Shown here piece by piece: positions 1 through 64,000 of a DNA stretch of 64,000 nucleotides. The stretch is from Methylophilus sp. (GTDB lineage: Bacteria > Pseudomonadota > Gammaproteobacteria > Burkholderiales > Methylophilaceae). A program made the position numbers and the translations under genes. Where the stretch lies: contig JAUYRP010000011.1 of NCBI GenBank assembly GCA_030696695.1, forward strand, positions 186,001 through 250,000. Reading direction: 5' to 3'. Numbering within the stretch: the stretch's first letter is position 1; every line of letters begins with the position of its first letter. The notes below the pieces were generated by a model. It was not told the origin of the DNA. It made no database searches and was given only the letters and a program-made list of their open reading frames with translations.

Positions 1-27
1 TGTGCGCCACCGATATCCCAGCCTACT

Positions 28-1047
28 CTATACTTTGTTTTCAACATTAAACTCTACTGGATTTCTTTTAATGGCCGACACATCTACAGTTCTACCCAGC
101 ATTGCATTCATCACCAAATGTGCAGGGTTACAACCTATCGCCTCATGCAAATACACATAACTTGTAGTCAGCCTGGGGTTAATTTCCACAATGGACACAC
201 TGCCTTTACTATCTGTATTTAATAGCACATCCATGCCAAAATAGCCTACTAAGCCAGGCAATACTGACTTAACTTGATTTGCCAATTCGCTCAATTGAGC
301 CCAATATTCACATGCCCCATTAATCACACCACCTATATAGCTAAATTGCCCGTGATGCAATCGTATGGATTGTAGATTACAACTTAGTACGATTGCTTCA
401 TCTTTCAAACCTAGCACAGAGATACTGGCTGGAACACCAATCAAATATGGCTGAATTATATGTGTATTTTTTCGTTGCAGATCATCATCAAACCAACTGT
501 TAACAGCGTCTATGTCACTTAACATAAAAGTTGCTTCACACCCAGCACCATCATTTGGTTTAACGACCCATCCACCAATCACGTCAGGCATCCAGTCATC
601 ATAAAAATAAGTAGGAATGACCGGTAGTTTTGCATCCCCCAGCACCTGCGCCATCTGATACTTATTACTTGCAATCGCAATAGTCTCATGGCTTACACCT
701 ATCCATAGTGGTTTGTCAGCAACGACTAATGCCGAAAATTTTTGCAATATGCCATTGGACTCTGGCGCAACCACCCATACCGCATCAGCTGACGCCACAC
801 ACTCACGCCAAATCGGCCAAGCATCCTGCTCTGCTTGTATTTCAAGGCTCTTAATAGCCACATCTGGAATTTGCAAGCGAGTATCATGGGTGGTGGTGAT
901 TTGCCAATCATCTAGTGCAGACAAGTCGCGCAATAGCGCGTCACGCATTAAAATACCCTCTCTTAATAGGCTTTCTGGTAAATCGGCTCCCGCTAAACCG
1001 CCCCCAGTGATAAACTCGCACACAAATAGTGTTCGTTGTGATTTCAT
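28..1047 (-). CDS. ATP-grasp ligase of the C1-cofactor set (MfnD-like)
   Basis: Protein of 339 aa from the ATG at 1047. It starts MKSQRTLFVCEF and carries an N-terminal ITGGG motif. The ATP-grasp core follows, with a VVKPNDGAG nucleotide-binding stretch near the middle and VEINPRLTTSYVYL near the C-terminus, the metal-binding ENPR-type motif. Such proteins ligate an amine and a carboxylate with ATP. The closest known role is tyramine-glutamate ligase MfnD of methylofuran synthesis, and homologues sit in methylotroph H4MPT/methylofuran clusters. The substrate is inferred, not shown. A longer reading frame runs up to 1116, but that stretch encodes the conserved start of the HisA-like protein on the other strand. 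AGGA lies 12 bases before the chosen ATG. Confidence 0.75.
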   Translation of the reverse strand: MKSQRTLFVCEFITGGGLAGADLPESLLREGILMRDALLRDLSALDDWQITTTHDTRLQIPDVAIKSLEIQAEQDAWPIWRECVASADAVWVVAPESNGILQKFSALVVADKPLWIGVSHETIAIASNKYQMAQVLGDAKLPVIPTYFYDDWMPDVIGGWVVKPNDGAGCEATFMLSDIDAVNSWFDDDLQRKNTHIIQPYLIGVPASISVLGLKDEAIVLSCNLQSIRLHHGQFSYIGGVINGACEYWAQLSELANQVKSVLPGLVGYFGMDVLLNTDSKGSVSIVEINPRLTTSYVYLHEAIGCNPAHLVMNAMLGRTVDVSAIKRNPVEFNVENKV

Positions 1048-1048
1048 T

Positions 1049-1765
1049 GTGCGTATTATTCCTGTGATTGATTTACTAGAGGGTATTGTGGTGCATGCCA
1101 AGCAAGGGCAGCGCAAATACTATCAACCAATCGTTTCTTCACTCACTGCCTCCAGCAAACCTTTAGATATTGTAAAGGCTTTTATGGAGATTTACCCATT
1201 TGAAACGCTGTATATCGCCGATTTAAACGCCATACAAAGACTGCACTCACCGATTCAAAGCCATCAAGCAGTGGTTGCAGAAATTCAAAATACGTTTCCA
1301 GAACTCCATATTTGGTTAGATGCTGGCGTCCGCAATACATTAGATGTGCAGCCATGGCAATCGCTTAACACTTCACTTGTGTTAGGCACAGAAAGTCTTG
1401 AGAGTTTTGTAGAGTACGAAAAAATAATGGAAGCAATGTTTGGCAACATTGTACTTTCACTAGACTTTATGCCTAACGGCTACCAAGGTCTTGAGATTTT
1501 TCTGCGTAACTGCCTGCATTGGCCTAAAGATGTGATCGTCATGACACTCAGTCATGTTGGCATGCAGCAAGGTGTTGCGAGTAGTACGTTACAAAAAATT
1601 GTGCAGTTATCGCATCAACATCGCTTGTATGCCGCAGGTGGTGTAACAAGCCTTACAGATGTTGCGCAGCTAGAGCGTTTAGGTGTACATGGTGCATTGG
1701 TAGCCACTGCATTACATAACCAGCAACTGGATGCCACAATGCTACGGCAACTTTCACCGACATAA
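1049..1765 (+). CDS. HisA-like TIM-barrel protein
   Basis: Protein of 238 aa from a GTG at 1049, reading (M)RIIPVIDLLEGIVVHAKQG. This is the HisA/HisF signature of a phosphate-binding (beta/alpha)8 barrel, with YIADLNAI, WLDAGVR and YAAGGVTSLTD following in family order. Length fits HisA (about 240 aa). True histidine isomerase genes sit in his operons. Stand-alone HisA-like genes next to H4MPT/methylofuran genes are known in methylotrophs and are suspected to act in C1-cofactor synthesis; that role is inferred here from position. The frame is open back to 713, but that part is antisense to the ATP-grasp gene. No clear ribosome-binding site precedes the GTG. The start codon lies one base from that of the divergent ATP-grasp gene. 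Confidence 0.75.
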   Translation: MRIIPVIDLLEGIVVHAKQGQRKYYQPIVSSLTASSKPLDIVKAFMEIYPFETLYIADLNAIQRLHSPIQSHQAVVAEIQNTFPELHIWLDAGVRNTLDVQPWQSLNTSLVLGTESLESFVEYEKIMEAMFGNIVLSLDFMPNGYQGLEIFLRNCLHWPKDVIVMTLSHVGMQQGVASSTLQKIVQLSHQHRLYAAGGVTSLTDVAQLERLGVHGALVATALHNQQLDATMLRQLSPT

Positions 1766-1789
1766 AAAACCCGAGTAAACTCGGGTTTT
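1766..1789. terminator. bidirectional terminator
   Basis: Perfect 11-bp inverted repeat AAAACCCGAGT / ACTCGGGTTTT with a 2-base AA centre, directly after the HisA-like stop codon. It ends in T-runs on both strands, so it can serve the HisA-like gene and the convergent hxlB. Confidence 0.85.
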
Positions 1790-1825
1790 ATCGCAGCTGT
1801 TCTAACACGCTCAATCAGGGTTGAA

Positions 1826-2365
1826 CTACTCTAAGTTTGCGTGAATTGCGCGCATACCTTCTTCAGTTAAATCTTTAGCGAAAATTAAATCAGCAATCGC
1901 AGCTTCCAAGAATATCAAGGTTGAAAGCTCAAATTGTGAGCCCATCGGCATACCTTTAGTCAGCGGGAAGCTGTTGTCGTTACCAATTTGAATCACTAAA
2001 TCAGCTACATCCGCCATGGCAGATGATTTTTTCATTGAAATCACCACTAGTTTTGCACCTACTGATTTGGCTTTTTTAACAAACGGCAATAATGTTTCTG
2101 TTCCGCCGGAGCCAGACACCAACACCAATAAATCACCTGCTTTAATGGCTGGTGTCACCACTTCGCCTATCATGCTAACGTTATAACCAGCATGCACTAA
2201 ACGCATGGCAAAAAAGCGTGATACCAGTAGTGAACGACCTGCGCCGCCAATGAATGTGCGACCTGCAGCCTCAACCAACTTCAAAAGCTCAGCTGCTTTA
2301 GAATTGTCTGTTTCAGCCAAAATGCTGGTTAATTTGTTTAAAATCAATGACTGACTATTGCTCAT
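1826..2365 (-). CDS. hxlB: 6-phospho-3-hexuloisomerase
   Basis: 179-aa SIS-domain sugar-phosphate isomerase, the usual family length. GAGRSLLVSRFFAMRL and VLVSGSGGTETLLPF form the phosphosugar-binding SIS pockets. It converts D-arabino-3-hexulose 6-phosphate, the product of formaldehyde fixation, to fructose 6-phosphate in the ribulose monophosphate cycle, in the cytosol. It lies downstream of hxlA on the same strand, but a strong terminator stands between them, so it should be expressed less than hxlA or from its own short promoter region. The start at 2365 is supported by AAGGAA 6 bases upstream. In methylotrophs the gene is also called hpi or rmpB. Confidence 0.93.
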   Translation of the reverse strand: MSNSQSLILNKLTSILAETDNSKAAELLKLVEAAGRTFIGGAGRSLLVSRFFAMRLVHAGYNVSMIGEVVTPAIKAGDLLVLVSGSGGTETLLPFVKKAKSVGAKLVVISMKKSSAMADVADLVIQIGNDNSFPLTKGMPMGSQFELSTLIFLEAAIADLIFAKDLTEEGMRAIHANLE

Positions 2366-2422
2366 ATTATTTCCTTATTTAGTCTAAGCTTGCGCTCTAA
2401 AATGGGTTAAAAAAATAGGATA

Positions 2423-2456
2423 AAAAAACCCGACACATTACTGAGTCGGGTTTTTT
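2423..2456. terminator. terminator between hxlA and hxlB
   Basis: A 12-bp perfect stem (A6-CCCGAC / GTCGGG-T6) around a 10-base loop, with T-runs on both strands. It sits 40 bases after the hxlA stop codon and 58 bases before the hxlB start codon. Confidence 0.85.
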
Positions 2457-2496
2457 ATTCACTCATATCAATAATTGCTTATTGATGCAGGTTAAA

Positions 2497-3129
2497 TTAA
2501 CCGTGAGCGATTTTTGTGATTTCAGCAGCAGAAGCAGCAGGATCAGCAGCACCGTAGATAGCAGCGCCAGCAACGATGATCGTTGCGCCAGCGTCACGTA
2601 CTTGAGCAGCTGTTGCAGCTTTAACGCCACCAGCAACTGAGATCTCAACGCCTAAGTTCAAACCAGAAACCAATGCTAAGTCAGCAAATGGAGTTTGGCC
2701 AGCAGCTTGTTGGTCTAAACCAGTGTGCACGCCAATGATGTGTGCGCCTAATTTAGCAACTTCTTGTGTACGTGCTTTTTTGTCAGCAACGTTGATCAAG
2801 TCAACTTGTGCTTTTTTGCCGTATTTGTTAGCAACATCGATTACACCTTTGATTGTACCGATATCAGCAACGCCTAATACAGTCACGATGTCTGCACCAG
2901 CTTTGTAGAATGGCTCAGCTTCGTAGAAGCCAGCGTCCATTGTTTTCAAATCAACTAAAATTTTGTTGTTTGGGAATTTAGCACGTAATGTTTCTACTAA
3001 TTTGATACCGTTGTGCTTAATGCATGGTGTACCGATTTCTAAGATGTCTACGTGTGGTGCAACTGAAGCTGCTAATGCAACTGTTGCGTCAAAATCTAAT
3101 GAATCTAATGCCATTTGGGTTTGAGCCAT
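2497..3129 (-). CDS. hxlA: 3-hexulose-6-phosphate synthase
   Basis: 210-aa orotidine-5-phosphate-decarboxylase-superfamily barrel. It joins formaldehyde to ribulose 5-phosphate to give 3-hexulose 6-phosphate, the formaldehyde-fixing step of the RuMP cycle. The metal-binding DLKTMDAG motif, ADIVTVLG, VHTGLDQQ and ISVAGGVK are all present in family order. The ATG at 3129 (MAQTQMALDSLD) is preferred over an upstream frame because GGAG lies 5 bases before it and the known family begins here. Transaldolase, which helps regenerate ribulose 5-phosphate, lies just upstream on the same strand. Also called hps or rmpA. Confidence 0.95.
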   Translation of the reverse strand: MAQTQMALDSLDFDATVALAASVAPHVDILEIGTPCIKHNGIKLVETLRAKFPNNKILVDLKTMDAGFYEAEPFYKAGADIVTVLGVADIGTIKGVIDVANKYGKKAQVDLINVADKKARTQEVAKLGAHIIGVHTGLDQQAAGQTPFADLALVSGLNLGVEISVAGGVKAATAAQVRDAGATIIVAGAAIYGAADPAASAAEITKIAHG

Positions 3130-3207
3130 GGTGTTCTCCAAAGTTAATAAATATTTTTCTTAAATGCTAATTTCTAGCGAACTAGAGAATTAGCGTACTA
3201 CAGAATT

Positions 3208-3239
3208 TAAGCAGGACGCTTATGTTAAGTGCCCTGCTC
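3208..3239. other. hairpin in the tal-hxlA gap
   Basis: Inverted repeat GCAGG / CCTGC with a partial inner stem (CACTT against AAGCG). It has no T-run, so it may be an RNA stem in the hxlA leader or part of a weak terminator for tal. Confidence 0.35.
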
Positions 3240-3314
3240 AATTATGTCAATGTTAAAGCAGTTTAATTACAGTCATATGACCATTAAAGTATGATCAAGT
3301 CTTTCGCAAAACGT

Positions 3315-4268
3315 TTACAGCTTTGCGCTTAATGCTGCTTCTAATTTGTTTTGGTCTACTACGAAACCACGAATACCTTCTGCTAATTTCTCAGTAGCCA
3401 TTGCATCTTCATTCAATGCAAAGCGGAACTCTTCTTCTGTCATTTTTGCAGGAGGTGTTTTTGTAGCGCCTGTGTCTTTGAGCACTTGTACTAAGGTACC
3501 TTCAGTCGCTGCTAAGTCTTGCAATAAGTTTGGTGACACAGTTAAACGATCACAGCCAGCTAATGCAATTAATTCGCCTGTGTTACGGAAAGAAGCACCC
3601 ATTACTACTGTTTTGTAACCGTGTTCTTTGTAATATGCATAGATAGCACGCACTGACACAACGCCTGGATCGGTTTCTTGTGTGTACTCAGTACCTGGAT
3701 TTTTTGCTTTGTACCAGTCTAAGATACGGCCAACGAATGGAGAAATCAAAAACACGCCAGCTTCTGCACATGCACGCGCTTGTCCAAAACCGAATAACAA
3801 TGTGAGATTACATTGGATGCCTTCTTTTTCAAGAATCTCACCCGCTTTGATGCCTTCCCATGTAGATGCCAACTTAATCAATACGCGGTCTTTGCTGATG
3901 CCTGACTCTTCGTAAAGTTTGATTAATTTACGGCCTTTAGCCACCATTGCATCTAGGTTGAAAGACAAACGTGCGTCTACTTCTGTAGAAATACGGCCTG
4001 GTACTACTTTAGTAATTTCTGCGCCAATCAACACAGCCAATTTATCAGCAGCGCTGTCAATTTGTTCGGCTTTGGTACCACCTTGTGCTTTTGCATAAGC
4101 AATTGCAGCATCAATTAAAGGAGCATATTGCGGTAATTGACTCGCTTTTAACACCAATGACGGGTTAGTTGTTGCATCTACTGGTTTTACTGTTTTAATT
4201 GCTTCTACGTCGCCTGTATCAGCCACGATAGTAGTCATTGCTTTAAGTTGGTCTAATAAATTTGCCAT
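3315..4268 (-). CDS. tal: transaldolase
   Basis: 317-aa class I transaldolase, the length of E. coli Tal[14 protein letters not shown] opens the barrel and [12 protein letters not shown] places the Schiff-base lysine at K132, the E. coli position. It moves a dihydroxyacetone unit between sugar phosphates in the cytosol and regenerates ribulose 5-phosphate for formaldehyde fixation. It lies upstream of hxlA and hxlB on the same strand, separated from hxlA by about 185 bp. AGGAGG lies 5 bases before the ATG, one of the best ribosome-binding sites in the window, which fits high expression. Confidence 0.95.
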
Positions 4269-4518
4269 TGCATCCTCCTAGAAAATTGCCTATCTTGATT
4301 TCGCCAAAAATTTAACCTCAGCATTATAGCTTAATTTGCGTAAGATGCATGGACAACTTATACAAGAAATAAAATCCAATGCTAGCAGAGCTTGGCTAGA
4401 GATAACCTTAATCCACCTGCGTGCTGTTCATCAAAAATGCAACACTAAAAATTACTCTCTGGACTGTCTTCTTGGTTTGTTTATCTAGAAATCAAGGAAC
4501 AAATTCACAGAAATTGAA

Positions 4519-6483
4519 TTAATCCTGATGTGTTTGAAAGCCTATCATCGGCAATTGCAGCCTAAAAGTAGCACCAGAATCTGCCACGCTTTCCAGTGCA
4601 ATGCTGCCTAAATGCTTTTCTATAACAGTTTTTACAAAGTACAAACCTAGACCTGTGCCATCATTACTGGACTCGTGCATTTTCAGACGAGAAAACCGCT
4701 TAAACACGTCCGCTTGTACTGACTGCTCAATACCTGGCCCTTGATCGGTGACAGAAAGCATCACCACCTGTTCTACGAGGTAGACCTTGAGCGTAATAAT
4801 TACCTCTGTGTTGCTGGGACTATATTTAATAGCATTGGAGATTAAATTATAGATAGCCCGATGTAACAAGCCAAAATTCCCATTGACCCACGCTACGCCA
4901 TCTACAAGATTTCGATGTAGTGTAATATTTTTTCGTTGTGCTGTTTCATACCCATCATCAATGGCTTGATGGACCAAACCCACTAAGTCTATTTCATTAA
5001 ATTGATGATTGTTCATCATTTCAGCGCGCGACGTTTGAAGAAAGTCTTCAGCCAAATCTAGTGCCCTAGATAAAGACGCATGTAATTTAGCTGCCTCAGG
5101 GGGCGACTGCTCAATCACCATCAAAGCAGCGGCCAAAGGCGCGCGTATGTCATGCGAGATAAAAGCCAACGTCTCTTCTCGATTGTTTTGCAAAAATCTC
5201 AGTTGCTCTGAAGCGTTTCTTACCTGTGCAATCCGTGTATCAAAGGTGTCATAACCTTCCATGGGTGTTAGCTGAGGTTGCGTTGGTAGATTAAGCAAAT
5301 GCTGCTGTAAATAATGTAATTCATCGTCTAAATAAGCATGTGCAGCTTCAAGCTTACGCCAACTCCATATGGGATATGCGAGGATAAGCGCGGCCAGACC
5401 AGCTGCAGGCGGAACCCAAATATTAAACAATTTAGGAAGCAGACTTGCCATCAGTGCAATCAACATTAAAAACATTAGTGTTGTGACAAACCCAATCAAA
5501 GGTATTTGTTTAGGCAACCAAATAAGCGGCATTACAGCACAACACATGATTAATACAGTGCTCAGCCAAAATGGTACCGTCTGAATTAGTGTGTGTGCTC
5601 GTAATGAGGTAAATACATTTGCATGAAACTCTACGCCTGCCATTGGCTGACCAGAAAATGACACGGGCGTGGTCAACCAATCGTTCATACCTAACGCTGT
5701 TGCACCGACTAGCACCACTTTGTTATGGAATAAGCCTTGCGGATACTCTCCATTCAGTACTTGCGCATACGAAATTCGAGCAAAATGGCCTGGTGGTCCA
5801 GTAAAATTGATTTGCCTTTGCAACGCTCTAGTCAATGTAAATTGATGCTGTGTTGGTTGATTGGCTGAGTGTGTCGATTGATTTTTCGTGGGCTGCTGCT
5901 GAGATACATTCAACACCGCCTGTGCGAACAACTGCCAATAAGGCAAGCCTACGCCTTCAAACAAATAGACACTCCTTGCAATCCCGTCACGGTCAAGCAC
6001 CGCATGTACTCTACCTAAATCAGCCGCATGTTCTGCAAGCATAGGGAGTGGCAAGGTTTCAACGACTTGTCCGTTGGTACGTGTTGCTTCTATCAACACT
6101 GGCAACACCACGCGTTGAGATGTTGCCATTGCTGCAGCCAACGCTACATCTGCCGCAGGATTGCCCTGTTCTGACTCTGCAAAGATGACATCAAAGCCAA
6201 TGACTGCAGGTGATTCAGCACTAATACGCTGTATTAATTGTGCGTGTATGTTTCTAGTCCATGGCCATCGCCCTATCTCGGACAAGCTATTTTGGTCAAC
6301 CGCGACAATCACAACATCATTTGGCGCGGATGTTGTCATAACACGTTGACCAATATCAAATATCCAGAAATCCACTCGGTCTAGTACATGCGTCAGATGA
6401 AATACAAACGACAGCAGCAGCAAAATGAGTGCGGATGAAGCTAAATCACTGAGCGAGATAAATGGTCTGAATAAATTGCGCAC
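4519..6483 (-). CDS. CHASE2-domain sensor histidine kinase
   Basis: 654-aa membrane sensor kinase. An N-terminal membrane helix (about residues 12-30) is followed by a periplasmic CHASE2 domain (VVIVAVDQNSLSEIGRWPW, then VIGFDVIF and a VLVGATALG stretch), then three membrane segments around 300-375 and a short coil. The HisKA box FISHDIRAPLAA puts the phospho-acceptor at H444. The ATPase domain shows N (LISNAIKYSP), G1 (DQGPGIE) and G2 (GTGLGLYFV) boxes. It is the last gene of an operon with a LysM-FecR protein and an OmpR-type regulator, the probable cognate partner. The ligand is unknown. Confidence 0.88.
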   Translation of the reverse strand: MRNLFRPFISLSDLASSALILLLLSFVFHLTHVLDRVDFWIFDIGQRVMTTSAPNDVVIVAVDQNSLSEIGRWPWTRNIHAQLIQRISAESPAVIGFDVIFAESEQGNPAADVALAAAMATSQRVVLPVLIEATRTNGQVVETLPLPMLAEHAADLGRVHAVLDRDGIARSVYLFEGVGLPYWQLFAQAVLNVSQQQPTKNQSTHSANQPTQHQFTLTRALQRQINFTGPPGHFARISYAQVLNGEYPQGLFHNKVVLVGATALGMNDWLTTPVSFSGQPMAGVEFHANVFTSLRAHTLIQTVPFWLSTVLIMCCAVMPLIWLPKQIPLIGFVTTLMFLMLIALMASLLPKLFNIWVPPAAGLAALILAYPIWSWRKLEAAHAYLDDELHYLQQHLLNLPTQPQLTPMEGYDTFDTRIAQVRNASEQLRFLQNNREETLAFISHDIRAPLAAALMVIEQSPPEAAKLHASLSRALDLAEDFLQTSRAEMMNNHQFNEIDLVGLVHQAIDDGYETAQRKNITLHRNLVDGVAWVNGNFGLLHRAIYNLISNAIKYSPSNTEVIITLKVYLVEQVVMLSVTDQGPGIEQSVQADVFKRFSRLKMHESSNDGTGLGLYFVKTVIEKHLGSIALESVADSGATFRLQLPMIGFQTHQD

Positions 6484-6508
6484 TGGGTTGAATTTGCATC
6501 AGACCGTA

Positions 6509-8119
6509 TTAAGGTGGCGATGCATTAAATGAATATACAGCGGCGGGTCCAGGCGTACCATCGTCATCAAGATAACGTACATAAAGCTTTTGCTCACCGT
6601 ATTCTTTTAGCAAGAATTGATAACTTGTATGCGTATTTACCTCTCCCCAAACATCTACCTGATTGTTTTTAGGGTTGTCTAAATTAAATTGGTATTGGTA
6701 GGGCTCAGGTGGCAATGCAATCGCTATATAGACACGATTTTGAGATACCTTGACCTGCATCTGACTGATATCGGGCGCTTCTGGGGGTGGCTTTACATTA
6801 AATGACAACGCAGTCCATGCGCTTTGCTTCTCAGCACCATTTGATGGCGCGATCGCAGCAATTCGCCAATGATATTCACCCGCTTGTAAGACTTGTTGAA
6901 TATGCATATTGGCATGCGTTACGCGCGTTTGCACAATAGGTTGACTAAACCCTTTATCCGTTGACACTTCAACTGCATAGGCAGTCGCCAAAGCATCTGC
7001 TTGCCATCGAAGTGTCGGCATGCGCTCTCTTATCAACTGTCCATGCTGCGGGTAAAGCGCAGTAGGTGTCTGAGGACTTAATTCAACATTAAAGCCATGT
7101 GTTGCATCTAATCCAGCTATGCCATATTGATCTATTGCGCGCACACTCAAATAATAGTGACCTTCGGGTAATTGATTCATGGTCAGTTTTGGCTCTGTCA
7201 CATTCGATTCAGCAACCAAACTCTGCATATCAGGTGACGTACTCAGTTTTGTTTGCCATGCTTTGGCACCTTGGTCAATTGGCCAATCAAATACCGCTGG
7301 TAGCGTACTGACTGTCGCAATCATTTTGGAAGTATTCACGGCTGGCAGCAAAGGCACTGGGGCAATGGGAGTCTGACCTAGCGTGGCTTGGCTGCCAAAC
7401 CCTTCACTCACTAGCACTTCAGAATCGACAGCGGCAAGTGCCACTTGTCCATGTAATGTCGCTTGCGTTGTGCTATCTTTATCAGCACCTACTCGGAATT
7501 GTGTTCCACGTACCGCCGCAATCGCACTCGGGGTAATAATCTGCATGGCATTACCTTTCACACGCTTGGGGTTTGCGAGCGTTTCTGTTTGCCCATGTTG
7601 TAAGCGTATTTTGGTATCGACCATCGCTCCACCACTGTACAAACTCAGTGTATCGAGCACGAGTAAGCCGTTAGACCCAAGTGTGGTACGTGACCCATCC
7701 GCAAATCCGAGGGTGATTTGGCTGTTGTTCAACGTGCGAATTTGAGCGCCCGGCCCCAGTGTCTGCCCTTTAGACAAAGGGATGTAAACACCATGGCTTT
7801 GCAGCGACTCCGCTTGACCAGCAATATGGATCACTTCTGCTTTAGCTGGGGATTGCTTAAGTAAAGACAAAGGCACTTGGAGTATGGAACCAATGGGCAT
7901 CCGGTATGGGTCTTTGATTTGGTTGAGCGCTTGCAACTTTACCCAATCGTCAGGATTAATTAAATGTGCCCGACTGAAATGGATAAGCGTGTCACCAGGC
8001 TTAATCGTATAAAGCCATGCTATTTCTTGCGCTGCTGCAAATCCAGTAGCCAAGCAGCTAAATAAAACACAACATGCTATTGATAAACGATGAAGTATTA
8101 TTTTTCTAGGTAATATCAT
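6509..8119 (-). CDS. LysM and FecR domain secreted protein
   Basis: 536-aa exported protein with a signal peptide (about residues 1-30, ending near FAAAQ). A LysM motif follows (IKPGDTLIHFSRAHLINPDDWVKL), so it probably touches peptidoglycan. The FecR domain spans about 100-250 (ADGSRTTLGSNG, IITPSAIAAVRGTQFRV). The C-terminal half looks like fibronectin-III or beta-sandwich repeats (HYYLSVRAIDQYGIAG, EYHWRIAAIAP). It lies 7 bases after the response-regulator gene and 25 bases before the CHASE2 kinase. This arrangement suggests a periplasmic partner that passes a cell-wall signal to the kinase; that is inference. Confidence 0.85.
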   Translation of the reverse strand: MILPRKIILHRLSIACCVLFSCLATGFAAAQEIAWLYTIKPGDTLIHFSRAHLINPDDWVKLQALNQIKDPYRMPIGSILQVPLSLLKQSPAKAEVIHIAGQAESLQSHGVYIPLSKGQTLGPGAQIRTLNNSQITLGFADGSRTTLGSNGLLVLDTLSLYSGGAMVDTKIRLQHGQTETLANPKRVKGNAMQIITPSAIAAVRGTQFRVGADKDSTTQATLHGQVALAAVDSEVLVSEGFGSQATLGQTPIAPVPLLPAVNTSKMIATVSTLPAVFDWPIDQGAKAWQTKLSTSPDMQSLVAESNVTEPKLTMNQLPEGHYYLSVRAIDQYGIAGLDATHGFNVELSPQTPTALYPQHGQLIRERMPTLRWQADALATAYAVEVSTDKGFSQPIVQTRVTHANMHIQQVLQAGEYHWRIAAIAPSNGAEKQSAWTALSFNVKPPPEAPDISQMQVKVSQNRVYIAIALPPEPYQYQFNLDNPKNNQVDVWGEVNTHTSYQFLLKEYGEQKLYVRYLDDDGTPGPAAVYSFNASPP

Positions 8120-8126
8120 CTTGTCA

Positions 8127-8810
8127 TTAATCGATCTGCTCTAAGCGGTACCCTTGATGATAAACAGAAATGAGTCGCCAGCCAAATGGAGGGAGTAATT
8201 TCAACTTACTGCGTAAATGGCTAACATGCACATCTATCGTGCGTGTATCAATGTTAGGTGAAGTCGCCCAGACTACTTTTGTGAGATGCGAACGTGATAG
8301 CAACACGCCCATTTGGCTGAAAAAGTACAACGCTAAGTCCGTCTCTTTTTCTGTTAGCTTGACTTGAGATTGATCAATCTCAAATTTACGCTTGTCAAAA
8401 TCCACTGTGATGTGGCCGTATTGCAGCACAGTCTGATGATTGGATTTATCTGAGCCACGCCGATACAGTGCATTGATTCTTGCAAGTAATACGCGTGGAT
8501 TGGGTGGTTTGACGATGTAATCATCCGCGCCGGCTTCTATTACAGCGGCCACGTCTTCTTCTGCATCTCGGCCCGTGAGAAATACAATTGGCGGGTAATT
8601 TCCTTTGATCTTAAGGCTGGCCAGCACTTCAGTGCCCGACATATCAGGCACTTCCCAGTCCAATATCACCATATCGTAACGATTTGAATTAAGCGCTTTA
8701 AGACATTCACGACCTGATAAAAAACAATCCACATCATGTCCAGCCGTTTGCAATACCTGACTGACTTCACTTGCAAATATTGGATCATCTTCCAGAAATG
8801 CAATTTTCAT
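8127..8810 (-). CDS. OmpR/PhoB-family response regulator
   Basis: 227-aa two-component regulator. The receiver domain (1-120) has the acidic pocket EDD at 7-9, phospho-acceptor D51 in MVILDWEVPDMSG and the conserved lysine in VKPPNPR. The winged-helix output domain follows (LTEKETDLALYFF, DTRTIDVHVSHLRSKL, GYRLEQID). It is first in the operon with the LysM-FecR protein and the CHASE2 kinase, so phosphorylation by that kinase is likely. The target promoters cannot be seen from this window. Confidence 0.9.
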   Translation of the reverse strand: MKIAFLEDDPIFASEVSQVLQTAGHDVDCFLSGRECLKALNSNRYDMVILDWEVPDMSGTEVLASLKIKGNYPPIVFLTGRDAEEDVAAVIEAGADDYIVKPPNPRVLLARINALYRRGSDKSNHQTVLQYGHITVDFDKRKFEIDQSQVKLTEKETDLALYFFSQMGVLLSRSHLTKVVWATSPNIDTRTIDVHVSHLRSKLKLLPPFGWRLISVYHQGYRLEQID

Positions 8811-8892
8811 CTACTTCTGCTTTCTAAACTATGCGAAGAATATTGTCACATAAATGTATGTTAATCGCATATGTAGCAATTGTTAAAATTCA

Positions 8893-9768
8893 TTAAGCTA
8901 GTTGAGCGTCTAGCAAATGTTGCCAGCACAATGTAGCCACGGTCATATCTGCACTGGTGCCAGGGTTTAAACCTTGATCCTTTAGACTACGGTCAAAAGC
9001 TCTTAAATCTGGCAGGTAAAGCTTAGGGTTATCGTGCTGTAGAAACGCAACATAATGGGCACGTGCTTCTTTCTGCAATGCGTCTGCAACGGGCAGGCCA
9101 TATTTTCGCACCACATGACTATCAGCATAGTGTGCCAACCAATACAAATATAAAGCAGTGGTGGCCCATGCTGGGCGCGCCCATTTCTGCAACGCCTGTT
9201 GGTAATGTAACAATCCTTCTGTAGCAATCTGATAAAACCCGTTGCTATATTGCAAGGCGACATTGTCTTTTAAGGCTGCGGCCTGCATCGCTTCTAACAG
9301 CGTACAGTCTGCCTTCTGATGAATATCGTGTTGATCGCTATGCCCCAACCCTGCTGGCTTAGCCAATTGAATGGCCTCAAAGGTATATTGCGCATCTTCG
9401 ATGGTGGTAGTGGCGAGTACACCCTCTAATTTTTCTTGAAAAGTATGTGTGGATTGTTGCAAGGTTGCCTGCAATATTGGTGCACATAGCAGCACAATAC
9501 CCAAATTGGTGTTACAACCAACTGCTTGATGCGTAGCTTCTATGGCCTTAAAAATACACTGACCCAAGCTTAAATTTGCATCCGCCATATAAGGTGCTGA
9601 CGCTTCCGCACTACTAATAAACTGCTCTACTACCATGCCATGACCATCTGCAAAAATATGTACGTTGCCAGGCTTGAGTGCTTCTAGCTCCGCCATACAG
9701 GCGCTTTGATAGGCTTGACTTAACTGCCGCACTTGCTGAGTTGCTACGTTATTGGGGTCGGTTACCAT
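8893..9768 (-). CDS. CitG-like protein of the H4MPT cluster (Orf5 type)
   Basis: 291-aa protein of the triphosphoribosyl-dephospho-CoA synthase (CitG) family: MAELEALKPGNVHIFADGHGM near the start, LGIVLLCAPI in the middle, GLGHSDQHDIH, and LNPGTSADMTVATLCW at the end. Citrate lyase genes are absent here. In methylotrophs this family is the conserved orf5 of the H4MPT gene set, and its exact reaction in H4MPT/methylofuran synthesis is unsettled. Its start overlaps the end of the RimK-like gene by 20 bp, so the two are probably translationally coupled. Confidence 0.78.
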   Translation of the reverse strand: MVTDPNNVATQQVRQLSQAYQSACMAELEALKPGNVHIFADGHGMVVEQFISSAEASAPYMADANLSLGQCIFKAIEATHQAVGCNTNLGIVLLCAPILQATLQQSTHTFQEKLEGVLATTTIEDAQYTFEAIQLAKPAGLGHSDQHDIHQKADCTLLEAMQAAALKDNVALQYSNGFYQIATEGLLHYQQALQKWARPAWATTALYLYWLAHYADSHVVRKYGLPVADALQKEARAHYVAFLQHDNPKLYLPDLRAFDRSLKDQGLNPGTSADMTVATLCWQHLLDAQLA

Positions 9769-10681
9769 CTGCTTGGTCTGAGCTTTGTGCTCTATGCGCT
9801 TTCTGAATTAAATCATCTACTAATAATTGTGCGATGTTTGCAGAGCATACACTTTGCAAGCCTCGCCATGCTGGAATGCTATTCACTTCTAGCACCCATA
9901 GCTTACCATCTACATCGCAGATAATATCCACGCCACAATAATCAATATTTAGCACCTTTGCCGCACTTTCCGCAAGCTGTGCAATAGCAGTGTCTTCCAC
10001 CCATTTACACCTGGCTCCGCGCGCTACATTATGCAACCAACCTTCACCACTTCTTTGCATGGTGGCTACTGCTTGATTATTGATGACAAACACACGGTAA
10101 TCATAGTTGTGTTTACCAGTTTCTATCTTTTCTTGTAGGTAGTAGACACCATCCACAAATAAATCCCTTGGTAATGGGTAAGCATCTTGTCGTTCAATCA
10201 GCCTCACACCCTGCCCTTGCGAGCCAAATAGCGGCTTGATGACGAGTGCTGATTGATGTTGTAACTGCGATTGGATAATGGCATGGGCCTGTTGTCTTGA
10301 CTCACAAACCCATGTGGCAGGCGTTGGAATGCCATGTTGTTTAAGTAAAAAACTGGTCATGCCCTTATCTACCGTGCGCTCAATGGCTTTGGCGTCGTTA
10401 TAGATATACATGCCCTGCATCTTAAGAATATGCAGAACATTCAAACGGGTGATGACTTGTTGCAGTGTGCCCGCGGCAATACCTCGGATAAATGCAAAGG
10501 CTGGTCGTTGCTCAAACTGCGGGATGCGAATACAAGGATGATTACCTGACAAATCAATCATGCAATCTTGTAACTCCACAAAGACTGCTTCAAACCCTCG
10601 TTGTGCAAATGCTTGACTCAGTGATATACCGTGCCAACCACCCTGCTGGGCGGCTTCATCGGTAATAATTGGCACTCTCAT
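9749..10681 (-). CDS. RimK-like ATP-grasp ligase of the H4MPT cluster
   Basis: 310-aa ATP-grasp protein. MRVPIITDEAAQQGGWHG opens it. The preATP-grasp region contains YNDAKAIERTVDKGMTSFLL, the ATP site is LVIKPLFGSQGQGVRLIE, and DIICDVDGKLWVLEVNSIPAW supplies the metal-binding acid and asparagine. This matches RimK/MptN-type ligases that add glutamate or similar residues, and in methylotrophs the equivalent gene (orf17) lies next to mch. A glutamyl-adding step in H4MPT or methylofuran side-chain synthesis is likely but unproven. It lies 53 bases after mch and overlaps the CitG-like gene. Confidence 0.8.
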   Translation of the reverse strand: MRVPIITDEAAQQGGWHGISLSQAFAQRGFEAVFVELQDCMIDLSGNHPCIRIPQFEQRPAFAFIRGIAAGTLQQVITRLNVLHILKMQGMYIYNDAKAIERTVDKGMTSFLLKQHGIPTPATWVCESRQQAHAIIQSQLQHQSALVIKPLFGSQGQGVRLIERQDAYPLPRDLFVDGVYYLQEKIETGKHNYDYRVFVINNQAVATMQRSGEGWLHNVARGARCKWVEDTAIAQLAESAAKVLNIDYCGVDIICDVDGKLWVLEVNSIPAWRGLQSVCSANIAQLLVDDLIQKAHRAQSSDQADGNRPQ

Positions 10682-10734
10682 TAGTAATGTAAAACTTTAA
10701 TTATAGTTATTATGAATTTGAATACAAACAATAT

Positions 10735-11724
10735 TTAATTAAAAGACTGCTCCAACAAAGCCTCATTGAATTGTCCTGCAAAATAGCTGTGGCCTGTTTC
10801 TAAATTAGTGACCGCGACCTTGGCAGGTGAAAATAACAACGGATCAATTTGGTAGAAATCCATATTCACCGCTTTAAATACTTCTGCGAATGGACGTCCA
10901 TAATCTTTGGAAGAACTGCTCGGCAACGCTTTGGCCAATGCCTCTGCTTCTTCGTCTTTACATTTCACATACAAATGCACAAACCCACCAAACAATATCG
11001 CATCGTTCGTTCTGCCCATGCCCGTTAAAAAGTCTGGTGATGGCGCTGGAATAGGCGCTACACCATAGCCATCTACCAATTGATGTAAAGGAAAATGTAC
11101 GGTATGCAATTTATGTAAAGCCACTTCTAATACGCGCGCTGTAATTTGTACAGTACCTGCCAAACTTCTGGTGGGCGTCAAAATAAAAGTGAGGTGTTCG
11201 GCGGGCAATTTGGTATCACGCGCCACTTTTTCTATCACTTCTTTGGGTGGTATTTTGTCTGTTTCTAATACCAGTACTGTTTGCTTGGCAGTGTCTTGAT
11301 AGCCGATCTCGCCAAAGATATCTTCACGTTGCGCGATGGCACGGGCTGGGCCGCTACCCAGTGAGAAAAACTTCTCGTGTGATAATGCCCAACCTGCGTA
11401 TTGGCTACCCAAACAGGCAATGACTGGGCTCATGGCATGCACTTTGACGCTCAAGGGCCAGTTGGCAAATGTAGTATTGTTTTGCAAGGTCACTTGCCCC
11501 AACCCACCCATGCAGACTTCAGCAATTAAGCGCCCTGCTTCCAAGCCACCAGATGCTTGAATACCAGCATCAATCATGGTTGCGCCTGTTTCATGCTTCG
11601 ATACGTTCACTTGCAAGGCATCTGCATGCGACACGATGTGATCCACAATTGGCAAAGTGAGGGCATGAATACTCATGGACGATGTAAGTGTATTGCTTTG
11701 GTTTTTCTTGCTATTTTCTTGCAT
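10735..11724 (-). CDS. mch: methenyl-H4MPT cyclohydrolase
   Basis: 329-aa enzyme that hydrolyses methenyl-H4MPT to 5-formyl-H4MPT in cytosolic formaldehyde oxidation. Family stretches are visible: TGATMIDAGIQASGGLEAGRL, MGGLGQV, SPVIACLGSQYAGW, SLGSGPARAI, PSPDFLTGMGRTNDAILFGG. Length is close to the usual 320 aa. A GGGG stretch 7-10 bases upstream supports the ATG at 11724; an internal ATG at 11676 is possible. It is embedded between two ATP-grasp genes in the H4MPT operon, downstream of mtdB, which makes its substrate. Confidence 0.95.
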   Translation of the reverse strand: MQENSKKNQSNTLTSSMSIHALTLPIVDHIVSHADALQVNVSKHETGATMIDAGIQASGGLEAGRLIAEVCMGGLGQVTLQNNTTFANWPLSVKVHAMSPVIACLGSQYAGWALSHEKFFSLGSGPARAIAQREDIFGEIGYQDTAKQTVLVLETDKIPPKEVIEKVARDTKLPAEHLTFILTPTRSLAGTVQITARVLEVALHKLHTVHFPLHQLVDGYGVAPIPAPSPDFLTGMGRTNDAILFGGFVHLYVKCKDEEAEALAKALPSSSSKDYGRPFAEVFKAVNMDFYQIDPLLFSPAKVAVTNLETGHSYFAGQFNEALLEQSFN

Positions 11725-11742
11725 AGTTCGACCCCGTAAAAA

Positions 11743-12840
11743 TTATTGTTTTAGGCTGGCTGCTCTGGCCTGCGCTAATTGTTTTGCTGCATGCGCACTC
11801 TCTGCAGCAGAAATCACTGTGCAAATAGGCATGCCAATATCAAAAGTTTGTGGTTTGTTTGGAATATCACACACCCAATCTGGCCACGATTGCTGCGTTT
11901 GAATATGTGTGACTTGCTTGGCATATACAATGTGGTGGGCTTTGGGCTGACCAATCAAACGGATTGGAGCAAGCGCTTTAGATTGAAATGCAGACAGGTG
12001 CGCAGTAAACAAGCTGCCTTCATTGCTTGCATATAAATCTATTGTTGCACTTAACCGTGGGTTAATTTCTAAGAATACAAGCTGATTGCCATCCAGCAAC
12101 GCATCTACGCTGTTGAGCCCTTTTAATCGAAAGTGCTTGCTTGCCAAACTGATAAATCGTGTCAGCTCAGCGAGTAAGCTTACCTCTAAATCGCGATGAC
12201 TCGCCGCACCGCCGTATTGAAATGGCATTGTGGTGTCTGCCGCGACCCATTGTTCATTCACGCCTACGATGCGGACATCATCCTTTGCGGCTATAAATAA
12301 ACATGAAATTGAGAGCCCCGCTTGAAAACGCTGATAATACTGATCTGGATTTAACACTGATGCGTAGTGTTGCGCGTGATGGACGTGCGCCCCGCCGCTA
12401 CCACCTACCTGCTTAATCAACCAGCCATCTAAATGACTAGGGGTATCCAGTGTAATCGGCGGTGTGTAAAAATGATTCTCCTGACAAAATTGCGCGAATT
12501 CAAATGGGTTTTTGCAATGGCGTATAGTGTCTGCTGTGTTTCCAAGAAGCGTCATACGTTGTTGAATTTGCGCAATGAGTTCAGGTTGCGCTTCGAAACC
12601 GGCACCATAACTGAAGCCCTGAATGTCTCGATGACTGATTGAATCTAGCGCCGCTAGCAATGCTTCAGCATCAAATTGATTTTGCTTACATTCTATTTGA
12701 ATGCAATCCTGTGCCATCGATTGTGTGTCTGAATCAACGTAGGCGTCTATCGCGATGACCTCAAACCCAGCATCTACAGCGGCTTTGACATAAGGCCGAC
12801 TGGAAATCGCTGCAATGACGATAGTGGGTTTATTTTGCAT
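11743..12840 (-). CDS. ATP-grasp protein of the H4MPT cluster (OrfY type)
   Basis: 365 aa from the ATG at 12840 (MQNKPTIVIAAISSRPYVKAA). An N-terminal nucleotide-like fold is followed by an ATP-grasp domain with GWLIKQVGGSGGAHVHHA (ATP-binding loop) and QLVFLEINPRLSATIDLY (metal site). Methylotrophs with H4MPT-linked formaldehyde oxidation carry this gene beside mch and mtdB; mutants in related clusters point to cofactor synthesis, but the reaction is unknown. The reading frame extends to 12894 inside mtdB; I chose the start giving an 11-bp overlap with the mtdB end, typical of coupled translation. No strong ribosome-binding site decides it. Confidence 0.78.
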   Translation of the reverse strand: MQNKPTIVIAAISSRPYVKAAVDAGFEVIAIDAYVDSDTQSMAQDCIQIECKQNQFDAEALLAALDSISHRDIQGFSYGAGFEAQPELIAQIQQRMTLLGNTADTIRHCKNPFEFAQFCQENHFYTPPITLDTPSHLDGWLIKQVGGSGGAHVHHAQHYASVLNPDQYYQRFQAGLSISCLFIAAKDDVRIVGVNEQWVAADTTMPFQYGGAASHRDLEVSLLAELTRFISLASKHFRLKGLNSVDALLDGNQLVFLEINPRLSATIDLYASNEGSLFTAHLSAFQSKALAPIRLIGQPKAHHIVYAKQVTHIQTQQSWPDWVCDIPNKPQTFDIGMPICTVISAAESAHAAKQLAQARAASLKQ

Positions 12841-13726
12841 TTGCGCAGGCAAAGTCATACGCATCGTGGTAATCAATATGCATGGGCACATCACTACTTA
12901 ACATACGTTGCAACAATTTATGCTGCGTCACATATTTCAACTGACCAATCGCCAACGCACCAAACCCTGCTATTTGTGTATTTCCAATCAAAGTGCCATT
13001 CGCCATCACATCCACGCCTTCAATCGCAGATGGCGGTACTGCATTTACATCTGCGACCACTTTTAAAGTTGAGGACTGCGCAAACTGATCAATTTCCAAC
13101 ACACGCACACCCGCTGGTGTCGCACACAGAGCTACAGTAGCTTCCTCTAATGCTGCTTTTTTCGCAGCAGCATTGCTGCCATCCACTACGTTTAGCTTCA
13201 CGTCATAACGTTCTTGCATGTTGTTCACATAGTCTTGCATACTTTGCGTATCACTATGCGCCATCATATGAATGGTTGCACCTTGACGCGCAGCAATCAG
13301 GGCTGCTGTGGAGCCCACTGTGCCACTCGCACCAAAAATGGCGATGGTTTGTTGTCCTAGCGATTGCTGGCTTAGCTGTAAGTGTGCATCTACCTTCGCT
13401 AACATGGCTGCTGCTGTCGTAAAGGCACCTGATGGGTCAGAAAACGTTGACATTTCAAATGGTTTAAACATCGCGCTTCTTGCCATTTTTTGCATATCCA
13501 GCGCTAAATGAATGTCACGCCCACCAAAAAAGAAGGCCTCTTGCTTAATGCCACTGGGGCTTCTGGAAAAAATAGCATCCTGCGTCAATGCAATCACTTC
13601 ATTCAGCAATACATTGGTATAAGGCATGATTTTTTCGTAGCCGGCATCAAAGGCCATGTTGACATCAAACGGGCTAGCGTTTTTCGCAGCGGTCACTAAG
13701 TGCAATATACTGATTTTATTCATCAT
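12830..13726 (-). CDS. mtdB: NAD(P)-dependent methylene-H4MPT dehydrogenase
   Basis: 298-aa MtdB. It oxidises methylene-H4MPT to methenyl-H4MPT with NAD(P)+, the step after formaldehyde is captured on H4MPT. ASPFDVNMAFDAGYEKIMPY is the family N-terminus, FGGRDIHLALDMQ lies in the substrate region, and IAIFGASGTVGSTAALIAARQGA is the Rossmann dinucleotide loop. It stands between mptG and the OrfY-type gene, and mch follows. Two tandem ATG codons start it; AGAAGA upstream is a weak ribosome-binding site. Confidence 0.93.
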   Translation of the reverse strand: MMNKISILHLVTAAKNASPFDVNMAFDAGYEKIMPYTNVLLNEVIALTQDAIFSRSPSGIKQEAFFFGGRDIHLALDMQKMARSAMFKPFEMSTFSDPSGAFTTAAAMLAKVDAHLQLSQQSLGQQTIAIFGASGTVGSTAALIAARQGATIHMMAHSDTQSMQDYVNNMQERYDVKLNVVDGSNAAAKKAALEEATVALCATPAGVRVLEIDQFAQSSTLKVVADVNAVPPSAIEGVDVMANGTLIGNTQIAGFGALAIGQLKYVTQHKLLQRMLSSDVPMHIDYHDAYDFACANAK

Positions 13727-13821
13727 TTATCTTCTTCTATCCATTATCTCAAGGATGCTATCGATTATATTAATCCTACATTGTGTACTTTACCTGCAAA
13801 ATTCAACATTCAAACTAGGGA

Positions 13822-14796
13822 TTAACCTATCAATTCACCTTTATTTCTAATATTTATACTCGCACCTCGATTGTTGGCTGTACACAATTGCCATCCTAAT
13901 TGCGCTTGATCAAACTTTGCTTGCAAACGACGCATATGCGATTCTGCAGTGGCTTGATCCGCAAATATGGCGAAACCTGTGGGGCCCCAAGAGCTCTGAC
14001 CGACACACTGAATACCATGTGCATGTAAATCATTCAGTACATCCGACACTAAGCGGCTGGCATAACGACCACCCTGCACTGGCGCAAAATAATCTCCATT
14101 GTATGCCTGCAAAGCAGAAATGGCTTTACCAAATGCGTTTAAATCTTGTTCAACCAATGCTGGCAATGCCTCCATCAATAATTGATGGCTTAATTGTTGC
14201 GTACTTGCCAAGCACTTATCGGATAAAACTTTAAATGCCTGTTGCTCTTCGGAACCGTGCACACCTACGTACTGATGGTCAAAAATAAGTAAAATGCGCC
14301 ATGCCTCGGGAAAGTGATGCTGCGCAATAATTGGCGGAACTTGCTTACCTGCATTGACGCCGCCATCCAGCACAACACCACCGGCTGCAAAAGTACCAAT
14401 GCCAATACCTGAACGCGCACCTCTACCAATAAATTGGGCGATCTCTCGCAAGCTTAACTTTAAATCAAACAGCTCACTAATAGCCACGCCAATAGCAAGG
14501 GCCATTTGCGTGCCAGAACCTAACCCCGCATGCCGTGGTATTTCTTCGAGGATATCTACAGAAACTGGGGATTGAATACCAAAATGCTGAAGCAATACGC
14601 GCTTGCTTCGTTCTACATAATCGGGGGCAACCGGTCCAATGCCTTCTGATACAACAATATGTGTTTGCGGAGAATTTAAACTTAAACCGATACTGCCATA
14701 GCGTCGACCTATCGAACCATTCAAATCAAAAAACCCCATGTGCAATCGTGCAGAAGTGATCACTTCGATTTGTCGATGTTGTAAATGTGTTTGCAT
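13822..14796 (-). CDS. mptG: beta-ribofuranosylaminobenzene 5'-phosphate synthase
   Basis: 324 aa from the ATG at 14796 (MQTHLQHRQIEVITSARLHMGFFDL). It is a GHMP-kinase-fold enzyme: HAGLGSGTQMALAIGVAIS is the nucleotide loop region, GRGARSGIGIGTFAAGGVVLDGG the central motif, and CVGQSSWGPTGFAIF the C-terminal motif. It condenses 4-aminobenzoate with PRPP, the committed step of H4MPT synthesis. It is the first gene of the H4MPT operon and diverges from ppsA. A further in-frame start exists at 14838, but the family start and lack of a ribosome-binding site favour 14796. Confidence 0.9.
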   Translation of the reverse strand: MQTHLQHRQIEVITSARLHMGFFDLNGSIGRRYGSIGLSLNSPQTHIVVSEGIGPVAPDYVERSKRVLLQHFGIQSPVSVDILEEIPRHAGLGSGTQMALAIGVAISELFDLKLSLREIAQFIGRGARSGIGIGTFAAGGVVLDGGVNAGKQVPPIIAQHHFPEAWRILLIFDHQYVGVHGSEEQQAFKVLSDKCLASTQQLSHQLLMEALPALVEQDLNAFGKAISALQAYNGDYFAPVQGGRYASRLVSDVLNDLHAHGIQCVGQSSWGPTGFAIFADQATAESHMRRLQAKFDQAQLGWQLCTANNRGASINIRNKGELIG

Positions 14797-14838
14797 AGTA
14801 CTTTTAACAAAATGATGTTGATGGTGAATACATCGCAC

Positions 14839-15008
14839 TATACCAAGCTCTAGCAGATGGTTTTAGTCTATATAGACTAATCAAGCAACGTGACATCACT
14901 AGGCTATTTTGGCATAATGCCTGCACAAGAGTTTAAACCATATTCAATGTAAATCTGATTCCAAACGCAAAGTTTGTGCAGGTGTTAGAACAATTTTAAG
15001 GGATTCGT
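14839..15008. promoter_or_regulatory. divergent promoter region mptG / ppsA
   Basis: 170 bp between divergent starts, so promoters for the H4MPT operon and for ppsA must lie here or just inside. TATAGACTAA repeats within the A/T-rich stretch near 14868-14881. No confident operator is seen. Confidence 0.45.
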
Positions 15009-17381
15009 ATGTCTAGCCATGTCATTCCATTTGAAAAACTACGTAATAGCGATGTACCTTCAGTTGGGGGTAAAAACGCGTCACTTGGTGAAATGATTTC
15101 TCAACTCAGCGCTAAAGGCGTACGTGTCCCAACAGGCTTTGCAACGACTGCAGATGCCTATCGTGAATTTCTAGCACAAAATGGTTTAGATAAAAAAATC
15201 AATGACTTGCTTGATAAACTTAATGCAGATGATACGCAAGCTTTGGCTATTTGTGGTGCACAAATCCGCGGCTGGATTATGGAAGCAGAATTTCCACCTG
15301 CATTACAAGCAGCCATTGCTGACAACTACGCGATACTCATAGAAAGATCAGCAGCAGGCACAACCTTTGCTGTTCGTTCTTCTGCTACTGCAGAAGACTT
15401 GCCAGATGCTTCGTTTGCTGGTCAACAAGAAAGCTTTTTAAATATTCATGGTCTAGACAATATTTGCCACGCCATTAAAGAGGTATTTGCTTCTTTATAT
15501 AATGACCGTGCGATTTCATACCGCGTACATAAAGGCTTTGTACACGCCGATGTAGCATTATCTGCTGGGGTACAGCAAATGGTGCGCAGTGATATTGGCT
15601 GTGCTGGTGTGATGTTTACCATTGACACAGAATCTGGCTTTAAGGATGTTGCTTTTATTACATCTTCTTACGGGTTAGGTGAAACAGTTGTGCAAGGCGC
15701 GGTCAACCCTGATGAGTTTTACGTGCATAAACCTCTCTTAGCACAAGGCAAACCAGCCATTGTGCGTCGCACCATGGGTTCCAAACTGATTAAAATGGTC
15801 TTCTCAGATGCGACACAAGCAGGTAAATCTACCAGCACTGTGGATGTAGACACGGCTGATGCTGAACGCTACTCACTTACAGATGCTGATATTTTAGAAT
15901 TGGCAGGCTATGCCATGACGATTGAAGCGCACTATGGCTGCCCAATGGACATCGAATGGGGTAAAAACGGATTAGATAACAAACTGTATATCTTGCAAGC
16001 ACGTCCAGAAACAGTGAAGTCACAAGAAGCCAATAACAACGTAACAGAAACCTACAAACTACAGAAACACTCGGCAAAACCATTAGTGGCGGGTCGTGCT
16101 GTGACACAGAAAGTGGGCGTGGGTCCAGTGCGGATTGTATTAGATCCAGCGCAAATGCATGAAGTACAACCAGGTGATGTGTTAGTAGCCGACATGACAG
16201 ACCCAAACTGGGAGCCTGTGATGAAACGCGCAAGTGCGCTGGTCACCAACCGTGGCGGCCGTACTTGTCATGCTGCGATTATTGCGCGTGAACTAGGCAT
16301 TCCTGCGATTGTAGGTTCAGTGAACGCAACCGATTTATTGCGTGAAGGTGAGATTGTCACCGTTTCATGTGCAGAAGGTGAAACTGGATTTGTTTACCAT
16401 GGTGCGCTTGATTTTGAGGTGAGCACGCAAGCGAATAGCGCTCTATCAAAACCACCATGCAAAATCATGATGAACGTGGGCAACCCTGACATGGCGTTTA
16501 GTTTTGCGCAAATTCCTAATGATGGCGTTGGCTTAGCCCGTTTAGAGTTTGTGATTAACAACATGGTGGGCATCCACCCCAAGGCGATTCTAAACTTTGA
16601 TGCAATGCCAAAAAACATACAAGAAGTCATCAAAAGCCGCGCACGTGGTTATGCCTCACCTAAACAATTTTATATTGATAAAGTAGCTGAAGGCGTGGCA
16701 ACCATTGGTGCAGCGTTCTATCCAAAACCAGTCATCGTGCGTACCTCTGACTTTAAATCGAATGAGTACAAAAAATTGGTAGGCGGTGAGATTTACGAGC
16801 CAGATGAAGAAAATCCAATGATTGGCTTCCGTGGTGCGGCTCGTTATATGGCAGAAGATTTCAAAGAATGCTTTGCCATGGAGTGTCAAGCCATGAAGCG
16901 TGTGCGTGACGAAATGGGCCTGACTAATATTGAATTGATGATTCCATTCGTACGCACGCTAGACGAAGCCAAAGCAGTGACTGAAATCATGGCAGCCAAT
17001 GGTTTAAAACGTGGTGACAATGGCTTACGCCTCATCATGATGTGTGAAATTCCTTCTAACGCACTATTGGCTGAGCAGTTCCTCGAATATTTTGATGGTT
17101 TCTCTATTGGTTCTAATGACTTAACGCAACTTACCTTAGGCATGGATAGAGACTCTGGCATATTGGCAGATGGCTTTGACGAGCGTAACGATGCGGTCAA
17201 AGTGTTATTAAAAATGGCAATTAACACCTGTAACCGACTAGGCAAGTATGTGGGCATTTGTGGCCAAGGTCCTTCTGACCACCCTGATTTTGCTGAATGG
17301 TTAGTGGCAGAAGGCATTCAATCTGTTTCATTAAACCCAGATACGGTGGTTGCTACATGGCAACGCCTCACTAAAAAGTAA
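15009..17381 (+). CDS. ppsA: phosphoenolpyruvate synthase
   Basis: 790-aa PpsA, full family length. It makes phosphoenolpyruvate from pyruvate and ATP. The N-terminal PPDK-type ATP-binding domain is marked by [14 protein letters not shown] and [20 protein letters not shown]. The swivelling phosphohistidine domain has [20 protein letters not shown], with the catalytic His near residue 422. The C-terminal barrel ends with [17 protein letters not shown] and [11 protein letters not shown], with the catalytic Cys. AAGGGA lies 7 bases before the ATG. The regulatory-protein gene follows 12 bases downstream, forming a two-gene operon. Confidence 0.97.
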
Positions 17382-17393
17382 CGGGGTAGCCAC

Positions 17394-18209
17394 TTGAGAC
17401 GCACAGCTTTATTTATTTCTGATGGCACGGGCATCACAGCAGGTGCTCTGGGTAAACTGTTGGAACATTTTCCTAGAACACACTTTACACAAGTGCGCAT
17501 GCCGTTTACCGATACTATCGAAAAAGTAAAACTGGCTAAATTAGCGATTGCGGATGCGACGGTTGAAGATCAAATCCGCCCAGTGGTCATTATGTCAGTC
17601 GGCAATATGGAATTGCGCAATGCATTGAAAGAAGCAGATGCCTATTTTATTGACTTGTTCAATGTGTTTATTGATCCATTAGGTGAAGAGTTACAACAAA
17701 AACCGTTGACTGGCGCAGGTATTGCACACAGCGTGATGGGTAGCAATTACCACGAGCGTATGGAAGCAGTGAATTTCACGCTGAACCATGATGACGGCAT
17801 GACGAACTCAGGGTTGGAAGAAGCGGAAGTGATTTTGATTGGCGTTTCGCGTTGTGGCAAAACGCCAACCAGCGTGTATCTCGCCATGCAGTTTGGTATT
17901 AAAGCGGCCAACTACCCGCTTATTCCGGAAGATTTTGAGCGTGGTTCTTTACCAGCAGTTCTGCATAAGCATATCAACAAGATATTTGGTTTAACCATCA
18001 AACCAGAGCGATTACACTCCGTGCGAAACGAACGTCGTGCAGGTAGTTTTTATGCGTCATTAGATAACTGCAAAAAAGAGGTAGCCACTGCGGAAGACCT
18101 GATGCGGAAAGCTGGCATTACTTGGGCGGACTCGACCAGTCGCTCAGTAGAAGAGCTTTCTGCAATCATCATGCAAAAGATTAGGCAACCTGCTAAAACT
18201 GCAGCCTAA
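17394..18209 (+). CDS. ppsR: PEP synthase regulatory kinase/phosphotransferase
   Basis: 271-aa DUF299 family protein that phosphorylates PEP synthase with ADP and removes the phosphate with Pi, switching it off and on. FISDGTGITAGALGKLLEHFP is the family N-terminus and VILIGVSRCGKTPTSVYLA is the P-loop (about 147-165). It is translated from a TTG codon with GGGG 6-9 bases upstream; no ATG is available before the conserved first residues. Pairing with ppsA in one operon is the normal arrangement. Confidence 0.93.
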   Translation: MRRTALFISDGTGITAGALGKLLEHFPRTHFTQVRMPFTDTIEKVKLAKLAIADATVEDQIRPVVIMSVGNMELRNALKEADAYFIDLFNVFIDPLGEELQQKPLTGAGIAHSVMGSNYHERMEAVNFTLNHDDGMTNSGLEEAEVILIGVSRCGKTPTSVYLAMQFGIKAANYPLIPEDFERGSLPAVLHKHINKIFGLTIKPERLHSVRNERRAGSFYASLDNCKKEVATAEDLMRKAGITWADSTSRSVEELSAIIMQKIRQPAKTAA

Positions 18210-18227
18210 GGCCATACCTTAGATATA

Positions 18228-18260
18228 AAAATGCCACCGAGACAACACCGGTGGCATTTT
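18228..18260. terminator. bidirectional terminator
   Basis: 12-bp perfect stem AAAATGCCACCG / CGGTGGCATTTT with a 9-base loop, between ppsR and the convergent peroxidase gene. A/T tails on both sides allow it to work in both directions. Confidence 0.85.
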
Positions 18261-18296
18261 CTTTTATACCTACCTACCCTACAAACAAATTGCAGA

Positions 18297-18875
18297 CTAC
18301 TTACTGGCTTTTAAATGGGGTTTGATTTTACCCATAATTTCTTTTGCGTCTGGCTGCACAGTACTTTCGTAAGCAAACACTTCTTTACCACCCGGTAAAA
18401 TCACATACTTGTAAAAATTCCATTGTGGTGATTCCCCAGTTTTAGCAATCAGTTGCTGGTAAAGAGGATTTGCATTGGGGCCAGTCACACTACTTTTAGT
18501 CATCATTGGAAACTTCACAGCGTAAGTCAGCTTGCAGAAATCACCGATTTGCTTATTGTCACCAGGCTCTTGCTTAAAATCGTTCGAGGGGAAACCAATC
18601 ACCAATAAGCCTTGGTCTTTATATTGGCTATACATACCTTCAAGTGCCTCGAATTGCGGTGTAAATCCACACTTACTCGCGGTATTCACTACTAAAATTG
18701 GCTTACTTTGATATTCACATAAGTTAATTTTAGTACCTTGCAAGGTTGTTAATTGCTGGTTGTAAATACCATCACAGGATTGAGCAGCGTTCACAGGGGA
18801 TACTCCTAACACCATGGCTACCATGCCTAAGGTTGCAATGAAATATTGAAAATGATGAATAAGTGGCTTGTTCAT
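18297..18875 (-). CDS. exported glutathione peroxidase-family protein
   Basis: 192-aa thiol peroxidase with a signal peptide (about 1-30, cleaved near VNAAQ). NTASKCGFTPQ holds the peroxidatic cysteine, and WNFYKY carries the conserved Trp-Asn-Phe. The usual FPCNQF motif reads FPSNDF, so the Gln of the catalytic set is Asp and the nearby Cys is Ser; this variant is found in a bacterial subfamily. It probably reduces peroxides in the periplasm with thioredoxin-type donors rather than glutathione. It is monocistronic and convergent with ppsR. Confidence 0.85.
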   Translation of the reverse strand: MNKPLIHHFQYFIATLGMVAMVLGVSPVNAAQSCDGIYNQQLTTLQGTKINLCEYQSKPILVVNTASKCGFTPQFEALEGMYSQYKDQGLLVIGFPSNDFKQEPGDNKQIGDFCKLTYAVKFPMMTKSSVTGPNANPLYQQLIAKTGESPQWNFYKYVILPGGKEVFAYESTVQPDAKEIMGKIKPHLKASK

Positions 18876-19000
18876 TTTTGTGTCCAGTTGATAGCGTTGC
18901 TACATTGACTGTTGACCTCAGTTTTCGTTCTCACAGTCTGGCGCTACTATCACTTTTAGTACAATCATTTTTCGTAAAACACTTTCACTTTGTGGATTAT

Positions 19001-20389
19001 CTAAATCAAGTGCATCAATTGCAGCGCCAGGCCCATTGTTGCAAACAAGCCAATGAGCCAAATCACACTTAACTTAAATTTCCACAGTGCGATAAATCCT
19101 ATCAGAGAAAACAGCATAGCTAAATAATCTGGTTCACTCGTTGATATTGGGAAGAACAAATGCCATGCAAAAAACAACGCGAGTGCGACAATCACACCCA
19201 CTACCGCTGCTGTAATTGCATTTAGAGGGGCTGCTAGCCTAATGTGATGCCGAGTGGACTCAATAAAAGGTGCGCCAATCAAAATAAATATAAAGGATGG
19301 CAGAAATGTGAAAAAAGTGACAACCAAAGCTGCAGCAATGGCAGATAGTAGTGGGTCTGCCATCGCGCTATTTGCCCAACCACCGACAAACCCTACAAAC
19401 GTGACCACCATGATTAACGGCCCTGGCGTGGTCTCACCTAACGCTAATCCATCCATCATTTGTGTTGTTGTCAGCCACTGAAAATGCTCCACAGCACCCT
19501 GAAACACATAGGGTAATACTGCATAGGCACCACCAAAAGTGAGTAAAGCGGCTTTAGTAAAAAACCAGGCCATTTGGCTATACAGCGACTCCCACCCAAA
19601 CCATATGGCTAGCACCAGTAAGACAGCCAACCAACATAACACACCAATGAATAACACTTTACTAAAGGTTAGCCAGGAAAACTTTGCATGCGCAGGTAGT
19701 GGCGTCTCGTCATCCATTACGGCTGGTCCATGGTGATGTGCCTTGGTTTGATGATGTGCCGTACGAGCACTAAACCACTTAGGTGCAAAATGATGGCCAA
19801 TCATACCAATCAATCCTGCGATCAAAATAATCACAGGAAACGGTAATGACAGTAAGGTAATCGCTAACAAGGAGGCTAAAGCAATCAGTTTAAGCGCACT
19901 ATTTTTAAGCGCTCTTGTGCCAATTCTGTGCGCAGCGAATAATACTATGGCAATGACAGCCGCTTTAGTTAAATACAATACGCCTGCAATTTCTGGCAAA
20001 TGGCCAAATCTTAAATAAATGTAACTCAGCAACATTAATAACAGCAGTGATGGCAATATGAACAAACCGCCTGCTATAATGCCACCCCAGGTTTTATGCA
20101 TGAGCCAGCCTATATAGGTTGCCAATTGCTGTGCTTCTGGGCCTGGCAATATCATGCAGTAATTCAACGCATTTAAAAAACGATGTTCTGAAATCCACCG
20201 TTTTTGGTCGACCAAATCATGATGCATGATTGCAATTTGACCTGCGGGGCCGCCAAAGCTAATGCAGCCTAACTTAAGCCAATACCAAAAAGCTTCTCGT
20301 AATGTTGGAAATGCTGGATGTGCGATCTCTGGCCGGTTATCTGATGGCATACTAATTGCTTTCGAATTTACGGATGTTTTACTTGCCAT
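19001..20389 (-). CDS. chrA: chromate transporter (CHR family)
   Basis: 462-aa inner-membrane protein with two CHR domains. The first (about 25-215) has FWYWLKLGCISFGGPAGQIAIMH and NYCMILPGPEAQQLATYIGW; the second (about 240-455) has FFTKAALLTFGGAYAVLPYV and GLALGETTPGPLIMVVTFVGF. Long-form CHR proteins export chromate, and sulfate-like anions may also be moved. A His-rich loop (ARTAHHQTKAHHHG) joins the halves. It stands alone between the peroxidase and a small secreted protein gene. The specificity is inferred from the family. Confidence 0.9.
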   Translation of the reverse strand: MASKTSVNSKAISMPSDNRPEIAHPAFPTLREAFWYWLKLGCISFGGPAGQIAIMHHDLVDQKRWISEHRFLNALNYCMILPGPEAQQLATYIGWLMHKTWGGIIAGGLFILPSLLLLMLLSYIYLRFGHLPEIAGVLYLTKAAVIAIVLFAAHRIGTRALKNSALKLIALASLLAITLLSLPFPVIILIAGLIGMIGHHFAPKWFSARTAHHQTKAHHHGPAVMDDETPLPAHAKFSWLTFSKVLFIGVLCWLAVLLVLAIWFGWESLYSQMAWFFTKAALLTFGGAYAVLPYVFQGAVEHFQWLTTTQMMDGLALGETTPGPLIMVVTFVGFVGGWANSAMADPLLSAIAAALVVTFFTFLPSFIFILIGAPFIESTRHHIRLAAPLNAITAAVVGVIVALALFFAWHLFFPISTSEPDYLAMLFSLIGFIALWKFKLSVIWLIGLFATMGLALQLMHLI

Positions 20390-20503
20390 GGTTATTATAG
20401 CATGTTCAAAACCAATATGACTTGTCTCTAAGCTTTAGAAAATACGGAATAAAGACCTAGAGTAAGCCTGTTATACATTTAAATTAATTTTACGGAGATT
20501 AGA

Positions 20504-20749
20504 TTGAAACTGAGTATTTTATTCACGGCAGCCACATTATTGGTTTCTCAACATGCATTTGCAGAATGTAATACAGTCATGGGTGGCTGTGTGAAGGAGG
20601 ATGCTGTGAATGTGGCGCCGCACATGCGATCTGAGAATAATAAGCCTGCAATCAAACCCAAAGCAGCGACTGCGCCTGTTGATAAAAATATCAAAAATGC
20701 TGATGCCAGTAGCAATCAATCGGCAAAGCCAGCGACTAAAAAAATGTAA
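20504..20749 (+). CDS. small secreted protein, unknown
   Basis: 81 aa, started by TTG with GGAG 8 bases upstream. A signal peptide (1-20, ...HAFA|E) is followed by a short Cys-containing segment CNTVMGGC and then a Lys/Ala/Asn/Gln-rich tail that looks disordered. I recognise no family. The two cysteines could form a disulfide in the periplasm. Confidence 0.6.
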   Translation: MKLSILFTAATLLVSQHAFAECNTVMGGCVKEDAVNVAPHMRSENNKPAIKPKAATAPVDKNIKNADASSNQSAKPATKKM

Positions 20750-20840
20750 GGCTGAATCACAAAAATCAAATCTGGGCGATACTTGGCTCAAATGTTTCGC
20801 TTACATAACAACAGATCATTTACATATCAATATCGATAAT

Positions 20841-20869
20841 CAGGCAATCTAATGGTTGCCTGTTTTTTT
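20841..20869 (+). terminator. rho-independent terminator
   Basis: CAGGCAA / TTGCCTG stem with an 8-base loop, followed by seven T. It lies about 90 bases after the small secreted protein gene and would end its transcript. Confidence 0.8.
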
Positions 20870-21146
20870 GTTCAAATAGTGCGCAAAAGTGTTGGTTTGA
20901 AAGCGTATATGTCTAAATTTTGTCAGTCAATTTAGCCTATTTGTTGTGCACATATCATATGTCCTAGCGCAGTTCATTCAAAAATAAGCCATGCTTTTAT
21001 AGTGCAGTTTCCTCAATCACCCCTATTTATCGCTTAAATCAGTCGTTTAAAGTCAAATTGTAATGTTTGGCATGCAATATGCTTTTGTGTAATTAAGTAA
21101 TGCATCAATGCTTACGACACTTAACGCAAGTTGAAAGGATGACGAA
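20870..21146. other. gene-free stretch
   Basis: A/T-rich spacer between the terminator and the small acidic protein. I see no gene, repeat or operator; it should hold the promoter of the small acidic protein. Confidence 0.4.
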
Positions 21147-21320
21147 ATGCCAACCGACAATGTAAAAAAAGTAGACAAAATTAAAGTAATCGATCAAATG
21201 CTCGAGGATTTTGCAGGGGATGAGTTCGATGATTATCAAGAAAGTTACAGCGGCATGAGTAGCAGCAACAAACATTACTCTGCAGATGAAGACATTGTTT
21301 CACTCGATGATATTTATTAA
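21147..21320 (+). CDS. small acidic protein, unknown
   Basis: 57 aa, MPTDNVKKVDKIKVIDQMLED then a strongly acidic, Tyr/Ser-rich tail ending DEDIVSLDDIY. AAGGAT lies 7 bases before the ATG, a fair ribosome-binding site. No membrane segment and no known family. The short basic N-terminus and acidic tail look like a small binding protein or anti-factor, but nothing shows the role. Confidence 0.55.
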   Translation: MPTDNVKKVDKIKVIDQMLEDFAGDEFDDYQESYSGMSSSNKHYSADEDIVSLDDIY

Positions 21321-21466
21321 TTGTGACCATTTGCTAGGCTTTACTTGTAACACACGCTAACAACGCAACAAGCATTTAATTTTCGCCTCAAGTTGCCGTT
21401 AACAGTATCACAGGAGAAGCATTTGCAAGACGCATCTCAGATCTGTTTTAACGAATCGAGGCTAAG

Positions 21467-21865
21467 ATGAAACTATTACACGCGCTATTCACACATGCAT
21501 GGTTTGCCATCACATTTAGACACAATGGTGAAGGCATGCCCACTAAGCTACCAGGTGCTATTACACTGGCCAGCCTCTATATCGTACTTATTCTCATCAA
21601 TATTCATATACAACAAACATTCAGCATAGAAAGCCTGATTGGCTTATTGTTTATCGCTCAAATGTATGTATTTAGTCTGAGAAACCGCGTCATCGGTTTG
21701 ATCATCATGATTGGTGTCATTGCAAACGCACTCATGCTATCGATACATCTGCTCACAGGCATTCCACAGCAACAGTTGTACGCAGTGACGATCATGGAAT
21801 ACGCAATGGTATTCTCAGCCGTATTGAATGTGATCAAACATCACATGAGCACTAGCGAGTACTAG
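21467..21865 (+). CDS. small inner-membrane protein, unknown
   Basis: 132 aa with about four hydrophobic helices (residues 25-45, 50-70, 72-95, 102-122). No family recognised. Preceded by GAGG 5 bases before the ATG. It lies 68 bases upstream of the YjdF-like gene on the same strand and may be co-transcribed with it. Confidence 0.6.
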   Translation: MKLLHALFTHAWFAITFRHNGEGMPTKLPGAITLASLYIVLILINIHIQQTFSIESLIGLLFIAQMYVFSLRNRVIGLIIMIGVIANALMLSIHLLTGIPQQQLYAVTIMEYAMVFSAVLNVIKHHMSTSEY

Positions 21866-21933
21866 ACCTCACCTTTGATACTGCACTTTTAGTCAAACCT
21901 AGTTAAAATCAAGTTTTAATTAGGTTGTCTACC

Positions 21934-22560
21934 ATGGCACATTCAACAACGCCTCAACTACTCAAGCTTGGTGTGTTTGCACTTTGTCTGGCCATCATCA
22001 TTTCTGGCATACATCCATATGATCAAGGCACTTGGCTGATGGAAGCCCTACCGGTCATCATTGTGCTGCCTATATTGGTGATGACGTATCGCAGATTTCC
22101 TCTGACCCCTTTGTTATATTTCGGTATTTTCTTGCATGCATTGGTGTTATTACTAGGCGCTAAATATAGCTATGCCAGAGTACCTTTAGGCTTTGAAATT
22201 GCTGACTTATTTTCTCTTACACGTAACCCATACGATAAAATTGGCCACTTTTTCCAAGGCCTTGTACCAGCAATTGCTGCTAGAGAAATTCTAGTCCGTC
22301 ATCGCTATATGGTGGGCAATGCGATGCGTGCCTTTTTGGTAATTTGTATCGTACTGGCGATTAGTGCAACCTATGAGTTGATTGAATGGGCAGCCGCACT
22401 AGCGCTTGGTCAAGGCGCCGTCGAATTTTTGGGCACGCAAGGCGATCCATGGGATACACAGTCGGATATGTTTTTTGCTTTATTGGGAGGTATCACTGCA
22501 TTAATTGTGTTTTCATCCATGCATCAAAGACAAATCGACCAGTTGAATTCTCATCAGTAA
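21934..22560 (+). CDS. DUF2238 (YjdF-like) membrane protein
   Basis: 208 aa from the ATG at 21934. About six membrane helices, with LFSLTRNPYDKIGHFFQGLVPAIAAREIL and ATYELIEWAAAL, the conserved charged and aromatic motifs of DUF2238/YjdF, and GTQGDPWDTQSDM near the end. Integral inner-membrane protein; the family function is not known. A TTG three codons upstream could also start it; AGG 9 bases before the ATG favours the ATG. Confidence 0.8.
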   Translation: MAHSTTPQLLKLGVFALCLAIIISGIHPYDQGTWLMEALPVIIVLPILVMTYRRFPLTPLLYFGIFLHALVLLLGAKYSYARVPLGFEIADLFSLTRNPYDKIGHFFQGLVPAIAAREILVRHRYMVGNAMRAFLVICIVLAISATYELIEWAAALALGQGAVEFLGTQGDPWDTQSDMFFALLGGITALIVFSSMHQRQIDQLNSHQ

Positions 22561-22740
22561 ACAACCTAACACCCAGAAAATGGACAAAAAAAACCCCACA
22601 CATACGTATGGGGCCACCCCTTGAGGAGGGAAAATCTGTATGAATGACTCACTCATACAAAATGAAACAATCGCATGATACCACACTAACATATTGTGCG
22701 CTAATATAGCTTGTGTAATTTAATGCTATATACTCGAATG

Positions 22741-22773
22741 TTATTCAAACGACTTTAAGTCGTTTTTGAATAA
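22741..22773. repeat. long inverted repeat
   Basis: TTATTCAA..CGACTT / AAGTCG..TTGAATAA pairs over about 15 bp with a two-base bulge and a one-base centre. It lies 36 bp before the esterase gene and could be a cruciform, a terminator or a regulator site. Confidence 0.6.
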
Positions 22774-22808
22774 TCGCCACTTAGAAAGACATACAAATCA
22801 CATTACAT

Positions 22809-23675
22809 ATGACCACAACACTCAAAAAACTATTTTCAACTAGTGTTGCTGCCCTGCTCGCCACCACCACTGCTGCCTGTTCACCTGTAAAAGTATTAAA
22901 CAGCTTGATTCCAAGTAACGGCTATCAGATTACCCCAAATATCGCATACGGCTTGCATGCACGTCAGCAACTCGACATATACCAACCCAAGCAAATTACT
23001 GCCAAGACGTTGCCCGTCGTCGTGTTTTTTTATGGAGGCAGTTGGGAGTCTGGCGAAAAAGAAGATTACTTATTTGCAGCAGAGGCCTTTACCTCCCGTG
23101 GCTATTTGACGGTGATTCCTAACTACCGCGTATATCCTGATGTTAAGTTTCCAGCGGTGATGGACGACCCAGCCAGTGCTGCAAATTGGGTGAAAACCCA
23201 TATCGTAGAATATGGTGGAGACCCAGACCGCATATTCTTGGTTGGACATTCGGCAGGCGCTCATTTGCTGACCATGTTGGCGCTTAACAACCAATACTTA
23301 CAACAGGTTGCACGCACACCCAGCGATTATCGTGGCTATATTGGGTTGGCTGGCCCATATGATTTCTTGCCGCTGAAATCTACACGATTGAAAGAAATAT
23401 TTGGCCCGGAAGATACGCAGTGGCAATCGCAACCGATTCGCTTTGTGAATGGCAACAACCCCGCTATGTTGCTATTGGTGGGTTTAAAAGATAGTGTGGT
23501 ATGGCCACGCAACACCTACAATTTGGCAATCGAAATCCGCAAACAAGGTGGAAAAGTAGACGTTGTTGAGTTTCCTGATTATGGGCATATCGATATGGTG
23601 GCTAAACTAGCCAAGCCATTAAGAGGCAATAGCAGTTTGCTGGATGAAGTCGATGCGTTTATGCAAAAACACTGA
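22809..23675 (+). CDS. alpha/beta-hydrolase lipoprotein (esterase)
   Basis: 288 aa. The N-terminal signal ends in a lipobox-like TTAAC, so it is probably a lipoprotein. The hydrolase domain has FFYGGSWESG (oxyanion-hole loop of the BD-FAE/hormone-sensitive-lipase type), DRIFLVGHSAGAHL (nucleophile Ser) and a C-terminal GHIDM histidine, with Asp in VGLKDSVV. It should cut carboxyl esters in the periplasm or outer membrane. No ribosome-binding site is obvious. The natural substrate is unknown. Confidence 0.82.
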   Translation: MTTTLKKLFSTSVAALLATTTAACSPVKVLNSLIPSNGYQITPNIAYGLHARQQLDIYQPKQITAKTLPVVVFFYGGSWESGEKEDYLFAAEAFTSRGYLTVIPNYRVYPDVKFPAVMDDPASAANWVKTHIVEYGGDPDRIFLVGHSAGAHLLTMLALNNQYLQQVARTPSDYRGYIGLAGPYDFLPLKSTRLKEIFGPEDTQWQSQPIRFVNGNNPAMLLLVGLKDSVVWPRNTYNLAIEIRKQGGKVDVVEFPDYGHIDMVAKLAKPLRGNSSLLDEVDAFMQKH

Positions 23676-23698
23676 AGCCACAGTGGCTATCTATTTGT

Positions 23699-24499
23699 TT
23701 ATATAAACGACGCCAGCATTTTAAGACTGAGCAATAACAGTAGCACGCCGAATATTTTTTTCAGTGTCTGAATGGGTAATTTTTGAGTCAATTTTGCACC
23801 CAAAGGCGCCGTAAAATAACTTGGGATAGAGACCAGTAATACCGCCGGAATGTAGATGTAACCCCACGTATATTCCGTTGTGATGGTATTGAGCTGGCCG
23901 TTAATGAGATAACCTAAGGTGCCTGCAATGGCAATAAAAAATCCTAGCGCCGCAGAGGTAGCAATTGCGTTTCTGATATTGATGCCACGCCATGTGAGAT
24001 AGGGGACCGTCAGAGATCCACCACCGATGGAGACCAATGCTGATATCGCGCCAATACCTAAAGTCACTAATCTCAATTCAGTGTGTTGGATATCTCCTGA
24101 ACCTGCTTGTATCTTGTTATGGCGGAACATTTGCAGCGAGACGTAAGTCATGAACATAGCAAAAAATATAGCAAGTGCTTTTGAGCTGAGGTAAGCAGTT
24201 AAAAAGGTAGCCGAGAAAGTACCAATTACCATGCCCACTGCCATGCGTTTCACCAGAGACCAATTGACGGCACCATGTTGATGATGTGAACGCATGCTGG
24301 AAAATGAAGTGAGGATGATACAAGCCATAGAAGTGCCCAAGGCGAGATGCACTACATTTTCTTTGGGGATGCCCTGCTGAATAAAGATAGAAGCCATGAC
24401 TGGCACCATTATCGCGCCGCCACCTATGCCTAGCAAACCAGCCATCACACCCACAATGATGCCAAGCAAAACAAATGCAATGATCAATTCAATAGCCAC
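23699..24499 (-). CDS. TauE/SafE-family anion permease
   Basis: 266 aa, GTG start. About eight membrane helices in two repeats, each with a G-rich motif (GLLGIGGGAIMVPV near 25, ALVSIGGGSLTVPYLTW near 160), typical of TauE/SafE (DUF81) sulfite or organosulfur exporters. It lies 38 bases downstream of the MFS transporter gene on the same strand, a possible two-gene transport unit. Substrate unknown. Confidence 0.88.
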   Translation of the reverse strand: MAIELIIAFVLLGIIVGVMAGLLGIGGGAIMVPVMASIFIQQGIPKENVVHLALGTSMACIILTSFSSMRSHHQHGAVNWSLVKRMAVGMVIGTFSATFLTAYLSSKALAIFFAMFMTYVSLQMFRHNKIQAGSGDIQHTELRLVTLGIGAISALVSIGGGSLTVPYLTWRGINIRNAIATSAALGFFIAIAGTLGYLINGQLNTITTEYTWGYIYIPAVLLVSIPSYFTAPLGAKLTQKLPIQTLKKIFGVLLLLLSLKMLASFI

Positions 24500-24537
24500 T
24501 TAGACCCTTTTATTACGCAAAATAAGTGTGTATTCCG

Positions 24538-25962
24538 TTATGCATTTTCAACCGCATGGATTTGCTTGCTGGTAAGAAACAAACTCAATGCCGCAGCCGC
24601 CAGCGCAAAAAATGCACCCAGCGCAAATGCTAATTGATACCCTTGATTGATGGCATCTAATGCCTTCACACCATCGGCTACCAAATGTTGCGTGTACATC
24701 GCTGCCAGACTGGCTAATATGGCTAAACCTATTGCGCCACCCATCATAAACGACGTATTAATCACACCAGAAGCGAGACCTGAGTCACTGGGATCTACAT
24801 CATTCATGGCTGCCAACAGCATAGGGTTGAAGGCAACACCAGCCCCGACACCAAGTAGCAACATACCAGGTAATACATCAAGCATAAAATGACCATCTAG
24901 CGGCATGCGTGCGAACAATGCAAGTCCAATTCCAGCTAAAAACAAGCCCATTGCGAGTGGCATCTTAATGCCAAAACGCATGATTAACTTGGCCGAAATA
25001 CCTAACGAAAATGCAGCCATAATGAGGTTGGCAGGTAAAAAAGCCAAACCCACTTGCAAGGCACTGTAGCCAAGTACAGATTGCATGTATAAAGCTGAAA
25101 TGAAAAACCATGCAAACATCGCTGCAGCCCACAATACAGCCGTGACATTTGAAATTGCTAAATTACGTAGCTTAAACAAAGCCAGTGGCACCAAGGGCGC
25201 TTTTACGCGTTGCTCGATGATGATAAATGCAATAAATAATACCAAGGCAGCCAATAACGTGTAGAGCGTGTGTGTAGAACCCCACCCCATTTCATTTCCG
25301 TTCACAATGGCATACACCGCCAACATCAACGCAGCCGTAATGGTTATCGCACCACCTACATCATGGCTAGTTGCATCGGCTTTCACATGGTCGCCAGGTA
25401 ACAGTTGTAAACAAAGCATAAATACGGCTATGCCGATGGGTAAATTGACTAAAAATATCCAATGCCAGCTAAATGCGCTTGTTAATAGCCCACCCAATAA
25501 CACACCAATGCTGCCGCCACCTGCGCAGACAAAGCCATATACTCCCATCGCTTTTGCACGTTCGTTAGGGCTGGTAAATAGATCAATAATCAACGACAAA
25601 GCAACGGCTGAAACCACTGCCCCACCTAGCCCTTGTATTGCTCTGGCTACAATTAATACCAGCTGCGAGTTAGCCACACCACAGGCGAGTGAGGCCACTG
25701 TAAACAAGGTCAGTCCGATTAAGAATACTTTGCGGTGCCCATAAAAATCACCTAAACGTCCACCTAATAATAAAAAGCCTCCGAAAGTCAGCATATAAGC
25801 GTTTACCACCCAAACCAGCGCAGTTTCACTAAATCCAAGATCGGTGCGAATAGAAGGTAATGCAACGTTCACGATGGTGGTATCGAGCACAATCATCAAC
25901 TCACCAAGGCATAAAACAATCAGTGTTAACCACTGCTTGTTATGTGGCGTAATTTGAAGCAT
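24538..25962 (-). CDS. MFS drug efflux transporter, DHA2 type
   Basis: 474 aa with about 14 membrane helices. LDTTIVNVALPSIRTDLGFSETALVWVVNAYML is the DHA2 helix-1/2 signature, LGGRLGDFYGHRKVFLIG is motif A, ARAIQGLGGAVV motif B, and GGGSIGVLLGGLLTSAFSWHWIFLVNLPIG motif C of antiporters. Likely proton-driven efflux of toxic organics. Upstream of the TauE/SafE gene on the same strand. No regulator is adjacent. Confidence 0.9.
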   Translation of the reverse strand: MLQITPHNKQWLTLIVLCLGELMIVLDTTIVNVALPSIRTDLGFSETALVWVVNAYMLTFGGFLLLGGRLGDFYGHRKVFLIGLTLFTVASLACGVANSQLVLIVARAIQGLGGAVVSAVALSLIIDLFTSPNERAKAMGVYGFVCAGGGSIGVLLGGLLTSAFSWHWIFLVNLPIGIAVFMLCLQLLPGDHVKADATSHDVGGAITITAALMLAVYAIVNGNEMGWGSTHTLYTLLAALVLFIAFIIIEQRVKAPLVPLALFKLRNLAISNVTAVLWAAAMFAWFFISALYMQSVLGYSALQVGLAFLPANLIMAAFSLGISAKLIMRFGIKMPLAMGLFLAGIGLALFARMPLDGHFMLDVLPGMLLLGVGAGVAFNPMLLAAMNDVDPSDSGLASGVINTSFMMGGAIGLAILASLAAMYTQHLVADGVKALDAINQGYQLAFALGAFFALAAAALSLFLTSKQIHAVENA

Positions 25963-26127
25963 TCATTCATTCCTATTATTATTTTTGATAAAGCGACATG
26001 ATATATGAGTTCTGGCAGCAGAATACTACCCATCATCTGACTCAAACTAATCTGGCTTAAACATAAGTTGAACTATGTGGGCATTCGATTTTCTCAAAGT
26101 ATAGCCGCTTAATATAAAGGAAGTTGA

Positions 26128-26658
26128 ATGCGCAATTTGTTAACTGTGATGTCTACAATATCTTTACTATTTGCAACCCATGTTGGTGCAGCCGAAACCG
26201 CCATTAAACCTGGCCTTTGGGAAATCACAACGACTTCTAGACTACTCAATTTGGCATCACAGCTACCACCAGATCAATTAGAGGGTTTAAATGACTTAGC
26301 TAAACAGTATGGTTTAGATATGCCGGAAATAAAAAACGGTGCGGCCAAATCAAACACCTGTATTACACCAGAGATGGCGAAGCAGAAAGTAGTGCCAAGT
26401 GCATTTGAAAGCCAAGCAGGTTGCGCAATACAAAATGCCAAACGTAATGGGAATGACTACCGTGTTGAGTATCTTTGTAAAAACCCACAACTTGATGGCA
26501 AAGGCATCGCTCAAGGTACGCTAACAGATAGTAGTCACTTCACTGGAAGCACAACTTTTAATGGACTAGTGGAAGGAACCCCCGTGAATGAGCAAGCAAA
26601 CATCACTGGAAAATGGATAAACGTAGCTTGTGGTAATGCCACTATATCCAGCCAGTAA
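26128..26658 (+). CDS. DUF3617 secreted protein
   Basis: 176 aa with a signal peptide (1-21, GAAET). AIKPGLWEITTTSR is the DUF3617 opening, and four cysteines (SNTCIT, AGCAI, YLCKN, NVACGN) can form two disulfides in the periplasm. AAGGAAG lies before the ATG. Function of the family is not known. It stands alone with no obvious partner gene. Confidence 0.8.
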   Translation: MRNLLTVMSTISLLFATHVGAAETAIKPGLWEITTTSRLLNLASQLPPDQLEGLNDLAKQYGLDMPEIKNGAAKSNTCITPEMAKQKVVPSAFESQAGCAIQNAKRNGNDYRVEYLCKNPQLDGKGIAQGTLTDSSHFTGSTTFNGLVEGTPVNEQANITGKWINVACGNATISSQ

Positions 26659-26861
26659 TGTTGCATCTGTTTGTTGAAAGCACACCACCAACAGCACATA
26701 CGGTTGATTACCTAACTGACGATTAGCAATGCAAACTTATATCGACTGCAAATAAGTTATTGCTGGAACGTTATTCAAAGCTTAGCCTCCTGATTACACA
26801 AGAACACCCCCCAGCCCTATCGCGTTAAATCAAAGCACGCGCAAAGCCTTGAGCACTACTT

Positions 26862-28955
26862 TCAAGGCGTGGCGCGAACATATTTTTCTCTATCCCATTG
26901 ACGCGTTTTAGCAGCGGTAATAAACGTATCAAGTCTTGTCGTATCAACCACTCCCGCATCAACGCTGATATTGGCTAGATTTAATAGCATATCGCCGCCC
27001 TTATCCGAAGCGATGGCCTTTAAATGTCCGAAAGCATCTCGAATAAAATCAATGGCAGCAGCTTCTGTAGATAATTTTTTTGCACTATCACTAGAGAGCA
27101 CAATAGCGACTGCATCAAATATCACGGATGGCGTACCTGCCAATTGACCATCTATTTTAAGCAGAGTGCCATCACTGAGTTTTGCTTCACCAATTTTTGG
27201 TGCAACAATTTTCACACTTGCGCCAGCTTTAATGGCTGCTTTTTTAATTGTACTTATCGTTGTGGCGTCCGATCCGTCCGAAATCAAAATGCCAACTGAA
27301 CGACCCTGCAAGGTGTCTTTCATTTTGCCAATCAGTTGCAAGGCTGGCGATGGAGGCATTTCTTCCACCGCAGAAGCAGGTTTATACGGATTCGGTATTG
27401 TTTTAAACCCTAAGCCATCGGCCACTCGGCTTGCAAGCTCTTCTGAAATATTACGCAAATGACTCACCATCGCTTCTCTAATATGCACATGCTCCACTTT
27501 GGACAATTCAAATATTAAGGCTGAAGCAATATGTGTTTGTTCGTAACTGCTTTGGCTCATGAAGAATTGCTTGGCCTGGCTATAATGGTCTGCAAAGCTC
27601 TCGGCACGAATGCGCCCTTTTATACCATTCTCGTTAACTGCGGCGCTATTAAACCCTCTAGGTGTCTCAGATGGAGAAGTGCCTGACAGCGAATTTGGTT
27701 CGTAGGCTACCCTACCAGTAGGCTGTTCCATTTGCATGTGTCCATCACGCTGATGGTTTGCGAACGGACATTTTGGCGCATTCACTGGAATCTGATGAAA
27801 ATTGGGGGAGCCTAAACGTGATAGCTGTGTGTCTAGATAAGAAAACAAGCGGCCTTGCAGCAAGGGATCGTTAGAGAAATCAATACCTGGCACTACGTGC
27901 GAAGGGCAAAAAGCCACTTGCTCGGTTTCTGCAAAGAAGTTATTTGGCCAGCGATCCAGCACCATACGGCCGATGTATTGCAATGGCACTAACTCTTCTG
28001 GAATTAGTTTAGTTGCATCGAGGTGATCAAAAGGAAACTCCTCCGCCTCTTGTTCGGTAAAGAGTTGTACTGCTAAATCCCACTCTGGAAAATCACCAGA
28101 CTCAATGGCCTCAAACATATCACGACGCATAAAATCTGGGTCGGCACCGGCTGTCTTCACTGCTTCGTCCCACACCATCGATTGCAGTCCAAGCTTTGGT
28201 CGCCAATGAAATTTCACAAAGGTAGAGTTACCAGCTTCATTGATCAAGCGAAAACTATGTACCCCAAAGCCCTCTATCATTCGCAGCGAGCGCGGAATGG
28301 TACGGTCTGACATAATCCACATCACCATATGCATAGATTCTGGTGTCAGTGAAATGAAGTCCCAAAACGTATCATGTGCAGTTGCTGATTGTGGAAAGCC
28401 GCGATCAGGCTCCATTTTGATGGCGTGTACAAGATCCGGAAATTTAATCGCATCTTGAATAAAGAACACGGGGACGTTGTTGCCTACTAAATCCCAATTG
28501 CCTTCTTTGGTATAAAACTTGGTGGCAAAGCCACGCACATCACGTGGCGTGTCGACAGAGCCAGAACCACCTGCAACAGTAGAGATACGCGTGAAAAGTG
28601 GTGTTTTCTCGCCTACTTCAGTAAGTATCTTTGCAGTGGTGTAATGCTCTAGCGAATGTGTTAACTCAAAATAACCGTGCACTCCGGTGCCACGCGCATG
28701 CACAATCCTTTCAGGGATACGCTCATGGTCAAAATGCGTGATTTTTTCTCTAAGTATAAAATCTTCCAACAGCACTGGACCAAGTGGGTTTGATTTTAAT
28801 GAGTTTTGGTTATCAGAGATTGAGAGCCCTTGATTAGTGGTTAGCGCGGCATGCGTATCCTCTGCAAGTTGATGCAACTCTCCGCCTTGGCCAACTTGCG
28901 TTGTTTTATTAAATGGGGCGCTATCCTTACTATTCCGTATCTTGTCGTTACTCAT
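26862..28955 (-). CDS. katE: catalase HPII, large clade-2 type
   Basis: 697-aa large-subunit monofunctional haem catalase. The N-terminal arm (1-75) is followed by the catalase barrel with [20 protein letters not shown] (active-site His), [25 protein letters not shown] (Asn/Ser region) and the haem-proximal Tyr in the R-x-F-x-Y type region ([10 protein letters not shown]). The C-terminal flavodoxin-like domain (about 550-697, [16 protein letters not shown]) marks clade 2. It disproportionates H2O2 in the cytosol. AAGGAA lies before the ATG. A weaker Crp-like operator about 300 bp upstream may control it. Confidence 0.95.
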
Positions 28956-29233
28956 AAGATTTTTTCCTTAATGTTCGTCCATTCATTGGTCAATCAAAGC
29001 AATATTCTGATATCAGCCTTTTTCAGCAATCAACGCTTGCTTACTGCTGGGTAAAAGATTCCTCTTCTATTCACGCCTGCATGCTGAGCTCCACGCATAT
29101 TCTGCTCACTAGTTATTTCTTCATGGTTTTTTGTAGATGCTTTTTCATAGGAATCAAACAATGTTTAATAGCAATGCTGATGAATATCAGTAGTAAATAT
29201 CCATGATGAAGCACCAAAGATGGCCTAAAGAGG

Positions 29234-29275
29234 AGTATTGCACTCCAGTCAGTCCAGCTCTGTTTGATAGCGAAC
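29234..29275 (-). promoter_or_regulatory. possible Crp-like operator and promoter for katE
   Basis: Palindrome-like GTTTGATAGCGAAC at 29262-29275 keeps 7 of 10 half-site bases. On the minus strand AATACT follows at the standard distance, which would give katE a leader of about 270 bases. Weak. Confidence 0.3.
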
Positions 29276-29390
29276 ATAAAACCAAATTAATCAAGATAGC
29301 GTTAGGTCTGTGCATAGCGTTTTGCCTGTAGATTGAACCACCCTTAGTCATCGCTGTTCATGCAACCTAATGCCTACTTCAACTGAGTTG

Positions 29391-29432
29391 GTGCGCTATC
29401 GCACTGACCCTTTATTAATAAACGCTTACGCT
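29391..29432 (+). promoter_or_regulatory. Crp-like class II promoter, alpha/beta-hydrolase
   Basis: Perfect operator GTGCGCTATCGCAC at 29391-29404 and -10-like TACGCT at 29427-29432, centre near -41.5. Gene starts 67 bases after the operator. Confidence 0.7.
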
Positions 29433-29471
29433 TTCTCCTCTAAACATGTCTAGATACATAGGAGAATAGAA

Positions 29472-30296
29472 ATGAGTTATCTCAATACCAAAGATGGCAC
29501 CTCGATTTTTTACAAAGACTGGGGTACTGGCCAACCGATTATTTTTAGTCATGGTTGGCCATTAAATTCAGATAGCTGGGAATCCCCTATGCTGTTTTTG
29601 GCTGCCTGTGGTTACAGATGCATTGCTCACGATAGACGCGGTCATGGCCGCTCAAGTCAACCATGGTTAGGCAACGATATGGACACCTACGCCGATGATT
29701 TAGCAGCGTTGATTCATACGCTCAAATTAGACAATGTAGTGCTCATTGGATTTTCGGCAGGTGGTGGAGAAATCACTCGCTACATCGGTAGGCATGGTGC
29801 ATCTAACATTAGTAAAGTGGCGCTTATTTCTGCAGTGCCCCCGCTGATGCTGAAAACTTCTGATAACCCTAATGGTTTACCCATCAAAGCATTTGATGAA
29901 ATGCGCACACTCGCGAGTGATGACCGTTCGCAAATGTACAAAGACATCGCCAGCGGCCCATTTTTTGGTGCAAATCGGCCAAAAGCAAAAGTGTCTGAGG
30001 GGATGATAGATTCATTCTGGCGTCAAGGCATGCAGGCAAGCCACAAGAGCACGTATGATTGCATTCAAGCCTTTTCAGAAACTGATTTCACCGAAGATCT
30101 AAAAAAGTTTGATATGCCCACACTGATTTTACATGGCGACGATGATCAAATTGTGCCGATTGAAGCAGCGGCTCTGCAATCAGCCAAACTGGTTAAAGAT
30201 GCTGAATTGATTATTTATGAAGGGGCGCCACATGGCTTGATTGATACACATAAGCATCAGTTAAACAAAGATTTACTCAAGTTTATTCAAAGCTAA
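29472..30296 (+). CDS. alpha/beta-hydrolase (cofactor-free haloperoxidase type)
   Basis: 274 aa of the non-haem chloroperoxidase/esterase group. [15 protein letters not shown] is the oxyanion loop, [14 protein letters not shown] follows, [12 protein letters not shown] holds the nucleophile Ser, DDDQIVPIE the Asp, and [10 protein letters not shown] the His. Such enzymes hydrolyse esters or form peracids with peroxide; a real oxidative role is not shown. AGGAG lies 7 bases before the ATG. Its promoter has the perfect Crp-like operator, placing it in the stress regulon with katE as neighbour. Confidence 0.88.
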
Positions 30297-30336
30297 GCCA
30301 ATCGAATCCAATCCAAGTCGAACGCAGTTAGTCCTC

Positions 30337-30364
30337 AAAGCCCTCTTTCATAGAGGGCTTTTTT
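30337..30364. terminator. bidirectional terminator
   Basis: AAAGCCCTCT / AGAGGGCTTT stem with a 5-base loop TTCAT and T-run to 30364, between the hydrolase and the convergent glucan synthase. Confidence 0.88.
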
Positions 30365-30369
30365 GTACA

Positions 30370-33300
30370 TTACCTGCTAGTTTCTGCCCGAATAAATACA
30401 TGGACATCATGTTCTTGTTGGTCGTTAAATAGTGGAATCCTATTAGCGCCTCGCTCGGCTGCCCCGTCTGCCATACGCGTTTCAACCTTCATACCATCCA
30501 CCTTTACCTCAGCGAGTTGAGATGCGCCCTCTGGAATCTTGTGAACGGTGATGTGATACATCGTCTGGTGATAGCGATAATGAATTGTGTATTCGGTCCA
30601 ATCTGCTGGAATACAAGGTGAAATGCGTAAGTGATCCACTTCCAAATGCACGCCCAGCAATGTTTCTAGACTTAAACGATACATCCATCCTGATGCGCCG
30701 GTATACCATGTCCACCCGCCTCTGCCTGTATGTGGCTGTGCCGCATAAATATCGGCGGCCATCACATAGGGCTCCACTTTATACCGTTGTATTTCCTCAG
30801 CATTTCTTCCATGATGGATTGGGTTAAGCATAGCGTACAGATCCCAAGCACGAGCGTTATCCCCCATCATGCCATAGGCCATACAGGCCCAAATGGCAGC
30901 ATGGGTATATTGCCCACCGTTCTCACGCACGCCGGGCACGTAGCCTTTGATATAACCAGGTTCAAGGTTCGATTGGTTAAATGGCGGCTCAAGCAATTGC
31001 ACAAGTTGCGCATCATGCCTAACCAAATATTGATTGACAGCCTGCATTGCTAAATGGGCACGCTCTGTGTCACCCCCACCAGAAATCGTGGCCCAGCTTT
31101 GGCTAATCGAATCAATTTTACATTCATCGTTTAATGATGAGCCTAGCGGCGTGCCGTCATCAAAGTAGGCACGACGATACCATGCGCCATCCCAAGAATT
31201 TTCTTCAATATTGCTTCTAAGTTGCCAGGCATGGGCGGTACAAGTATCGGCAAAAGCAGTATCGCCGCGGCTACGTGCCAAGCTAGAAAACAATTGCAAG
31301 TTTTCATATAAAAACCATGCCAGCCACACACTCTCGCCTTTCCCATCACGTCCCACTAGATTCATGCCATCATTCCAATCGCCACACCCCATCAATGGCA
31401 ATTGATGTGCGCCGAATCGTAAGCCATGCTTAATGGCACGTACGCAGTGTTCATACACGCTCACCACCTCGTTAGATCGTTGCGGTTGGTCGTAATAGGC
31501 TTCTTCTTCTGGTTTTAAGGGGCGCCCTTCTAAAAAATGCACCTGCTCATCCAACACCCCAGTGTCGCCAGTCGTGCTCACATATCGGCAGGTGGCATAG
31601 GCCAACCAAAGATAGTCATCAGAAAAATGCGTTCTCACCCCTTGCCCATGTGGTGGATGCCACCAGTGTTGCACATCCCCCTGTGGAAACTGATGTTCCG
31701 CACAACGCAGGATTTGTTCACGCGCTAAATAGGGTGTGGTATGCACAAGCGCCATTGTGTCTTGCAGTTGGTCACGAAATCCAAAGGCACCGCCAGATTG
31801 ATAATAGCCGCTGCGGCCCCATAAACGGCAAGAGATAGTTTGATAGAGTAACCAGCCATTCACCAAGACGTCTAATGCAGGATCAGGTGTTTCCACCTGC
31901 ACAGCATCCAAGGTGTGTCTCCAATACTTCCACACGCCATCCAATGCCTGTCGTGCACCTGCAGGTTCGCTAAATCGCTGAATCAGTTGCCTAGCTTCAT
32001 CTGCACTGCCTGCAGCACCACATATAAATACCACCTCGTGCTCTTGGCCAACTGCCAGCTCGATATGTGTTTGCAATGCAGCACATGGGTCATAACCTGC
32101 ACCGGTTAAGCCAGATAAGCGTTTACGGAACATGGCCGCAGGCGCTTTTAACGTACCATTGCGCCCAATAAATGCAGTGCGATTACCACTGACTGACGAG
32201 GTTTGCCCACTGACTTTAACAAACAACACGCGGTTACCACACTCGCGACCATACGCATTACGCGCAAATAGCGCCCCACTATGCGTATCGGACTCGGTCA
32301 CTGTATGCATGAGATTGGCATGGCGCCATTCACCAAGTACTAGCTCCCAATAGCCAGTTAATGACAATCTACGTGCTCTATTGGATTGATTGCGTAATTT
32401 GATGACCACGAATTTTACTGGCGCATCCATGGCAACGTAGGTATGCATCACAGATGAAATGCCAGACTCCACATGCTCAAACACGCTGTAGCCAAATCCA
32501 TGCCGGCAAATATAGCCAGCCTTGCCACTGGCAGGCGCTGGCGTGGGAGACCAAAATGCACCGGTCTCTTCATCTCGAATATAAAAGGCCTCAGCACTCG
32601 GGTCACTAATAGGATCGTTGTGCCAAGTGGTGAGTCGAAACTCATGTGCGTTCTCTACCCAAGTATATGCACTACCGCTTTCACTGACGACCGTGCCAAT
32701 ATAAGGGCTGGCAATCACATTCACCCATGGGGCGGGTGTAGTTTGCCCAGCGGCTAAGGTAATCACATACTCGCGCCCATCAGCAGTAAAGCCACCCACA
32801 CCATTGTTAAATATGAGTGATGTAGGCGGCAATACATATACTGGCTCGCTGTATATTGGCTGAGTCACTTCAAAGCGATCTGCAGTGCGATCTGCCAATA
32901 CTCTGCGCTCGACTTGCTCAACCAATATTTCTGCAGTATCAGTAAATACAATACGGGCTACTGTGAGAAATAGCACGCGCTCATCTTCTGATAAGTCTTC
33001 AATACGCCGCACAAAAACACCGCCCGGTTGGTTGAAGGTTTTAGCTTCAACGCCAGCGTGTATCAGTCCCATGATTTGGTCTTGCAGCACCGCACGGTAG
33101 CCAGAAAAATCTTCGTTGATAATTACTAAATCTACAATGAGCCCCTTCATACGCCAATAGGCATGGGCTTGTAACACCTGTTTCACCAAATCTATGCGGT
33201 CAACATCACCAACACATAGTAAAACGATAGGCATATCGCCAGACACACTAAAACGCCAAAGCCCAGACTGGCGTAGTTGATTACGCGCAATAATGTTAGG

Positions 33301-36300
33301 CGCAGCCCGGCGCAGCGCACTACTGTAAATCACCGAGCTCGCCAATCGGCCATAGACTTGTGCATCGGCCTCAGTCGCATTGATATGACGCAACACGCCT
33401 TGACTATGAAACCATGCCATCTCATAAGCGCGCTCAATAAAGTGTCTATCACAATATTTACTCAATAACGTGAGCGCAGCCTCGCGCGTATCTGCCACGC
33501 CAGTAATAAAATGAAGTGCAGCAGAAGCATCTGGTGATAAGGTAATGCCACGACGGATGGCAACAATCGGGTCAAGCACAGAACCCGCTGTATTGGATAA
33601 ATGCGTTGAGCTATTGCCATCGTCTAGCATAATTGGATTGGCGAGAGCGCGACCGCGTCCAATGAATTTTGCGCGGTCCGTTTCATAAGAGGCCTCTTCA
33701 CTCACAATATCTGGTGCTGCTAACAAGTGGAACATCCACGGGGTATGTTCACCGGGTGTACGTGGACGGCGTGTACAAAGTATTGCATTCCGCTCAGGCA
33801 AGATTTCGGTTTGCACAAACAAGTTGCTAAAAGCGCGATGCGATATATCGCTACTCAAGGTTGCCAGCACTACTTCTGCGTAGCTCGTCACCTCAATATG
33901 ACGTGTTCTGGAAGATAAATTAGTCAGCGTTACGCGGCGAATTTCAACATCGTCTTCAGGAGAAACCGCGATCTCCGTATGCGATTCAATCGCATCATCA
34001 CGACGACGATACTCTGCCCGCCCTTGCACAAAAATGGCCTCGTAATGATCTGACTTGGTGAGTGTGGGTTGATAGGTACTGGACCAATAATGCCCGCTGT
34101 CGCTATCACGCAAATAAATAAAGGTACCGTGGCTGTCGCTCGTGGTGTCCTCGCGCCAACGGGTCACGGCTAAATCGCCCCAACGGCTGTAGCCTCCTCC
34201 CGCATTGCTTGCCATCACATGATATCGACCATTCGACAATAAATGGACTTCTGGAATCGCCGAATTAGGATTGGTAAACACGCGCATGATGCCAGAGGTA
34301 TCTGGAGCAGGAGATTTTGCTGCTGCGGTGACTTCTGACATGTGCGGGTGTAAAGTGGCGCCACGTTTCGGCACGCGCTCTTGCAGCAACAGTTCGGTGG
34401 CCTTGACTAAAGGCGTTGACATAAACCGTCTTTGCATAGGTTTGTTGTGTATCACATGGTCAAACGCCAACAAACTCATGCCTTGATGATGCGCCATAAA
34501 AGAACGAACGACCGCATGCGCTTTGCCTCTTGGTACGCGAGAAGGCGTGTAATCAATCGCCTCAAAAAATCCATAATCTCCAAGAAAACCTGCTTCTGCC
34601 AATGCTTTTAAATTTTGACAAGCTTCTTTAGGCATCACCATCAGCGCTAATGCACTGGCATAAGGTGCAATAACCAAATCCTCACCTAAGCCGCGCTTAA
34701 ACCCCAAGCCGGGTATGCCAAATGCTCGATATTGGTAAATTTGGCTGGCATCAGTAGTGTTATAGCCAGACTCGGAAATGCCCCAAGGCACGCCACGTTG
34801 GCGGCCGTATTCAATTTGACGCAACACTACGGTTTTGCAGGTTTGTCCCAGTAGCGTGCTGTCATAATCCTGCATGAGTAATCTGGGCATCAGATACTCA
34901 AACATTGAGCCACTCCACGAAATCAGGCTCACATCGCCAGCATGGCTGGTGAGTAATCGTCCAAGTGTAAACCAATGTTTTTGCGGCACTTTGCCTTCCG
35001 CAATCAACAGAAAACTCGCCAAACGCGCTTCAGATGCCAGCAAGTCATAGCAAGAAGGGTCACGTCGACGTTCGCCCACATCATAGCCAATACTCAACAA
35101 ATCGCGTGAGGTATCGTATAAAAACTCAAAATCCATCACCGCCAGCTGGCGGCAATGTTCAATCAAGGCATCCAGCATTTTTAATCGCCCCATTGCCATA
35201 GAGGATGTAGTTTGCGAGGTGTGTTGCTCCGCTAACTGCGTTAATGTTGGTATCTCACCCACCGTAATGTTGCCATTGGTAAGCAATCCAATTTCTTCAC
35301 TCCATGCATGACATTGTTGATGGAAAGCAAGCGCCCAATCATTGAGTGGCTTTTCTGCAACCACATCGTCATGCAAGCAAATCAGCAGTGCGTCGGCTTC
35401 GATAATCAAGTGATTCAACACGTTGGTAATCTGCTCAAAAGTCTGTGGTTTAAGTGTGGGAATCAACGCCACCTGTAATCTCTCTTCAATCATCTCAAGG
35501 GCATTTGCCATCAATGTCGATGTGGATAAATGTCGATATTCAGCCAATAGGAGAAAAGTATCTTGCAAACCTTGATATATATGGCTTGATAGCACGGGCT
35601 GATGTTTTAGCTCGGTTAATCCGGCTTGCAGGGTAAGCAAGCTGCCCGCTAAATTGCCACTATCGACAGAAGACACATATTGGGGATGTAATGGCTGTAG
35701 CGTGTGTGTGTCATACCAATTGTAAAAATGCCCGTGATAGCGCTCCATCTTTTGCATGGTCAATAAAGTATTGTGTGTCAGGCGTAATAACTCACCGGTG
35801 GTGATGTAACCAAAGTCATGTGCGGCCAGATTTGCTAATAATGACATGCCGATATTGGTAGGCGATGTACGTGAAGCAACAGCAGATACTGGGTATTCCT
35901 GAAAATTATCGGGCGGCAACCAATTGTGTTCTGGCCCAACAAACTGCGCGAAATATCGCCAGGTGCGGCGGGCTGACAGGCGCAAAAAAATGCGCTGACT
36001 ATCGTTTAAACGTGGTTCATGATGTTTAAGAGGCCTACTGATCCACCAGCCGATGACCGGGGCCAATAGCCACAAGAATAGCAACGGTGAATAAATGAAT
36101 ATTTGTGTGGATTGACTCTCGTCCAGCCTGGCAAATAAAGCAAACCCTAACAATATTGCCAGTGCAGGCGCCACCCACATTTCCAGAAAAAAATCGACGA
36201 AGGTACGACGTGCATTACGCTTGGTATAAGAACCCAAATGCCATATCAACAAGCCACGACGCGTAAATAACATCCTCACACCTGAGCGTAAAATCGCGTC

Positions 36301-39045
36301 TAGACAAATCATGGCATCATAGGGCAATAAGGCTAACGTCAGCACTGACATGAGTAATGGCCGTACCGCTGCTCTTGCCGTTAATATCCAATGGGTTAGC
36401 CAGTCTCTCGCCTCAGGCTTACGAATCACCTCTATCAAGATAGATAGCACAGATGGAACAAATACTAATCCCACGACCAATAGAATCCACATCCATGTTG
36501 ACCCTACCCCAGACAAACCACCGATTAGCAACAACACCAGTAACGACGGTGACACGAGGCTACGCCTCAAATTGTCGAAAATTTTCCACACAAGCAAAGC
36601 CGTGAGTTGGTTTTGGCGGCGTTTTGATTGCGCCGTATTGGGCACATTTGGGCCAGGCACACTCGGTAATAGCCAACCAGCCAGTTGCCAGTCCCCACGT
36701 ATCCAGCGATGACGGCGGCTGACGTCTATAGCATAACTAGCAGGATGCTCTTCAATCAAATCAATATCACTGACCAGTGCAGAACGCGCATACCCGCTTT
36801 CTAACAAATCGTGGCTAAGAATTAGATTCTCTGGAAATCGCCCATCCACCGCTAAACGAAAGGCATCTACATCATAAATACCCTTACCAATAAACGAACC
36901 TTCACCAAAAATATCCTGATAGACATCAGAGACTTCTCGGGTATATGGATCCACACTGGAATCGCCCGCAAATAATTTGGTAAACCAAGACTGATCTGCG
37001 CTGACCAAGCTGATTGATGCACGTGGTTGCAGAATCGCGTAGCCCTCTACAATGCGACCCTTCTCCGCGTTATAGACTGGACGGTTCAATGGGTGCGCAA
37101 TATTACCAATCAGTTTTTTTGCCGTGTCTCGTGGCAATTGTGTATCAGTATCTAAGGTAATCACGTAACGAATAGATTCAAAAATAGAGGTATCACCCAC
37201 AATGTCTGAAAATGCATTGAGTGCGCCGCCGCGCAGTCTTGCATTCAGCTCTTCCAACTTACCGCGTTTACGCTCATACCCCATCCACACTTGCTCATGC
37301 GGATTCCAAAGACGTGGCCGATGAAATAGGTAAAAAATGCATGGTCTATCTTGTTGATAGGTATCATTTAGCGCTTGAATACCTACCCGCGCATGATTCA
37401 GCAATGGCGCATCTGAAGGCAATGTGCACTCCGTTGCATCGTAATAATCGGTGAGTAATGCAAAATATAAGTTGGGGTCGCTATTACCAAGATAGCGGAT
37501 TTCCAGTGCCTCAATCAGGCGGTCAATGTCTTGCTGGCTACTGAGTTGCGTGGGGATCACGACCAAGGTGCGACTACATTCGGGAATGCCTAAGGAAAAG
37601 TCCAGCCTTGGCAAGGCACGTGGCGGCAATATTAAGGTAGCAGCCAAATTGACCAATGAAATGGCCAGCGCAGACATACACAGCATCACAGGTGCTATAA
37701 ACAGCCAAAAAAGCACATCATCAATAGCAAGGTCTAAAAACTTGGACAGCACTAACCAAGTAGGCAATACCGTCAGTAACATAATCGGCGTGAGATAAAG
37801 TGGCAGTGAGAAATTGCGACTCTTACGAATAATCGCCTCTTGCCATGCAATACGCTTACCGACAGTTAACTCTAGCTGTTGCCGCCCCTGCTCTATTAAA
37901 TAATAGCCAACGTGTGCAGTCCTATCTGCAGAGCCCAAACGATTTGAAGCGTTTTGTGCCAAGGCAATCGCTTCGCGTGCTACACCCAGCTCAGCATGGG
38001 TGCTGTCACGCGCCACTTCTTCAATCACATGTCTGTAGCGATCACGGGTTGCAAAATCCTGAGACGCATACATGCCAGCGGGGTCATCTGTAAGCACATG
38101 TTCTACTGCGCTGAGTGATTCAACATAGGCCTTCCAATCCATTGCCCCAATAAAACGTAAACTACTGATGCTATTAGCTATGGATATTTGATTGGCGGCA
38201 GCATTACGCCCTGCCACTTCGGTCAACTGAGATGCAGTCACTCCCCGCTCTAACAACTGCTGCTCAACCCATGTTTGTACCAACACCATGGCAGGGCCTT
38301 GCGCTTGCAGCCTAGAGTAAAATTCTTCTACAAATGACTCTGAAAGTGGCACATCCGCATTGGCAAACTCTGCCAATAACAGAATAAGTTTATTGGGTTC
38401 TTTTTCTACTGTGGCTAGCATACGGTCAGCCCAGCTAATGGCGGTGTCTAGCTCTTCTCGTCTACAGACAATACGCAAGCCTATACGACGCAAGTTCTCC
38501 AACAAGGCTAATTGCAGCATGATAGGAAACGCCCAAAGCTCTCCCATTTTCAGTGACTCAACCGTTTGATAAGCAGCAATGATATGGGTCACATTGTCGT
38601 TATCGACCCGTCCATCCATATGCGAAATCAACGCCAACGCTACATCATATATACGTGGAAATCCTGCTGACAGACCCTCTGCTAAACGTGGTAATTGACG
38701 ACTATAGCCGAGCGGCAAATGCCGACGTGCTAAATCAATCTGTTGTTCAATGAGGTAAAAATTGTCTAGCAACCAAACCTCGGCTGAGACAATGCGTTGA
38801 CCAGGTACTACGGCGGCAGTCACCACATCGTATGCTTCAAGCAGTACACGTTCATTGTCTGCAAGTCTAGGCAGTAGTTTGTCAGGCCCCGGATTCGGGT
38901 CGATTTTATGCTGGCCCGCCATCATGATTGCGTGATGCTTCAGCTGCTCAATACTAAACAGCTCCGAACGTAATAATTCGGTGTTCCTGTCGGAACGCAT
39001 TGAAATTGCACTGCGTGCCGAATTTAATATTTCTTTGATGATCAT
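30370..39045 (-). CDS. ndvB: cyclic beta-1,2-glucan synthase-like giant protein
   Basis: 2891 aa, the size of NdvB/Cgs. After a roughly 400-residue soluble N-terminus come two membrane helices (410-470), a GT84 glycosyltransferase region (about 500-780, with YVITLDTDTQLPRDTAKKL near 630), a second membrane set (830-990), a glycoamylase-like domain (about 1300-1520, SWSGSMFEYLMPRLL near 1377), and two carbohydrate-binding plus GH94 phosphorylase regions (HWWHPPHGQGVRTHFSDDY near 2462, GDWNDGMNLVG near 2550). It should make and cyclise osmoregulated periplasmic glucan from UDP-glucose. AGGAAAAT precedes the ATG. A Crp-like promoter lies about 120 bp upstream. No glucan exporter gene is seen nearby. 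Confidence 0.85.
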   Translation of the reverse strand: MIIKEILNSARSAISMRSDRNTELLRSELFSIEQLKHHAIMMAGQHKIDPNPGPDKLLPRLADNERVLLEAYDVVTAAVVPGQRIVSAEVWLLDNFYLIEQQIDLARRHLPLGYSRQLPRLAEGLSAGFPRIYDVALALISHMDGRVDNDNVTHIIAAYQTVESLKMGELWAFPIMLQLALLENLRRIGLRIVCRREELDTAISWADRMLATVEKEPNKLILLLAEFANADVPLSESFVEEFYSRLQAQGPAMVLVQTWVEQQLLERGVTASQLTEVAGRNAAANQISIANSISSLRFIGAMDWKAYVESLSAVEHVLTDDPAGMYASQDFATRDRYRHVIEEVARDSTHAELGVAREAIALAQNASNRLGSADRTAHVGYYLIEQGRQQLELTVGKRIAWQEAIIRKSRNFSLPLYLTPIMLLTVLPTWLVLSKFLDLAIDDVLFWLFIAPVMLCMSALAISLVNLAATLILPPRALPRLDFSLGIPECSRTLVVIPTQLSSQQDIDRLIEALEIRYLGNSDPNLYFALLTDYYDATECTLPSDAPLLNHARVGIQALNDTYQQDRPCIFYLFHRPRLWNPHEQVWMGYERKRGKLEELNARLRGGALNAFSDIVGDTSIFESIRYVITLDTDTQLPRDTAKKLIGNIAHPLNRPVYNAEKGRIVEGYAILQPRASISLVSADQSWFTKLFAGDSSVDPYTREVSDVYQDIFGEGSFIGKGIYDVDAFRLAVDGRFPENLILSHDLLESGYARSALVSDIDLIEEHPASYAIDVSRRHRWIRGDWQLAGWLLPSVPGPNVPNTAQSKRRQNQLTALLVWKIFDNLRRSLVSPSLLVLLLIGGLSGVGSTWMWILLVVGLVFVPSVLSILIEVIRKPEARDWLTHWILTARAAVRPLLMSVLTLALLPYDAMICLDAILRSGVRMLFTRRGLLIWHLGSYTKRNARRTFVDFFLEMWVAPALAILLGFALFARLDESQSTQIFIYSPLLFLWLLAPVIGWWISRPLKHHEPRLNDSQRIFLRLSARRTWRYFAQFVGPEHNWLPPDNFQEYPVSAVASRTSPTNIGMSLLANLAAHDFGYITTGELLRLTHNTLLTMQKMERYHGHFYNWYDTHTLQPLHPQYVSSVDSGNLAGSLLTLQAGLTELKHQPVLSSHIYQGLQDTFLLLAEYRHLSTSTLMANALEMIEERLQVALIPTLKPQTFEQITNVLNHLIIEADALLICLHDDVVAEKPLNDWALAFHQQCHAWSEEIGLLTNGNITVGEIPTLTQLAEQHTSQTTSSMAMGRLKMLDALIEHCRQLAVMDFEFLYDTSRDLLSIGYDVGERRRDPSCYDLLASEARLASFLLIAEGKVPQKHWFTLGRLLTSHAGDVSLISWSGSMFEYLMPRLLMQDYDSTLLGQTCKTVVLRQIEYGRQRGVPWGISESGYNTTDASQIYQYRAFGIPGLGFKRGLGEDLVIAPYASALALMVMPKEACQNLKALAEAGFLGDYGFFEAIDYTPSRVPRGKAHAVVRSFMAHHQGMSLLAFDHVIHNKPMQRRFMSTPLVKATELLLQERVPKRGATLHPHMSEVTAAAKSPAPDTSGIMRVFTNPNSAIPEVHLLSNGRYHVMASNAGGGYSRWGDLAVTRWREDTTSDSHGTFIYLRDSDSGHYWSSTYQPTLTKSDHYEAIFVQGRAEYRRRDDAIESHTEIAVSPEDDVEIRRVTLTNLSSRTRHIEVTSYAEVVLATLSSDISHRAFSNLFVQTEILPERNAILCTRRPRTPGEHTPWMFHLLAAPDIVSEEASYETDRAKFIGRGRALANPIMLDDGNSSTHLSNTAGSVLDPIVAIRRGITLSPDASAALHFITGVADTREAALTLLSKYCDRHFIERAYEMAWFHSQGVLRHINATEADAQVYGRLASSVIYSSALRRAAPNIIARNQLRQSGLWRFSVSGDMPIVLLCVGDVDRIDLVKQVLQAHAYWRMKGLIVDLVIINEDFSGYRAVLQDQIMGLIHAGVEAKTFNQPGGVFVRRIEDLSEDERVLFLTVARIVFTDTAEILVEQVERRVLADRTADRFEVTQPIYSEPVYVLPPTSLIFNNGVGGFTADGREYVITLAAGQTTPAPWVNVIASPYIGTVVSESGSAYTWVENAHEFRLTTWHNDPISDPSAEAFYIRDEETGAFWSPTPAPASGKAGYICRHGFGYSVFEHVESGISSVMHTYVAMDAPVKFVVIKLRNQSNRARRLSLTGYWELVLGEWRHANLMHTVTESDTHSGALFARNAYGRECGNRVLFVKVSGQTSSVSGNRTAFIGRNGTLKAPAAMFRKRLSGLTGAGYDPCAALQTHIELAVGQEHEVVFICGAAGSADEARQLIQRFSEPAGARQALDGVWKYWRHTLDAVQVETPDPALDVLVNGWLLYQTISCRLWGRSGYYQSGGAFGFRDQLQDTMALVHTTPYLAREQILRCAEHQFPQGDVQHWWHPPHGQGVRTHFSDDYLWLAYATCRYVSTTGDTGVLDEQVHFLEGRPLKPEEEAYYDQPQRSNEVVSVYEHCVRAIKHGLRFGAHQLPLMGCGDWNDGMNLVGRDGKGESVWLAWFLYENLQLFSSLARSRGDTAFADTCTAHAWQLRSNIEENSWDGAWYRRAYFDDGTPLGSSLNDECKIDSISQSWATISGGGDTERAHLAMQAVNQYLVRHDAQLVQLLEPPFNQSNLEPGYIKGYVPGVRENGGQYTHAAIWACMAYGMMGDNARAWDLYAMLNPIHHGRNAEEIQRYKVEPYVMAADIYAAQPHTGRGGWTWYTGASGWMYRLSLETLLGVHLEVDHLRISPCIPADWTEYTIHYRYHQTMYHITVHKIPEGASQLAEVKVDGMKVETRMADGAAERGANRIPLFNDQQEHDVHVFIRAETSR

Positions 39046-39172
39046 ATTTTCCTAACCTAGAAGTGCGACATTCGGTATAGGATGGTTTACCCAAGACTGA
39101 ATAAAACAGGATTGTTATTGTGTGTTTTAGGGTGTGATGATGCCCTTAAAATGCGCTAAGACTCACGCTATT

Positions 39173-39233
39173 ACCATAGTGGAGGGGGATTGTAGGGTCT
39201 GTGCGTTATCGAACATAAGCAGACAACCCTACA
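39173..39233 (-). promoter_or_regulatory. Crp-like class II promoter, ndvB-like gene
   Basis: Operator 39201-39214 reads GTTCGATAACGCAC on the minus strand, with TATGGT (39178-39173) at the standard spacing. The operator sits inside a longer inverted repeat, TGTAGGGT (39191-39198) / ACCCTACA (39226-39233). Leader about 120 bases. Confidence 0.6.
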
Positions 39234-39285
39234 GACATTTGCGTATGCATTTATGGATACTACAGGATAAAGCACTAACCCCTGC

Positions 39286-40323
39286 TTACATTTCTATCAG
39301 CACTTTCAGCGCGTTGGTGTTTGCAGCATCTCCAAATACGCTATAAGCCTCTAATGCATTTTCAAGCTTAAATCGATGCGTAATCAAATGCTCAGGTTCT
39401 ATCTTTTTGCTTTGTACCAACTTTATCAACAGCGGCGTACTGTGGGTATCCACCAATCCGGTAGTAATCGTAATATTACGATCCCATAGCGTTTCAAGAT
39501 GCAAATCTACTTGTGTACCATGCACCCCAACATTGGCGATGACACCTCCAGGAGCAATGATTTTTTCGCACAATTCAAACGTAGCAGGAATCCCAACCGC
39601 TTCAATTGCAGTGTCCACACCTTGCTGATTCGTCAGTTTCATAATCTCATCCACCGCATTGCCATGACTACTATTGACAACGGTGGTGGCGCCAAAACGC
39701 ATCGCCACTTCTAGGCGGTTGTATGCAATATCCACCATGATAATTTTTGCAGGGGAATATAACTGCGCTGTTAGCAAAGCGGCGAGCCCTATCGGGCCTG
39801 AGCCTATGATGGCTACCGTGCTGCCTGGCCTTACTTTTCCATTCAATACGCCACACTCAAATCCAGTGGGTAAAATATCGCTCAACATGACCAATGCGTT
39901 TTCATCGGCACATTCTGGAATGCGATATAGGCTGCTATCCGCATACGGAATTCTGACAAATTCAGCTTGCGTACCGTCGATGGTATTGCCCAACAACCAA
40001 CCTCCAGTTTTGCAATGCGAATACATTTGGCTTCTACAATAGTCGCATTTTCCACAAGCGCTAATGCATGAAATCAACACATGGTCGCCAATGCTAAATG
40101 CAGAGACCGCAGCACCAACTTTATCGATGATACCTACTCCCTCGTGCCCTAGCGTTCGTCCTGGTTTACAACTGGGCACATCCCCTTTCAGAATATGTAA
40201 ATCTGTGCCACAAATCGTCGTTTTGATCACTTTAACAATGGCATCTGTTGGTTCTACTATCTCCGGAATTGGCTTATTTTCTAGTGCACACTGCCCTTCA
40301 CATAAATAGATTAGGGCTTTCAT
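39286..40323 (-). CDS. zinc-dependent alcohol dehydrogenase
   Basis: 345-aa medium-chain dehydrogenase. Catalytic zinc ligands are in TTICGTDLHI and GHEGVGIID, the structural-zinc cysteines in CGKCDYCRSQMYSHC, and the NAD fold in VAIIGSGPIGLAALLTAQLY. It resembles the threonine dehydrogenase/zinc ADH group that oxidises alcohols or formaldehyde adducts; the substrate is unknown. An Asp after the second beta strand (MVDIAYNR) suggests NAD rather than NADP. Monocistronic. Confidence 0.88.
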   Translation of the reverse strand: MKALIYLCEGQCALENKPIPEIVEPTDAIVKVIKTTICGTDLHILKGDVPSCKPGRTLGHEGVGIIDKVGAAVSAFSIGDHVLISCISACGKCDYCRSQMYSHCKTGGWLLGNTIDGTQAEFVRIPYADSSLYRIPECADENALVMLSDILPTGFECGVLNGKVRPGSTVAIIGSGPIGLAALLTAQLYSPAKIIMVDIAYNRLEVAMRFGATTVVNSSHGNAVDEIMKLTNQQGVDTAIEAVGIPATFELCEKIIAPGGVIANVGVHGTQVDLHLETLWDRNITITTGLVDTHSTPLLIKLVQSKKIEPEHLITHRFKLENALEAYSVFGDAANTNALKVLIEM

Positions 40324-40542
40324 TTAGTCCACCAGTTGATCAACCGGCTGTTGATGATACCTAAAGTGTTGAGGGTGATAGGGATACAGCTTTCTTCGTC
40401 ACTGCTTGGCAGAATATACATATGCGCATTTCATAAAAGTGAGATACGAATAACACTATGCTTGCATATTTACCGATCATCTGTTCGTTAGCACACACTA
40501 AGCAATACACAACTATGTGCAGAAAAACTAAATTGGTTTTTT

Positions 40543-40584
40543 GTGCGGTAACAAACAGAAGGCGTGCACTTCATCACATACACT
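40543..40584 (+). promoter_or_regulatory. Crp-like class II promoter, 68-aa protein gene
   Basis: GTGCGGTAACAAAC at 40543-40556 keeps 8 of 10 half-site bases; TACACT follows at 40579-40584, the standard position. Gene starts 83 bases after the operator. Confidence 0.5.
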
Positions 40585-40639
40585 TTGATTGCAAAATGAA
40601 ATTTTTAGTCACCCATTTCATTCTTTATGGAGGTTTCAA

Positions 40640-40846
40640 ATGCACGGCACTAAATCAAACAAACATCATTCAACGTTTAAATCTGCTGCCAATCACAGCC
40701 ATGATCACGATCAACTAAGCAAAGCGGATTCAGATTACGAGCACTTTAAATCTTATGGAAGAAATAAAACCAATTTGAATGCCATGTCTGACGTTGAAAA
40801 GCAAATATTGGATTGGCAGGAGGAGATGAATTACATCAAAAAATAA
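40640..40846 (+). CDS. small His-rich hydrophilic protein
   Basis: 68 aa, MHGTKSNKHHSTFK then NHSHDHDQLSK and a Glu/Lys-rich helix ending DWQEEMNYIKK. GGAGG lies 7 bases before the ATG, so it is probably translated although the frame continues to 40589. No family recognised. The HxHDHD cluster could bind metal. Its Crp-like promoter puts it with the stress genes. Confidence 0.6.
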   Translation: MHGTKSNKHHSTFKSAANHSHDHDQLSKADSDYEHFKSYGRNKTNLNAMSDVEKQILDWQEEMNYIKK

Positions 40847-40893
40847 TGCACCCGCCCTGAGTGACGGTGGTGTCTGGCAAAGTCTATTAAGCT

Positions 40894-41622
40894 TTAATAC
40901 ACTTTACTTTCTAACTCAGGTAATAAACGGTCAAACTCTGTTTTAACCACCTGATAGCATTCACAGGATCTATTTTCTAAACCTGGTCGATCAATGACCT
41001 TGATATGCCCGCGCGCATATTGAATCAGCCCTTCGTTTTGCAGCTTACGGGCCGCCTCTGTAACACCCTCACGGCGTACGCCCAGCATATTGGCGATGAG
41101 CTCTTGTGTCATGTTCAGTTGGTCACCTGATAGCCTATCCATACTTAACAACAACCATCGACACAATTGCTGTTCTACAGTGTGGTGGCGGTTGCATACC
41201 GCGGTTTGCGCCATTTGTGTAATCAATGCTTGGGTGTAGCGCAACAATAAACGCATCATATTACCAGCACGCTTAAACTCTTCTTTTAAATTTTTTGCAC
41301 TCATCCTGTAACCATAGCCAGCACTCTGCACCACTGCACGGCTAGGTGTGGTTTCCCCCCCCATGAACAATGAAATGCCTAAAATCCCTTCATTTCCAAC
41401 CACTGCAATTTCTGCGGATGCACCGTTCTCTAATACATACAGCAAGGACACAATCGATGTCGTTGGAAAATAAACATGTCTCAGTTGTCCGCCTGACTCG
41501 TATAACACCAAACCTAATGGCATTTCTACCAACTCTAGCATGGGCTTAATGCGCTCAAAGTCCTCGTCAGGCAACGCATTCAGCAAAAGATTTTGTTGGG
41601 GAAAGTGTAATGGGTCCGTCAT
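40894..41622 (-). CDS. Crp/Fnr-family regulator A
   Basis: 242 aa. N-terminal cyclic-nucleotide-binding-type barrel (1-140, HVYFPTTSIVSLLYVLENG, VVGNEGILGISLFMGG) lacking the R-S cAMP cassette of Crp. The C-terminal winged helix has recognition helix MLGVRREGVTEAARKLQ, and the tail carries SCECYQVVKTE. AAGGA lies 6 bases before the ATG. It has its own Crp-like promoter, so autoregulation is likely. Ligand unknown. Close to regulator D at 52881. Confidence 0.85.
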   Translation of the reverse strand: MTDPLHFPQQNLLLNALPDEDFERIKPMLELVEMPLGLVLYESGGQLRHVYFPTTSIVSLLYVLENGASAEIAVVGNEGILGISLFMGGETTPSRAVVQSAGYGYRMSAKNLKEEFKRAGNMMRLLLRYTQALITQMAQTAVCNRHHTVEQQLCRWLLLSMDRLSGDQLNMTQELIANMLGVRREGVTEAARKLQNEGLIQYARGHIKVIDRPGLENRSCECYQVVKTEFDRLLPELESKVY

Positions 41623-41674
41623 ATAGTCCTTATGAAGTCACTTACTTTCAAGTGATCTAGTTATTCAGTAAGCC

Positions 41675-41717
41675 ATCATAAAGCAATCAATGTACTCCTT
41701 TGTGTACGATAGCGCAC
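41675..41717 (-). promoter_or_regulatory. Crp-like class II promoter, regulator A
   Basis: Operator on the minus strand GTGCGCTATCGTAC (41717-41704), nearly perfect, followed by a good -10 TATGAT (41680-41675). Gene starts 82 bases downstream of the operator. Confidence 0.7.
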
Positions 41718-41861
41718 TTAGTAGGTAATAAGTAATAAACATTAGATTGCTGTGATTGCCAACTTAGATTCAATGGCGAGAAAAATGCATGTTTATTCAG
41801 TCAGTTAAGATGTCTTATGAATTGATATTACGAGGTCGTGGAACAAGCGAGGCTACGAAGA

Positions 41862-41879
41862 ATGCCTTTGATAAGGCAT
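41862..41879. terminator. hairpin after GGDEF-EAL gene
   Basis: ATGCCTT / AAGGCAT stem with a 4-base loop, 60 bases past the stop codon of the GGDEF-EAL gene. No long T-run follows, so termination is only likely. Confidence 0.4.
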
Positions 41880-41938
41880 GCAGTATACAAATGTCAATAC
41901 TGAATAGAATTGCAAAAAATCGTCAGCATGCGTAAATG

Positions 41939-43933
41939 CTATGATGAATGCAGATATGTCACTTTTTCATTGAGGAGGTTTTCAAATACATCTGCTGGCA
42001 ATGGTTTTGAAAATAAATAGCCTTGCCCATAATCACAGCCTGCTGCAATGAGTAAATCTAACTGCGCTTGCGTTTCAATGCCTTCTGCTATGACTTTCTT
42101 GCCCAATTTGTGTGCCATTACGATAATCGCCTCGCACAGTGCAAGGTCACTTGCGCCTGCAAAGATATTAGAAGTAAACGATTTATCAATTTTCACATAA
42201 TCAATGTCGAATTTTCTTAAATAAGCAAGTGAGGAATAGCCTGTACCAAAATCATCAATGGCAATTTTAAGGCCTGCTTGACTAAACCCATTGAGTTGTT
42301 GAGTGACAGTATCACGCGCATCCAGCAATAAACCTTCTGTGATTTCAATACAAATACTTTCGCCATCCAAATTTAAAGCATGCAGATGGTCAACCCAATT
42401 CAAATGCTGTTTAGCATTGGCTTTAAACTGCACGGGGGAGCGATTCACGCTGATTTGGAAATTAGGCTGAAACACCTGCCACTGCTTGACTTGATTTGCG
42501 GCTTCAGCAAACACCCAATCGCCAATGTCGATAATCATGCCAGTGTCTTCCGCAATCGGGATAAAGTCAGCTGGGCTTACTAATCCACGTGTTGGATGCT
42601 GCCAACGTATCAGTGCTTCTGCTTTATTGATTTCACCCGTGACCAGATTCACAATGGGTTGATAGTGAAGTTTGAACTGCTTTTCAGCGACTGCAGTGCG
42701 TAGATCATTGCTTAGATTCCATCGGTTAAGACTGTGGTTTTGCATGACTGATGTGAAATAATGATAACGATTTCTACCATTCTGTTTAGCCACATACATC
42801 GCTTGATCTGCATTCTTCAGCAACACATCTACCTCACTACCATCCACCGGATAAACACTCATGCCGATGCTAGCGCTGATATAGACGGCTTCATCCCCCA
42901 AATAAAAGGGCTCTGAAAATTGATTCAAAATACTTTGTGCAATACGCTCTGCATTGCCTTGGTGATCGACATTATTCAGTATCAACGTAAACTCATCGCC
43001 ACCCATCCTAGCAACGATATCATCAGCCCTAACACACTTCCGCAGGCGATCTCCAGCTGCTTTTAGCAATACGTCACCCATGTCATGCCCAAGCGTATCA
43101 TTGACCTCTTTAAAACGGTCTAAGTCTAGGTACATCAGTGTGATTGGCTGGTGATTGTGCTGCGCCTGTTTGAGCACTTGCTGGAATCGATCTAGAAATA
43201 ACACCCGATTGGGCAACTGCGTGATTTGATCAAAATGCGCCAACGCAAATAGTTGACTCTCAGCATGCTTTCTTTCAGTGATATCCGTATGCGTGCCTAT
43301 CATACGCAGCGGCTTTCCATCTGCGCTCCTGCTGATGACCATGCCACGGCTCAGCGTCCATTTCCATTGACCATCTTTACAAAGAATACGGAATTCGGAA
43401 ATGTATAAATCCTTTTTTCCAAGCAGATAGTCTTGGGTATCTTCGACTTGATGCTTTAGGTCATCTGGATGCACCAGTGCACGACCAGCATTTGAGGTTT
43501 CTTCAATTTCGTTATTGGTATAGCCATAGATTTCATTCCATCTGGCAGATCGAAACACTTTATCAGTGACCATGTCCCAATCCCAGACACCATCGCCTGC
43601 CCCTTCTAACGCAAATTTCCAACGATCTTCACTGACGGTTAACGAGGTTTTGACATCCAATTGTTTTTTGAGGCTGCTTAGCACCAACAAGTAAAGCATA
43701 AACCCGGTCAGCCCGATGAATGCGCCACCTTTGTATATGCTGTATTGCGTAAACTCATTTTGCGAAGAAACCAGCAGATCAAGAATATTATCGCTAAAAA
43801 ATATCCAGAACAGCCCCGTTAAAACATAGATAAGTACAATACGAAAAGAAGCTATATGAGGCATATATACGGGATTTTTCCAAACACTTACCAATGGCTT
43901 TCTCCGTGTATATTCTGGTAATTTGATCATCAT
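41939..43933 (-). CDS. membrane PAS-GGDEF-EAL protein
   Basis: 664 aa. Two membrane helices (about 28-50 and 70-95), a PAS domain (about 105-225: WKFALEGAGDGVWDWD, TDITERK), GGDEF with VARMGGDEFTLIL (about 305) and EAL with KAEALIRWQHP and AIDDFGTGYSSLAYL (about 420-655). Both catalytic motifs look intact, so it may make or break cyclic-di-GMP, with PAS as sensor. It starts at two tandem ATGs without a clear ribosome-binding site. No operator of the local Crp type was seen before it. Confidence 0.88.
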   Translation of the reverse strand: MMIKLPEYTRRKPLVSVWKNPVYMPHIASFRIVLIYVLTGLFWIFFSDNILDLLVSSQNEFTQYSIYKGGAFIGLTGFMLYLLVLSSLKKQLDVKTSLTVSEDRWKFALEGAGDGVWDWDMVTDKVFRSARWNEIYGYTNNEIEETSNAGRALVHPDDLKHQVEDTQDYLLGKKDLYISEFRILCKDGQWKWTLSRGMVISRSADGKPLRMIGTHTDITERKHAESQLFALAHFDQITQLPNRVLFLDRFQQVLKQAQHNHQPITLMYLDLDRFKEVNDTLGHDMGDVLLKAAGDRLRKCVRADDIVARMGGDEFTLILNNVDHQGNAERIAQSILNQFSEPFYLGDEAVYISASIGMSVYPVDGSEVDVLLKNADQAMYVAKQNGRNRYHYFTSVMQNHSLNRWNLSNDLRTAVAEKQFKLHYQPIVNLVTGEINKAEALIRWQHPTRGLVSPADFIPIAEDTGMIIDIGDWVFAEAANQVKQWQVFQPNFQISVNRSPVQFKANAKQHLNWVDHLHALNLDGESICIEITEGLLLDARDTVTQQLNGFSQAGLKIAIDDFGTGYSSLAYLRKFDIDYVKIDKSFTSNIFAGASDLALCEAIIVMAHKLGKKVIAEGIETQAQLDLLIAAGCDYGQGYLFSKPLPADVFENLLNEKVTYLHSS

Positions 43934-44219
43934 GCAATCGTGAGTTACAAAGTAATTTTGCTATTTATCATACATTTTTATTTCGATTGATAATCCAAGA
44001 ATAGAGGTATAAATATATATTTCATACACTATTTTCTCAGTATTAAAAAATGCTGCTCCACGCACTACCTGCCATACAAGCTGGAATGTTTATGCGATTG
44101 ATATATTGACTATAGTGAAATTGCACTCGTTTCTACAATGTCTCTTATAAACCAAGTGTTGTTAGCATTGAGAAAGATACACTAAGTGAAACATTGTCCC
44201 ACCATAAGGTTTTATAAAA

Positions 44220-45302
44220 ATGAAGACTAGCAACAGCTTAATAATACTGACATTGCTCTGCAATTTGCCTGTTTTTGCAGCGGAGACTGACCTAAGTGAG
44301 GCCAGCAATTTAACTATTAGCGGATATTTAGAAACATATTATTTGCATGACGCTAATCGCCCAGCGGACAAGCTAAGGCCTAATTTTACCTACAGCCATA
44401 ATGTTACGGATAAACCCAGTATTAATCTTGGGTTTATCAAAGCAAATCTCAATTCTGAGCATGTACGTGCAAACCTGGCATTAGGTTCCGGCACCTATAT
44501 GCGCGCCAATTACGCATTAGAGCCAAGAGACTTACAAAAGATATTTGAAGCGAATATTGGGTTAAAGCTTACAGATAACGTGTGGCTAGATGCAGGTGTG
44601 ATGCCCTCCCACATTGGGTTTGAAAGTGCCATTGGTTTGGACAATTGGACTCTGACCAGAAGCATGCTGGCTGATAACTCGCCGTATTTTGAAACAGGAC
44701 TGCGGCTTTCCTATACTTCAGATGATGGTAAATGGTATGCCAGTGGACTGGTTCTGAATGGCTGGCAACGTATTCAAAGACCGAATGGCAATACAACACC
44801 TGCAATCGGTCATCAACTCACTTACAAACCCAACGCAAACATCACCTTGAATAGCAGTTCATTTATCGGTAACGACAAGTCAGATAACGATAGAAGAATG
44901 CGTTATTTCCACAATTTTTATGGCCAATATCAATTAAACGATCAATGGGGTCTCATTACAGGGTTTGATATTGGTGCTGAGCAGGCTGAGAGAAACAGCA
45001 AACGCTACAACGTGTGGCTGACGCCTATCGTGATTGCAAAATATACCTACTCGGATAAGTTGAGTCTGGCTTTAAGAGCAGAATATTACCAAGACAAAGA
45101 TGGTGTGATTGTCACCACTGATACACCTAACGGCTTTAGAACATTGAGTTATTCGACTAATCTTGATTACAAGCTAACCAATCATGTTGCGATTAGAGCT
45201 GAGTTAAGGAAATTTTATAGCAAAGATAAAATCTTTGAAAACAATGACGGGTTTTCAGATGAAAGCCTGACCGCGACAACGGCAGTAGTATTTCACTTTT
45301 AA
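44220..45302 (+). CDS. outer-membrane beta-barrel protein (BBP2-like)
   Basis: 360 aa. Signal peptide (1-20, PVFAAE). Then alternating amphipathic strands: LTISGYLETYYLHDANRP, FIKANLNSEHVRANLAL, ANIGLKLTDNVWLDAGVMPSHIGFE, ending with VVFHF, a C-terminal aromatic typical of barrels. It resembles putative porins of the BBP2 group. Substrate unknown. The DUF2380 gene follows 82 bases downstream. Confidence 0.82.
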   Translation: MKTSNSLIILTLLCNLPVFAAETDLSEASNLTISGYLETYYLHDANRPADKLRPNFTYSHNVTDKPSINLGFIKANLNSEHVRANLALGSGTYMRANYALEPRDLQKIFEANIGLKLTDNVWLDAGVMPSHIGFESAIGLDNWTLTRSMLADNSPYFETGLRLSYTSDDGKWYASGLVLNGWQRIQRPNGNTTPAIGHQLTYKPNANITLNSSSFIGNDKSDNDRRMRYFHNFYGQYQLNDQWGLITGFDIGAEQAERNSKRYNVWLTPIVIAKYTYSDKLSLALRAEYYQDKDGVIVTTDTPNGFRTLSYSTNLDYKLTNHVAIRAELRKFYSKDKIFENNDGFSDESLTATTAVVFHF

Positions 45303-45384
45303 TTGTGATGGCAGTGGATATCAGGCAAAACCTATTCTATTTAAAGAGGTCATACCGTATTGGCCAATATAAAAAAGAAAATAC

Positions 45385-45948
45385 ATGTCCCAGCTACAAC
45401 CGTTTAAGTTGTTCCAATTTAAAATTACCCACTTATTTTTTAGCTTATTTTTGTTGACTGGAATGCTGAGTTATACACAAGCCAGTGCATCAGAAGCATT
45501 ACCAAAAATAATGGTGCTGGATTTCCAACTGAATGACATGACTGGCCTACCCAATGCGCCAGAGGAGTTAGAACGGATTCGTTATCTCACCACGACCTAC
45601 AAGCAAAAACTTGTAGAAAATAATTTACAACTTGTTCCAGTGAATGAAAAATTACAAGCTGTCATTAAGCACCAATCGGCAACCTATTTATTTGATAATG
45701 TCGAAACAGCTGCTGAGCTTGCCGCAGATTCTGGTGCCGATTATTTGCTGATTAATGTTGCGTTAAAACCCACCTATTTGTTTGTTTATCCTAGACTTTT
45801 ATTGGTTGATATCAAAACAAAAAAAGTGGTGTTAGCCAAAGCGGCTCAATTAGAGAGCTCGTGGTCTGACCAAAGCACGACGGCAAGAACTGCCGAAAAA
45901 CTAGCTGAAATGGTGGGTGCTTTTTTTAGTAAACAATTAAGCGATTAA
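45385..45948 (+). CDS. DUF2380 secreted protein
   Basis: 187 aa. Signal peptide (about 1-36, ...YTQASASEA). Then LPKIMVLDFQLNDMTGL and ADSGADYLLINVALKP, the pattern of DUF2380 predicted secreted proteins, which fold like TolB N-domains. Probably periplasmic. It sits just after a porin-like gene on the same strand and may be co-transcribed. Role unknown. Confidence 0.75.
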   Translation: MSQLQPFKLFQFKITHLFFSLFLLTGMLSYTQASASEALPKIMVLDFQLNDMTGLPNAPEELERIRYLTTTYKQKLVENNLQLVPVNEKLQAVIKHQSATYLFDNVETAAELAADSGADYLLINVALKPTYLFVYPRLLLVDIKTKKVVLAKAAQLESSWSDQSTTARTAEKLAEMVGAFFSKQLSD

Positions 45949-45992
45949 AGTAATTATTTCGATATTTCCCTGCGTACAGCCTACGGATAAAC

Positions 45993-46015
45993 ACCTGAAG
46001 TAGATTCAGGTTTCT
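45993..46015 (+). terminator. terminator after DUF2380 gene
   Basis: ACCTGAA / TTCAGGT stem with a 5-base loop, then TTCTT; 45 bases after the stop codon. Confidence 0.6.
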
Positions 46016-46234
46016 TCAGCCCGAATTTTTCATAGGTTATATACAATCTCAAGCAAACTTCATTTAGTAGTTTTGAAATAATGCTAACCACCATTTTGCC
46101 CGTAGCCATTGTCCAAGTGATAGATGTAGGCACTGGTTGATTAGCGTGTATTGATCTGAAAATCACATCAATACGGCGAATTGGAATAATTTAATATGGT
46201 TGAGCTTTGGGGATGTCTGCATACAGCTAAAGAG

Positions 46235-46993
46235 TTAGTGTAAAGGAATATTTTTCAGGCGCTGCTCCTCATTTTTAACTACATCGTAGCACTCGCACAC
46301 ACGACTTTCTAAAGATTTACGATCAAGTACTCTAATCAAACCACGCTTGTAATCAATAATCCCAGACATTTGCAACTTAGCGGCAGATTGCGTTACGCTT
46401 TCGCGGCGAACACCCAATAAATTAGAGAGTACTTCTTGAGTCATTGCAATTTGGTTTGTGGGAAGTCGATCTAAAGCTAATAATAGTCTGCGGCACAACT
46501 GTTGGTCGATTGTATGATGACGATTACAAACAGCAGTTTGTGTAATTTGAGTCATCATGGACTGTGAGTAGTGCAATAAAATATTTTGCATTTCTCTGCT
46601 CCGATTGAATGCATTAACTGCTGTTTGAGTACGGACTCTATAGCCTTTTCCTACATTCTGAACAATTGCTTGATAGGGTAAATTAGTACCTGAAAAAAAT
46701 AATGACGTACCCACTACTCCATCATTACCTACTACGGCTATTTCTGAAGAGTCACCTGATTCTGTAAAATATATTAAAGACGCAATCGCAGTAGTTGGGA
46801 AATATATATAAGAAGGGACACTGCCTGCTTCGCAGAGTACTTGATTAAGCGAAAAATCGACTTGTTCTAGAAAAGGTAAAATTTGAAGCCTATCCTCATG
46901 CGTCATGGATGCTAATAAATGATTTTGTTGAGGCTCAAGTAGTGTTTGCTTGGCAAAAGTATGTTGCTTAGTAAATTCAGTTATCAAATTCAT
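46235..46993 (-). CDS. Crp/Fnr-family regulator B
   Basis: 252 aa with the same two-domain plan as regulator A: YIYFPTTAIASLIYFTESG, VVGNDGVVGTSLFFSG, recognition helix LLGVRRESVTQSAAKLQ, and CECYDVVKNE near the end. AAGGAGG lies before the ATG, a strong ribosome-binding site. I find no copy of the GTGCG-N4-CGCAC operator in its upstream region, unlike three of its paralogues. No cAMP-binding Arg-Ser cassette. Ligand unknown. Confidence 0.85.
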   Translation of the reverse strand: MNLITEFTKQHTFAKQTLLEPQQNHLLASMTHEDRLQILPFLEQVDFSLNQVLCEAGSVPSYIYFPTTAIASLIYFTESGDSSEIAVVGNDGVVGTSLFFSGTNLPYQAIVQNVGKGYRVRTQTAVNAFNRSREMQNILLHYSQSMMTQITQTAVCNRHHTIDQQLCRRLLLALDRLPTNQIAMTQEVLSNLLGVRRESVTQSAAKLQMSGIIDYKRGLIRVLDRKSLESRVCECYDVVKNEEQRLKNIPLH

Positions 46994-47380
46994 GATACCT
47001 CCTTGATTAGATTTATATTTTTCTGATGATGAATCTTAAATATTTCTGAACACTACTTTTATAGGCGGTATGCTTTTTTTTCTGTCAGATATCTCCTACC
47101 TGTTGATGAAAATTGGCAATTAAACTTGAATCGGATTTACTTCAGATAAAAATAAAACATACCTGAAACAAATTTAGATGACATGAAGGGAACTACAACT
47201 CCGAAAGCTCAGTTTATACATTCATACTTTTGCTAAGGGGATTTATGAGATGGGGACAAAGCTGACATTAAACTCTTTGAGTTCTCCCAAACAACCTTCC
47301 AATAATTAAATTATTTGAGGCCTGTCAAGAGAATTGGGTCACTAAGTTTGATTAGCAACCCTTTTTGATAAGGTTAAAGA
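46994..47380. other. gene-free stretch
   Basis: 387 bp between regulator B and HU. It should contain the regulator B promoter. I see no operator, hairpin or gene. Confidence 0.4.
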
Positions 47381-47653
47381 TTAATTCACTGCGTCTTTAA
47401 GTGCTTTACCAGCTGTGAATGCTGGTGCATTGCGTGCAGCTACTTTCAGTTCTGCACCAGTGCGCGGATTACGGCCTGTGCGTGCAGCACGTTTACTTAC
47501 TTTAAAGGTACCAAAGCCAATCAAGGTAACGGCTTCGCCTTTCTTGAGTGAGTCTGTAATGGCGGATGTTGTGGCATCAATCACTCTTCCTGCTTCTGCT
47601 TTAGTGATACCTGCTTGCGTTGCGATTTCTGCAATTAATTCTGATTTATTCAT
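47381..47653 (-). CDS. hup: DNA-binding protein HU
   Basis: 90-aa bacterial HU, exact family length. [21 protein letters not shown] is the dimer-forming helix pair, [26 protein letters not shown] the beta-arm with the DNA-inserting Pro (RNPRTG), and [12 protein letters not shown] the C-terminal helix. Bends and compacts DNA and assists promoters that need DNA bending. Monocistronic. Confidence 0.95.
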
Positions 47654-48043
47654 TTACACTCCATTTTGTTAATTGTTGAATGACATCGAACCCTTACTTT
47701 GCTTGGTATAGCGTGATGTGTCAACCAGTAAAGTGCTCTCACCAACTAATCTTTAGCAATCAATATTAATTCAGGTCCGTTTTGCTTTGTTAGAGTAGAT
47801 TATTGACCGCATGTCTATGCGTCAACAGAAAAAAGACAGATACAGATCACTCCTCCAACTGCTTCTGTCCCTAATGCTAATGCGTTATTTTTGCTTCATT
47901 GAAAAAAGCTGGAGAAGTTAACTAAAGGGATGATAGGACCAATAGCTGATCTTGATACATAAGCTCACCGAACTGCAGGACAGTTCAAGCAGTTCGGTGG
48001 ATGATTAAAAGTAATTAGTAAGTCTTTAACCGCTAATCAGTCT
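47654..48043. other. gene-free stretch with hairpin
   Basis: 390 bp between HU and the SDR gene, with no ORF that looks coding. It holds the hairpin at 47966-47999 and presumably the hup promoter. Confidence 0.4.
47966..47999. terminator. strong hairpin downstream of the QorB-like gene
   Basis: 11-bp perfect stem CACCGAACTGC / GCAGTTCGGTG with a 12-base loop that itself contains another CAGTTC. It lies 44 bases past the QorB-like stop codon. No T-run follows, so its terminator role is uncertain. Confidence 0.5.
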
Positions 48044-48895
48044 CTACTCTAAAGCTGCCTTAACGGACATTGCTAATGTTGTGGTCGGCCTGCCGATAAG
48101 CCCACTCAGTTGCTTTCCATCATCATGCAGCGCGCCTTTAGATGCGCCAGTATCAGAATTGGCCAATAGTTCTGCAATTGGCTCTGGCAACCCCGCGCCA
48201 AGCAGTGCTTTTTTATATTCCGATTCTGGTAAGTTGACGTAATGAATGGCTTTGTCACTCTGGCGCGAAATCTCCTCGGCAAACTCGCTAAGTGTGTAAG
48301 AAGTATCACCTGCCAATTCATAAACTTTACCTGCGTGATCATCACTCAACAAAACGCTAGCAGCCGCCTCGGCATAATCAGCACGTGCGGCAGACGAAAT
48401 GCGTCCATCGCCAGCACAACCATATACTGCACCAAGCGATAAAGCGGTGGGAATCCCCAAGGCATAGTTCTCGGTGTACCAACCGTTACGTAGTAACACA
48501 TAGGGTAAGCCTGATGCCTGAATGGCAGCTTCGGTTTCCCTATGCTCTTCGGCAAGCCCCAATTGCGATGTATCCGCATGTAGCACACTGGTATAAGCCA
48601 ATAGATTTACGTCTGCACGCTTTGCAGCTTCTATCACTGTACGATGCTGCTGTGTGCGTTGACCAATCTCGCTTGAAGAGATGAGCAATACTTTACTTGC
48701 CCCTTGCAAAGCGTTATCCCAGCTCTCTGGTAAATTGTAGTCTGCATGGCGAACCTGAACACCAAGTGCGGCGATGTCCTTGGCTTTTTCCACATTGCGC
48801 ACGGCGGCAACAATATTTTCTGCGGGAATCTTTTCCAGCAATGAGGCGATGACAAGTCGGCCAAGTTGTCCAGTAGCTCCAGTAATAACTATCAT
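48044..48895 (-). CDS. NmrA/QorB-like NAD(P)H-quinone oxidoreductase
   Basis: 283 aa from the ATG at 48895 (MIVITGATGQLGRLVIASLLEK). Rossmann GxxGxxG loop at the start, then ASKVLLISSSEIGQR and LLRNGWYTENY, as in QorB/YtfG quinone reductases of the atypical SDR class. AAGGAA 6 bases before this ATG supports the start, although the frame is open to 48970. Divergent HxlR-family gene with an operator between them: a typical regulator and target pair for quinone or electrophile stress. Confidence 0.87.
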   Translation of the reverse strand: MIVITGATGQLGRLVIASLLEKIPAENIVAAVRNVEKAKDIAALGVQVRHADYNLPESWDNALQGASKVLLISSSEIGQRTQQHRTVIEAAKRADVNLLAYTSVLHADTSQLGLAEEHRETEAAIQASGLPYVLLRNGWYTENYALGIPTALSLGAVYGCAGDGRISSAARADYAEAAASVLLSDDHAGKVYELAGDTSYTLSEFAEEISRQSDKAIHYVNLPESEYKKALLGAGLPEPIAELLANSDTGASKGALHDDGKQLSGLIGRPTTTLAMSVKAALE

Positions 48896-48948
48896 TTTAT
48901 TTCCTTTCGACTTTGTAGTTTGATTGAGAAATCGAAGGATATCAGCTA

Positions 48949-48967
48949 TACTTACTTTTAGTAAGTA
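48949..48967. promoter_or_regulatory. HxlR-type operator
   Basis: Palindrome ACTTAC-N5-GTAAGT (48950-48966), extended by T and A at its ends, between the divergent HxlR and QorB-like genes. It matches the TACTTA-type sites of HxlR/QorR regulators and lies 21 bases before the HxlR ATG. Confidence 0.7.
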
Positions 48968-48987
48968 CATACAAAAAGGTAAGTGTC

Positions 48988-49377
48988 ATGTCACAAAAAA
49001 CCACAGGGAAACTTGCAGAGGCTATACGTCGTGGCGAAGTGTTATCACCCGATTGCCCATCGCGTGAAATTCTCAAGCATGTCACCAGTCTATGGAGTGT
49101 ATTGGTGATGGTAGCGCTCATGGATGGAACCCACCGTTTCAGCGAGTTGCGGCGCAAAATTGGCGGCGTAAGTGAAAAAATGCTGACGCAGACGCTACAG
49201 CAATTGGAAAAAGATGGCTTTGTGAAGCGCGTATCGTATCCAGTGGTACCACCGCATGTGGAATACTCACTCACCACATTAGGCAGTGGCATCAGTGAAC
49301 AAGTTGAAGCACTGACGGATTGGATTGAGATCAACCTGCCAACCATTATCGAGTTACAGCAGACACAGACTCAATAA
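48988..49377 (+). CDS. HxlR-family transcriptional regulator
   Basis: 129-aa MarR-like winged helix. DCPSREILKHVTSLWSVLVM is the HxlR N-terminal motif with the conserved Cys (often redox or quinone sensing), HRFSELRRKIGGVSEKMLTQTLQQLEKDGFV is the recognition region, and HVEYSLTTLG the wing. It probably represses the divergent QorB-like gene and itself through the palindrome between them. This Cys is conserved in redox-sensing family members. Confidence 0.92.
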   Translation: MSQKTTGKLAEAIRRGEVLSPDCPSREILKHVTSLWSVLVMVALMDGTHRFSELRRKIGGVSEKMLTQTLQQLEKDGFVKRVSYPVVPPHVEYSLTTLGSGISEQVEALTDWIEINLPTIIELQQTQTQ

Positions 49378-49544
49378 CAATTAGCAGTGTGTCGCTTTAG
49401 AAAATTGACATGGCGTTAGCCGAGATAAAGCTAACGACTAATTCAGACCAAGAATGATTAGAGAGCCTCCCATTACAGTATATTGTTTAATGTAACTGAA
49501 GCTCTCTCATGCAAAGAGCTATTCACAAAGAGCTATTCAAAAAG

Positions 49545-49790
49545 CTATTTAGAAGTACCGCCAGTCCCAGTGCCAGCCCCACTAGTACTATTTCCAGTGC
49601 CAGCACTATCAGTTTCTGTGCCGCCAGTACCTGTACCCGCACCGCTAGTTGCATTGCCAGTACCAGAAACATTTTTGTCGCTAGCGCCCTCTCCTGTTGT
49701 CGAGCTACTGTCGTGTCTTGTTCCTGCACAGCCTACAAACAAGACAAATGTCATTAGGGTTAATATTTTCCAAACATTGAATTTTTCCAT
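49545..49790 (-). CDS. small repeat lipoprotein
   Basis: 81 aa. The signal sequence ends in FVGC, a lipobox, so it is a lipoprotein. The mature part is almost all Gly, Ser, Thr, Ala and Asn, with an internal tandem repeat (GTGNATSGAGTGTGGT and GTGNSTSGAGTGTGGT). It looks like a flexible linker or surface protein. A Crp-like promoter lies upstream. The plus-strand frame over the same DNA is Pro/Val-rich and is a shadow. Confidence 0.65.
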   Translation of the reverse strand: MEKFNVWKILTLMTFVLFVGCAGTRHDSSSTTGEGASDKNVSGTGNATSGAGTGTGGTETDSAGTGNSTSGAGTGTGGTSK

Positions 49791-49830
49791 GAGTGAACTC
49801 CTTTAATTTATTTAATAGGTTCGATTAAAC

Positions 49831-49877
49831 AGACTATAAGAAAAGATTGGCTATGTATGTGTGGTGGAGCACATACA
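49831..49877 (-). promoter_or_regulatory. Crp-like promoter with long inverted repeat
   Basis: Minus-strand operator GTGCTCCACCACAC (49872-49859) with TAGTCT at the standard position (49836-49831). It lies in the inverted repeat TGTATGTG (49854-49861) / CACATACA (49870-49877). Serves the repeat lipoprotein; could also affect the divergent GGDEF gene. Confidence 0.5.
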
Positions 49878-50084
49878 CAATCAAGGGTTATTTGAATTGT
49901 ACTCATTGTTGTGATGAAGACTTTGCGCATCATTAGTAGAGTTAAATATACGATTATTAGAATGAAGGATTAACTGTCACATAAGCTTCATAAAAATAAC
50001 CTAAAGTGGTTTTGTATGTTGGTCGTTACAGAAAAGTTTCATCCTGAACCCATTCGATAAATCCAGCATTCATAACGACACCCT

Positions 50085-51866
50085 ATGACCTCAGCAATCA
50101 CACACATTTCAAACGTTCATCAAAGCCCTACTGTTCAGTTATTGATGCGGCATGTTCAGCCTGCCAACGAAGACGATGCATGTTTGTCGGTATTAGAGAT
50201 TTTTCAAAAAAATCCCAATTTATTTGCGATACCGGTGGTGAATTCAGATGGCATGCCGTTAGGCATTGTCGATCGTCATCTATTTGTAGAGACCTTTATC
50301 AAACCCTATGCACGTGAGCTATACGCAAAGCGAAAAATCTCTGAATTTATGGTGGAAAAAGCCATAGTAGTAGATATGGGCACCACCATCGATGATGTCT
50401 CAAAAATCATCATCGATGCTGGCATGCAGCACATGGTGATTGGTTTTATCATCACGGAGAATGGGCTTTATGTAGGGCTGGCAAATGGCCACGACTTGCT
50501 AAATGAAATTATGCAGAGGAAACAAGAAGGTTTGTTTTATTTAGCCCATTTTGATCAACTGACCAATCTGCCGAATAGATTGTTATTTATGGACAGGCTA
50601 ACTAGAGCCATTGGTGATGCCAGCAGAAAAAAATCCTCACTAGGCTTACTGTTTATTGATTTAGATAATTTTAAGAATTTTAACGATTCGATGGGTCACG
50701 GATTTGGCGATCAAATACTGATTGCAGTTGCAAACCGCCTCACCAATTGCGCCAGAGAAATTGACACAGTAGCGCGTCTATCTGGCGATGAGTTTATTAT
50801 GATTATTGAAGACATAGATGATCAAGATACTCTAGATATCTTATGCCATCGGATTTTAGACAGTATGAAAGCACCATGGGAAGTCATGGGTCGCAATGTG
50901 TTTTTAACCGCAAGTATTGGCACATCGATGTATCCTCATGATGGTGTTGAGCCAGGTGAATTGATATTAAAAGCAGATGCTGCCATGTACGAAGCCAAAA
51001 GAGGTGGGCGCAATGCGCATACGCATTTCAAAACAGGTATGCGACTTTACTCCATGGATAAAATGACATTGGAAAACGATTTGCGCTTAGCCATTGAGCG
51101 TAATGAATTTGAGTTGTTTTATCAGCCACAGGTATCGGTGGATGGTGGTGATGTGATTGGCATGGAAGCCCTTATCCGGTGGAATCACCCTGAGCGTGGC
51201 TTGCTAACCCCCATTCACTTTATTGAGATTGCTGAAAAAACTGGATTGATCATTGCAATTGGTAAATGGGTAGTCAAAGAAGCATGTCAGCAGTACCAAC
51301 GGTGGATTTGGAGTGGCCACCGACCATTGCGCATGTCAGTGAATATTTCACCCTTACAATTTTATCAAACCAGCTTTTGTGAAGACATTCGCTCTGCGCT
51401 CGCTGAAACGGGCATGGAACCTTCAAACCTTGAACTTGAGCTTACTGAGGGCATGTTTATGCACAACATCGAAAATGTAGTCAAAGTGTTGAATGAGCTG
51501 CACGACTTAGGTGTATTGCTGGCCATTGATGACTTTGGCACTGGCTATTCAAATCTAAGTTATCTCAAACGTTTCCCGATAGATCGATTAAAAATTGATC
51601 AGTCATTTATTAGAGGCATTGAGAGCGAGACCACTAACATGGAAATTGTGCGAACAATTTCTAACCTTGCAAAAACCATGTCGCTAGAGCTAGTGGCCGA
51701 GGGTGTTGAGACGGCGGATGAAATGAATATCGTAGGTTTATGTGGTTGTGATTTTATGCAAGGCTATAAGTTTTCAAAACCACTGGCATCGGATGATTTT
51801 TTGCTTTGGCGCAGTGAATATGAGTCCTCACTAGCGTTACAAAAAATACCATTAAAGGCTAGTTGA
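50085..51866 (+). CDS. CBS-like GGDEF-EAL protein
   Basis: 593 aa, cytosolic. The N-terminal 150 residues look like a paired CBS or Bateman module (LFAIPVVNSDGMPLGIVDRHLF, and FMVEKAIVVDMGTTIDDVSKII). The GGDEF domain has SGDEF in place of GGDEF (VARLSGDEFIMII), and the EAL domain has GMEALIRWNHPERG and AIDDFGTGYSNLSYL intact. It likely degrades cyclic-di-GMP; the SGDEF variant may still be active or bind GTP. No strong ribosome-binding site. Confidence 0.85.
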   Translation: MTSAITHISNVHQSPTVQLLMRHVQPANEDDACLSVLEIFQKNPNLFAIPVVNSDGMPLGIVDRHLFVETFIKPYARELYAKRKISEFMVEKAIVVDMGTTIDDVSKIIIDAGMQHMVIGFIITENGLYVGLANGHDLLNEIMQRKQEGLFYLAHFDQLTNLPNRLLFMDRLTRAIGDASRKKSSLGLLFIDLDNFKNFNDSMGHGFGDQILIAVANRLTNCAREIDTVARLSGDEFIMIIEDIDDQDTLDILCHRILDSMKAPWEVMGRNVFLTASIGTSMYPHDGVEPGELILKADAAMYEAKRGGRNAHTHFKTGMRLYSMDKMTLENDLRLAIERNEFELFYQPQVSVDGGDVIGMEALIRWNHPERGLLTPIHFIEIAEKTGLIIAIGKWVVKEACQQYQRWIWSGHRPLRMSVNISPLQFYQTSFCEDIRSALAETGMEPSNLELELTEGMFMHNIENVVKVLNELHDLGVLLAIDDFGTGYSNLSYLKRFPIDRLKIDQSFIRGIESETTNMEIVRTISNLAKTMSLELVAEGVETADEMNIVGLCGCDFMQGYKFSKPLASDDFLLWRSEYESSLALQKIPLKAS

Positions 51867-51960
51867 CGGTCTGTCTTTGGTGCCAGAATTAGCGCAACTG
51901 ATGTACTCAGCCCAGCACGCTACTCTAGTTGAGCAAACACCATCCACAATGGAGTCATGA

Positions 51961-52701
51961 TTACTCTATTTGCGCAGTTAAATCATTAATGTGGTGATAG
52001 TATCGGTGATAAGCGTTATAGCAACTACAGGCTTCCGCAACCAATAAAGGAATATCCAATATCGTGATTTTGCCTCTGCTGTATTTAATGGCCATTTTCT
52101 GCTGAAGCTGACTTGCCACCTCTGAAATACTGACTCGCCTTACCCCAAGTAAATTTGAGAATAATGCCTGCGTAATATTCATGTGTTTTGAATGTGTATT
52201 GTCATGAATAACGAGGATTAAATAAGCCAGCCGCTTTTCGGTAGGATGAAAGTGATGGCAGCCAACCGCAAGGGCCAGCCTGTTCATTAACACCAATATG
52301 TATCGGCTTAGGATTGTTCTAAATATATTACTTTTGTCGACCAGCTCGAGAAATTGTGTGGCTGGCATACGATAAGCCTCGCCTTCAATTTGCACAAAAG
52401 CGTTACAAGGCGCGACATCAACCCCTAGAAAAAGCGTAATGCCTAGCATGCCATCATTGCCAATCAAACCCGTTTCTATGCTTTTCTGATCTGTTGTCAG
52501 GGATAAAGCAATGACACTGTTGATAGGGAAATAAACATAATCAATTTTACTATTGGGCGTATGCAAGGTTTGATGTGCGTGCAAGGTCACGCGCTCACAA
52601 ACTTCAAGCAATTGTGTCAATTCACTGGTGGGTAAATTGTTGAGTAATCGATTTTTGTTAGTTATTGGTGAAAAGATGTGCAATTTACAGACTTTTAACA
52701 A
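51961..52701 (-). CDS. Crp/Fnr-family regulator C
   Basis: 246 aa, TTG start at 52701 because an in-frame stop lies just before it. YVYFPINSVIALSLTTDQK, LIGNDGMLGITLFLG, recognition helix LLGVRRVSISEVASQLQ, tail ACSCYNAYH. Its DNA-binding helix is more diverged from A and B. No ribosome-binding site is evident, and no GTGCG-N4-CGCAC operator was found upstream. It lies 180 bp from regulator D on the same strand. Confidence 0.82.
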   Translation of the reverse strand: MLKVCKLHIFSPITNKNRLLNNLPTSELTQLLEVCERVTLHAHQTLHTPNSKIDYVYFPINSVIALSLTTDQKSIETGLIGNDGMLGITLFLGVDVAPCNAFVQIEGEAYRMPATQFLELVDKSNIFRTILSRYILVLMNRLALAVGCHHFHPTEKRLAYLILVIHDNTHSKHMNITQALFSNLLGVRRVSISEVASQLQQKMAIKYSRGKITILDIPLLVAEACSCYNAYHRYYHHINDLTAQIE

Positions 52702-52880
52702 TCATTATTCAATGAGTGGCCAATAAAATGGCTATTGGAACTTACTAGTAAAACTTTCAAGACAGTTTGAGATTACATCACTGAACACATTATTAACTAT
52801 CCAAATTCAGTTTAACATGAATACATTGCAACCAAGCGTTTGTTGCATAAATGGTTTGCGTAGCAATAAATGCTTAACCA

Positions 52881-53627
52881 TTAACTTGCCAGTTGGTTGA
52901 TTGAGGGTAGCAACCGATCGAATTCTGTTTTGACAACAGCGTAGCATTCACAACACTTCTGCTCCATGCCTGTTCTATCCAGCACTTTGATTTTGCCTTG
53001 GTTGTAGTGAATCAGATTTAAGGCTTGTAGCTTTCCAGCCACTTTCGTGACGCCCTCACCGTCCAAACCCAGCATGTTAGCAACAAGCTCGTGCGTCATG
53101 GTGAGTTCATCTGATGCCAATCTATCTAAGCTTAATAATACCCAACGGCATAATTGCTGGTCTACTGAGTGGTGCCGATTGCATACCGCAGTTTGTGTCA
53201 TCTGTGTAATGAGCGCTTGGGTGTAGCGCAACAATAATCGCATGGTTGGACCTGCGCGATTAAATTCGTCTTGTATCAGTTTGGCTTTGAGCCTGTAAGC
53301 CTGCCCCGCATTCTGAACAACTGCACGGCTAGGTGTAGTGCCACCCCCCATAAAAAGTGATATGCCAAGTACGCCTTCATTACCCACTATCGCGATTTCT
53401 GCAGATAAATCATTTTCCATGACATACAGTAAAGAGATGACAGCGGTGGTGGGGAAATAAACGTGATCTAATTTTTCACCTGATTCGTATAAAACTTGAC
53501 CCAGTGGCATTTCGACTAGCTCAAGATCTTCATTAAAACGATTAATATCAATGGCTTTGAGTGCGTTGAGGAGATGATTCTGGTTGTGATTGTGGCTGTG
53601 CGGATTTGAGGCGGGGGTTTGTGTCAT
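52881..53627 (-). CDS. Crp/Fnr-family regulator D with altered helix
   Basis: 248 aa, close to regulator A over its length (HVYFPTTAVISLLYVMEND, VVGNEGVLGISLFMGG, CCECYAVVKTEFDRLLP). The N-terminus is His/Asn-rich (SNPHSHNHNQNH). The recognition helix reads MLGLDGEGVTKVAGKLQ where A has MLGVRREGVTEAARKLQ, so both arginines that should contact DNA are gone. It may have lost or changed DNA binding. Its promoter carries a long palindrome with a -10 of TATAAT. Confidence 0.83.
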   Translation of the reverse strand: MTQTPASNPHSHNHNQNHLLNALKAIDINRFNEDLELVEMPLGQVLYESGEKLDHVYFPTTAVISLLYVMENDLSAEIAIVGNEGVLGISLFMGGGTTPSRAVVQNAGQAYRLKAKLIQDEFNRAGPTMRLLLRYTQALITQMTQTAVCNRHHSVDQQLCRWVLLSLDRLASDELTMTHELVANMLGLDGEGVTKVAGKLQALNLIHYNQGKIKVLDRTGMEQKCCECYAVVKTEFDRLLPSINQLAS

Positions 53628-53660
53628 GAAGGGCTAACGTAGTGGAGGTTAATCAACCAA

Positions 53661-53705
53661 ATTATAGTGGAATATCCCTATATGTCCTACAGCGAACATA
53701 TAGGG
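53661..53705 (-). promoter_or_regulatory. regulator D promoter with long palindrome
   Basis: CCCTATATGT (53676-53685) / ACATATAGGG (53696-53705), a 10-bp perfect inverted repeat centred on a Crp-like core GTTCGCTGTAGGAC (53697-53684, minus). A perfect TATAAT lies at 53666-53661, about 5 bases closer than at other promoters of the set, so control may differ. Confidence 0.5.
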
Positions 53706-53879
53706 GCATATGAACTGTCAAGCCAAGGAAATACCTAGAAACCAGTATGGTCAGAAAATTGTGCTCTTTAGTATAAGTTGCTGCTCACTTAATAGAGCAA
53801 TCGTGACTGAACGGAAAATGACTGCGTCAACACACAACAAGCAGCTACTCCGCTTGTTGTGCATATTTTTTCTGCCTTT

Positions 53880-54038
53880 TTATATGCGGCCAGTTAACAA
53901 AAGTATGATTAAAATCACTACAACCAACCCTAAACCACCACTTGGAATATATCCCCAATTCTGGCTGTGAGACCAAGTAGGAAGCGCGCCAATAATTAAC
54001 AGAATTAAAACAATCAGTAGTATGTTGCTAATCGACAT
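53880..54038 (-). CDS. DUF3309 small membrane protein
   Basis: 52 aa, MSISNILLIVLILLIIGALPTW then SQNWGYIPSGGLGLVV and a second helix ending LLTGRI. This is the DUF3309 pattern: two membrane helices joined by a Trp/Gly loop. GGAG lies before the ATG. It is the last gene of the stress operon that starts at 55294. Family function is unknown. Confidence 0.8.
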   Translation of the reverse strand: MSISNILLIVLILLIIGALPTWSHSQNWGYIPSGGLGLVVVILIILLLTGRI

Positions 54039-54071
54039 AAGCCTTCTCCTCAAACAATCGTTGTGAAATCA

Positions 54072-54293
54072 TCATTTTTTATTATTAACATCGTCGTGTA
54101 TTGAGTCAGCAAACGCATCTATTTGCTGATTAGCCTCATCTTTACTAATGCCATATGCCTCTTGGATTTTTCCAGATAGCTGCTCACGTTTTCCAGCAAT
54201 CACGTCAACCTGATCGTTGGTGAGCTTGCCCCATTTTTCTTGCGCCTTGCCACTCATTTGCTTCCAATTGCCTTCTATGCGATCCCAATTCAT
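54072..54293 (-). CDS. CsbD-family stress protein
   Basis: 73 aa. NWDRIEGNWKQMSGKAQEKWGKLTNDQ and IAGKREQLSGKIQEAYGISKDEAN are the CsbD family core (YjbJ-like). Such hydrophilic proteins rise in general stress; mechanism unknown. It lies 31 bases after the BON lipoprotein gene and before the DUF3309 gene. A related but diverged copy is at 60917. Confidence 0.9.
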   Translation of the reverse strand: MNWDRIEGNWKQMSGKAQEKWGKLTNDQVDVIAGKREQLSGKIQEAYGISKDEANQQIDAFADSIHDDVNNKK

Positions 54294-54324
54294 GTTGTTC
54301 TCCTATACTGGTTTTTTGATAATT

Positions 54325-54720
54325 TTAGTTAATGACGAGCTGATTGTTCACCTGCTTAACTTCGGCTACTTGCCTAGCTACTTCTGTCGCTTTTTGGCTG
54401 CTGGCCAATGAGTCTGCACTGCCTGTCAGCATGACTACGCCATCAATAGTCGTGACATTAATATCCATACTGCTGATGGCAGACTCAGCCAAAAATGCAG
54501 CTTTAATCTTGGTGGTAATCATCGCGTCTTCCACTTTAACGCCCGTTTTATCGGAGATCCCTGCACTTGTTTCGTCCTTATACATTTCAGTTTCAGCGTT
54601 AACAACAGCCTGATCTATCTCGTTTTCTGCGACGCCATCTTTATTTTTGTAGTCGCAAGCGCTTAGGCCAACAAGACAAACAAGACTGAATGCCGATAGT
54701 TTGATAAGTGTATTTTTCAT
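54325..54720 (-). CDS. BON-domain lipoprotein
   Basis: 131 aa from the second of two tandem ATGs, which has GGAG 6 bases upstream. Signal with lipobox GLSAC. The BON domain (about 60-130) has DAMITTKIKAAFLAESAISSMDINVTTIDG and GSADSLASSQKATEVARQV. BON domains bind phospholipid or support the outer membrane, as in OsmY. Third-last gene of the stress operon. A relative is at 61428. Confidence 0.88.
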   Translation of the reverse strand: MKNTLIKLSAFSLVCLVGLSACDYKNKDGVAENEIDQAVVNAETEMYKDETSAGISDKTGVKVEDAMITTKIKAAFLAESAISSMDINVTTIDGVVMLTGSADSLASSQKATEVARQVAEVKQVNNQLVIN

Positions 54721-54757
54721 CATTTACTCCTTTGTAATCACAATAAAATTAGTATTT

Positions 54758-55294
54758 TCAAGCTACGCTAATATCTTGATAATTATTAACTGACAGCTTC
54801 ATTACTTCGCTTGCTAATGCTGTTTCTTCTTTACTTCGTGTTTCTACGACCAGGACAACCTGCCCACCTGCAATCGCGTCACGAATAAAGTCTGAAAACC
54901 AACCGTCTTTTTCTTTTGCGCTATTTCTGTTGCTTTTAATAGCCCCTATCGTGGCGCCAGCAGTTGCACCCACTGATGCACCCCATCCGAGCATGGCAAG
55001 CGGTGCCACTAAAGGACTAGCAATAAACAGCGTGACGTTGGCAGCCACTAATGCAATTTGTGCGAAGGCGCCGATGCCTGCACCAACTACAGCGCCCTTA
55101 CTGCCTTTCACTACCATATTCTTTAATACTTCATTACTTTTCGCCTGAGTTGAGGCTTTATGTATGGCTGTATCATTTTCAAAAATTTGCATACGCCTTA
55201 ATGGCAAACCCTTTTCTTTCAGCTGCGTAAACGCAACCAACGCCTCTGCATGGCGTTGAAATATTCCTGATACATGATGATGGTAACTAGGCAT
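54758..55294 (-). CDS. DUF1269/YflT-like stress membrane protein
   Basis: 178 aa. GIFQRHAEALVAFTQLKEKGLPLRRMQIFEND resembles the start of general-stress 17M/DUF1269 proteins. A Gly/Ala-rich double membrane segment follows (about 65-125, KGAVVGAGIGAFAQIALVAAN and PLAMLGWGASVGATAGATIGAI), then GGQVVLVVETRSKEE. First gene of the operon with BON, CsbD and DUF3309. The Crp-like promoter lies 72 bases upstream. Confidence 0.75.
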   Translation of the reverse strand: MPSYHHHVSGIFQRHAEALVAFTQLKEKGLPLRRMQIFENDTAIHKASTQAKSNEVLKNMVVKGSKGAVVGAGIGAFAQIALVAANVTLFIASPLVAPLAMLGWGASVGATAGATIGAIKSNRNSAKEKDGWFSDFIRDAIAGGQVVLVVETRSKEETALASEVMKLSVNNYQDISVA

Positions 55295-55337
55295 AAATTT
55301 CTCTTAAATAATCAATGTCGATTTATCGTAAGAACAA

Positions 55338-55380
55338 ATGCTAATTCTTGCGTCTCTACATGGTCTGTGCGCTATCGTAC
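55338..55380 (-). promoter_or_regulatory. Crp-like class II promoter, stress operon
   Basis: Minus-strand GTACGATAGCGCAC (55380-55367) with TAGCAT at 55343-55338. Divergent to the DUF2171 promoter; the two operators are centred 49 bp apart. Confidence 0.65.
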
Positions 55381-55415
55381 AAACCAGTAAATCATTGAAT
55401 CAACAAAAATACTGT

Positions 55416-55458
55416 GTGGGCTATCGCACAGATTAGACGCGTCAGCTCCTGCAACAAT
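55416..55458 (+). promoter_or_regulatory. Crp-like promoter, DUF2171 gene
   Basis: GTGGGCTATCGCAC at 55416-55429, with ACAG flanking on the right, and a weak -10-like AACAAT at 55453-55458. Gene starts 77 bases after the operator. Confidence 0.55.
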
Positions 55459-55506
55459 CATGGTCCTCGTAGCATTAAACTTTTGGAAATGATTAGGAGA
55501 ATTGAA

Positions 55507-55752
55507 ATGAATATAATCAATGCAAGTGAAATCAAGCCAGATATGTCTGTTGTATGTTCACAAGATGGTGAGTTTGCCAAAGTGGATCATATGGAAGGAG
55601 ATAAAACCATTAAACTTATGAAAGATAAGTATGGCCAACACCATTTTATTCCCTTGAGCTGGGTCACTTCTACCGACAATCAACAGGTAAAAGTGGATAG
55701 ATCAGGCGAGCAAGCCATGAAAGACTGGGCCATCACAGCGCCTATCATTTAA
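55507..55752 (+). CDS. DUF2171 protein
   Basis: 81 aa from the ATG at 55507, with AGGAG 8 bases upstream. IKPDMSVVCSQDGEFAKVDHMEGDKTIKLMKD and HFIPLSWVTSTD match the DUF2171 pattern, a small beta-rich protein related to PRC-barrel folds. Cytosolic by composition. It is divergent from the stress operon and shares its two-operator promoter region. Function unknown. Confidence 0.75.
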   Translation: MNIINASEIKPDMSVVCSQDGEFAKVDHMEGDKTIKLMKDKYGQHHFIPLSWVTSTDNQQVKVDRSGEQAMKDWAITAPII

Positions 55753-55838
55753 CGTTCAAGTAATTTAATCTTTAAGCATATTTTAGATAGTGTTAAATTT
55801 TTAATATGCTGCAATACCCAATATTAATAAGGAAATAA

Positions 55839-56009
55839 ATGATTACTCGTAGTAACGTATCAATGGAAAGCACCATTAAAAATGCTGCCGAGCTGACCAG
55901 AGCAAAACAGTTTAAACTTGCACGAAAGCTGATGAGTGATGCTGGCGTTTGCTATTTTACGATAGAGCGTGTGCTGTATGAACCGCACAATATACGTAGT
56001 ACCGATTGA
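55839..56009 (+). CDS. small protein, unknown
   Basis: 56 aa, MITRSNVSMESTIKNAAELTRAKQF then KLARKLMSDAGVCYFTIERVLYEPHN. AAGGAA lies before the ATG. Basic, no membrane helix; it looks like a short helical protein. The inverted repeat AGCATATT / AATATGCT (55775-55810) lies just upstream. No family recognised. It may be a DNA- or RNA-binding or regulatory peptide, but nothing proves this. Confidence 0.5.
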   Translation: MITRSNVSMESTIKNAAELTRAKQFKLARKLMSDAGVCYFTIERVLYEPHNIRSTD

Positions 56010-56189
56010 TATTCACTATCGTAATCAGTGCACACAAGAAATACCAATTGGCTAGATGTGCATTTGATAACAGCATCAGTATCTTGGTGAATTCGACTAA
56101 AACTGTTATGAGCTAATTCAAATTTTAGTTGTCAGACAACAATAGCATGACCATCTCAACGCATTGTTATCAAGAAAGTGAGGCGAATC

Positions 56190-56429
56190 ATGGAAACTAC
56201 CCAACACAATTTAACCAATCTTTTTGATCAACTTGGCTTGCCATCCGATGATGCATCCATTGACAGCTTCATCCAAATGCACAGTCCTTTTGCCAGTGAC
56301 ATTTTGCTTTCTGATGCTTTTTTTTGGACGCCTGCGCAGGCCGCGTTTCTGCGTGAAGAACTCCTGAGCAATGCTGACTGGACAGAGGTCATAGAACAGC
56401 TCAATCAAAAATTACATGCTAATACCTAG
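56190..56429 (+). CDS. DUF2789 protein
   Basis: 79 aa from the ATG at 56190, with GAGG 8 bases upstream. NLTNLFDQLGLPSDDASIDSFI and FFWTPAQAAFLREELLSNADW match DUF2789, a small helical protein of Proteobacteria. Function unknown. The gene lies between the 56-aa protein and the PQQ-type dehydrogenase. Confidence 0.82.
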   Translation: METTQHNLTNLFDQLGLPSDDASIDSFIQMHSPFASDILLSDAFFWTPAQAAFLREELLSNADWTEVIEQLNQKLHANT

Positions 56430-56476
56430 CGTAGCACACCAGCACGCCACATCATTTCATTCATAAAAGGCATTAC

Positions 56477-57808
56477 ATGCATATATCACATTATCTAGCA
56501 CTTAGTTTAACCACACTCGTACTAAGCGCTTGTGGCGACTCAGCCACTCTCTCTGTAGCAGAGGGTACTGGGCCCACACCAGTGCTACCTAGCCCTAATA
56601 AAACACTGTTGCCCACTGTGCATATCGCAACTGCGGTGGGATGGTACCGAGAGGCTAAACCAATTGTAGCGGACGGATTGCAAGTCAATGCATATGCTGA
56701 AAACCTGAAGCATCCACGCTGGTTATATGAACTGCCAAATGGCGATGTATTAGTGGCAGAAACCAATGCGCCACCCAAGCCGGATAGTGAAAAAGGCATA
56801 CGCCAATGGATTGTTGGTAAAGTCATGGCGCAAGCGGGTGCTGCCGTACCATCGGCAAATCGCATCTCCTTACTACAAGACAATGATAAAGATGGTGTTG
56901 CAGAGGTGCATAAGGTGTTTCTGGAAGGCCTGCATTCACCATTTGGCATGGTGTTGGTAGGCAATCATTTCTATGTAGCCAATGCCGATAGCGTAGTTCG
57001 TTATGACTATGCGGATGGTCAAACGGAAATTACCAGTGCTGCTACCAAAGTACTAGATTTGCCCGGTGGGCCAATTAACCACCATTGGACCAAAAATATT
57101 ATTGCCAATGGCGATGGTAGTAAGCTCTATATTACGGTGGGTTCTAACAGCAACGTGGCTGAACGCGGTATGGAAAATGAAGTCGGCCGTGCCGCAATTT
57201 GGGAATTCGACATTGCCACTGGGCAACACCGTATCTTTGCGTCAGGCTTGCGCAACCCCAATGGTTTGACGTGGGAACCAACCACCAATGCGCTTTGGAC
57301 CGTTGTGAATGAACGCGATGAAATTGGCAGTGATTTAGTGCCTGACTATCTGACCTCGGTCAAAGACGGTGGTTTTTACGGTTGGCCGTACAGTTATTAT
57401 GGTCAACACATTGATGAACGTGTCACACCGCAAAATGCTGAGTTAGTGGCAAGTGCATTGGTGCCCGATTATGCGCTAGGACCACATACCGCCTCATTAG
57501 GGCTCACCTGGTCTGAGGGCAATACACTGTCCGACAACTTTAAAAATGGCATGTTTATCGGGCAGCATGGCTCATGGAATCGCAAACCATTCAGTGGTTA
57601 TAAAGTTATTTTTGTGCCATTTAACTATGGCAAACCTGCAGGCAAGCCGATAGACGTGCTGACTGGCTTTGTGAACGATAAAAATGAGGCGCAAGGCAGA
57701 CCAGTAGGCGTAGTGGTTGGCAAAGACGGAAGCTTGCTGGTGGCAGATGATGTGGGCAATAAAATTTGGCGCGTGACTAACCAAAATGTGGCGACCAAAC
57801 CAAATTAA
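56477..57808 (+). CDS. PQQ-type sugar dehydrogenase-like lipoprotein
   Basis: 443 aa. Signal with lipobox LSAC (about 16-19). A six-bladed propeller of the soluble glucose/sorbosone dehydrogenase (GSDH) family: [71 protein letters not shown], and [16 protein letters not shown]. It probably oxidises an aldose or similar substrate in the periplasm with PQQ. PQQ is expected in methylotrophs, though pqq genes are outside the window. Confidence 0.88.
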
Positions 57809-57839
57809 ATAATCCAAACATATTTATTTGCACCAAATG

Positions 57840-57867
57840 AATAAGCGCCCAAGAATGAGCGCTTATT
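57840..57867. terminator. bidirectional terminator
   Basis: AATAAGCGC / GCGCTTATT stem with a 10-base loop, between the convergent dehydrogenase and EF-hand genes. Confidence 0.75.
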
Positions 57868-57919
57868 TGTGTATCACTTATCAAGAGGCTACACACACCT
57901 CAACATAAGTGTGGCCTAC

Positions 57920-58276
57920 TTAATAGGTTTTACCACTCGTTGCATCACGTTCATTTACCGTTGGATTGTCTGTAGTGGTACCAATGGGTTTGTTATTCAT
58001 AGAAGATGCATCGTCAGCAGGTTTACTGGTACTGCTGTTGCTTTTCGATTTATTTTTCAAACTGATCATGCCATCTGTAAGTTTCATTTTGCCAAAAGCC
58101 ATTTCACTGTGCGCCATAAACTCATCTTTAGAAACCATGCCATCTTTATTGGTATCCATCGATTTCAATTCTGACTCAGTGTAATGCGTTGCTTGTTTGG
58201 TTGCAGCGGTTGCAGATACTGCAAATGTGCCCACAATGACTGCACTTAATAACACAATACTGGTTAATTTTTTCAT
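57920..58276 (-). CDS. EF-hand secreted protein
   Basis: 118 aa from the second of two tandem ATGs (GGAG 5 bases upstream). Signal peptide (about 1-24, SATAAT). One canonical EF-hand loop, DTNKDGMVSKDEF, should bind Ca2+; the rest is Ser/Asn/Thr-rich and looks disordered. Periplasmic. Its promoter has a Crp-like operator and a large inverted repeat. Confidence 0.8.
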   Translation of the reverse strand: MKKLTSIVLLSAVIVGTFAVSATAATKQATHYTESELKSMDTNKDGMVSKDEFMAHSEMAFGKMKLTDGMISLKNKSKSNSSTSKPADDASSMNNKPIGTTTDNPTVNERDATSGKTY

Positions 58277-58328
58277 CATAACTCCTTTATGTAATGACAT
58301 TCAATTCAACTGTCGAATGACAAAGTAA

Positions 58329-58370
58329 ATGATAGGTGGCATGAAAAAGGCAGTCTGTACGTTATCGAAC
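58329..58370 (-). promoter_or_regulatory. Crp-like class II promoter, EF-hand gene
   Basis: Minus-strand GTTCGATAACGTAC (58370-58357) with a good -10 TATCAT (58334-58329). Gene starts 81 bases after the operator. Confidence 0.65.
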
Positions 58371-58422
58371 CTTGCATAAAAGCAAGGCAAACTGACCTTT
58401 TGTCATGCGCATGCCACCCTAT
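58332..58422. repeat. nested inverted-repeat element 1
   Basis: Outer arms ATAGGTGGCATG (58332-58343) and CATGCCACCCTAT (58410-58422) pair with a one-base bulge. Inside is a perfect hairpin CCTTGC / GCAAGG (58370-58387) and the EF-hand promoter operator. The whole could fold like a three-way junction. Confidence 0.6.
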
Positions 58423-58455
58423 TTAGAGCGCATTGTGTGATGAATGCCTGAGCGC

Positions 58456-58680
58456 TTAATCCTTATCCTTTCCGACTTGATTCCCAATCACCCCACCCAC
58501 CGCTGCGCCACCCACTGTGCCGAGCACTCCGCCACCTGTGAGAACGGCACCAGCAACGCCACCAACACCTGCGCCAATTGCCGTACTTTTATCACGTGTA
58601 GACATGCCGCTACACCCTACTAAACCAATTAGGAGTAACGCTGCGACTACCTTTAATACTTGTGTATTGAATATGTTCAT
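58456..58680 (-). CDS. glycine-zipper 2TM lipoprotein
   Basis: 74 aa. Signal with lipobox LVGC, then AIGAGVGGVAGAVLTGGGVLGTVGGAAVGGVIGNQVG, a glycine-zipper pair as in OsmB/SlyB/YMGG proteins. An envelope lipoprotein that probably inserts into the outer membrane under stress. A Crp-like promoter lies upstream within inverted-repeat element 2. Confidence 0.88.
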   Translation of the reverse strand: MNIFNTQVLKVVAALLLIGLVGCSGMSTRDKSTAIGAGVGGVAGAVLTGGGVLGTVGGAAVGGVIGNQVGKDKD

Positions 58681-58699
58681 ATAAATACCTCTTAAAAGA

Positions 58700-58796
58700 A
58701 TGTCATTTCAGATGAATGACAGGTTGACCATACAACCTGCCAAACAGCTTGTATGTGCGCTGGCTTGCTTATGCATAAATAATCTGGAAATGACAT
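58700..58796. repeat. nested inverted-repeat element 2
   Basis: Outer arms ATGTCATTTCAGAT (58700-58713) and ATCTGGAAATGACAT (58782-58796) pair with a one-base bulge. Inner hairpin CAGGTTG / CAACCTG (58720-58739). Similar in size and plan to element 1, with no clear sequence identity, and also just upstream of a small envelope-protein gene. Confidence 0.6.
58727..58768 (-). promoter_or_regulatory. Crp-like promoter, glycine-zipper gene
   Basis: Minus-strand GCAAGCCAGCGCAC (58768-58755), one perfect half-site CGCAC, followed by TATGGT (58732-58727) at the standard distance, the same -10 as at the ndvB-like gene. Predicted leader about 40 bases. Confidence 0.5.
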
Positions 58797-58874
58797 AAGT
58801 GGAGATAGCGAGCGTTCAAGAAGCATTATTTGTTATCAACAAATAAAACCACGTGGGCATTGTGTCGCAACTAT

Positions 58875-58915
58875 GTTCGATACTGAACAGACTGTCATTG
58901 TAAGCTAGGCATAAT
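58875..58915 (+). promoter_or_regulatory. Crp-like class II promoter, GGDEF-EAL gene
   Basis: GTTCGATACTGAAC at 58875-58888, palindromic, with CATAAT at 58910-58915. Gene starts 72 bases after the operator. Confidence 0.55.
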
Positions 58916-58959
58916 TAAGTCATTGTTATCCTGCCGACACCGCAGAAAGTGAAGGTTTA

Positions 58960-60756
58960 ATGTCTAGTGAAGTGAAAGTGCTTAAGAAAGTGACTGGGAA
59001 TATTCAAAAACATCCTAAAGAGACTGAAGATTCCAATGCCTTGACCTCAAGACCAGTGATATTAGATAAAGCGATGTATAACGAAAAAATTAGAGCGGAA
59101 ATTGCGCTGAATTCTATTAGTGATGCTGTGATTTGTACTGACATCAATGGCATGGTGAATTACCTGAATACTGCTGCTGAAAAAATAACAGGCTGGCCTC
59201 GACAAGATGCGTACGGGCTACCAAGTCATCAGGTGTTTCATATAGTCAACGGTACCACTAGAAAAACACCGCCTAGCCCAGTGGCTTCAGTATTAAAGAC
59301 TAATCAGCCTGTCGGCTTAGCGGCCGATACTCTATTAATCAAGCGTGATGGCACCGAGGCTGCGATTGAAGACTCATCATCCCCTATCCATAACTGGAAT
59401 GGTGAATTGACTGGGGTTGTGATTGTGTTTCATGATGTGAGTGCAGCTCGATCGATGGCGATGAAAATGGCGCATTTGGCACAGCATGATTTTTTAACTA
59501 ACTTACCCAATCGTGTATTACTGAATGACAGAATCGCGCAAGCCATTGAGTCGGCCAAAAGAAATCACACCAAAATAGCGCTGTTATTTTTAGATTTAGA
59601 TAATTTCAAACATATCAATGATTCACTCGGCCACCCGACTGGCGACAAGCTATTAAAGTTAGTCACCACCTCATTAGTTGCCTCTGTCAGGGGCAACGAC
59701 ACGGTCAGCCGTCAAGGGGGCGACGAATTTATCATTCTTTTATCAGACATTAAAAACGAAGCCGATGCTGCATTGACAGCCAACAAAGTGCTAGAACTGC
59801 TGACACTGCCGCACATCATTTCCAATGCTCAGTTATACATCACCACCAGTATCGGCATTAGTATTTACCCTGATGATGGATTAGATGCAGAAATACTGAT
59901 TCAAAATGCAGATACTGCGATGTACCACGCAAAAGACCTTGGCCGTAATAATTATCAGTTTTTTAAAGCCGAGATGAATTTGCGTGCAGTGGAGCGTCAA
60001 GTCACCGAAGTGAATTTATATGCAGCCTTAGATAAACATCAATTTATCCTGCATTACCAACCCAAATTCAATGTCTTGTCCAAAGAAATGATCGGAGTAG
60101 AAGCCTTAGTCCGCTGGCATCATGATGAGTGGGGCGTAGTGATGCCAGACAAATTTATTGCGATTGCTGAAGACACTGGATTAATTATTCCGATTGGTAA
60201 ATGGGTATTGCGTGCAGCTTGTCAGCAAATTAAACATTGGGCTAGCCTGGGCTTAAAAGACATCACCGTTGCAGTCAATATCTCGGCTTTGGAGTTTACA
60301 CAAAAAAACTTTATCGCAGATGTGCAGCAGATACTATTAGAAACCAAAGTCAATGCACATCAGCTTGAGCTTGAAATTACAGAGAGCGTGCTGATGCGGG
60401 ATGCGAAATCCAGTGCAGCTATTCTCTCTCAACTGAAAGAGATGGGCTTAGTATTGGTAGTGGATGATTTTGGTACAGGGTACTCAAGTTTGAGTTATTT
60501 ACGGAAATTTCCAATAGATGTGCTAAAAATAGACCGTTCATTTGTGAATGAAATTGGTACCACTGCGGAAGATGGCATTATTGTGAGTGCAATCATCAAT
60601 ATGGCAAATAGCCTTAAATTAAAGGTGATTGCAGAAGGTGTTGAAAATCAACAGCATTTAGATTTTCTTGTCAGTCATGACTGCACGGAAGCGCAAGGCT
60701 ATTTCTTTAGCCATCCGTTGACTGCGCTTGAATTTGAAAACACCTATATAAACTAA
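58960..60756 (+). CDS. PAS-GGDEF-EAL protein
   Basis: 598 aa, cytosolic. PAS domain (about 45-160: SISDAVICTDINGMVNYLNTAAEKITGW), GGDEF with VSRQGGDEFIILL (about 255), EAL with VGVEALVRWHHDEWG and VDDFGTGYSSLSYL (about 365-595). Catalytic motifs are intact in both, so it may be a synthase and phosphodiesterase of cyclic-di-GMP. AAGGTTT precedes the ATG. Its promoter is of the Crp-like set, so cyclic-di-GMP turnover would be part of the regulon. Confidence 0.9.
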   Translation: MSSEVKVLKKVTGNIQKHPKETEDSNALTSRPVILDKAMYNEKIRAEIALNSISDAVICTDINGMVNYLNTAAEKITGWPRQDAYGLPSHQVFHIVNGTTRKTPPSPVASVLKTNQPVGLAADTLLIKRDGTEAAIEDSSSPIHNWNGELTGVVIVFHDVSAARSMAMKMAHLAQHDFLTNLPNRVLLNDRIAQAIESAKRNHTKIALLFLDLDNFKHINDSLGHPTGDKLLKLVTTSLVASVRGNDTVSRQGGDEFIILLSDIKNEADAALTANKVLELLTLPHIISNAQLYITTSIGISIYPDDGLDAEILIQNADTAMYHAKDLGRNNYQFFKAEMNLRAVERQVTEVNLYAALDKHQFILHYQPKFNVLSKEMIGVEALVRWHHDEWGVVMPDKFIAIAEDTGLIIPIGKWVLRAACQQIKHWASLGLKDITVAVNISALEFTQKNFIADVQQILLETKVNAHQLELEITESVLMRDAKSSAAILSQLKEMGLVLVVDDFGTGYSSLSYLRKFPIDVLKIDRSFVNEIGTTAEDGIIVSAIINMANSLKLKVIAEGVENQQHLDFLVSHDCTEAQGYFFSHPLTALEFENTYIN

Positions 60757-60770
60757 TGCCTTATAAGGCA
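60757..60770. terminator. short hairpin after GGDEF-EAL gene
   Basis: TGCCTTATAAGGCA, a perfect 14-base palindrome (5-bp stem, 4-base loop) right after the stop codon. No T-run, so only a possible terminator. Confidence 0.35.
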
Positions 60771-60916
60771 AGTATTGGTGTTGGGATTATTACGATTGCA
60801 AGTATGAAGGTGATTAAAAACTGCGTGCACAAAACACTTCAAATACAGATAAATACTTTGTGCGCGACTGCATAGCAGAGATGCTATTGAGACCAGTGAG
60901 CTAGCAATTAAAGATT

Positions 60917-61159
60917 TTAATCTTTCACTAATGATGCAGTGTGAAACTGGCCATCAATATTGATTTTTGAATCTTGCCAATCAGATAACTGATGTTCAGC
61001 CTCAAAGCGACTCACGCCATAGGTACCTTGAATCACTTGAGATAAACTTGCGCGCTTGCCTGCAACTGTTTCAAATTGTTGATAGCTCACTTCACTCCAG
61101 TGCTGTTGGGCGATCACCTTGAAGATGTCCCAATGACTTTCAATGTATCTCCATTGCAT
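60917..61159 (-). CDS. diverged CsbD-like protein
   Basis: 80 aa from the ATG at 61159 (MQWRYIESHWDIFKVIAQQHW), with GAGGG 7 bases upstream. VAGKRASLSQVIQGTYGVSRFEAEHQLSDW keeps the CsbD pattern of the 54072 gene, but the N-terminal helix is more diverged. Probably a stress protein. A perfect Crp-like palindrome lies upstream. It is divergent from the BON operon. Confidence 0.75.
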   Translation of the reverse strand: MQWRYIESHWDIFKVIAQQHWSEVSYQQFETVAGKRASLSQVIQGTYGVSRFEAEHQLSDWQDSKINIDGQFHTASLVKD

Positions 61160-61195
61160 GGTGTGCCCTCTCAAGGTGGTTGTAGCATCTGTACA

Positions 61196-61236
61196 TGCTT
61201 AGGCAAAAACAATTCACGGTCTGTGCGCAATCGCAC
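61196..61236 (-). promoter_or_regulatory. Crp-like promoter, second CsbD gene
   Basis: Perfect minus-strand palindrome GTGCGATTGCGCAC (61236-61223), with a weak -10-like TAAGCA (61201-61196). Divergent from the BON promoter, with centres 126 bp apart. Confidence 0.6.
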
Positions 61237-61348
61237 ATAAGGCAACTTTTTTATCACATAAATCAATCAGTCAGCTAAACGCATTATTGGCTGCAATGGC
61301 TTGGTGCAATCCCTGTGCGAACTAAGGATAGCGGTGATTTTTCACTAG

Positions 61349-61390
61349 GTGCGTTAACGCACAGATACATCCAAGCTGATGTTGAATAAT
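61349..61390 (+). promoter_or_regulatory. Crp-like class II promoter, BON-YqjDEK operon
   Basis: Perfect palindrome GTGCGTTAACGCAC at 61349-61362 with AATAAT at 61385-61390. Gene starts 66 bases after the operator. Confidence 0.7.
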
Positions 61391-61427
61391 CTACATACTT
61401 ACTGACAACAACCAATGGAGAATCATC

Positions 61428-61748
61428 ATGAATGTATTAAATCGATTGATATTATTAACATGCGCACTTGCCATCAGCACCATGGTCGCATGTGCATCCA
61501 CCTCTAAACAATCAGGCACGGGCGAGTATATTGATGACAGCGTCATCACCACTAAGGTAAAAACAGCCGTACTGAACGAACCAACGCTTAAATCTGCTGA
61601 AATTAATGTAGAAACATTTAAAGGCGTGGTGCAATTAAGTGGGTTTGTGAATTCACAAACAGACATCAACAAAGCAGTAGAGCTGACAAAACAAGTAAAA
61701 GGTGTGGCTTCTGTTAAAAACGATATGCGTTTAAAAGCCACCCCATAA
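61428..61748 (+). CDS. BON-domain lipoprotein
   Basis: 106 aa. Signal with lipobox MVAC (about 17-20). BON domain: DDSVITTKVKTAVLNEPTLKSAEINVETFKG and VQLSGFVNSQTDINKAVELTKQVKGVASVKNDM. OsmY-like envelope protein. GGAG precedes the ATG. First gene of a row with the lmo0937-like, YqjD, YqjE and YqjK genes on the same strand. Confidence 0.9.
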   Translation: MNVLNRLILLTCALAISTMVACASTSKQSGTGEYIDDSVITTKVKTAVLNEPTLKSAEINVETFKGVVQLSGFVNSQTDINKAVELTKQVKGVASVKNDMRLKATP

Positions 61749-61773
61749 TATTTTCTAAGTATAGGAGAACGCT

Positions 61774-61920
61774 ATGCTAGAAACCATTGCGGTTGTATTG
61801 ATTGCTTTGTGGGCATTAGGCTTGGTCACTGCATACACCATGGGGGGGTTAGTCCATATCCTGCTAGTGGTTGCCATTATGGTGATTATATTTAGGGTGA
61901 TGAATGGCCGGCGAATCTAA
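61774..61920 (+). CDS. lmo0937-like small membrane protein
   Basis: 48 aa, MLETIAVVLIALWALGLVTAYTMGGLVHILL then a second helix and basic tail FRVMNGRRI. Two membrane helices with a Gly-Gly turn match the lmo0937 family. AGGAG lies before the ATG, 25 bases after the BON gene. Function unknown. Confidence 0.75.
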   Translation: MLETIAVVLIALWALGLVTAYTMGGLVHILLVVAIMVIIFRVMNGRRI

Positions 61921-61965
61921 GCAATCAATGCGCTAGCTATTACTTATTACAATTTGGAGAATCAA

Positions 61966-62301
61966 ATGAATACAATTTTAGATGAAACAAAAAAAGCGTT
62001 AGACGCAGCAACAACATCGCCCTTAATGGATGATTTTAATATGGTAGTGGCCGATGTTGAGGCACTCCTTAAGGAAACTGCAAGCCAAAGTGGTGAAAAA
62101 TTCATTGAAATACGCAACAAATTAGATCAGTCCCTGAAAGCGGCTAAAGCATCAATGGCAGAAGCCGAAGAAGCACTATTGGTTAAATCTAAAGTCGCAG
62201 CCAAAGCGACCGATGCCTATGTGCATGACCACCCTTGGCAATCTGTAGGGTTAGCCGCTGGTATTGGCTACATTATCGGTTGGTTAAGCGCGCGTCGTTA
62301 A
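61966..62301 (+). CDS. DUF883 (ElaB/YqjD-like) protein
   Basis: 111 aa from the ATG at 61966 (TTGGAG upstream; a TTG at 61954 is less likely). Long coiled helix DFNMVVADVEALLKETASQSG, then DAYVHDHPWQSVGLAAGIGYIIGWLSARR, the C-terminal membrane anchor of YqjD, which ties ribosomes to the membrane in stationary phase in E. coli. Followed by YqjE- and YqjK-like genes, as in E. coli. Confidence 0.9.
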   Translation: MNTILDETKKALDAATTSPLMDDFNMVVADVEALLKETASQSGEKFIEIRNKLDQSLKAAKASMAEAEEALLVKSKVAAKATDAYVHDHPWQSVGLAAGIGYIIGWLSARR

Positions 62302-62307
62302 TCTATT

Positions 62308-62712
62308 ATGGAAGCAGCAGAACCGCATCAAAGTAAAGGATTGTTAGCATCATTGTGTGGATTAGGGGCAACCCTAATTGCCATGATGCACACTCGTTTA
62401 GCACTATTGGGAGTCGATTTAGAAGAAGACGCTAGGCATTTATTTTTAATTGCTAAACTCATGCTCATCACCCTATTTTGCTTTGGTCTGGCAGTTGTGT
62501 TGCTGACCATATTAATCAGCGTGATCTTTTGGGACAATCACCGCATTCTAGTGCTGAGCCTGCTTACAGGATTTTTTGTGTTGTCAGGTATAGTCATTGG
62601 GCAATACACGCATAAAAAAATAAAGCAGAAACCCACATTATTTTCTTCTAGCCTGACGGAACTGGTAAAAGACTGGCAATCTTTGGATATTCACGCAAAG
62701 GATGCATCTTGA
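62308..62712 (+). CDS. YqjE-like membrane protein
   Basis: 134 aa, phage-holin/YqjE-type. LCGLGATLIAMMHTRLALLGVDLEEDARHLF is the conserved amphipathic stretch; two membrane helices follow (about 50-75 and 85-105). Lies 6 bases after the YqjD-like gene. Function unknown; it goes with YqjD in stress envelopes. Confidence 0.87.
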   Translation: MEAAEPHQSKGLLASLCGLGATLIAMMHTRLALLGVDLEEDARHLFLIAKLMLITLFCFGLAVVLLTILISVIFWDNHRILVLSLLTGFFVLSGIVIGQYTHKKIKQKPTLFSSSLTELVKDWQSLDIHAKDAS

Positions 62713-62993
62713 ATGCGTTCACTGAACTCGCAATTAAGCGGCAGCACTTAATTGCAAAGTCGACCCTACAGCGTGAACAGATTGAGTTGTATATTGACGA
62801 TCTACGTAGCCCAATCAAAACACTAGACACAGGAATAAGCGCTTGGAATTTCATCAAATCGCATCCAATCTTGATGCTGGGTTCCACACTCATGCTTTAT
62901 CGGTTACGTTTTGTTTTTTTAACTAAATGGCTAGCGCAGCTAGCAACACTCAGGCAGGTTTCACAATTACTAAAACGTATATTTAGTCATTAA
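62709..62993 (+). CDS. YqjK-like protein
   Basis: 94 aa, TTG start overlapping the YqjE stop as TTGA, so it is translated by coupling. Basic N-terminal helix (ELAIKRQHLIAKSTLQREQIELY) and a hydrophobic segment near 50-70, in the order known for yqjDEK. Its end overlaps the end of the convergent regulator E gene by 11 bp. Confidence 0.72.
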   Translation: MNAFTELAIKRQHLIAKSTLQREQIELYIDDLRSPIKTLDTGISAWNFIKSHPILMLGSTLMLYRLRFVFLTKWLAQLATLRQVSQLLKRIFSH

Positions 62994-63684
62994 GAATCAA
63001 TTGATAAGTGGCTTTATCTATCGCATAGCAACTGCAAGCAACGGCTTCTAACGCTTTAACATTCAAGATTTCTATATGCCCTCTTGCATAGCGCAAGGTG
63101 CGGCTTTTTTGCAACGCACCAGCCGCTTTGGTGATGCCAACTCGCCTAACGCCTAACATATCTGCTAATAACCCATGTGTGAGCTGCATCGAATTGGAAT
63201 GCAAACGATCGTGGAACATCAATATCAATCTAGCCAAGCGCGCTTGCACCACATGAAAATGACCACATAACGAGGATTGTGCTAATTGATTCATGATCAC
63301 ACCCGCATACAAGTGTAAATGTTGCTCAATGGCTGGGTAGCGCGCAATCATTTTCATCAACAACTCAGTGGAGACGCGTAACACCATGCCCTCACTTTGC
63401 ACCACAATAAGGTAGGGGGATTCATTGAGGCCTAACATGGTTTCAACACCCAACATACCCTCCTCGCCAACCAAACACACTTCCAACCCTTTTTCTTCGC
63501 TCTGCTGCAACATCAAAGCCACTACACAGCCCGATGGGAAATAAACATAATCGCTGACATCACCTGGCTGACTGAGCACGGTGCCTGCCGATAGATGCAA
63601 CACGTCACTATGTTTAAGCACTAACTTGCGCGACGGCGCATCTAGGTGATTGATCAATTGATTACTGCATTCAAATGGGTTCAT
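62983..63684 (-). CDS. Crp/Fnr-family regulator E
   Basis: 233 aa from the ATG at 63684 (MNPFECSNQLINHLDAPSRKL). YVYFPSGCVVALMLQQSEEKG, LVGEEGMLGVETMLG, recognition helix MLGVRRVGITKAAGALQ, tail ACSCYAIDKAT. No ribosome-binding site is present, and the predicted transcription start falls on the ATG, so the mRNA may be leaderless. A TTG at 63690 is an alternative. It controls its own Crp-like promoter in the likely scheme. Confidence 0.82.
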   Translation of the reverse strand: MNPFECSNQLINHLDAPSRKLVLKHSDVLHLSAGTVLSQPGDVSDYVYFPSGCVVALMLQQSEEKGLEVCLVGEEGMLGVETMLGLNESPYLIVVQSEGMVLRVSTELLMKMIARYPAIEQHLHLYAGVIMNQLAQSSLCGHFHVVQARLARLILMFHDRLHSNSMQLTHGLLADMLGVRRVGITKAAGALQKSRTLRYARGHIEILNVKALEAVACSCYAIDKATYQLILND

Positions 63685-63690
63685 CCGCAA

Positions 63691-63732
63691 AGACTATCAC
63701 TGCATCTCGCTTCATTCTGTACGCTTGCGCAC
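63691..63732 (-). promoter_or_regulatory. Crp-like class II promoter, regulator E
   Basis: Minus-strand GTGCGCAAGCGTAC (63732-63719) with TAGTCT (63696-63691). With a start at the usual 7 bases after the -10, transcription begins at about 63684, the A of the ATG. Confidence 0.6.
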
Positions 63733-63849
63733 ATCCAAACAATCATCATTTGTTACTTGGTATGTGTGGCAACAGACAGAAGCATGGTATTTAGGCGCAT
63801 ACATTGGTATGCATCATCCATTTTATTCATCAACTCAATTGGAGCCTAT

Positions 63850-64000
63850 ATGCATCATCAATATATCGACAACAAAGGGAAATCCCCATTGCTAGGCGTA
63901 CACCTGATGTGGAACAAAATAAGAGATGCTGCTAGCGATGCATTGCCTATCAAAGCTAAGCTGCAAGCAGAGGATATCGCACTCGCAGTTGAAAACACAT
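63850..64000 (+). CDS. start of an unknown gene, cut by window end
   Basis: First 50 residues, MHHQYIDNKGKSPLLGVHLMWN then KIRDAASDALPIKAKLQAEDIALAVENT. GGAG lies before the ATG. The frame is open to the window end. I do not recognise the family. Confidence 0.6.
   Translation, partial: MHHQYIDNKGKSPLLGVHLMWNKIRDAASDALPIKAKLQAEDIALAVENT

Follow-up and report, generated by a model that had tools for sequence, protein, structure and literature searches.

The palindrome GTNCGNYRNCGNAC, with flanks approximately TMTGTNCGNYRNCGNACAKA, recurs in front of regulator, stress, and envelope genes in the window, i.e., the whole 64-kb stretch of DNA that was analysed (contig positions 186001-250000 of a 2.98-Mb genome), and it is very probably the operator of a Crp subfamily encoded in the same gene cluster. 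According to the mechanism that we propose, the operator would be occupied by a dimer centred at -41.5, over the place of the -35 box; an RRE-type paralogue (Crp1, or perhaps Crp2) is its likeliest constituent. From there the dimer would recruit sigma-70 RNA polymerase to the -10 hexamer that lies 22-24 bases downstream (class II activation). The predicted targets are the regulator genes and genes encoding CsbD-like, BON, glycine-rich, EF-hand, and DUF2171 proteins, a GH94 enzyme, and a c-di-GMP enzyme, and the signal might be a metal or the redox state at residues C143, H147, C220, and C222. Sequence comparisons strongly support the class II reading, and related regulators from numerous other Proteobacteria are accompanied by the same predicted arrangement.

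Spacing between the operator and the -10 hexamer

As a comparison set we used the best 80 of at least 539 confirmed Crp1 relatives, with one locus each; none of the tested 40-base words was common to the window and the 80 loci. In these loci, GTNCGNYRNCGNAC gave 408 oriented flanks (each palindrome was read both ways, so that many flanks point away from their own gene) versus 32, 36, 24, and 18 for four control palindromes made of the same bases in another order, i.e., it was 11- to 23-fold commoner. A hexamer TAnnnT started at +23 after the operator in 67 of the 408 flanks, at +24 in 17, and at +22 in 9, the counts at the other 38 offsets being 0-9. If -12 is taken as the position of the hexamer's first T, an offset of +23 puts the operator centre exactly at -41.5. 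The fixed spacing peak recurred in a held-out set of 19 Methylophilaceae loci (68 kb), which have no overlap with the loci used for training the PWM described below. Here, 40 oriented flanks were found in 12 of the 19 loci and none on reversed sequence, and TAnnnT stood at +22, +23, and +24 in 3, 9, and 2 flanks, respectively, versus 0-3 elsewhere.

Judged from the position of the -10 hexamer alone, the operator centre in both the 80 loci and the held-out loci lies at -41.5, where, according to the accessible part of the source, the activator of class II Crp promoters is established to be centred (PMC5957442). The class II geometry proposed by the initial annotation was thus recovered as a sharp peak in other genomes. 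In line with its further suggestion that a -35 box is not needed, no consensus -35 box was present at spacings of 16-18 in 98 promoters from the 80 loci; matches of at least 4 of 6 bases at these spacings occurred in 10 of the 98, slightly more often than after shuffling of the flanks (4 of 98). It could be argued that Crp-family proteins bound to the palindrome act chiefly by repression or autorepression of a promoter that they overlap, in keeping with operators that often lie upstream of regulator genes and cover the -35 region. A repressor, however, requires no fixed distance, and both the fixed -41.5 spacing and the lack of a consensus -35 box fit an activator. We consider repression improbable and favour class II activation.

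Operators and predicted targets in the window and genome

The 98 promoters, all taken from the 80 loci of other genomes, served to train a PWM, with the window excluded from training, and this PWM was applied to the window and to 15 stretches covering the 16 exact sites outside the cluster. A spacing of 22-24 was imposed on the training promoters, the free tests of spacing being the flank count in the 80 loci and the held-out loci. Twelve operators in the window scored at least 13.8, all within 29262-63732, versus 0.07-0.27 in simulated windows. At a cut-off of 14 there were 22 oriented hits (11 sites) in the window versus an average of 0.13 across 30 simulated windows, and at a cut-off of 12 there were 24 versus 0.53, while the first 29 kb of the window gave no place scoring 8 or more. 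Together with two weaker operators, at 40483-40496 (PWM 11.4) and 53684-53697 (PWM 10.3), the twelve account for the about 14 intergenic palindromes reported initially. A strict TAnnnT at +22 to +24 towards the adjacent gene was found for seven of the 12 operators (binomial p = 3e-7; 2e-5 against a harsher background). The claim that most sites have a -10 hexamer at this distance stands for these seven and, with near matches, for two more, but fails for 55416 and 61223, where a good -10 is absent. Similarly, the proposed distance of 55-85 bases to the gene is approached by eight of the 12 operators, whose centres lie 63-89 bases from the gene start, but not by the other four, at 162.5 (GH94 gene), 41.5 (Crp5), 39.5 (a small ORF with an uncertain start), and 203.5 or 313.5 bases (29262).

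In the left part of the cluster, the operator at 29262-29275 (no strand assigned; PWM 15.5) lies between genes for a catalase (28955, minus strand) and an abhydrolase (29472, plus strand) and is without a clear target; its strict TAnnnT is directed at the more distant hydrolase gene. The operator at 29391-29404 (plus strand; PWM 22.5) has TACGCT at +23 towards an alpha/beta hydrolase gene starting at 29472, and an additional strict TAnnnT on the opposite side, pointing away. One of the best operators, at 39201-39214 (minus strand; PWM 25.0) with TATGGT at +23, stands before the GH94 gene, and the protein encoded there (30370-39045, minus strand) has 2891 residues and is cyclic-glucan-synthase-like. 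The small ORF at 40589-40846 is preceded by the operator at 40543-40556 (plus strand; PWM 13.8), with TACACT at +23, and by the weaker one at 40483. At 41704-41717 (minus strand; PWM 20.7), an operator with TATGAT at +24 is predicted to serve Crp1.

In the right part, the operator at 55367-55380 (minus strand; PWM 26.8), with TAGCAT at +24, precedes the gene at 54758-55294, which is followed downstream by BON (54325-54723) and CsbD (54072-54293) genes and then a 57-aa ORF. The neighbouring operator at 55416-55429 (plus strand; PWM 16.1) precedes a DUF2171 gene (55507), and the one at 58357-58370 (minus strand; PWM 20.9), with TATCAT at +23, an EF-hand gene (57920-58300). A gene read from its sequence as GGDEF-EAL (58960-60756) lies behind the operator at 58875-58888 (plus strand; PWM 16.5), which has CATAAT at +22. 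The operator at 61223-61236 (minus strand; PWM 22.8) stands before a CsbD-like small gene (start 61159) without Pfam matches at 1e-3, and that at 61349-61362 (plus strand; PWM 22.2), with AATAAT at +23, before a BON gene (61428). Finally, the operator at 63719-63732 (minus strand; PWM 21.0), with TAGTCT at +23, has Crp5 as its predicted target. The ATG of Crp5 (63684) is 41.5 bases from the centre of this operator; the -41.5 rule would therefore have transcription begin at the ATG, and a leaderless Crp5 message is possible. For the glycine-zipper gene at 58456-58680, the initial annotation had pointed to a weaker site; TATGGT is indeed at +23, but the site (58755-58768, minus strand) is a weak half-site with a PWM score of 5.0 and is unsupported on its own.

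Across the genome, exact GTNCG-N4-CGNAC occurred at 24 places, eight of them inside the 34 kb of the cluster (Poisson p = 7e-10, somewhat flattered because this stretch was delimited by the sites themselves). The expectation that the motif would exceed random occurrence was therefore confirmed for this local concentration, but not for the genome-wide exact count, which showed no excess over the reversed control (24 vs 85), nor for the window with two mismatches allowed, where 27 sites versus 23.9 expected is chance level. The two-mismatch scan was dropped as evidence for being too unspecific. The 14-base palindrome, counted across 60 family genomes, was likewise too unspecific to use, reversed-control hits outnumbering motif hits in 58 of 60 whether the regulator family was present or absent. 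The two-mismatch count in the window and the exact count across the genome are what would be expected of chance palindromes with loosely picked -10 boxes. Against such an explanation stand the spacing peak in the 80 loci and its recurrence in the 19 loci outside training, the co-occurrence with the regulator family described below, the PWM enrichment in the window, and the geometry of seven of its 12 operators; we regard it as very improbable, and operators with a fixed promoter geometry remain the preferred reading.

Among the 16 exact sites scored outside the cluster, only the one at position 143552 of contig C7 was both strong (21.7) and accompanied by a -10 hexamer (TACGCT at +23); this operator (L124:1453-1466) overlaps an ORF, methyltransferase-like and of uncertain start, at its 5' end. 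Position 70070 of contig C6 scored 20.7 and is without a -10. Just beyond the window, operators were observed before a PRC-barrel-like gene (L117:2905-2918; 17.4) and a second CsbD-like gene (L117:5075-5088; 15.1), both named by eye, and with them the cluster reaches approximately 255 kb on the contig. Most of the predicted regulon is local, around the regulator genes.

In the 80 loci, ORFs were assigned by a simple rule to 95 of the 98 strict-geometry operators. Among the 69 non-regulator ORFs, Pfam matches included Ysc84 (8), CsbD (4), DUF3096, PRC-barrel, and two glycine-zipper families (3 each), and DnaJ, BON, and DUF3309 (2 each), along with many singletons, as counted among the 25 of 44 families listed. 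A candidate operator and promoter architecture, together with a set of predicted targets, thus become available for a large uncharacterised Crp subfamily, and one predicted switch would link numerous genes whose function is unknown (CsbD, BON, DUF2171, Ysc84, DUF3096, and DUF3309).

The Crp subfamily and its association with the operator

Five Crp-type regulators are encoded in the window, all on the minus strand: the RRE-type Crp1 (40894-41622) and Crp2 (46235-46993), the RRV-type Crp3 (51961-52701) and Crp5 (62983-63684), and Crp4 (52881-53627). No operator scoring 8 or more lies in front of Crp2 or Crp3, and Crp4 has the weak one at 53684. Searching the entire genome with a profile recovered the same five and one distant member. 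All five regulators scored above the curated cut-off for the Crp-type helix-turn-helix (PF13545), and all five matched the cyclic-nucleotide-binding-like domain (PF00027) at E = 2e-5 or better, two of them reaching its curated cut-off; none reached the cut-off of an NCBIfam model. The closest relative of Crp1 among the named matches listed is from Methylovorus mays (79% identity). Among solved structures, the best sequence match (E = 4e-10) was within the DNA-binding domain. The Crp1 model (mean pLDDT 92.4) has a Crp fold, and Foldseek placed it nearest to the solved folds of GlxR and Mycobacterium tuberculosis CRP (4cyd, 4a2u; TM 0.75-0.76 by model length).

In an alignment of 137 family members, C143, H147, and E71 were conserved in all 136 rows readable at these positions, and C220 and C222 in all 135. 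The predicted secondary structure puts C143 and H147 where the long helix ends and at the hinge, and C220 and C222 in a tail past the last strands. The signature is missing, by eye, from the distant Crp-type protein of the genome. C143, H147, C220, and C222 are invariant in the Crp subfamily to which the five regulators belong. Such strict conservation hints at a sensing mechanism, and the guess that these residues form a metal or redox site is possible. More tentatively still, the subfamily might represent a separate widespread sensory branch, in which a switch made up of the C143/H147 hinge and the C220-x-C222 tail (metal ion, haem, iron-sulphur, or thiol) would govern binding of the GTNCG palindrome and so activate an envelope and stress programme around the regulator genes; we lean slightly against this extended scheme. 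In Crp4, the near-invariant RR of the recognition helix is gone (RR to DG; LDGEG) and the four cysteine and histidine residues are kept, so it may possibly be a non-binding partner or decoy.

The palindrome (score of at least 9, within 300 bases) was found upstream of 42 of 79 Crp1 relatives (one of the 80 loci was too short), compared with 3 of 79 for a control palindrome; the remaining 37 upstream regions had no site at this cut-off. As the selection of the 80 loci required an RRE-type regulator, both this nearness and the share of RRE among their recognition helices (79 RRE, 29 RRV, 16 RRS, and 8 other or unread) are biased. Crp-family genes made up 26 of the 95 ORFs behind strict-geometry operators (24 with an RRE and 2 with an RRV recognition helix). 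Because 24 of these 26 apparent autoregulation cases are RRE-type and Crp4 lacks the RR, the RRE-type paralogues appear likelier to be the main binders.

Co-occurrence of operator and family was examined in 229 genomes of the class, including the one studied here, with the family called at E = 1e-30 or better and up to 12 candidates scored per genome. This test is independent of the choice of loci, base composition being controlled by the reversed pattern alone. The family was present in 22 of the 229 genomes, and the 16-base operator TGTNCGNYRNCGNACA occurred on average 3.59 times per genome with the family versus 1.03 times without it (p = 4.7e-8). The difference was retained among genomes of at least 2.8 Mb (20 vs 87; p = 1.4e-5), and the reversed control in the same comparison gave p = 0.10. 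At least one copy was found in 22 of 22 genomes with the family versus 104 of 207 without it; that half of the latter carry TGTNCGNYRNCGNACA is attributable to chance hits. Ten family-less genomes with 4 to 7 hits were searched again with all candidates and gave no full-length family member, although one of them contained two short pieces of one. In the nine family-less genomes with many hits that were mapped, the hits were scattered and many were GTCCG. In another genome, eight of nine operators were inside the 90 kb that hold its five regulators.

As the evidence throughout is association, the palindrome might be bound by a different dimeric regulator that accompanies these stress clusters. 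The placement of the operator before 42 of 79 regulator genes and its co-occurrence with the family across genomes argue against this, as do the GT at -7/-6, in the register of the TGTGA of CRP, and a class II spacing typical of Crp/Fnr proteins. Another regulator is thus an unlikely binder, and a member of the co-located Crp subfamily remains our preferred candidate.

Comparison with known Crp/Fnr systems

FNR has N-terminal iron-sulphur cysteines and the operator TTGAT-N4-ATCAA. Crp1, the one member read for this feature, has no cysteine before residue 143, the invariant cysteines of the family being 143, 220, and 222, and the palindrome described here does not match the FNR operator. The accessible part of a report on anr2 of Burkholderia cenocepacia gives TTGATCTCGATCAA as a putative Anr box (PMC9104464). 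FNR/Anr systems such as anr2 are alike in belonging to the Crp/Fnr family and in their association with survival under stress, but their operator differs from the palindrome here. As a possible known counterpart we weighed, and then dropped, the low-oxygen lxa locus of Burkholderia: in the accessible parts of its descriptions it has Anr-type regulators without such a motif (PMC3759415, PMC6127331, PMC9104464). Crp and FNR are absent from the main text of a survey of regulons in Proteobacteria (PMC5343134). In the open-access literature searched for the motif and the family, which leaves most subscription journals outside, we found no description of the operator or the subfamily.

GlxR and Mycobacterium tuberculosis CRP share the fold at 18-20% identity, and we know of no C/H/C-x-C signature in either. 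E. coli CRP has the operator TGTGA-N6-TCACA, with GT at -7/-6. The operator here, GTNCGNYRNCGNAC, departs from this cAMP-CRP site in that positions -4/-3 are CG and position -5 varies, and its predicted targets, unlike those of E. coli CRP, are mostly around the regulator genes. The likeness to class II promoters of E. coli CRP, as far as the accessible part of their description goes, lies in the Crp fold, the palindromic operator, and the centre at -41.5 (PMC5957442).
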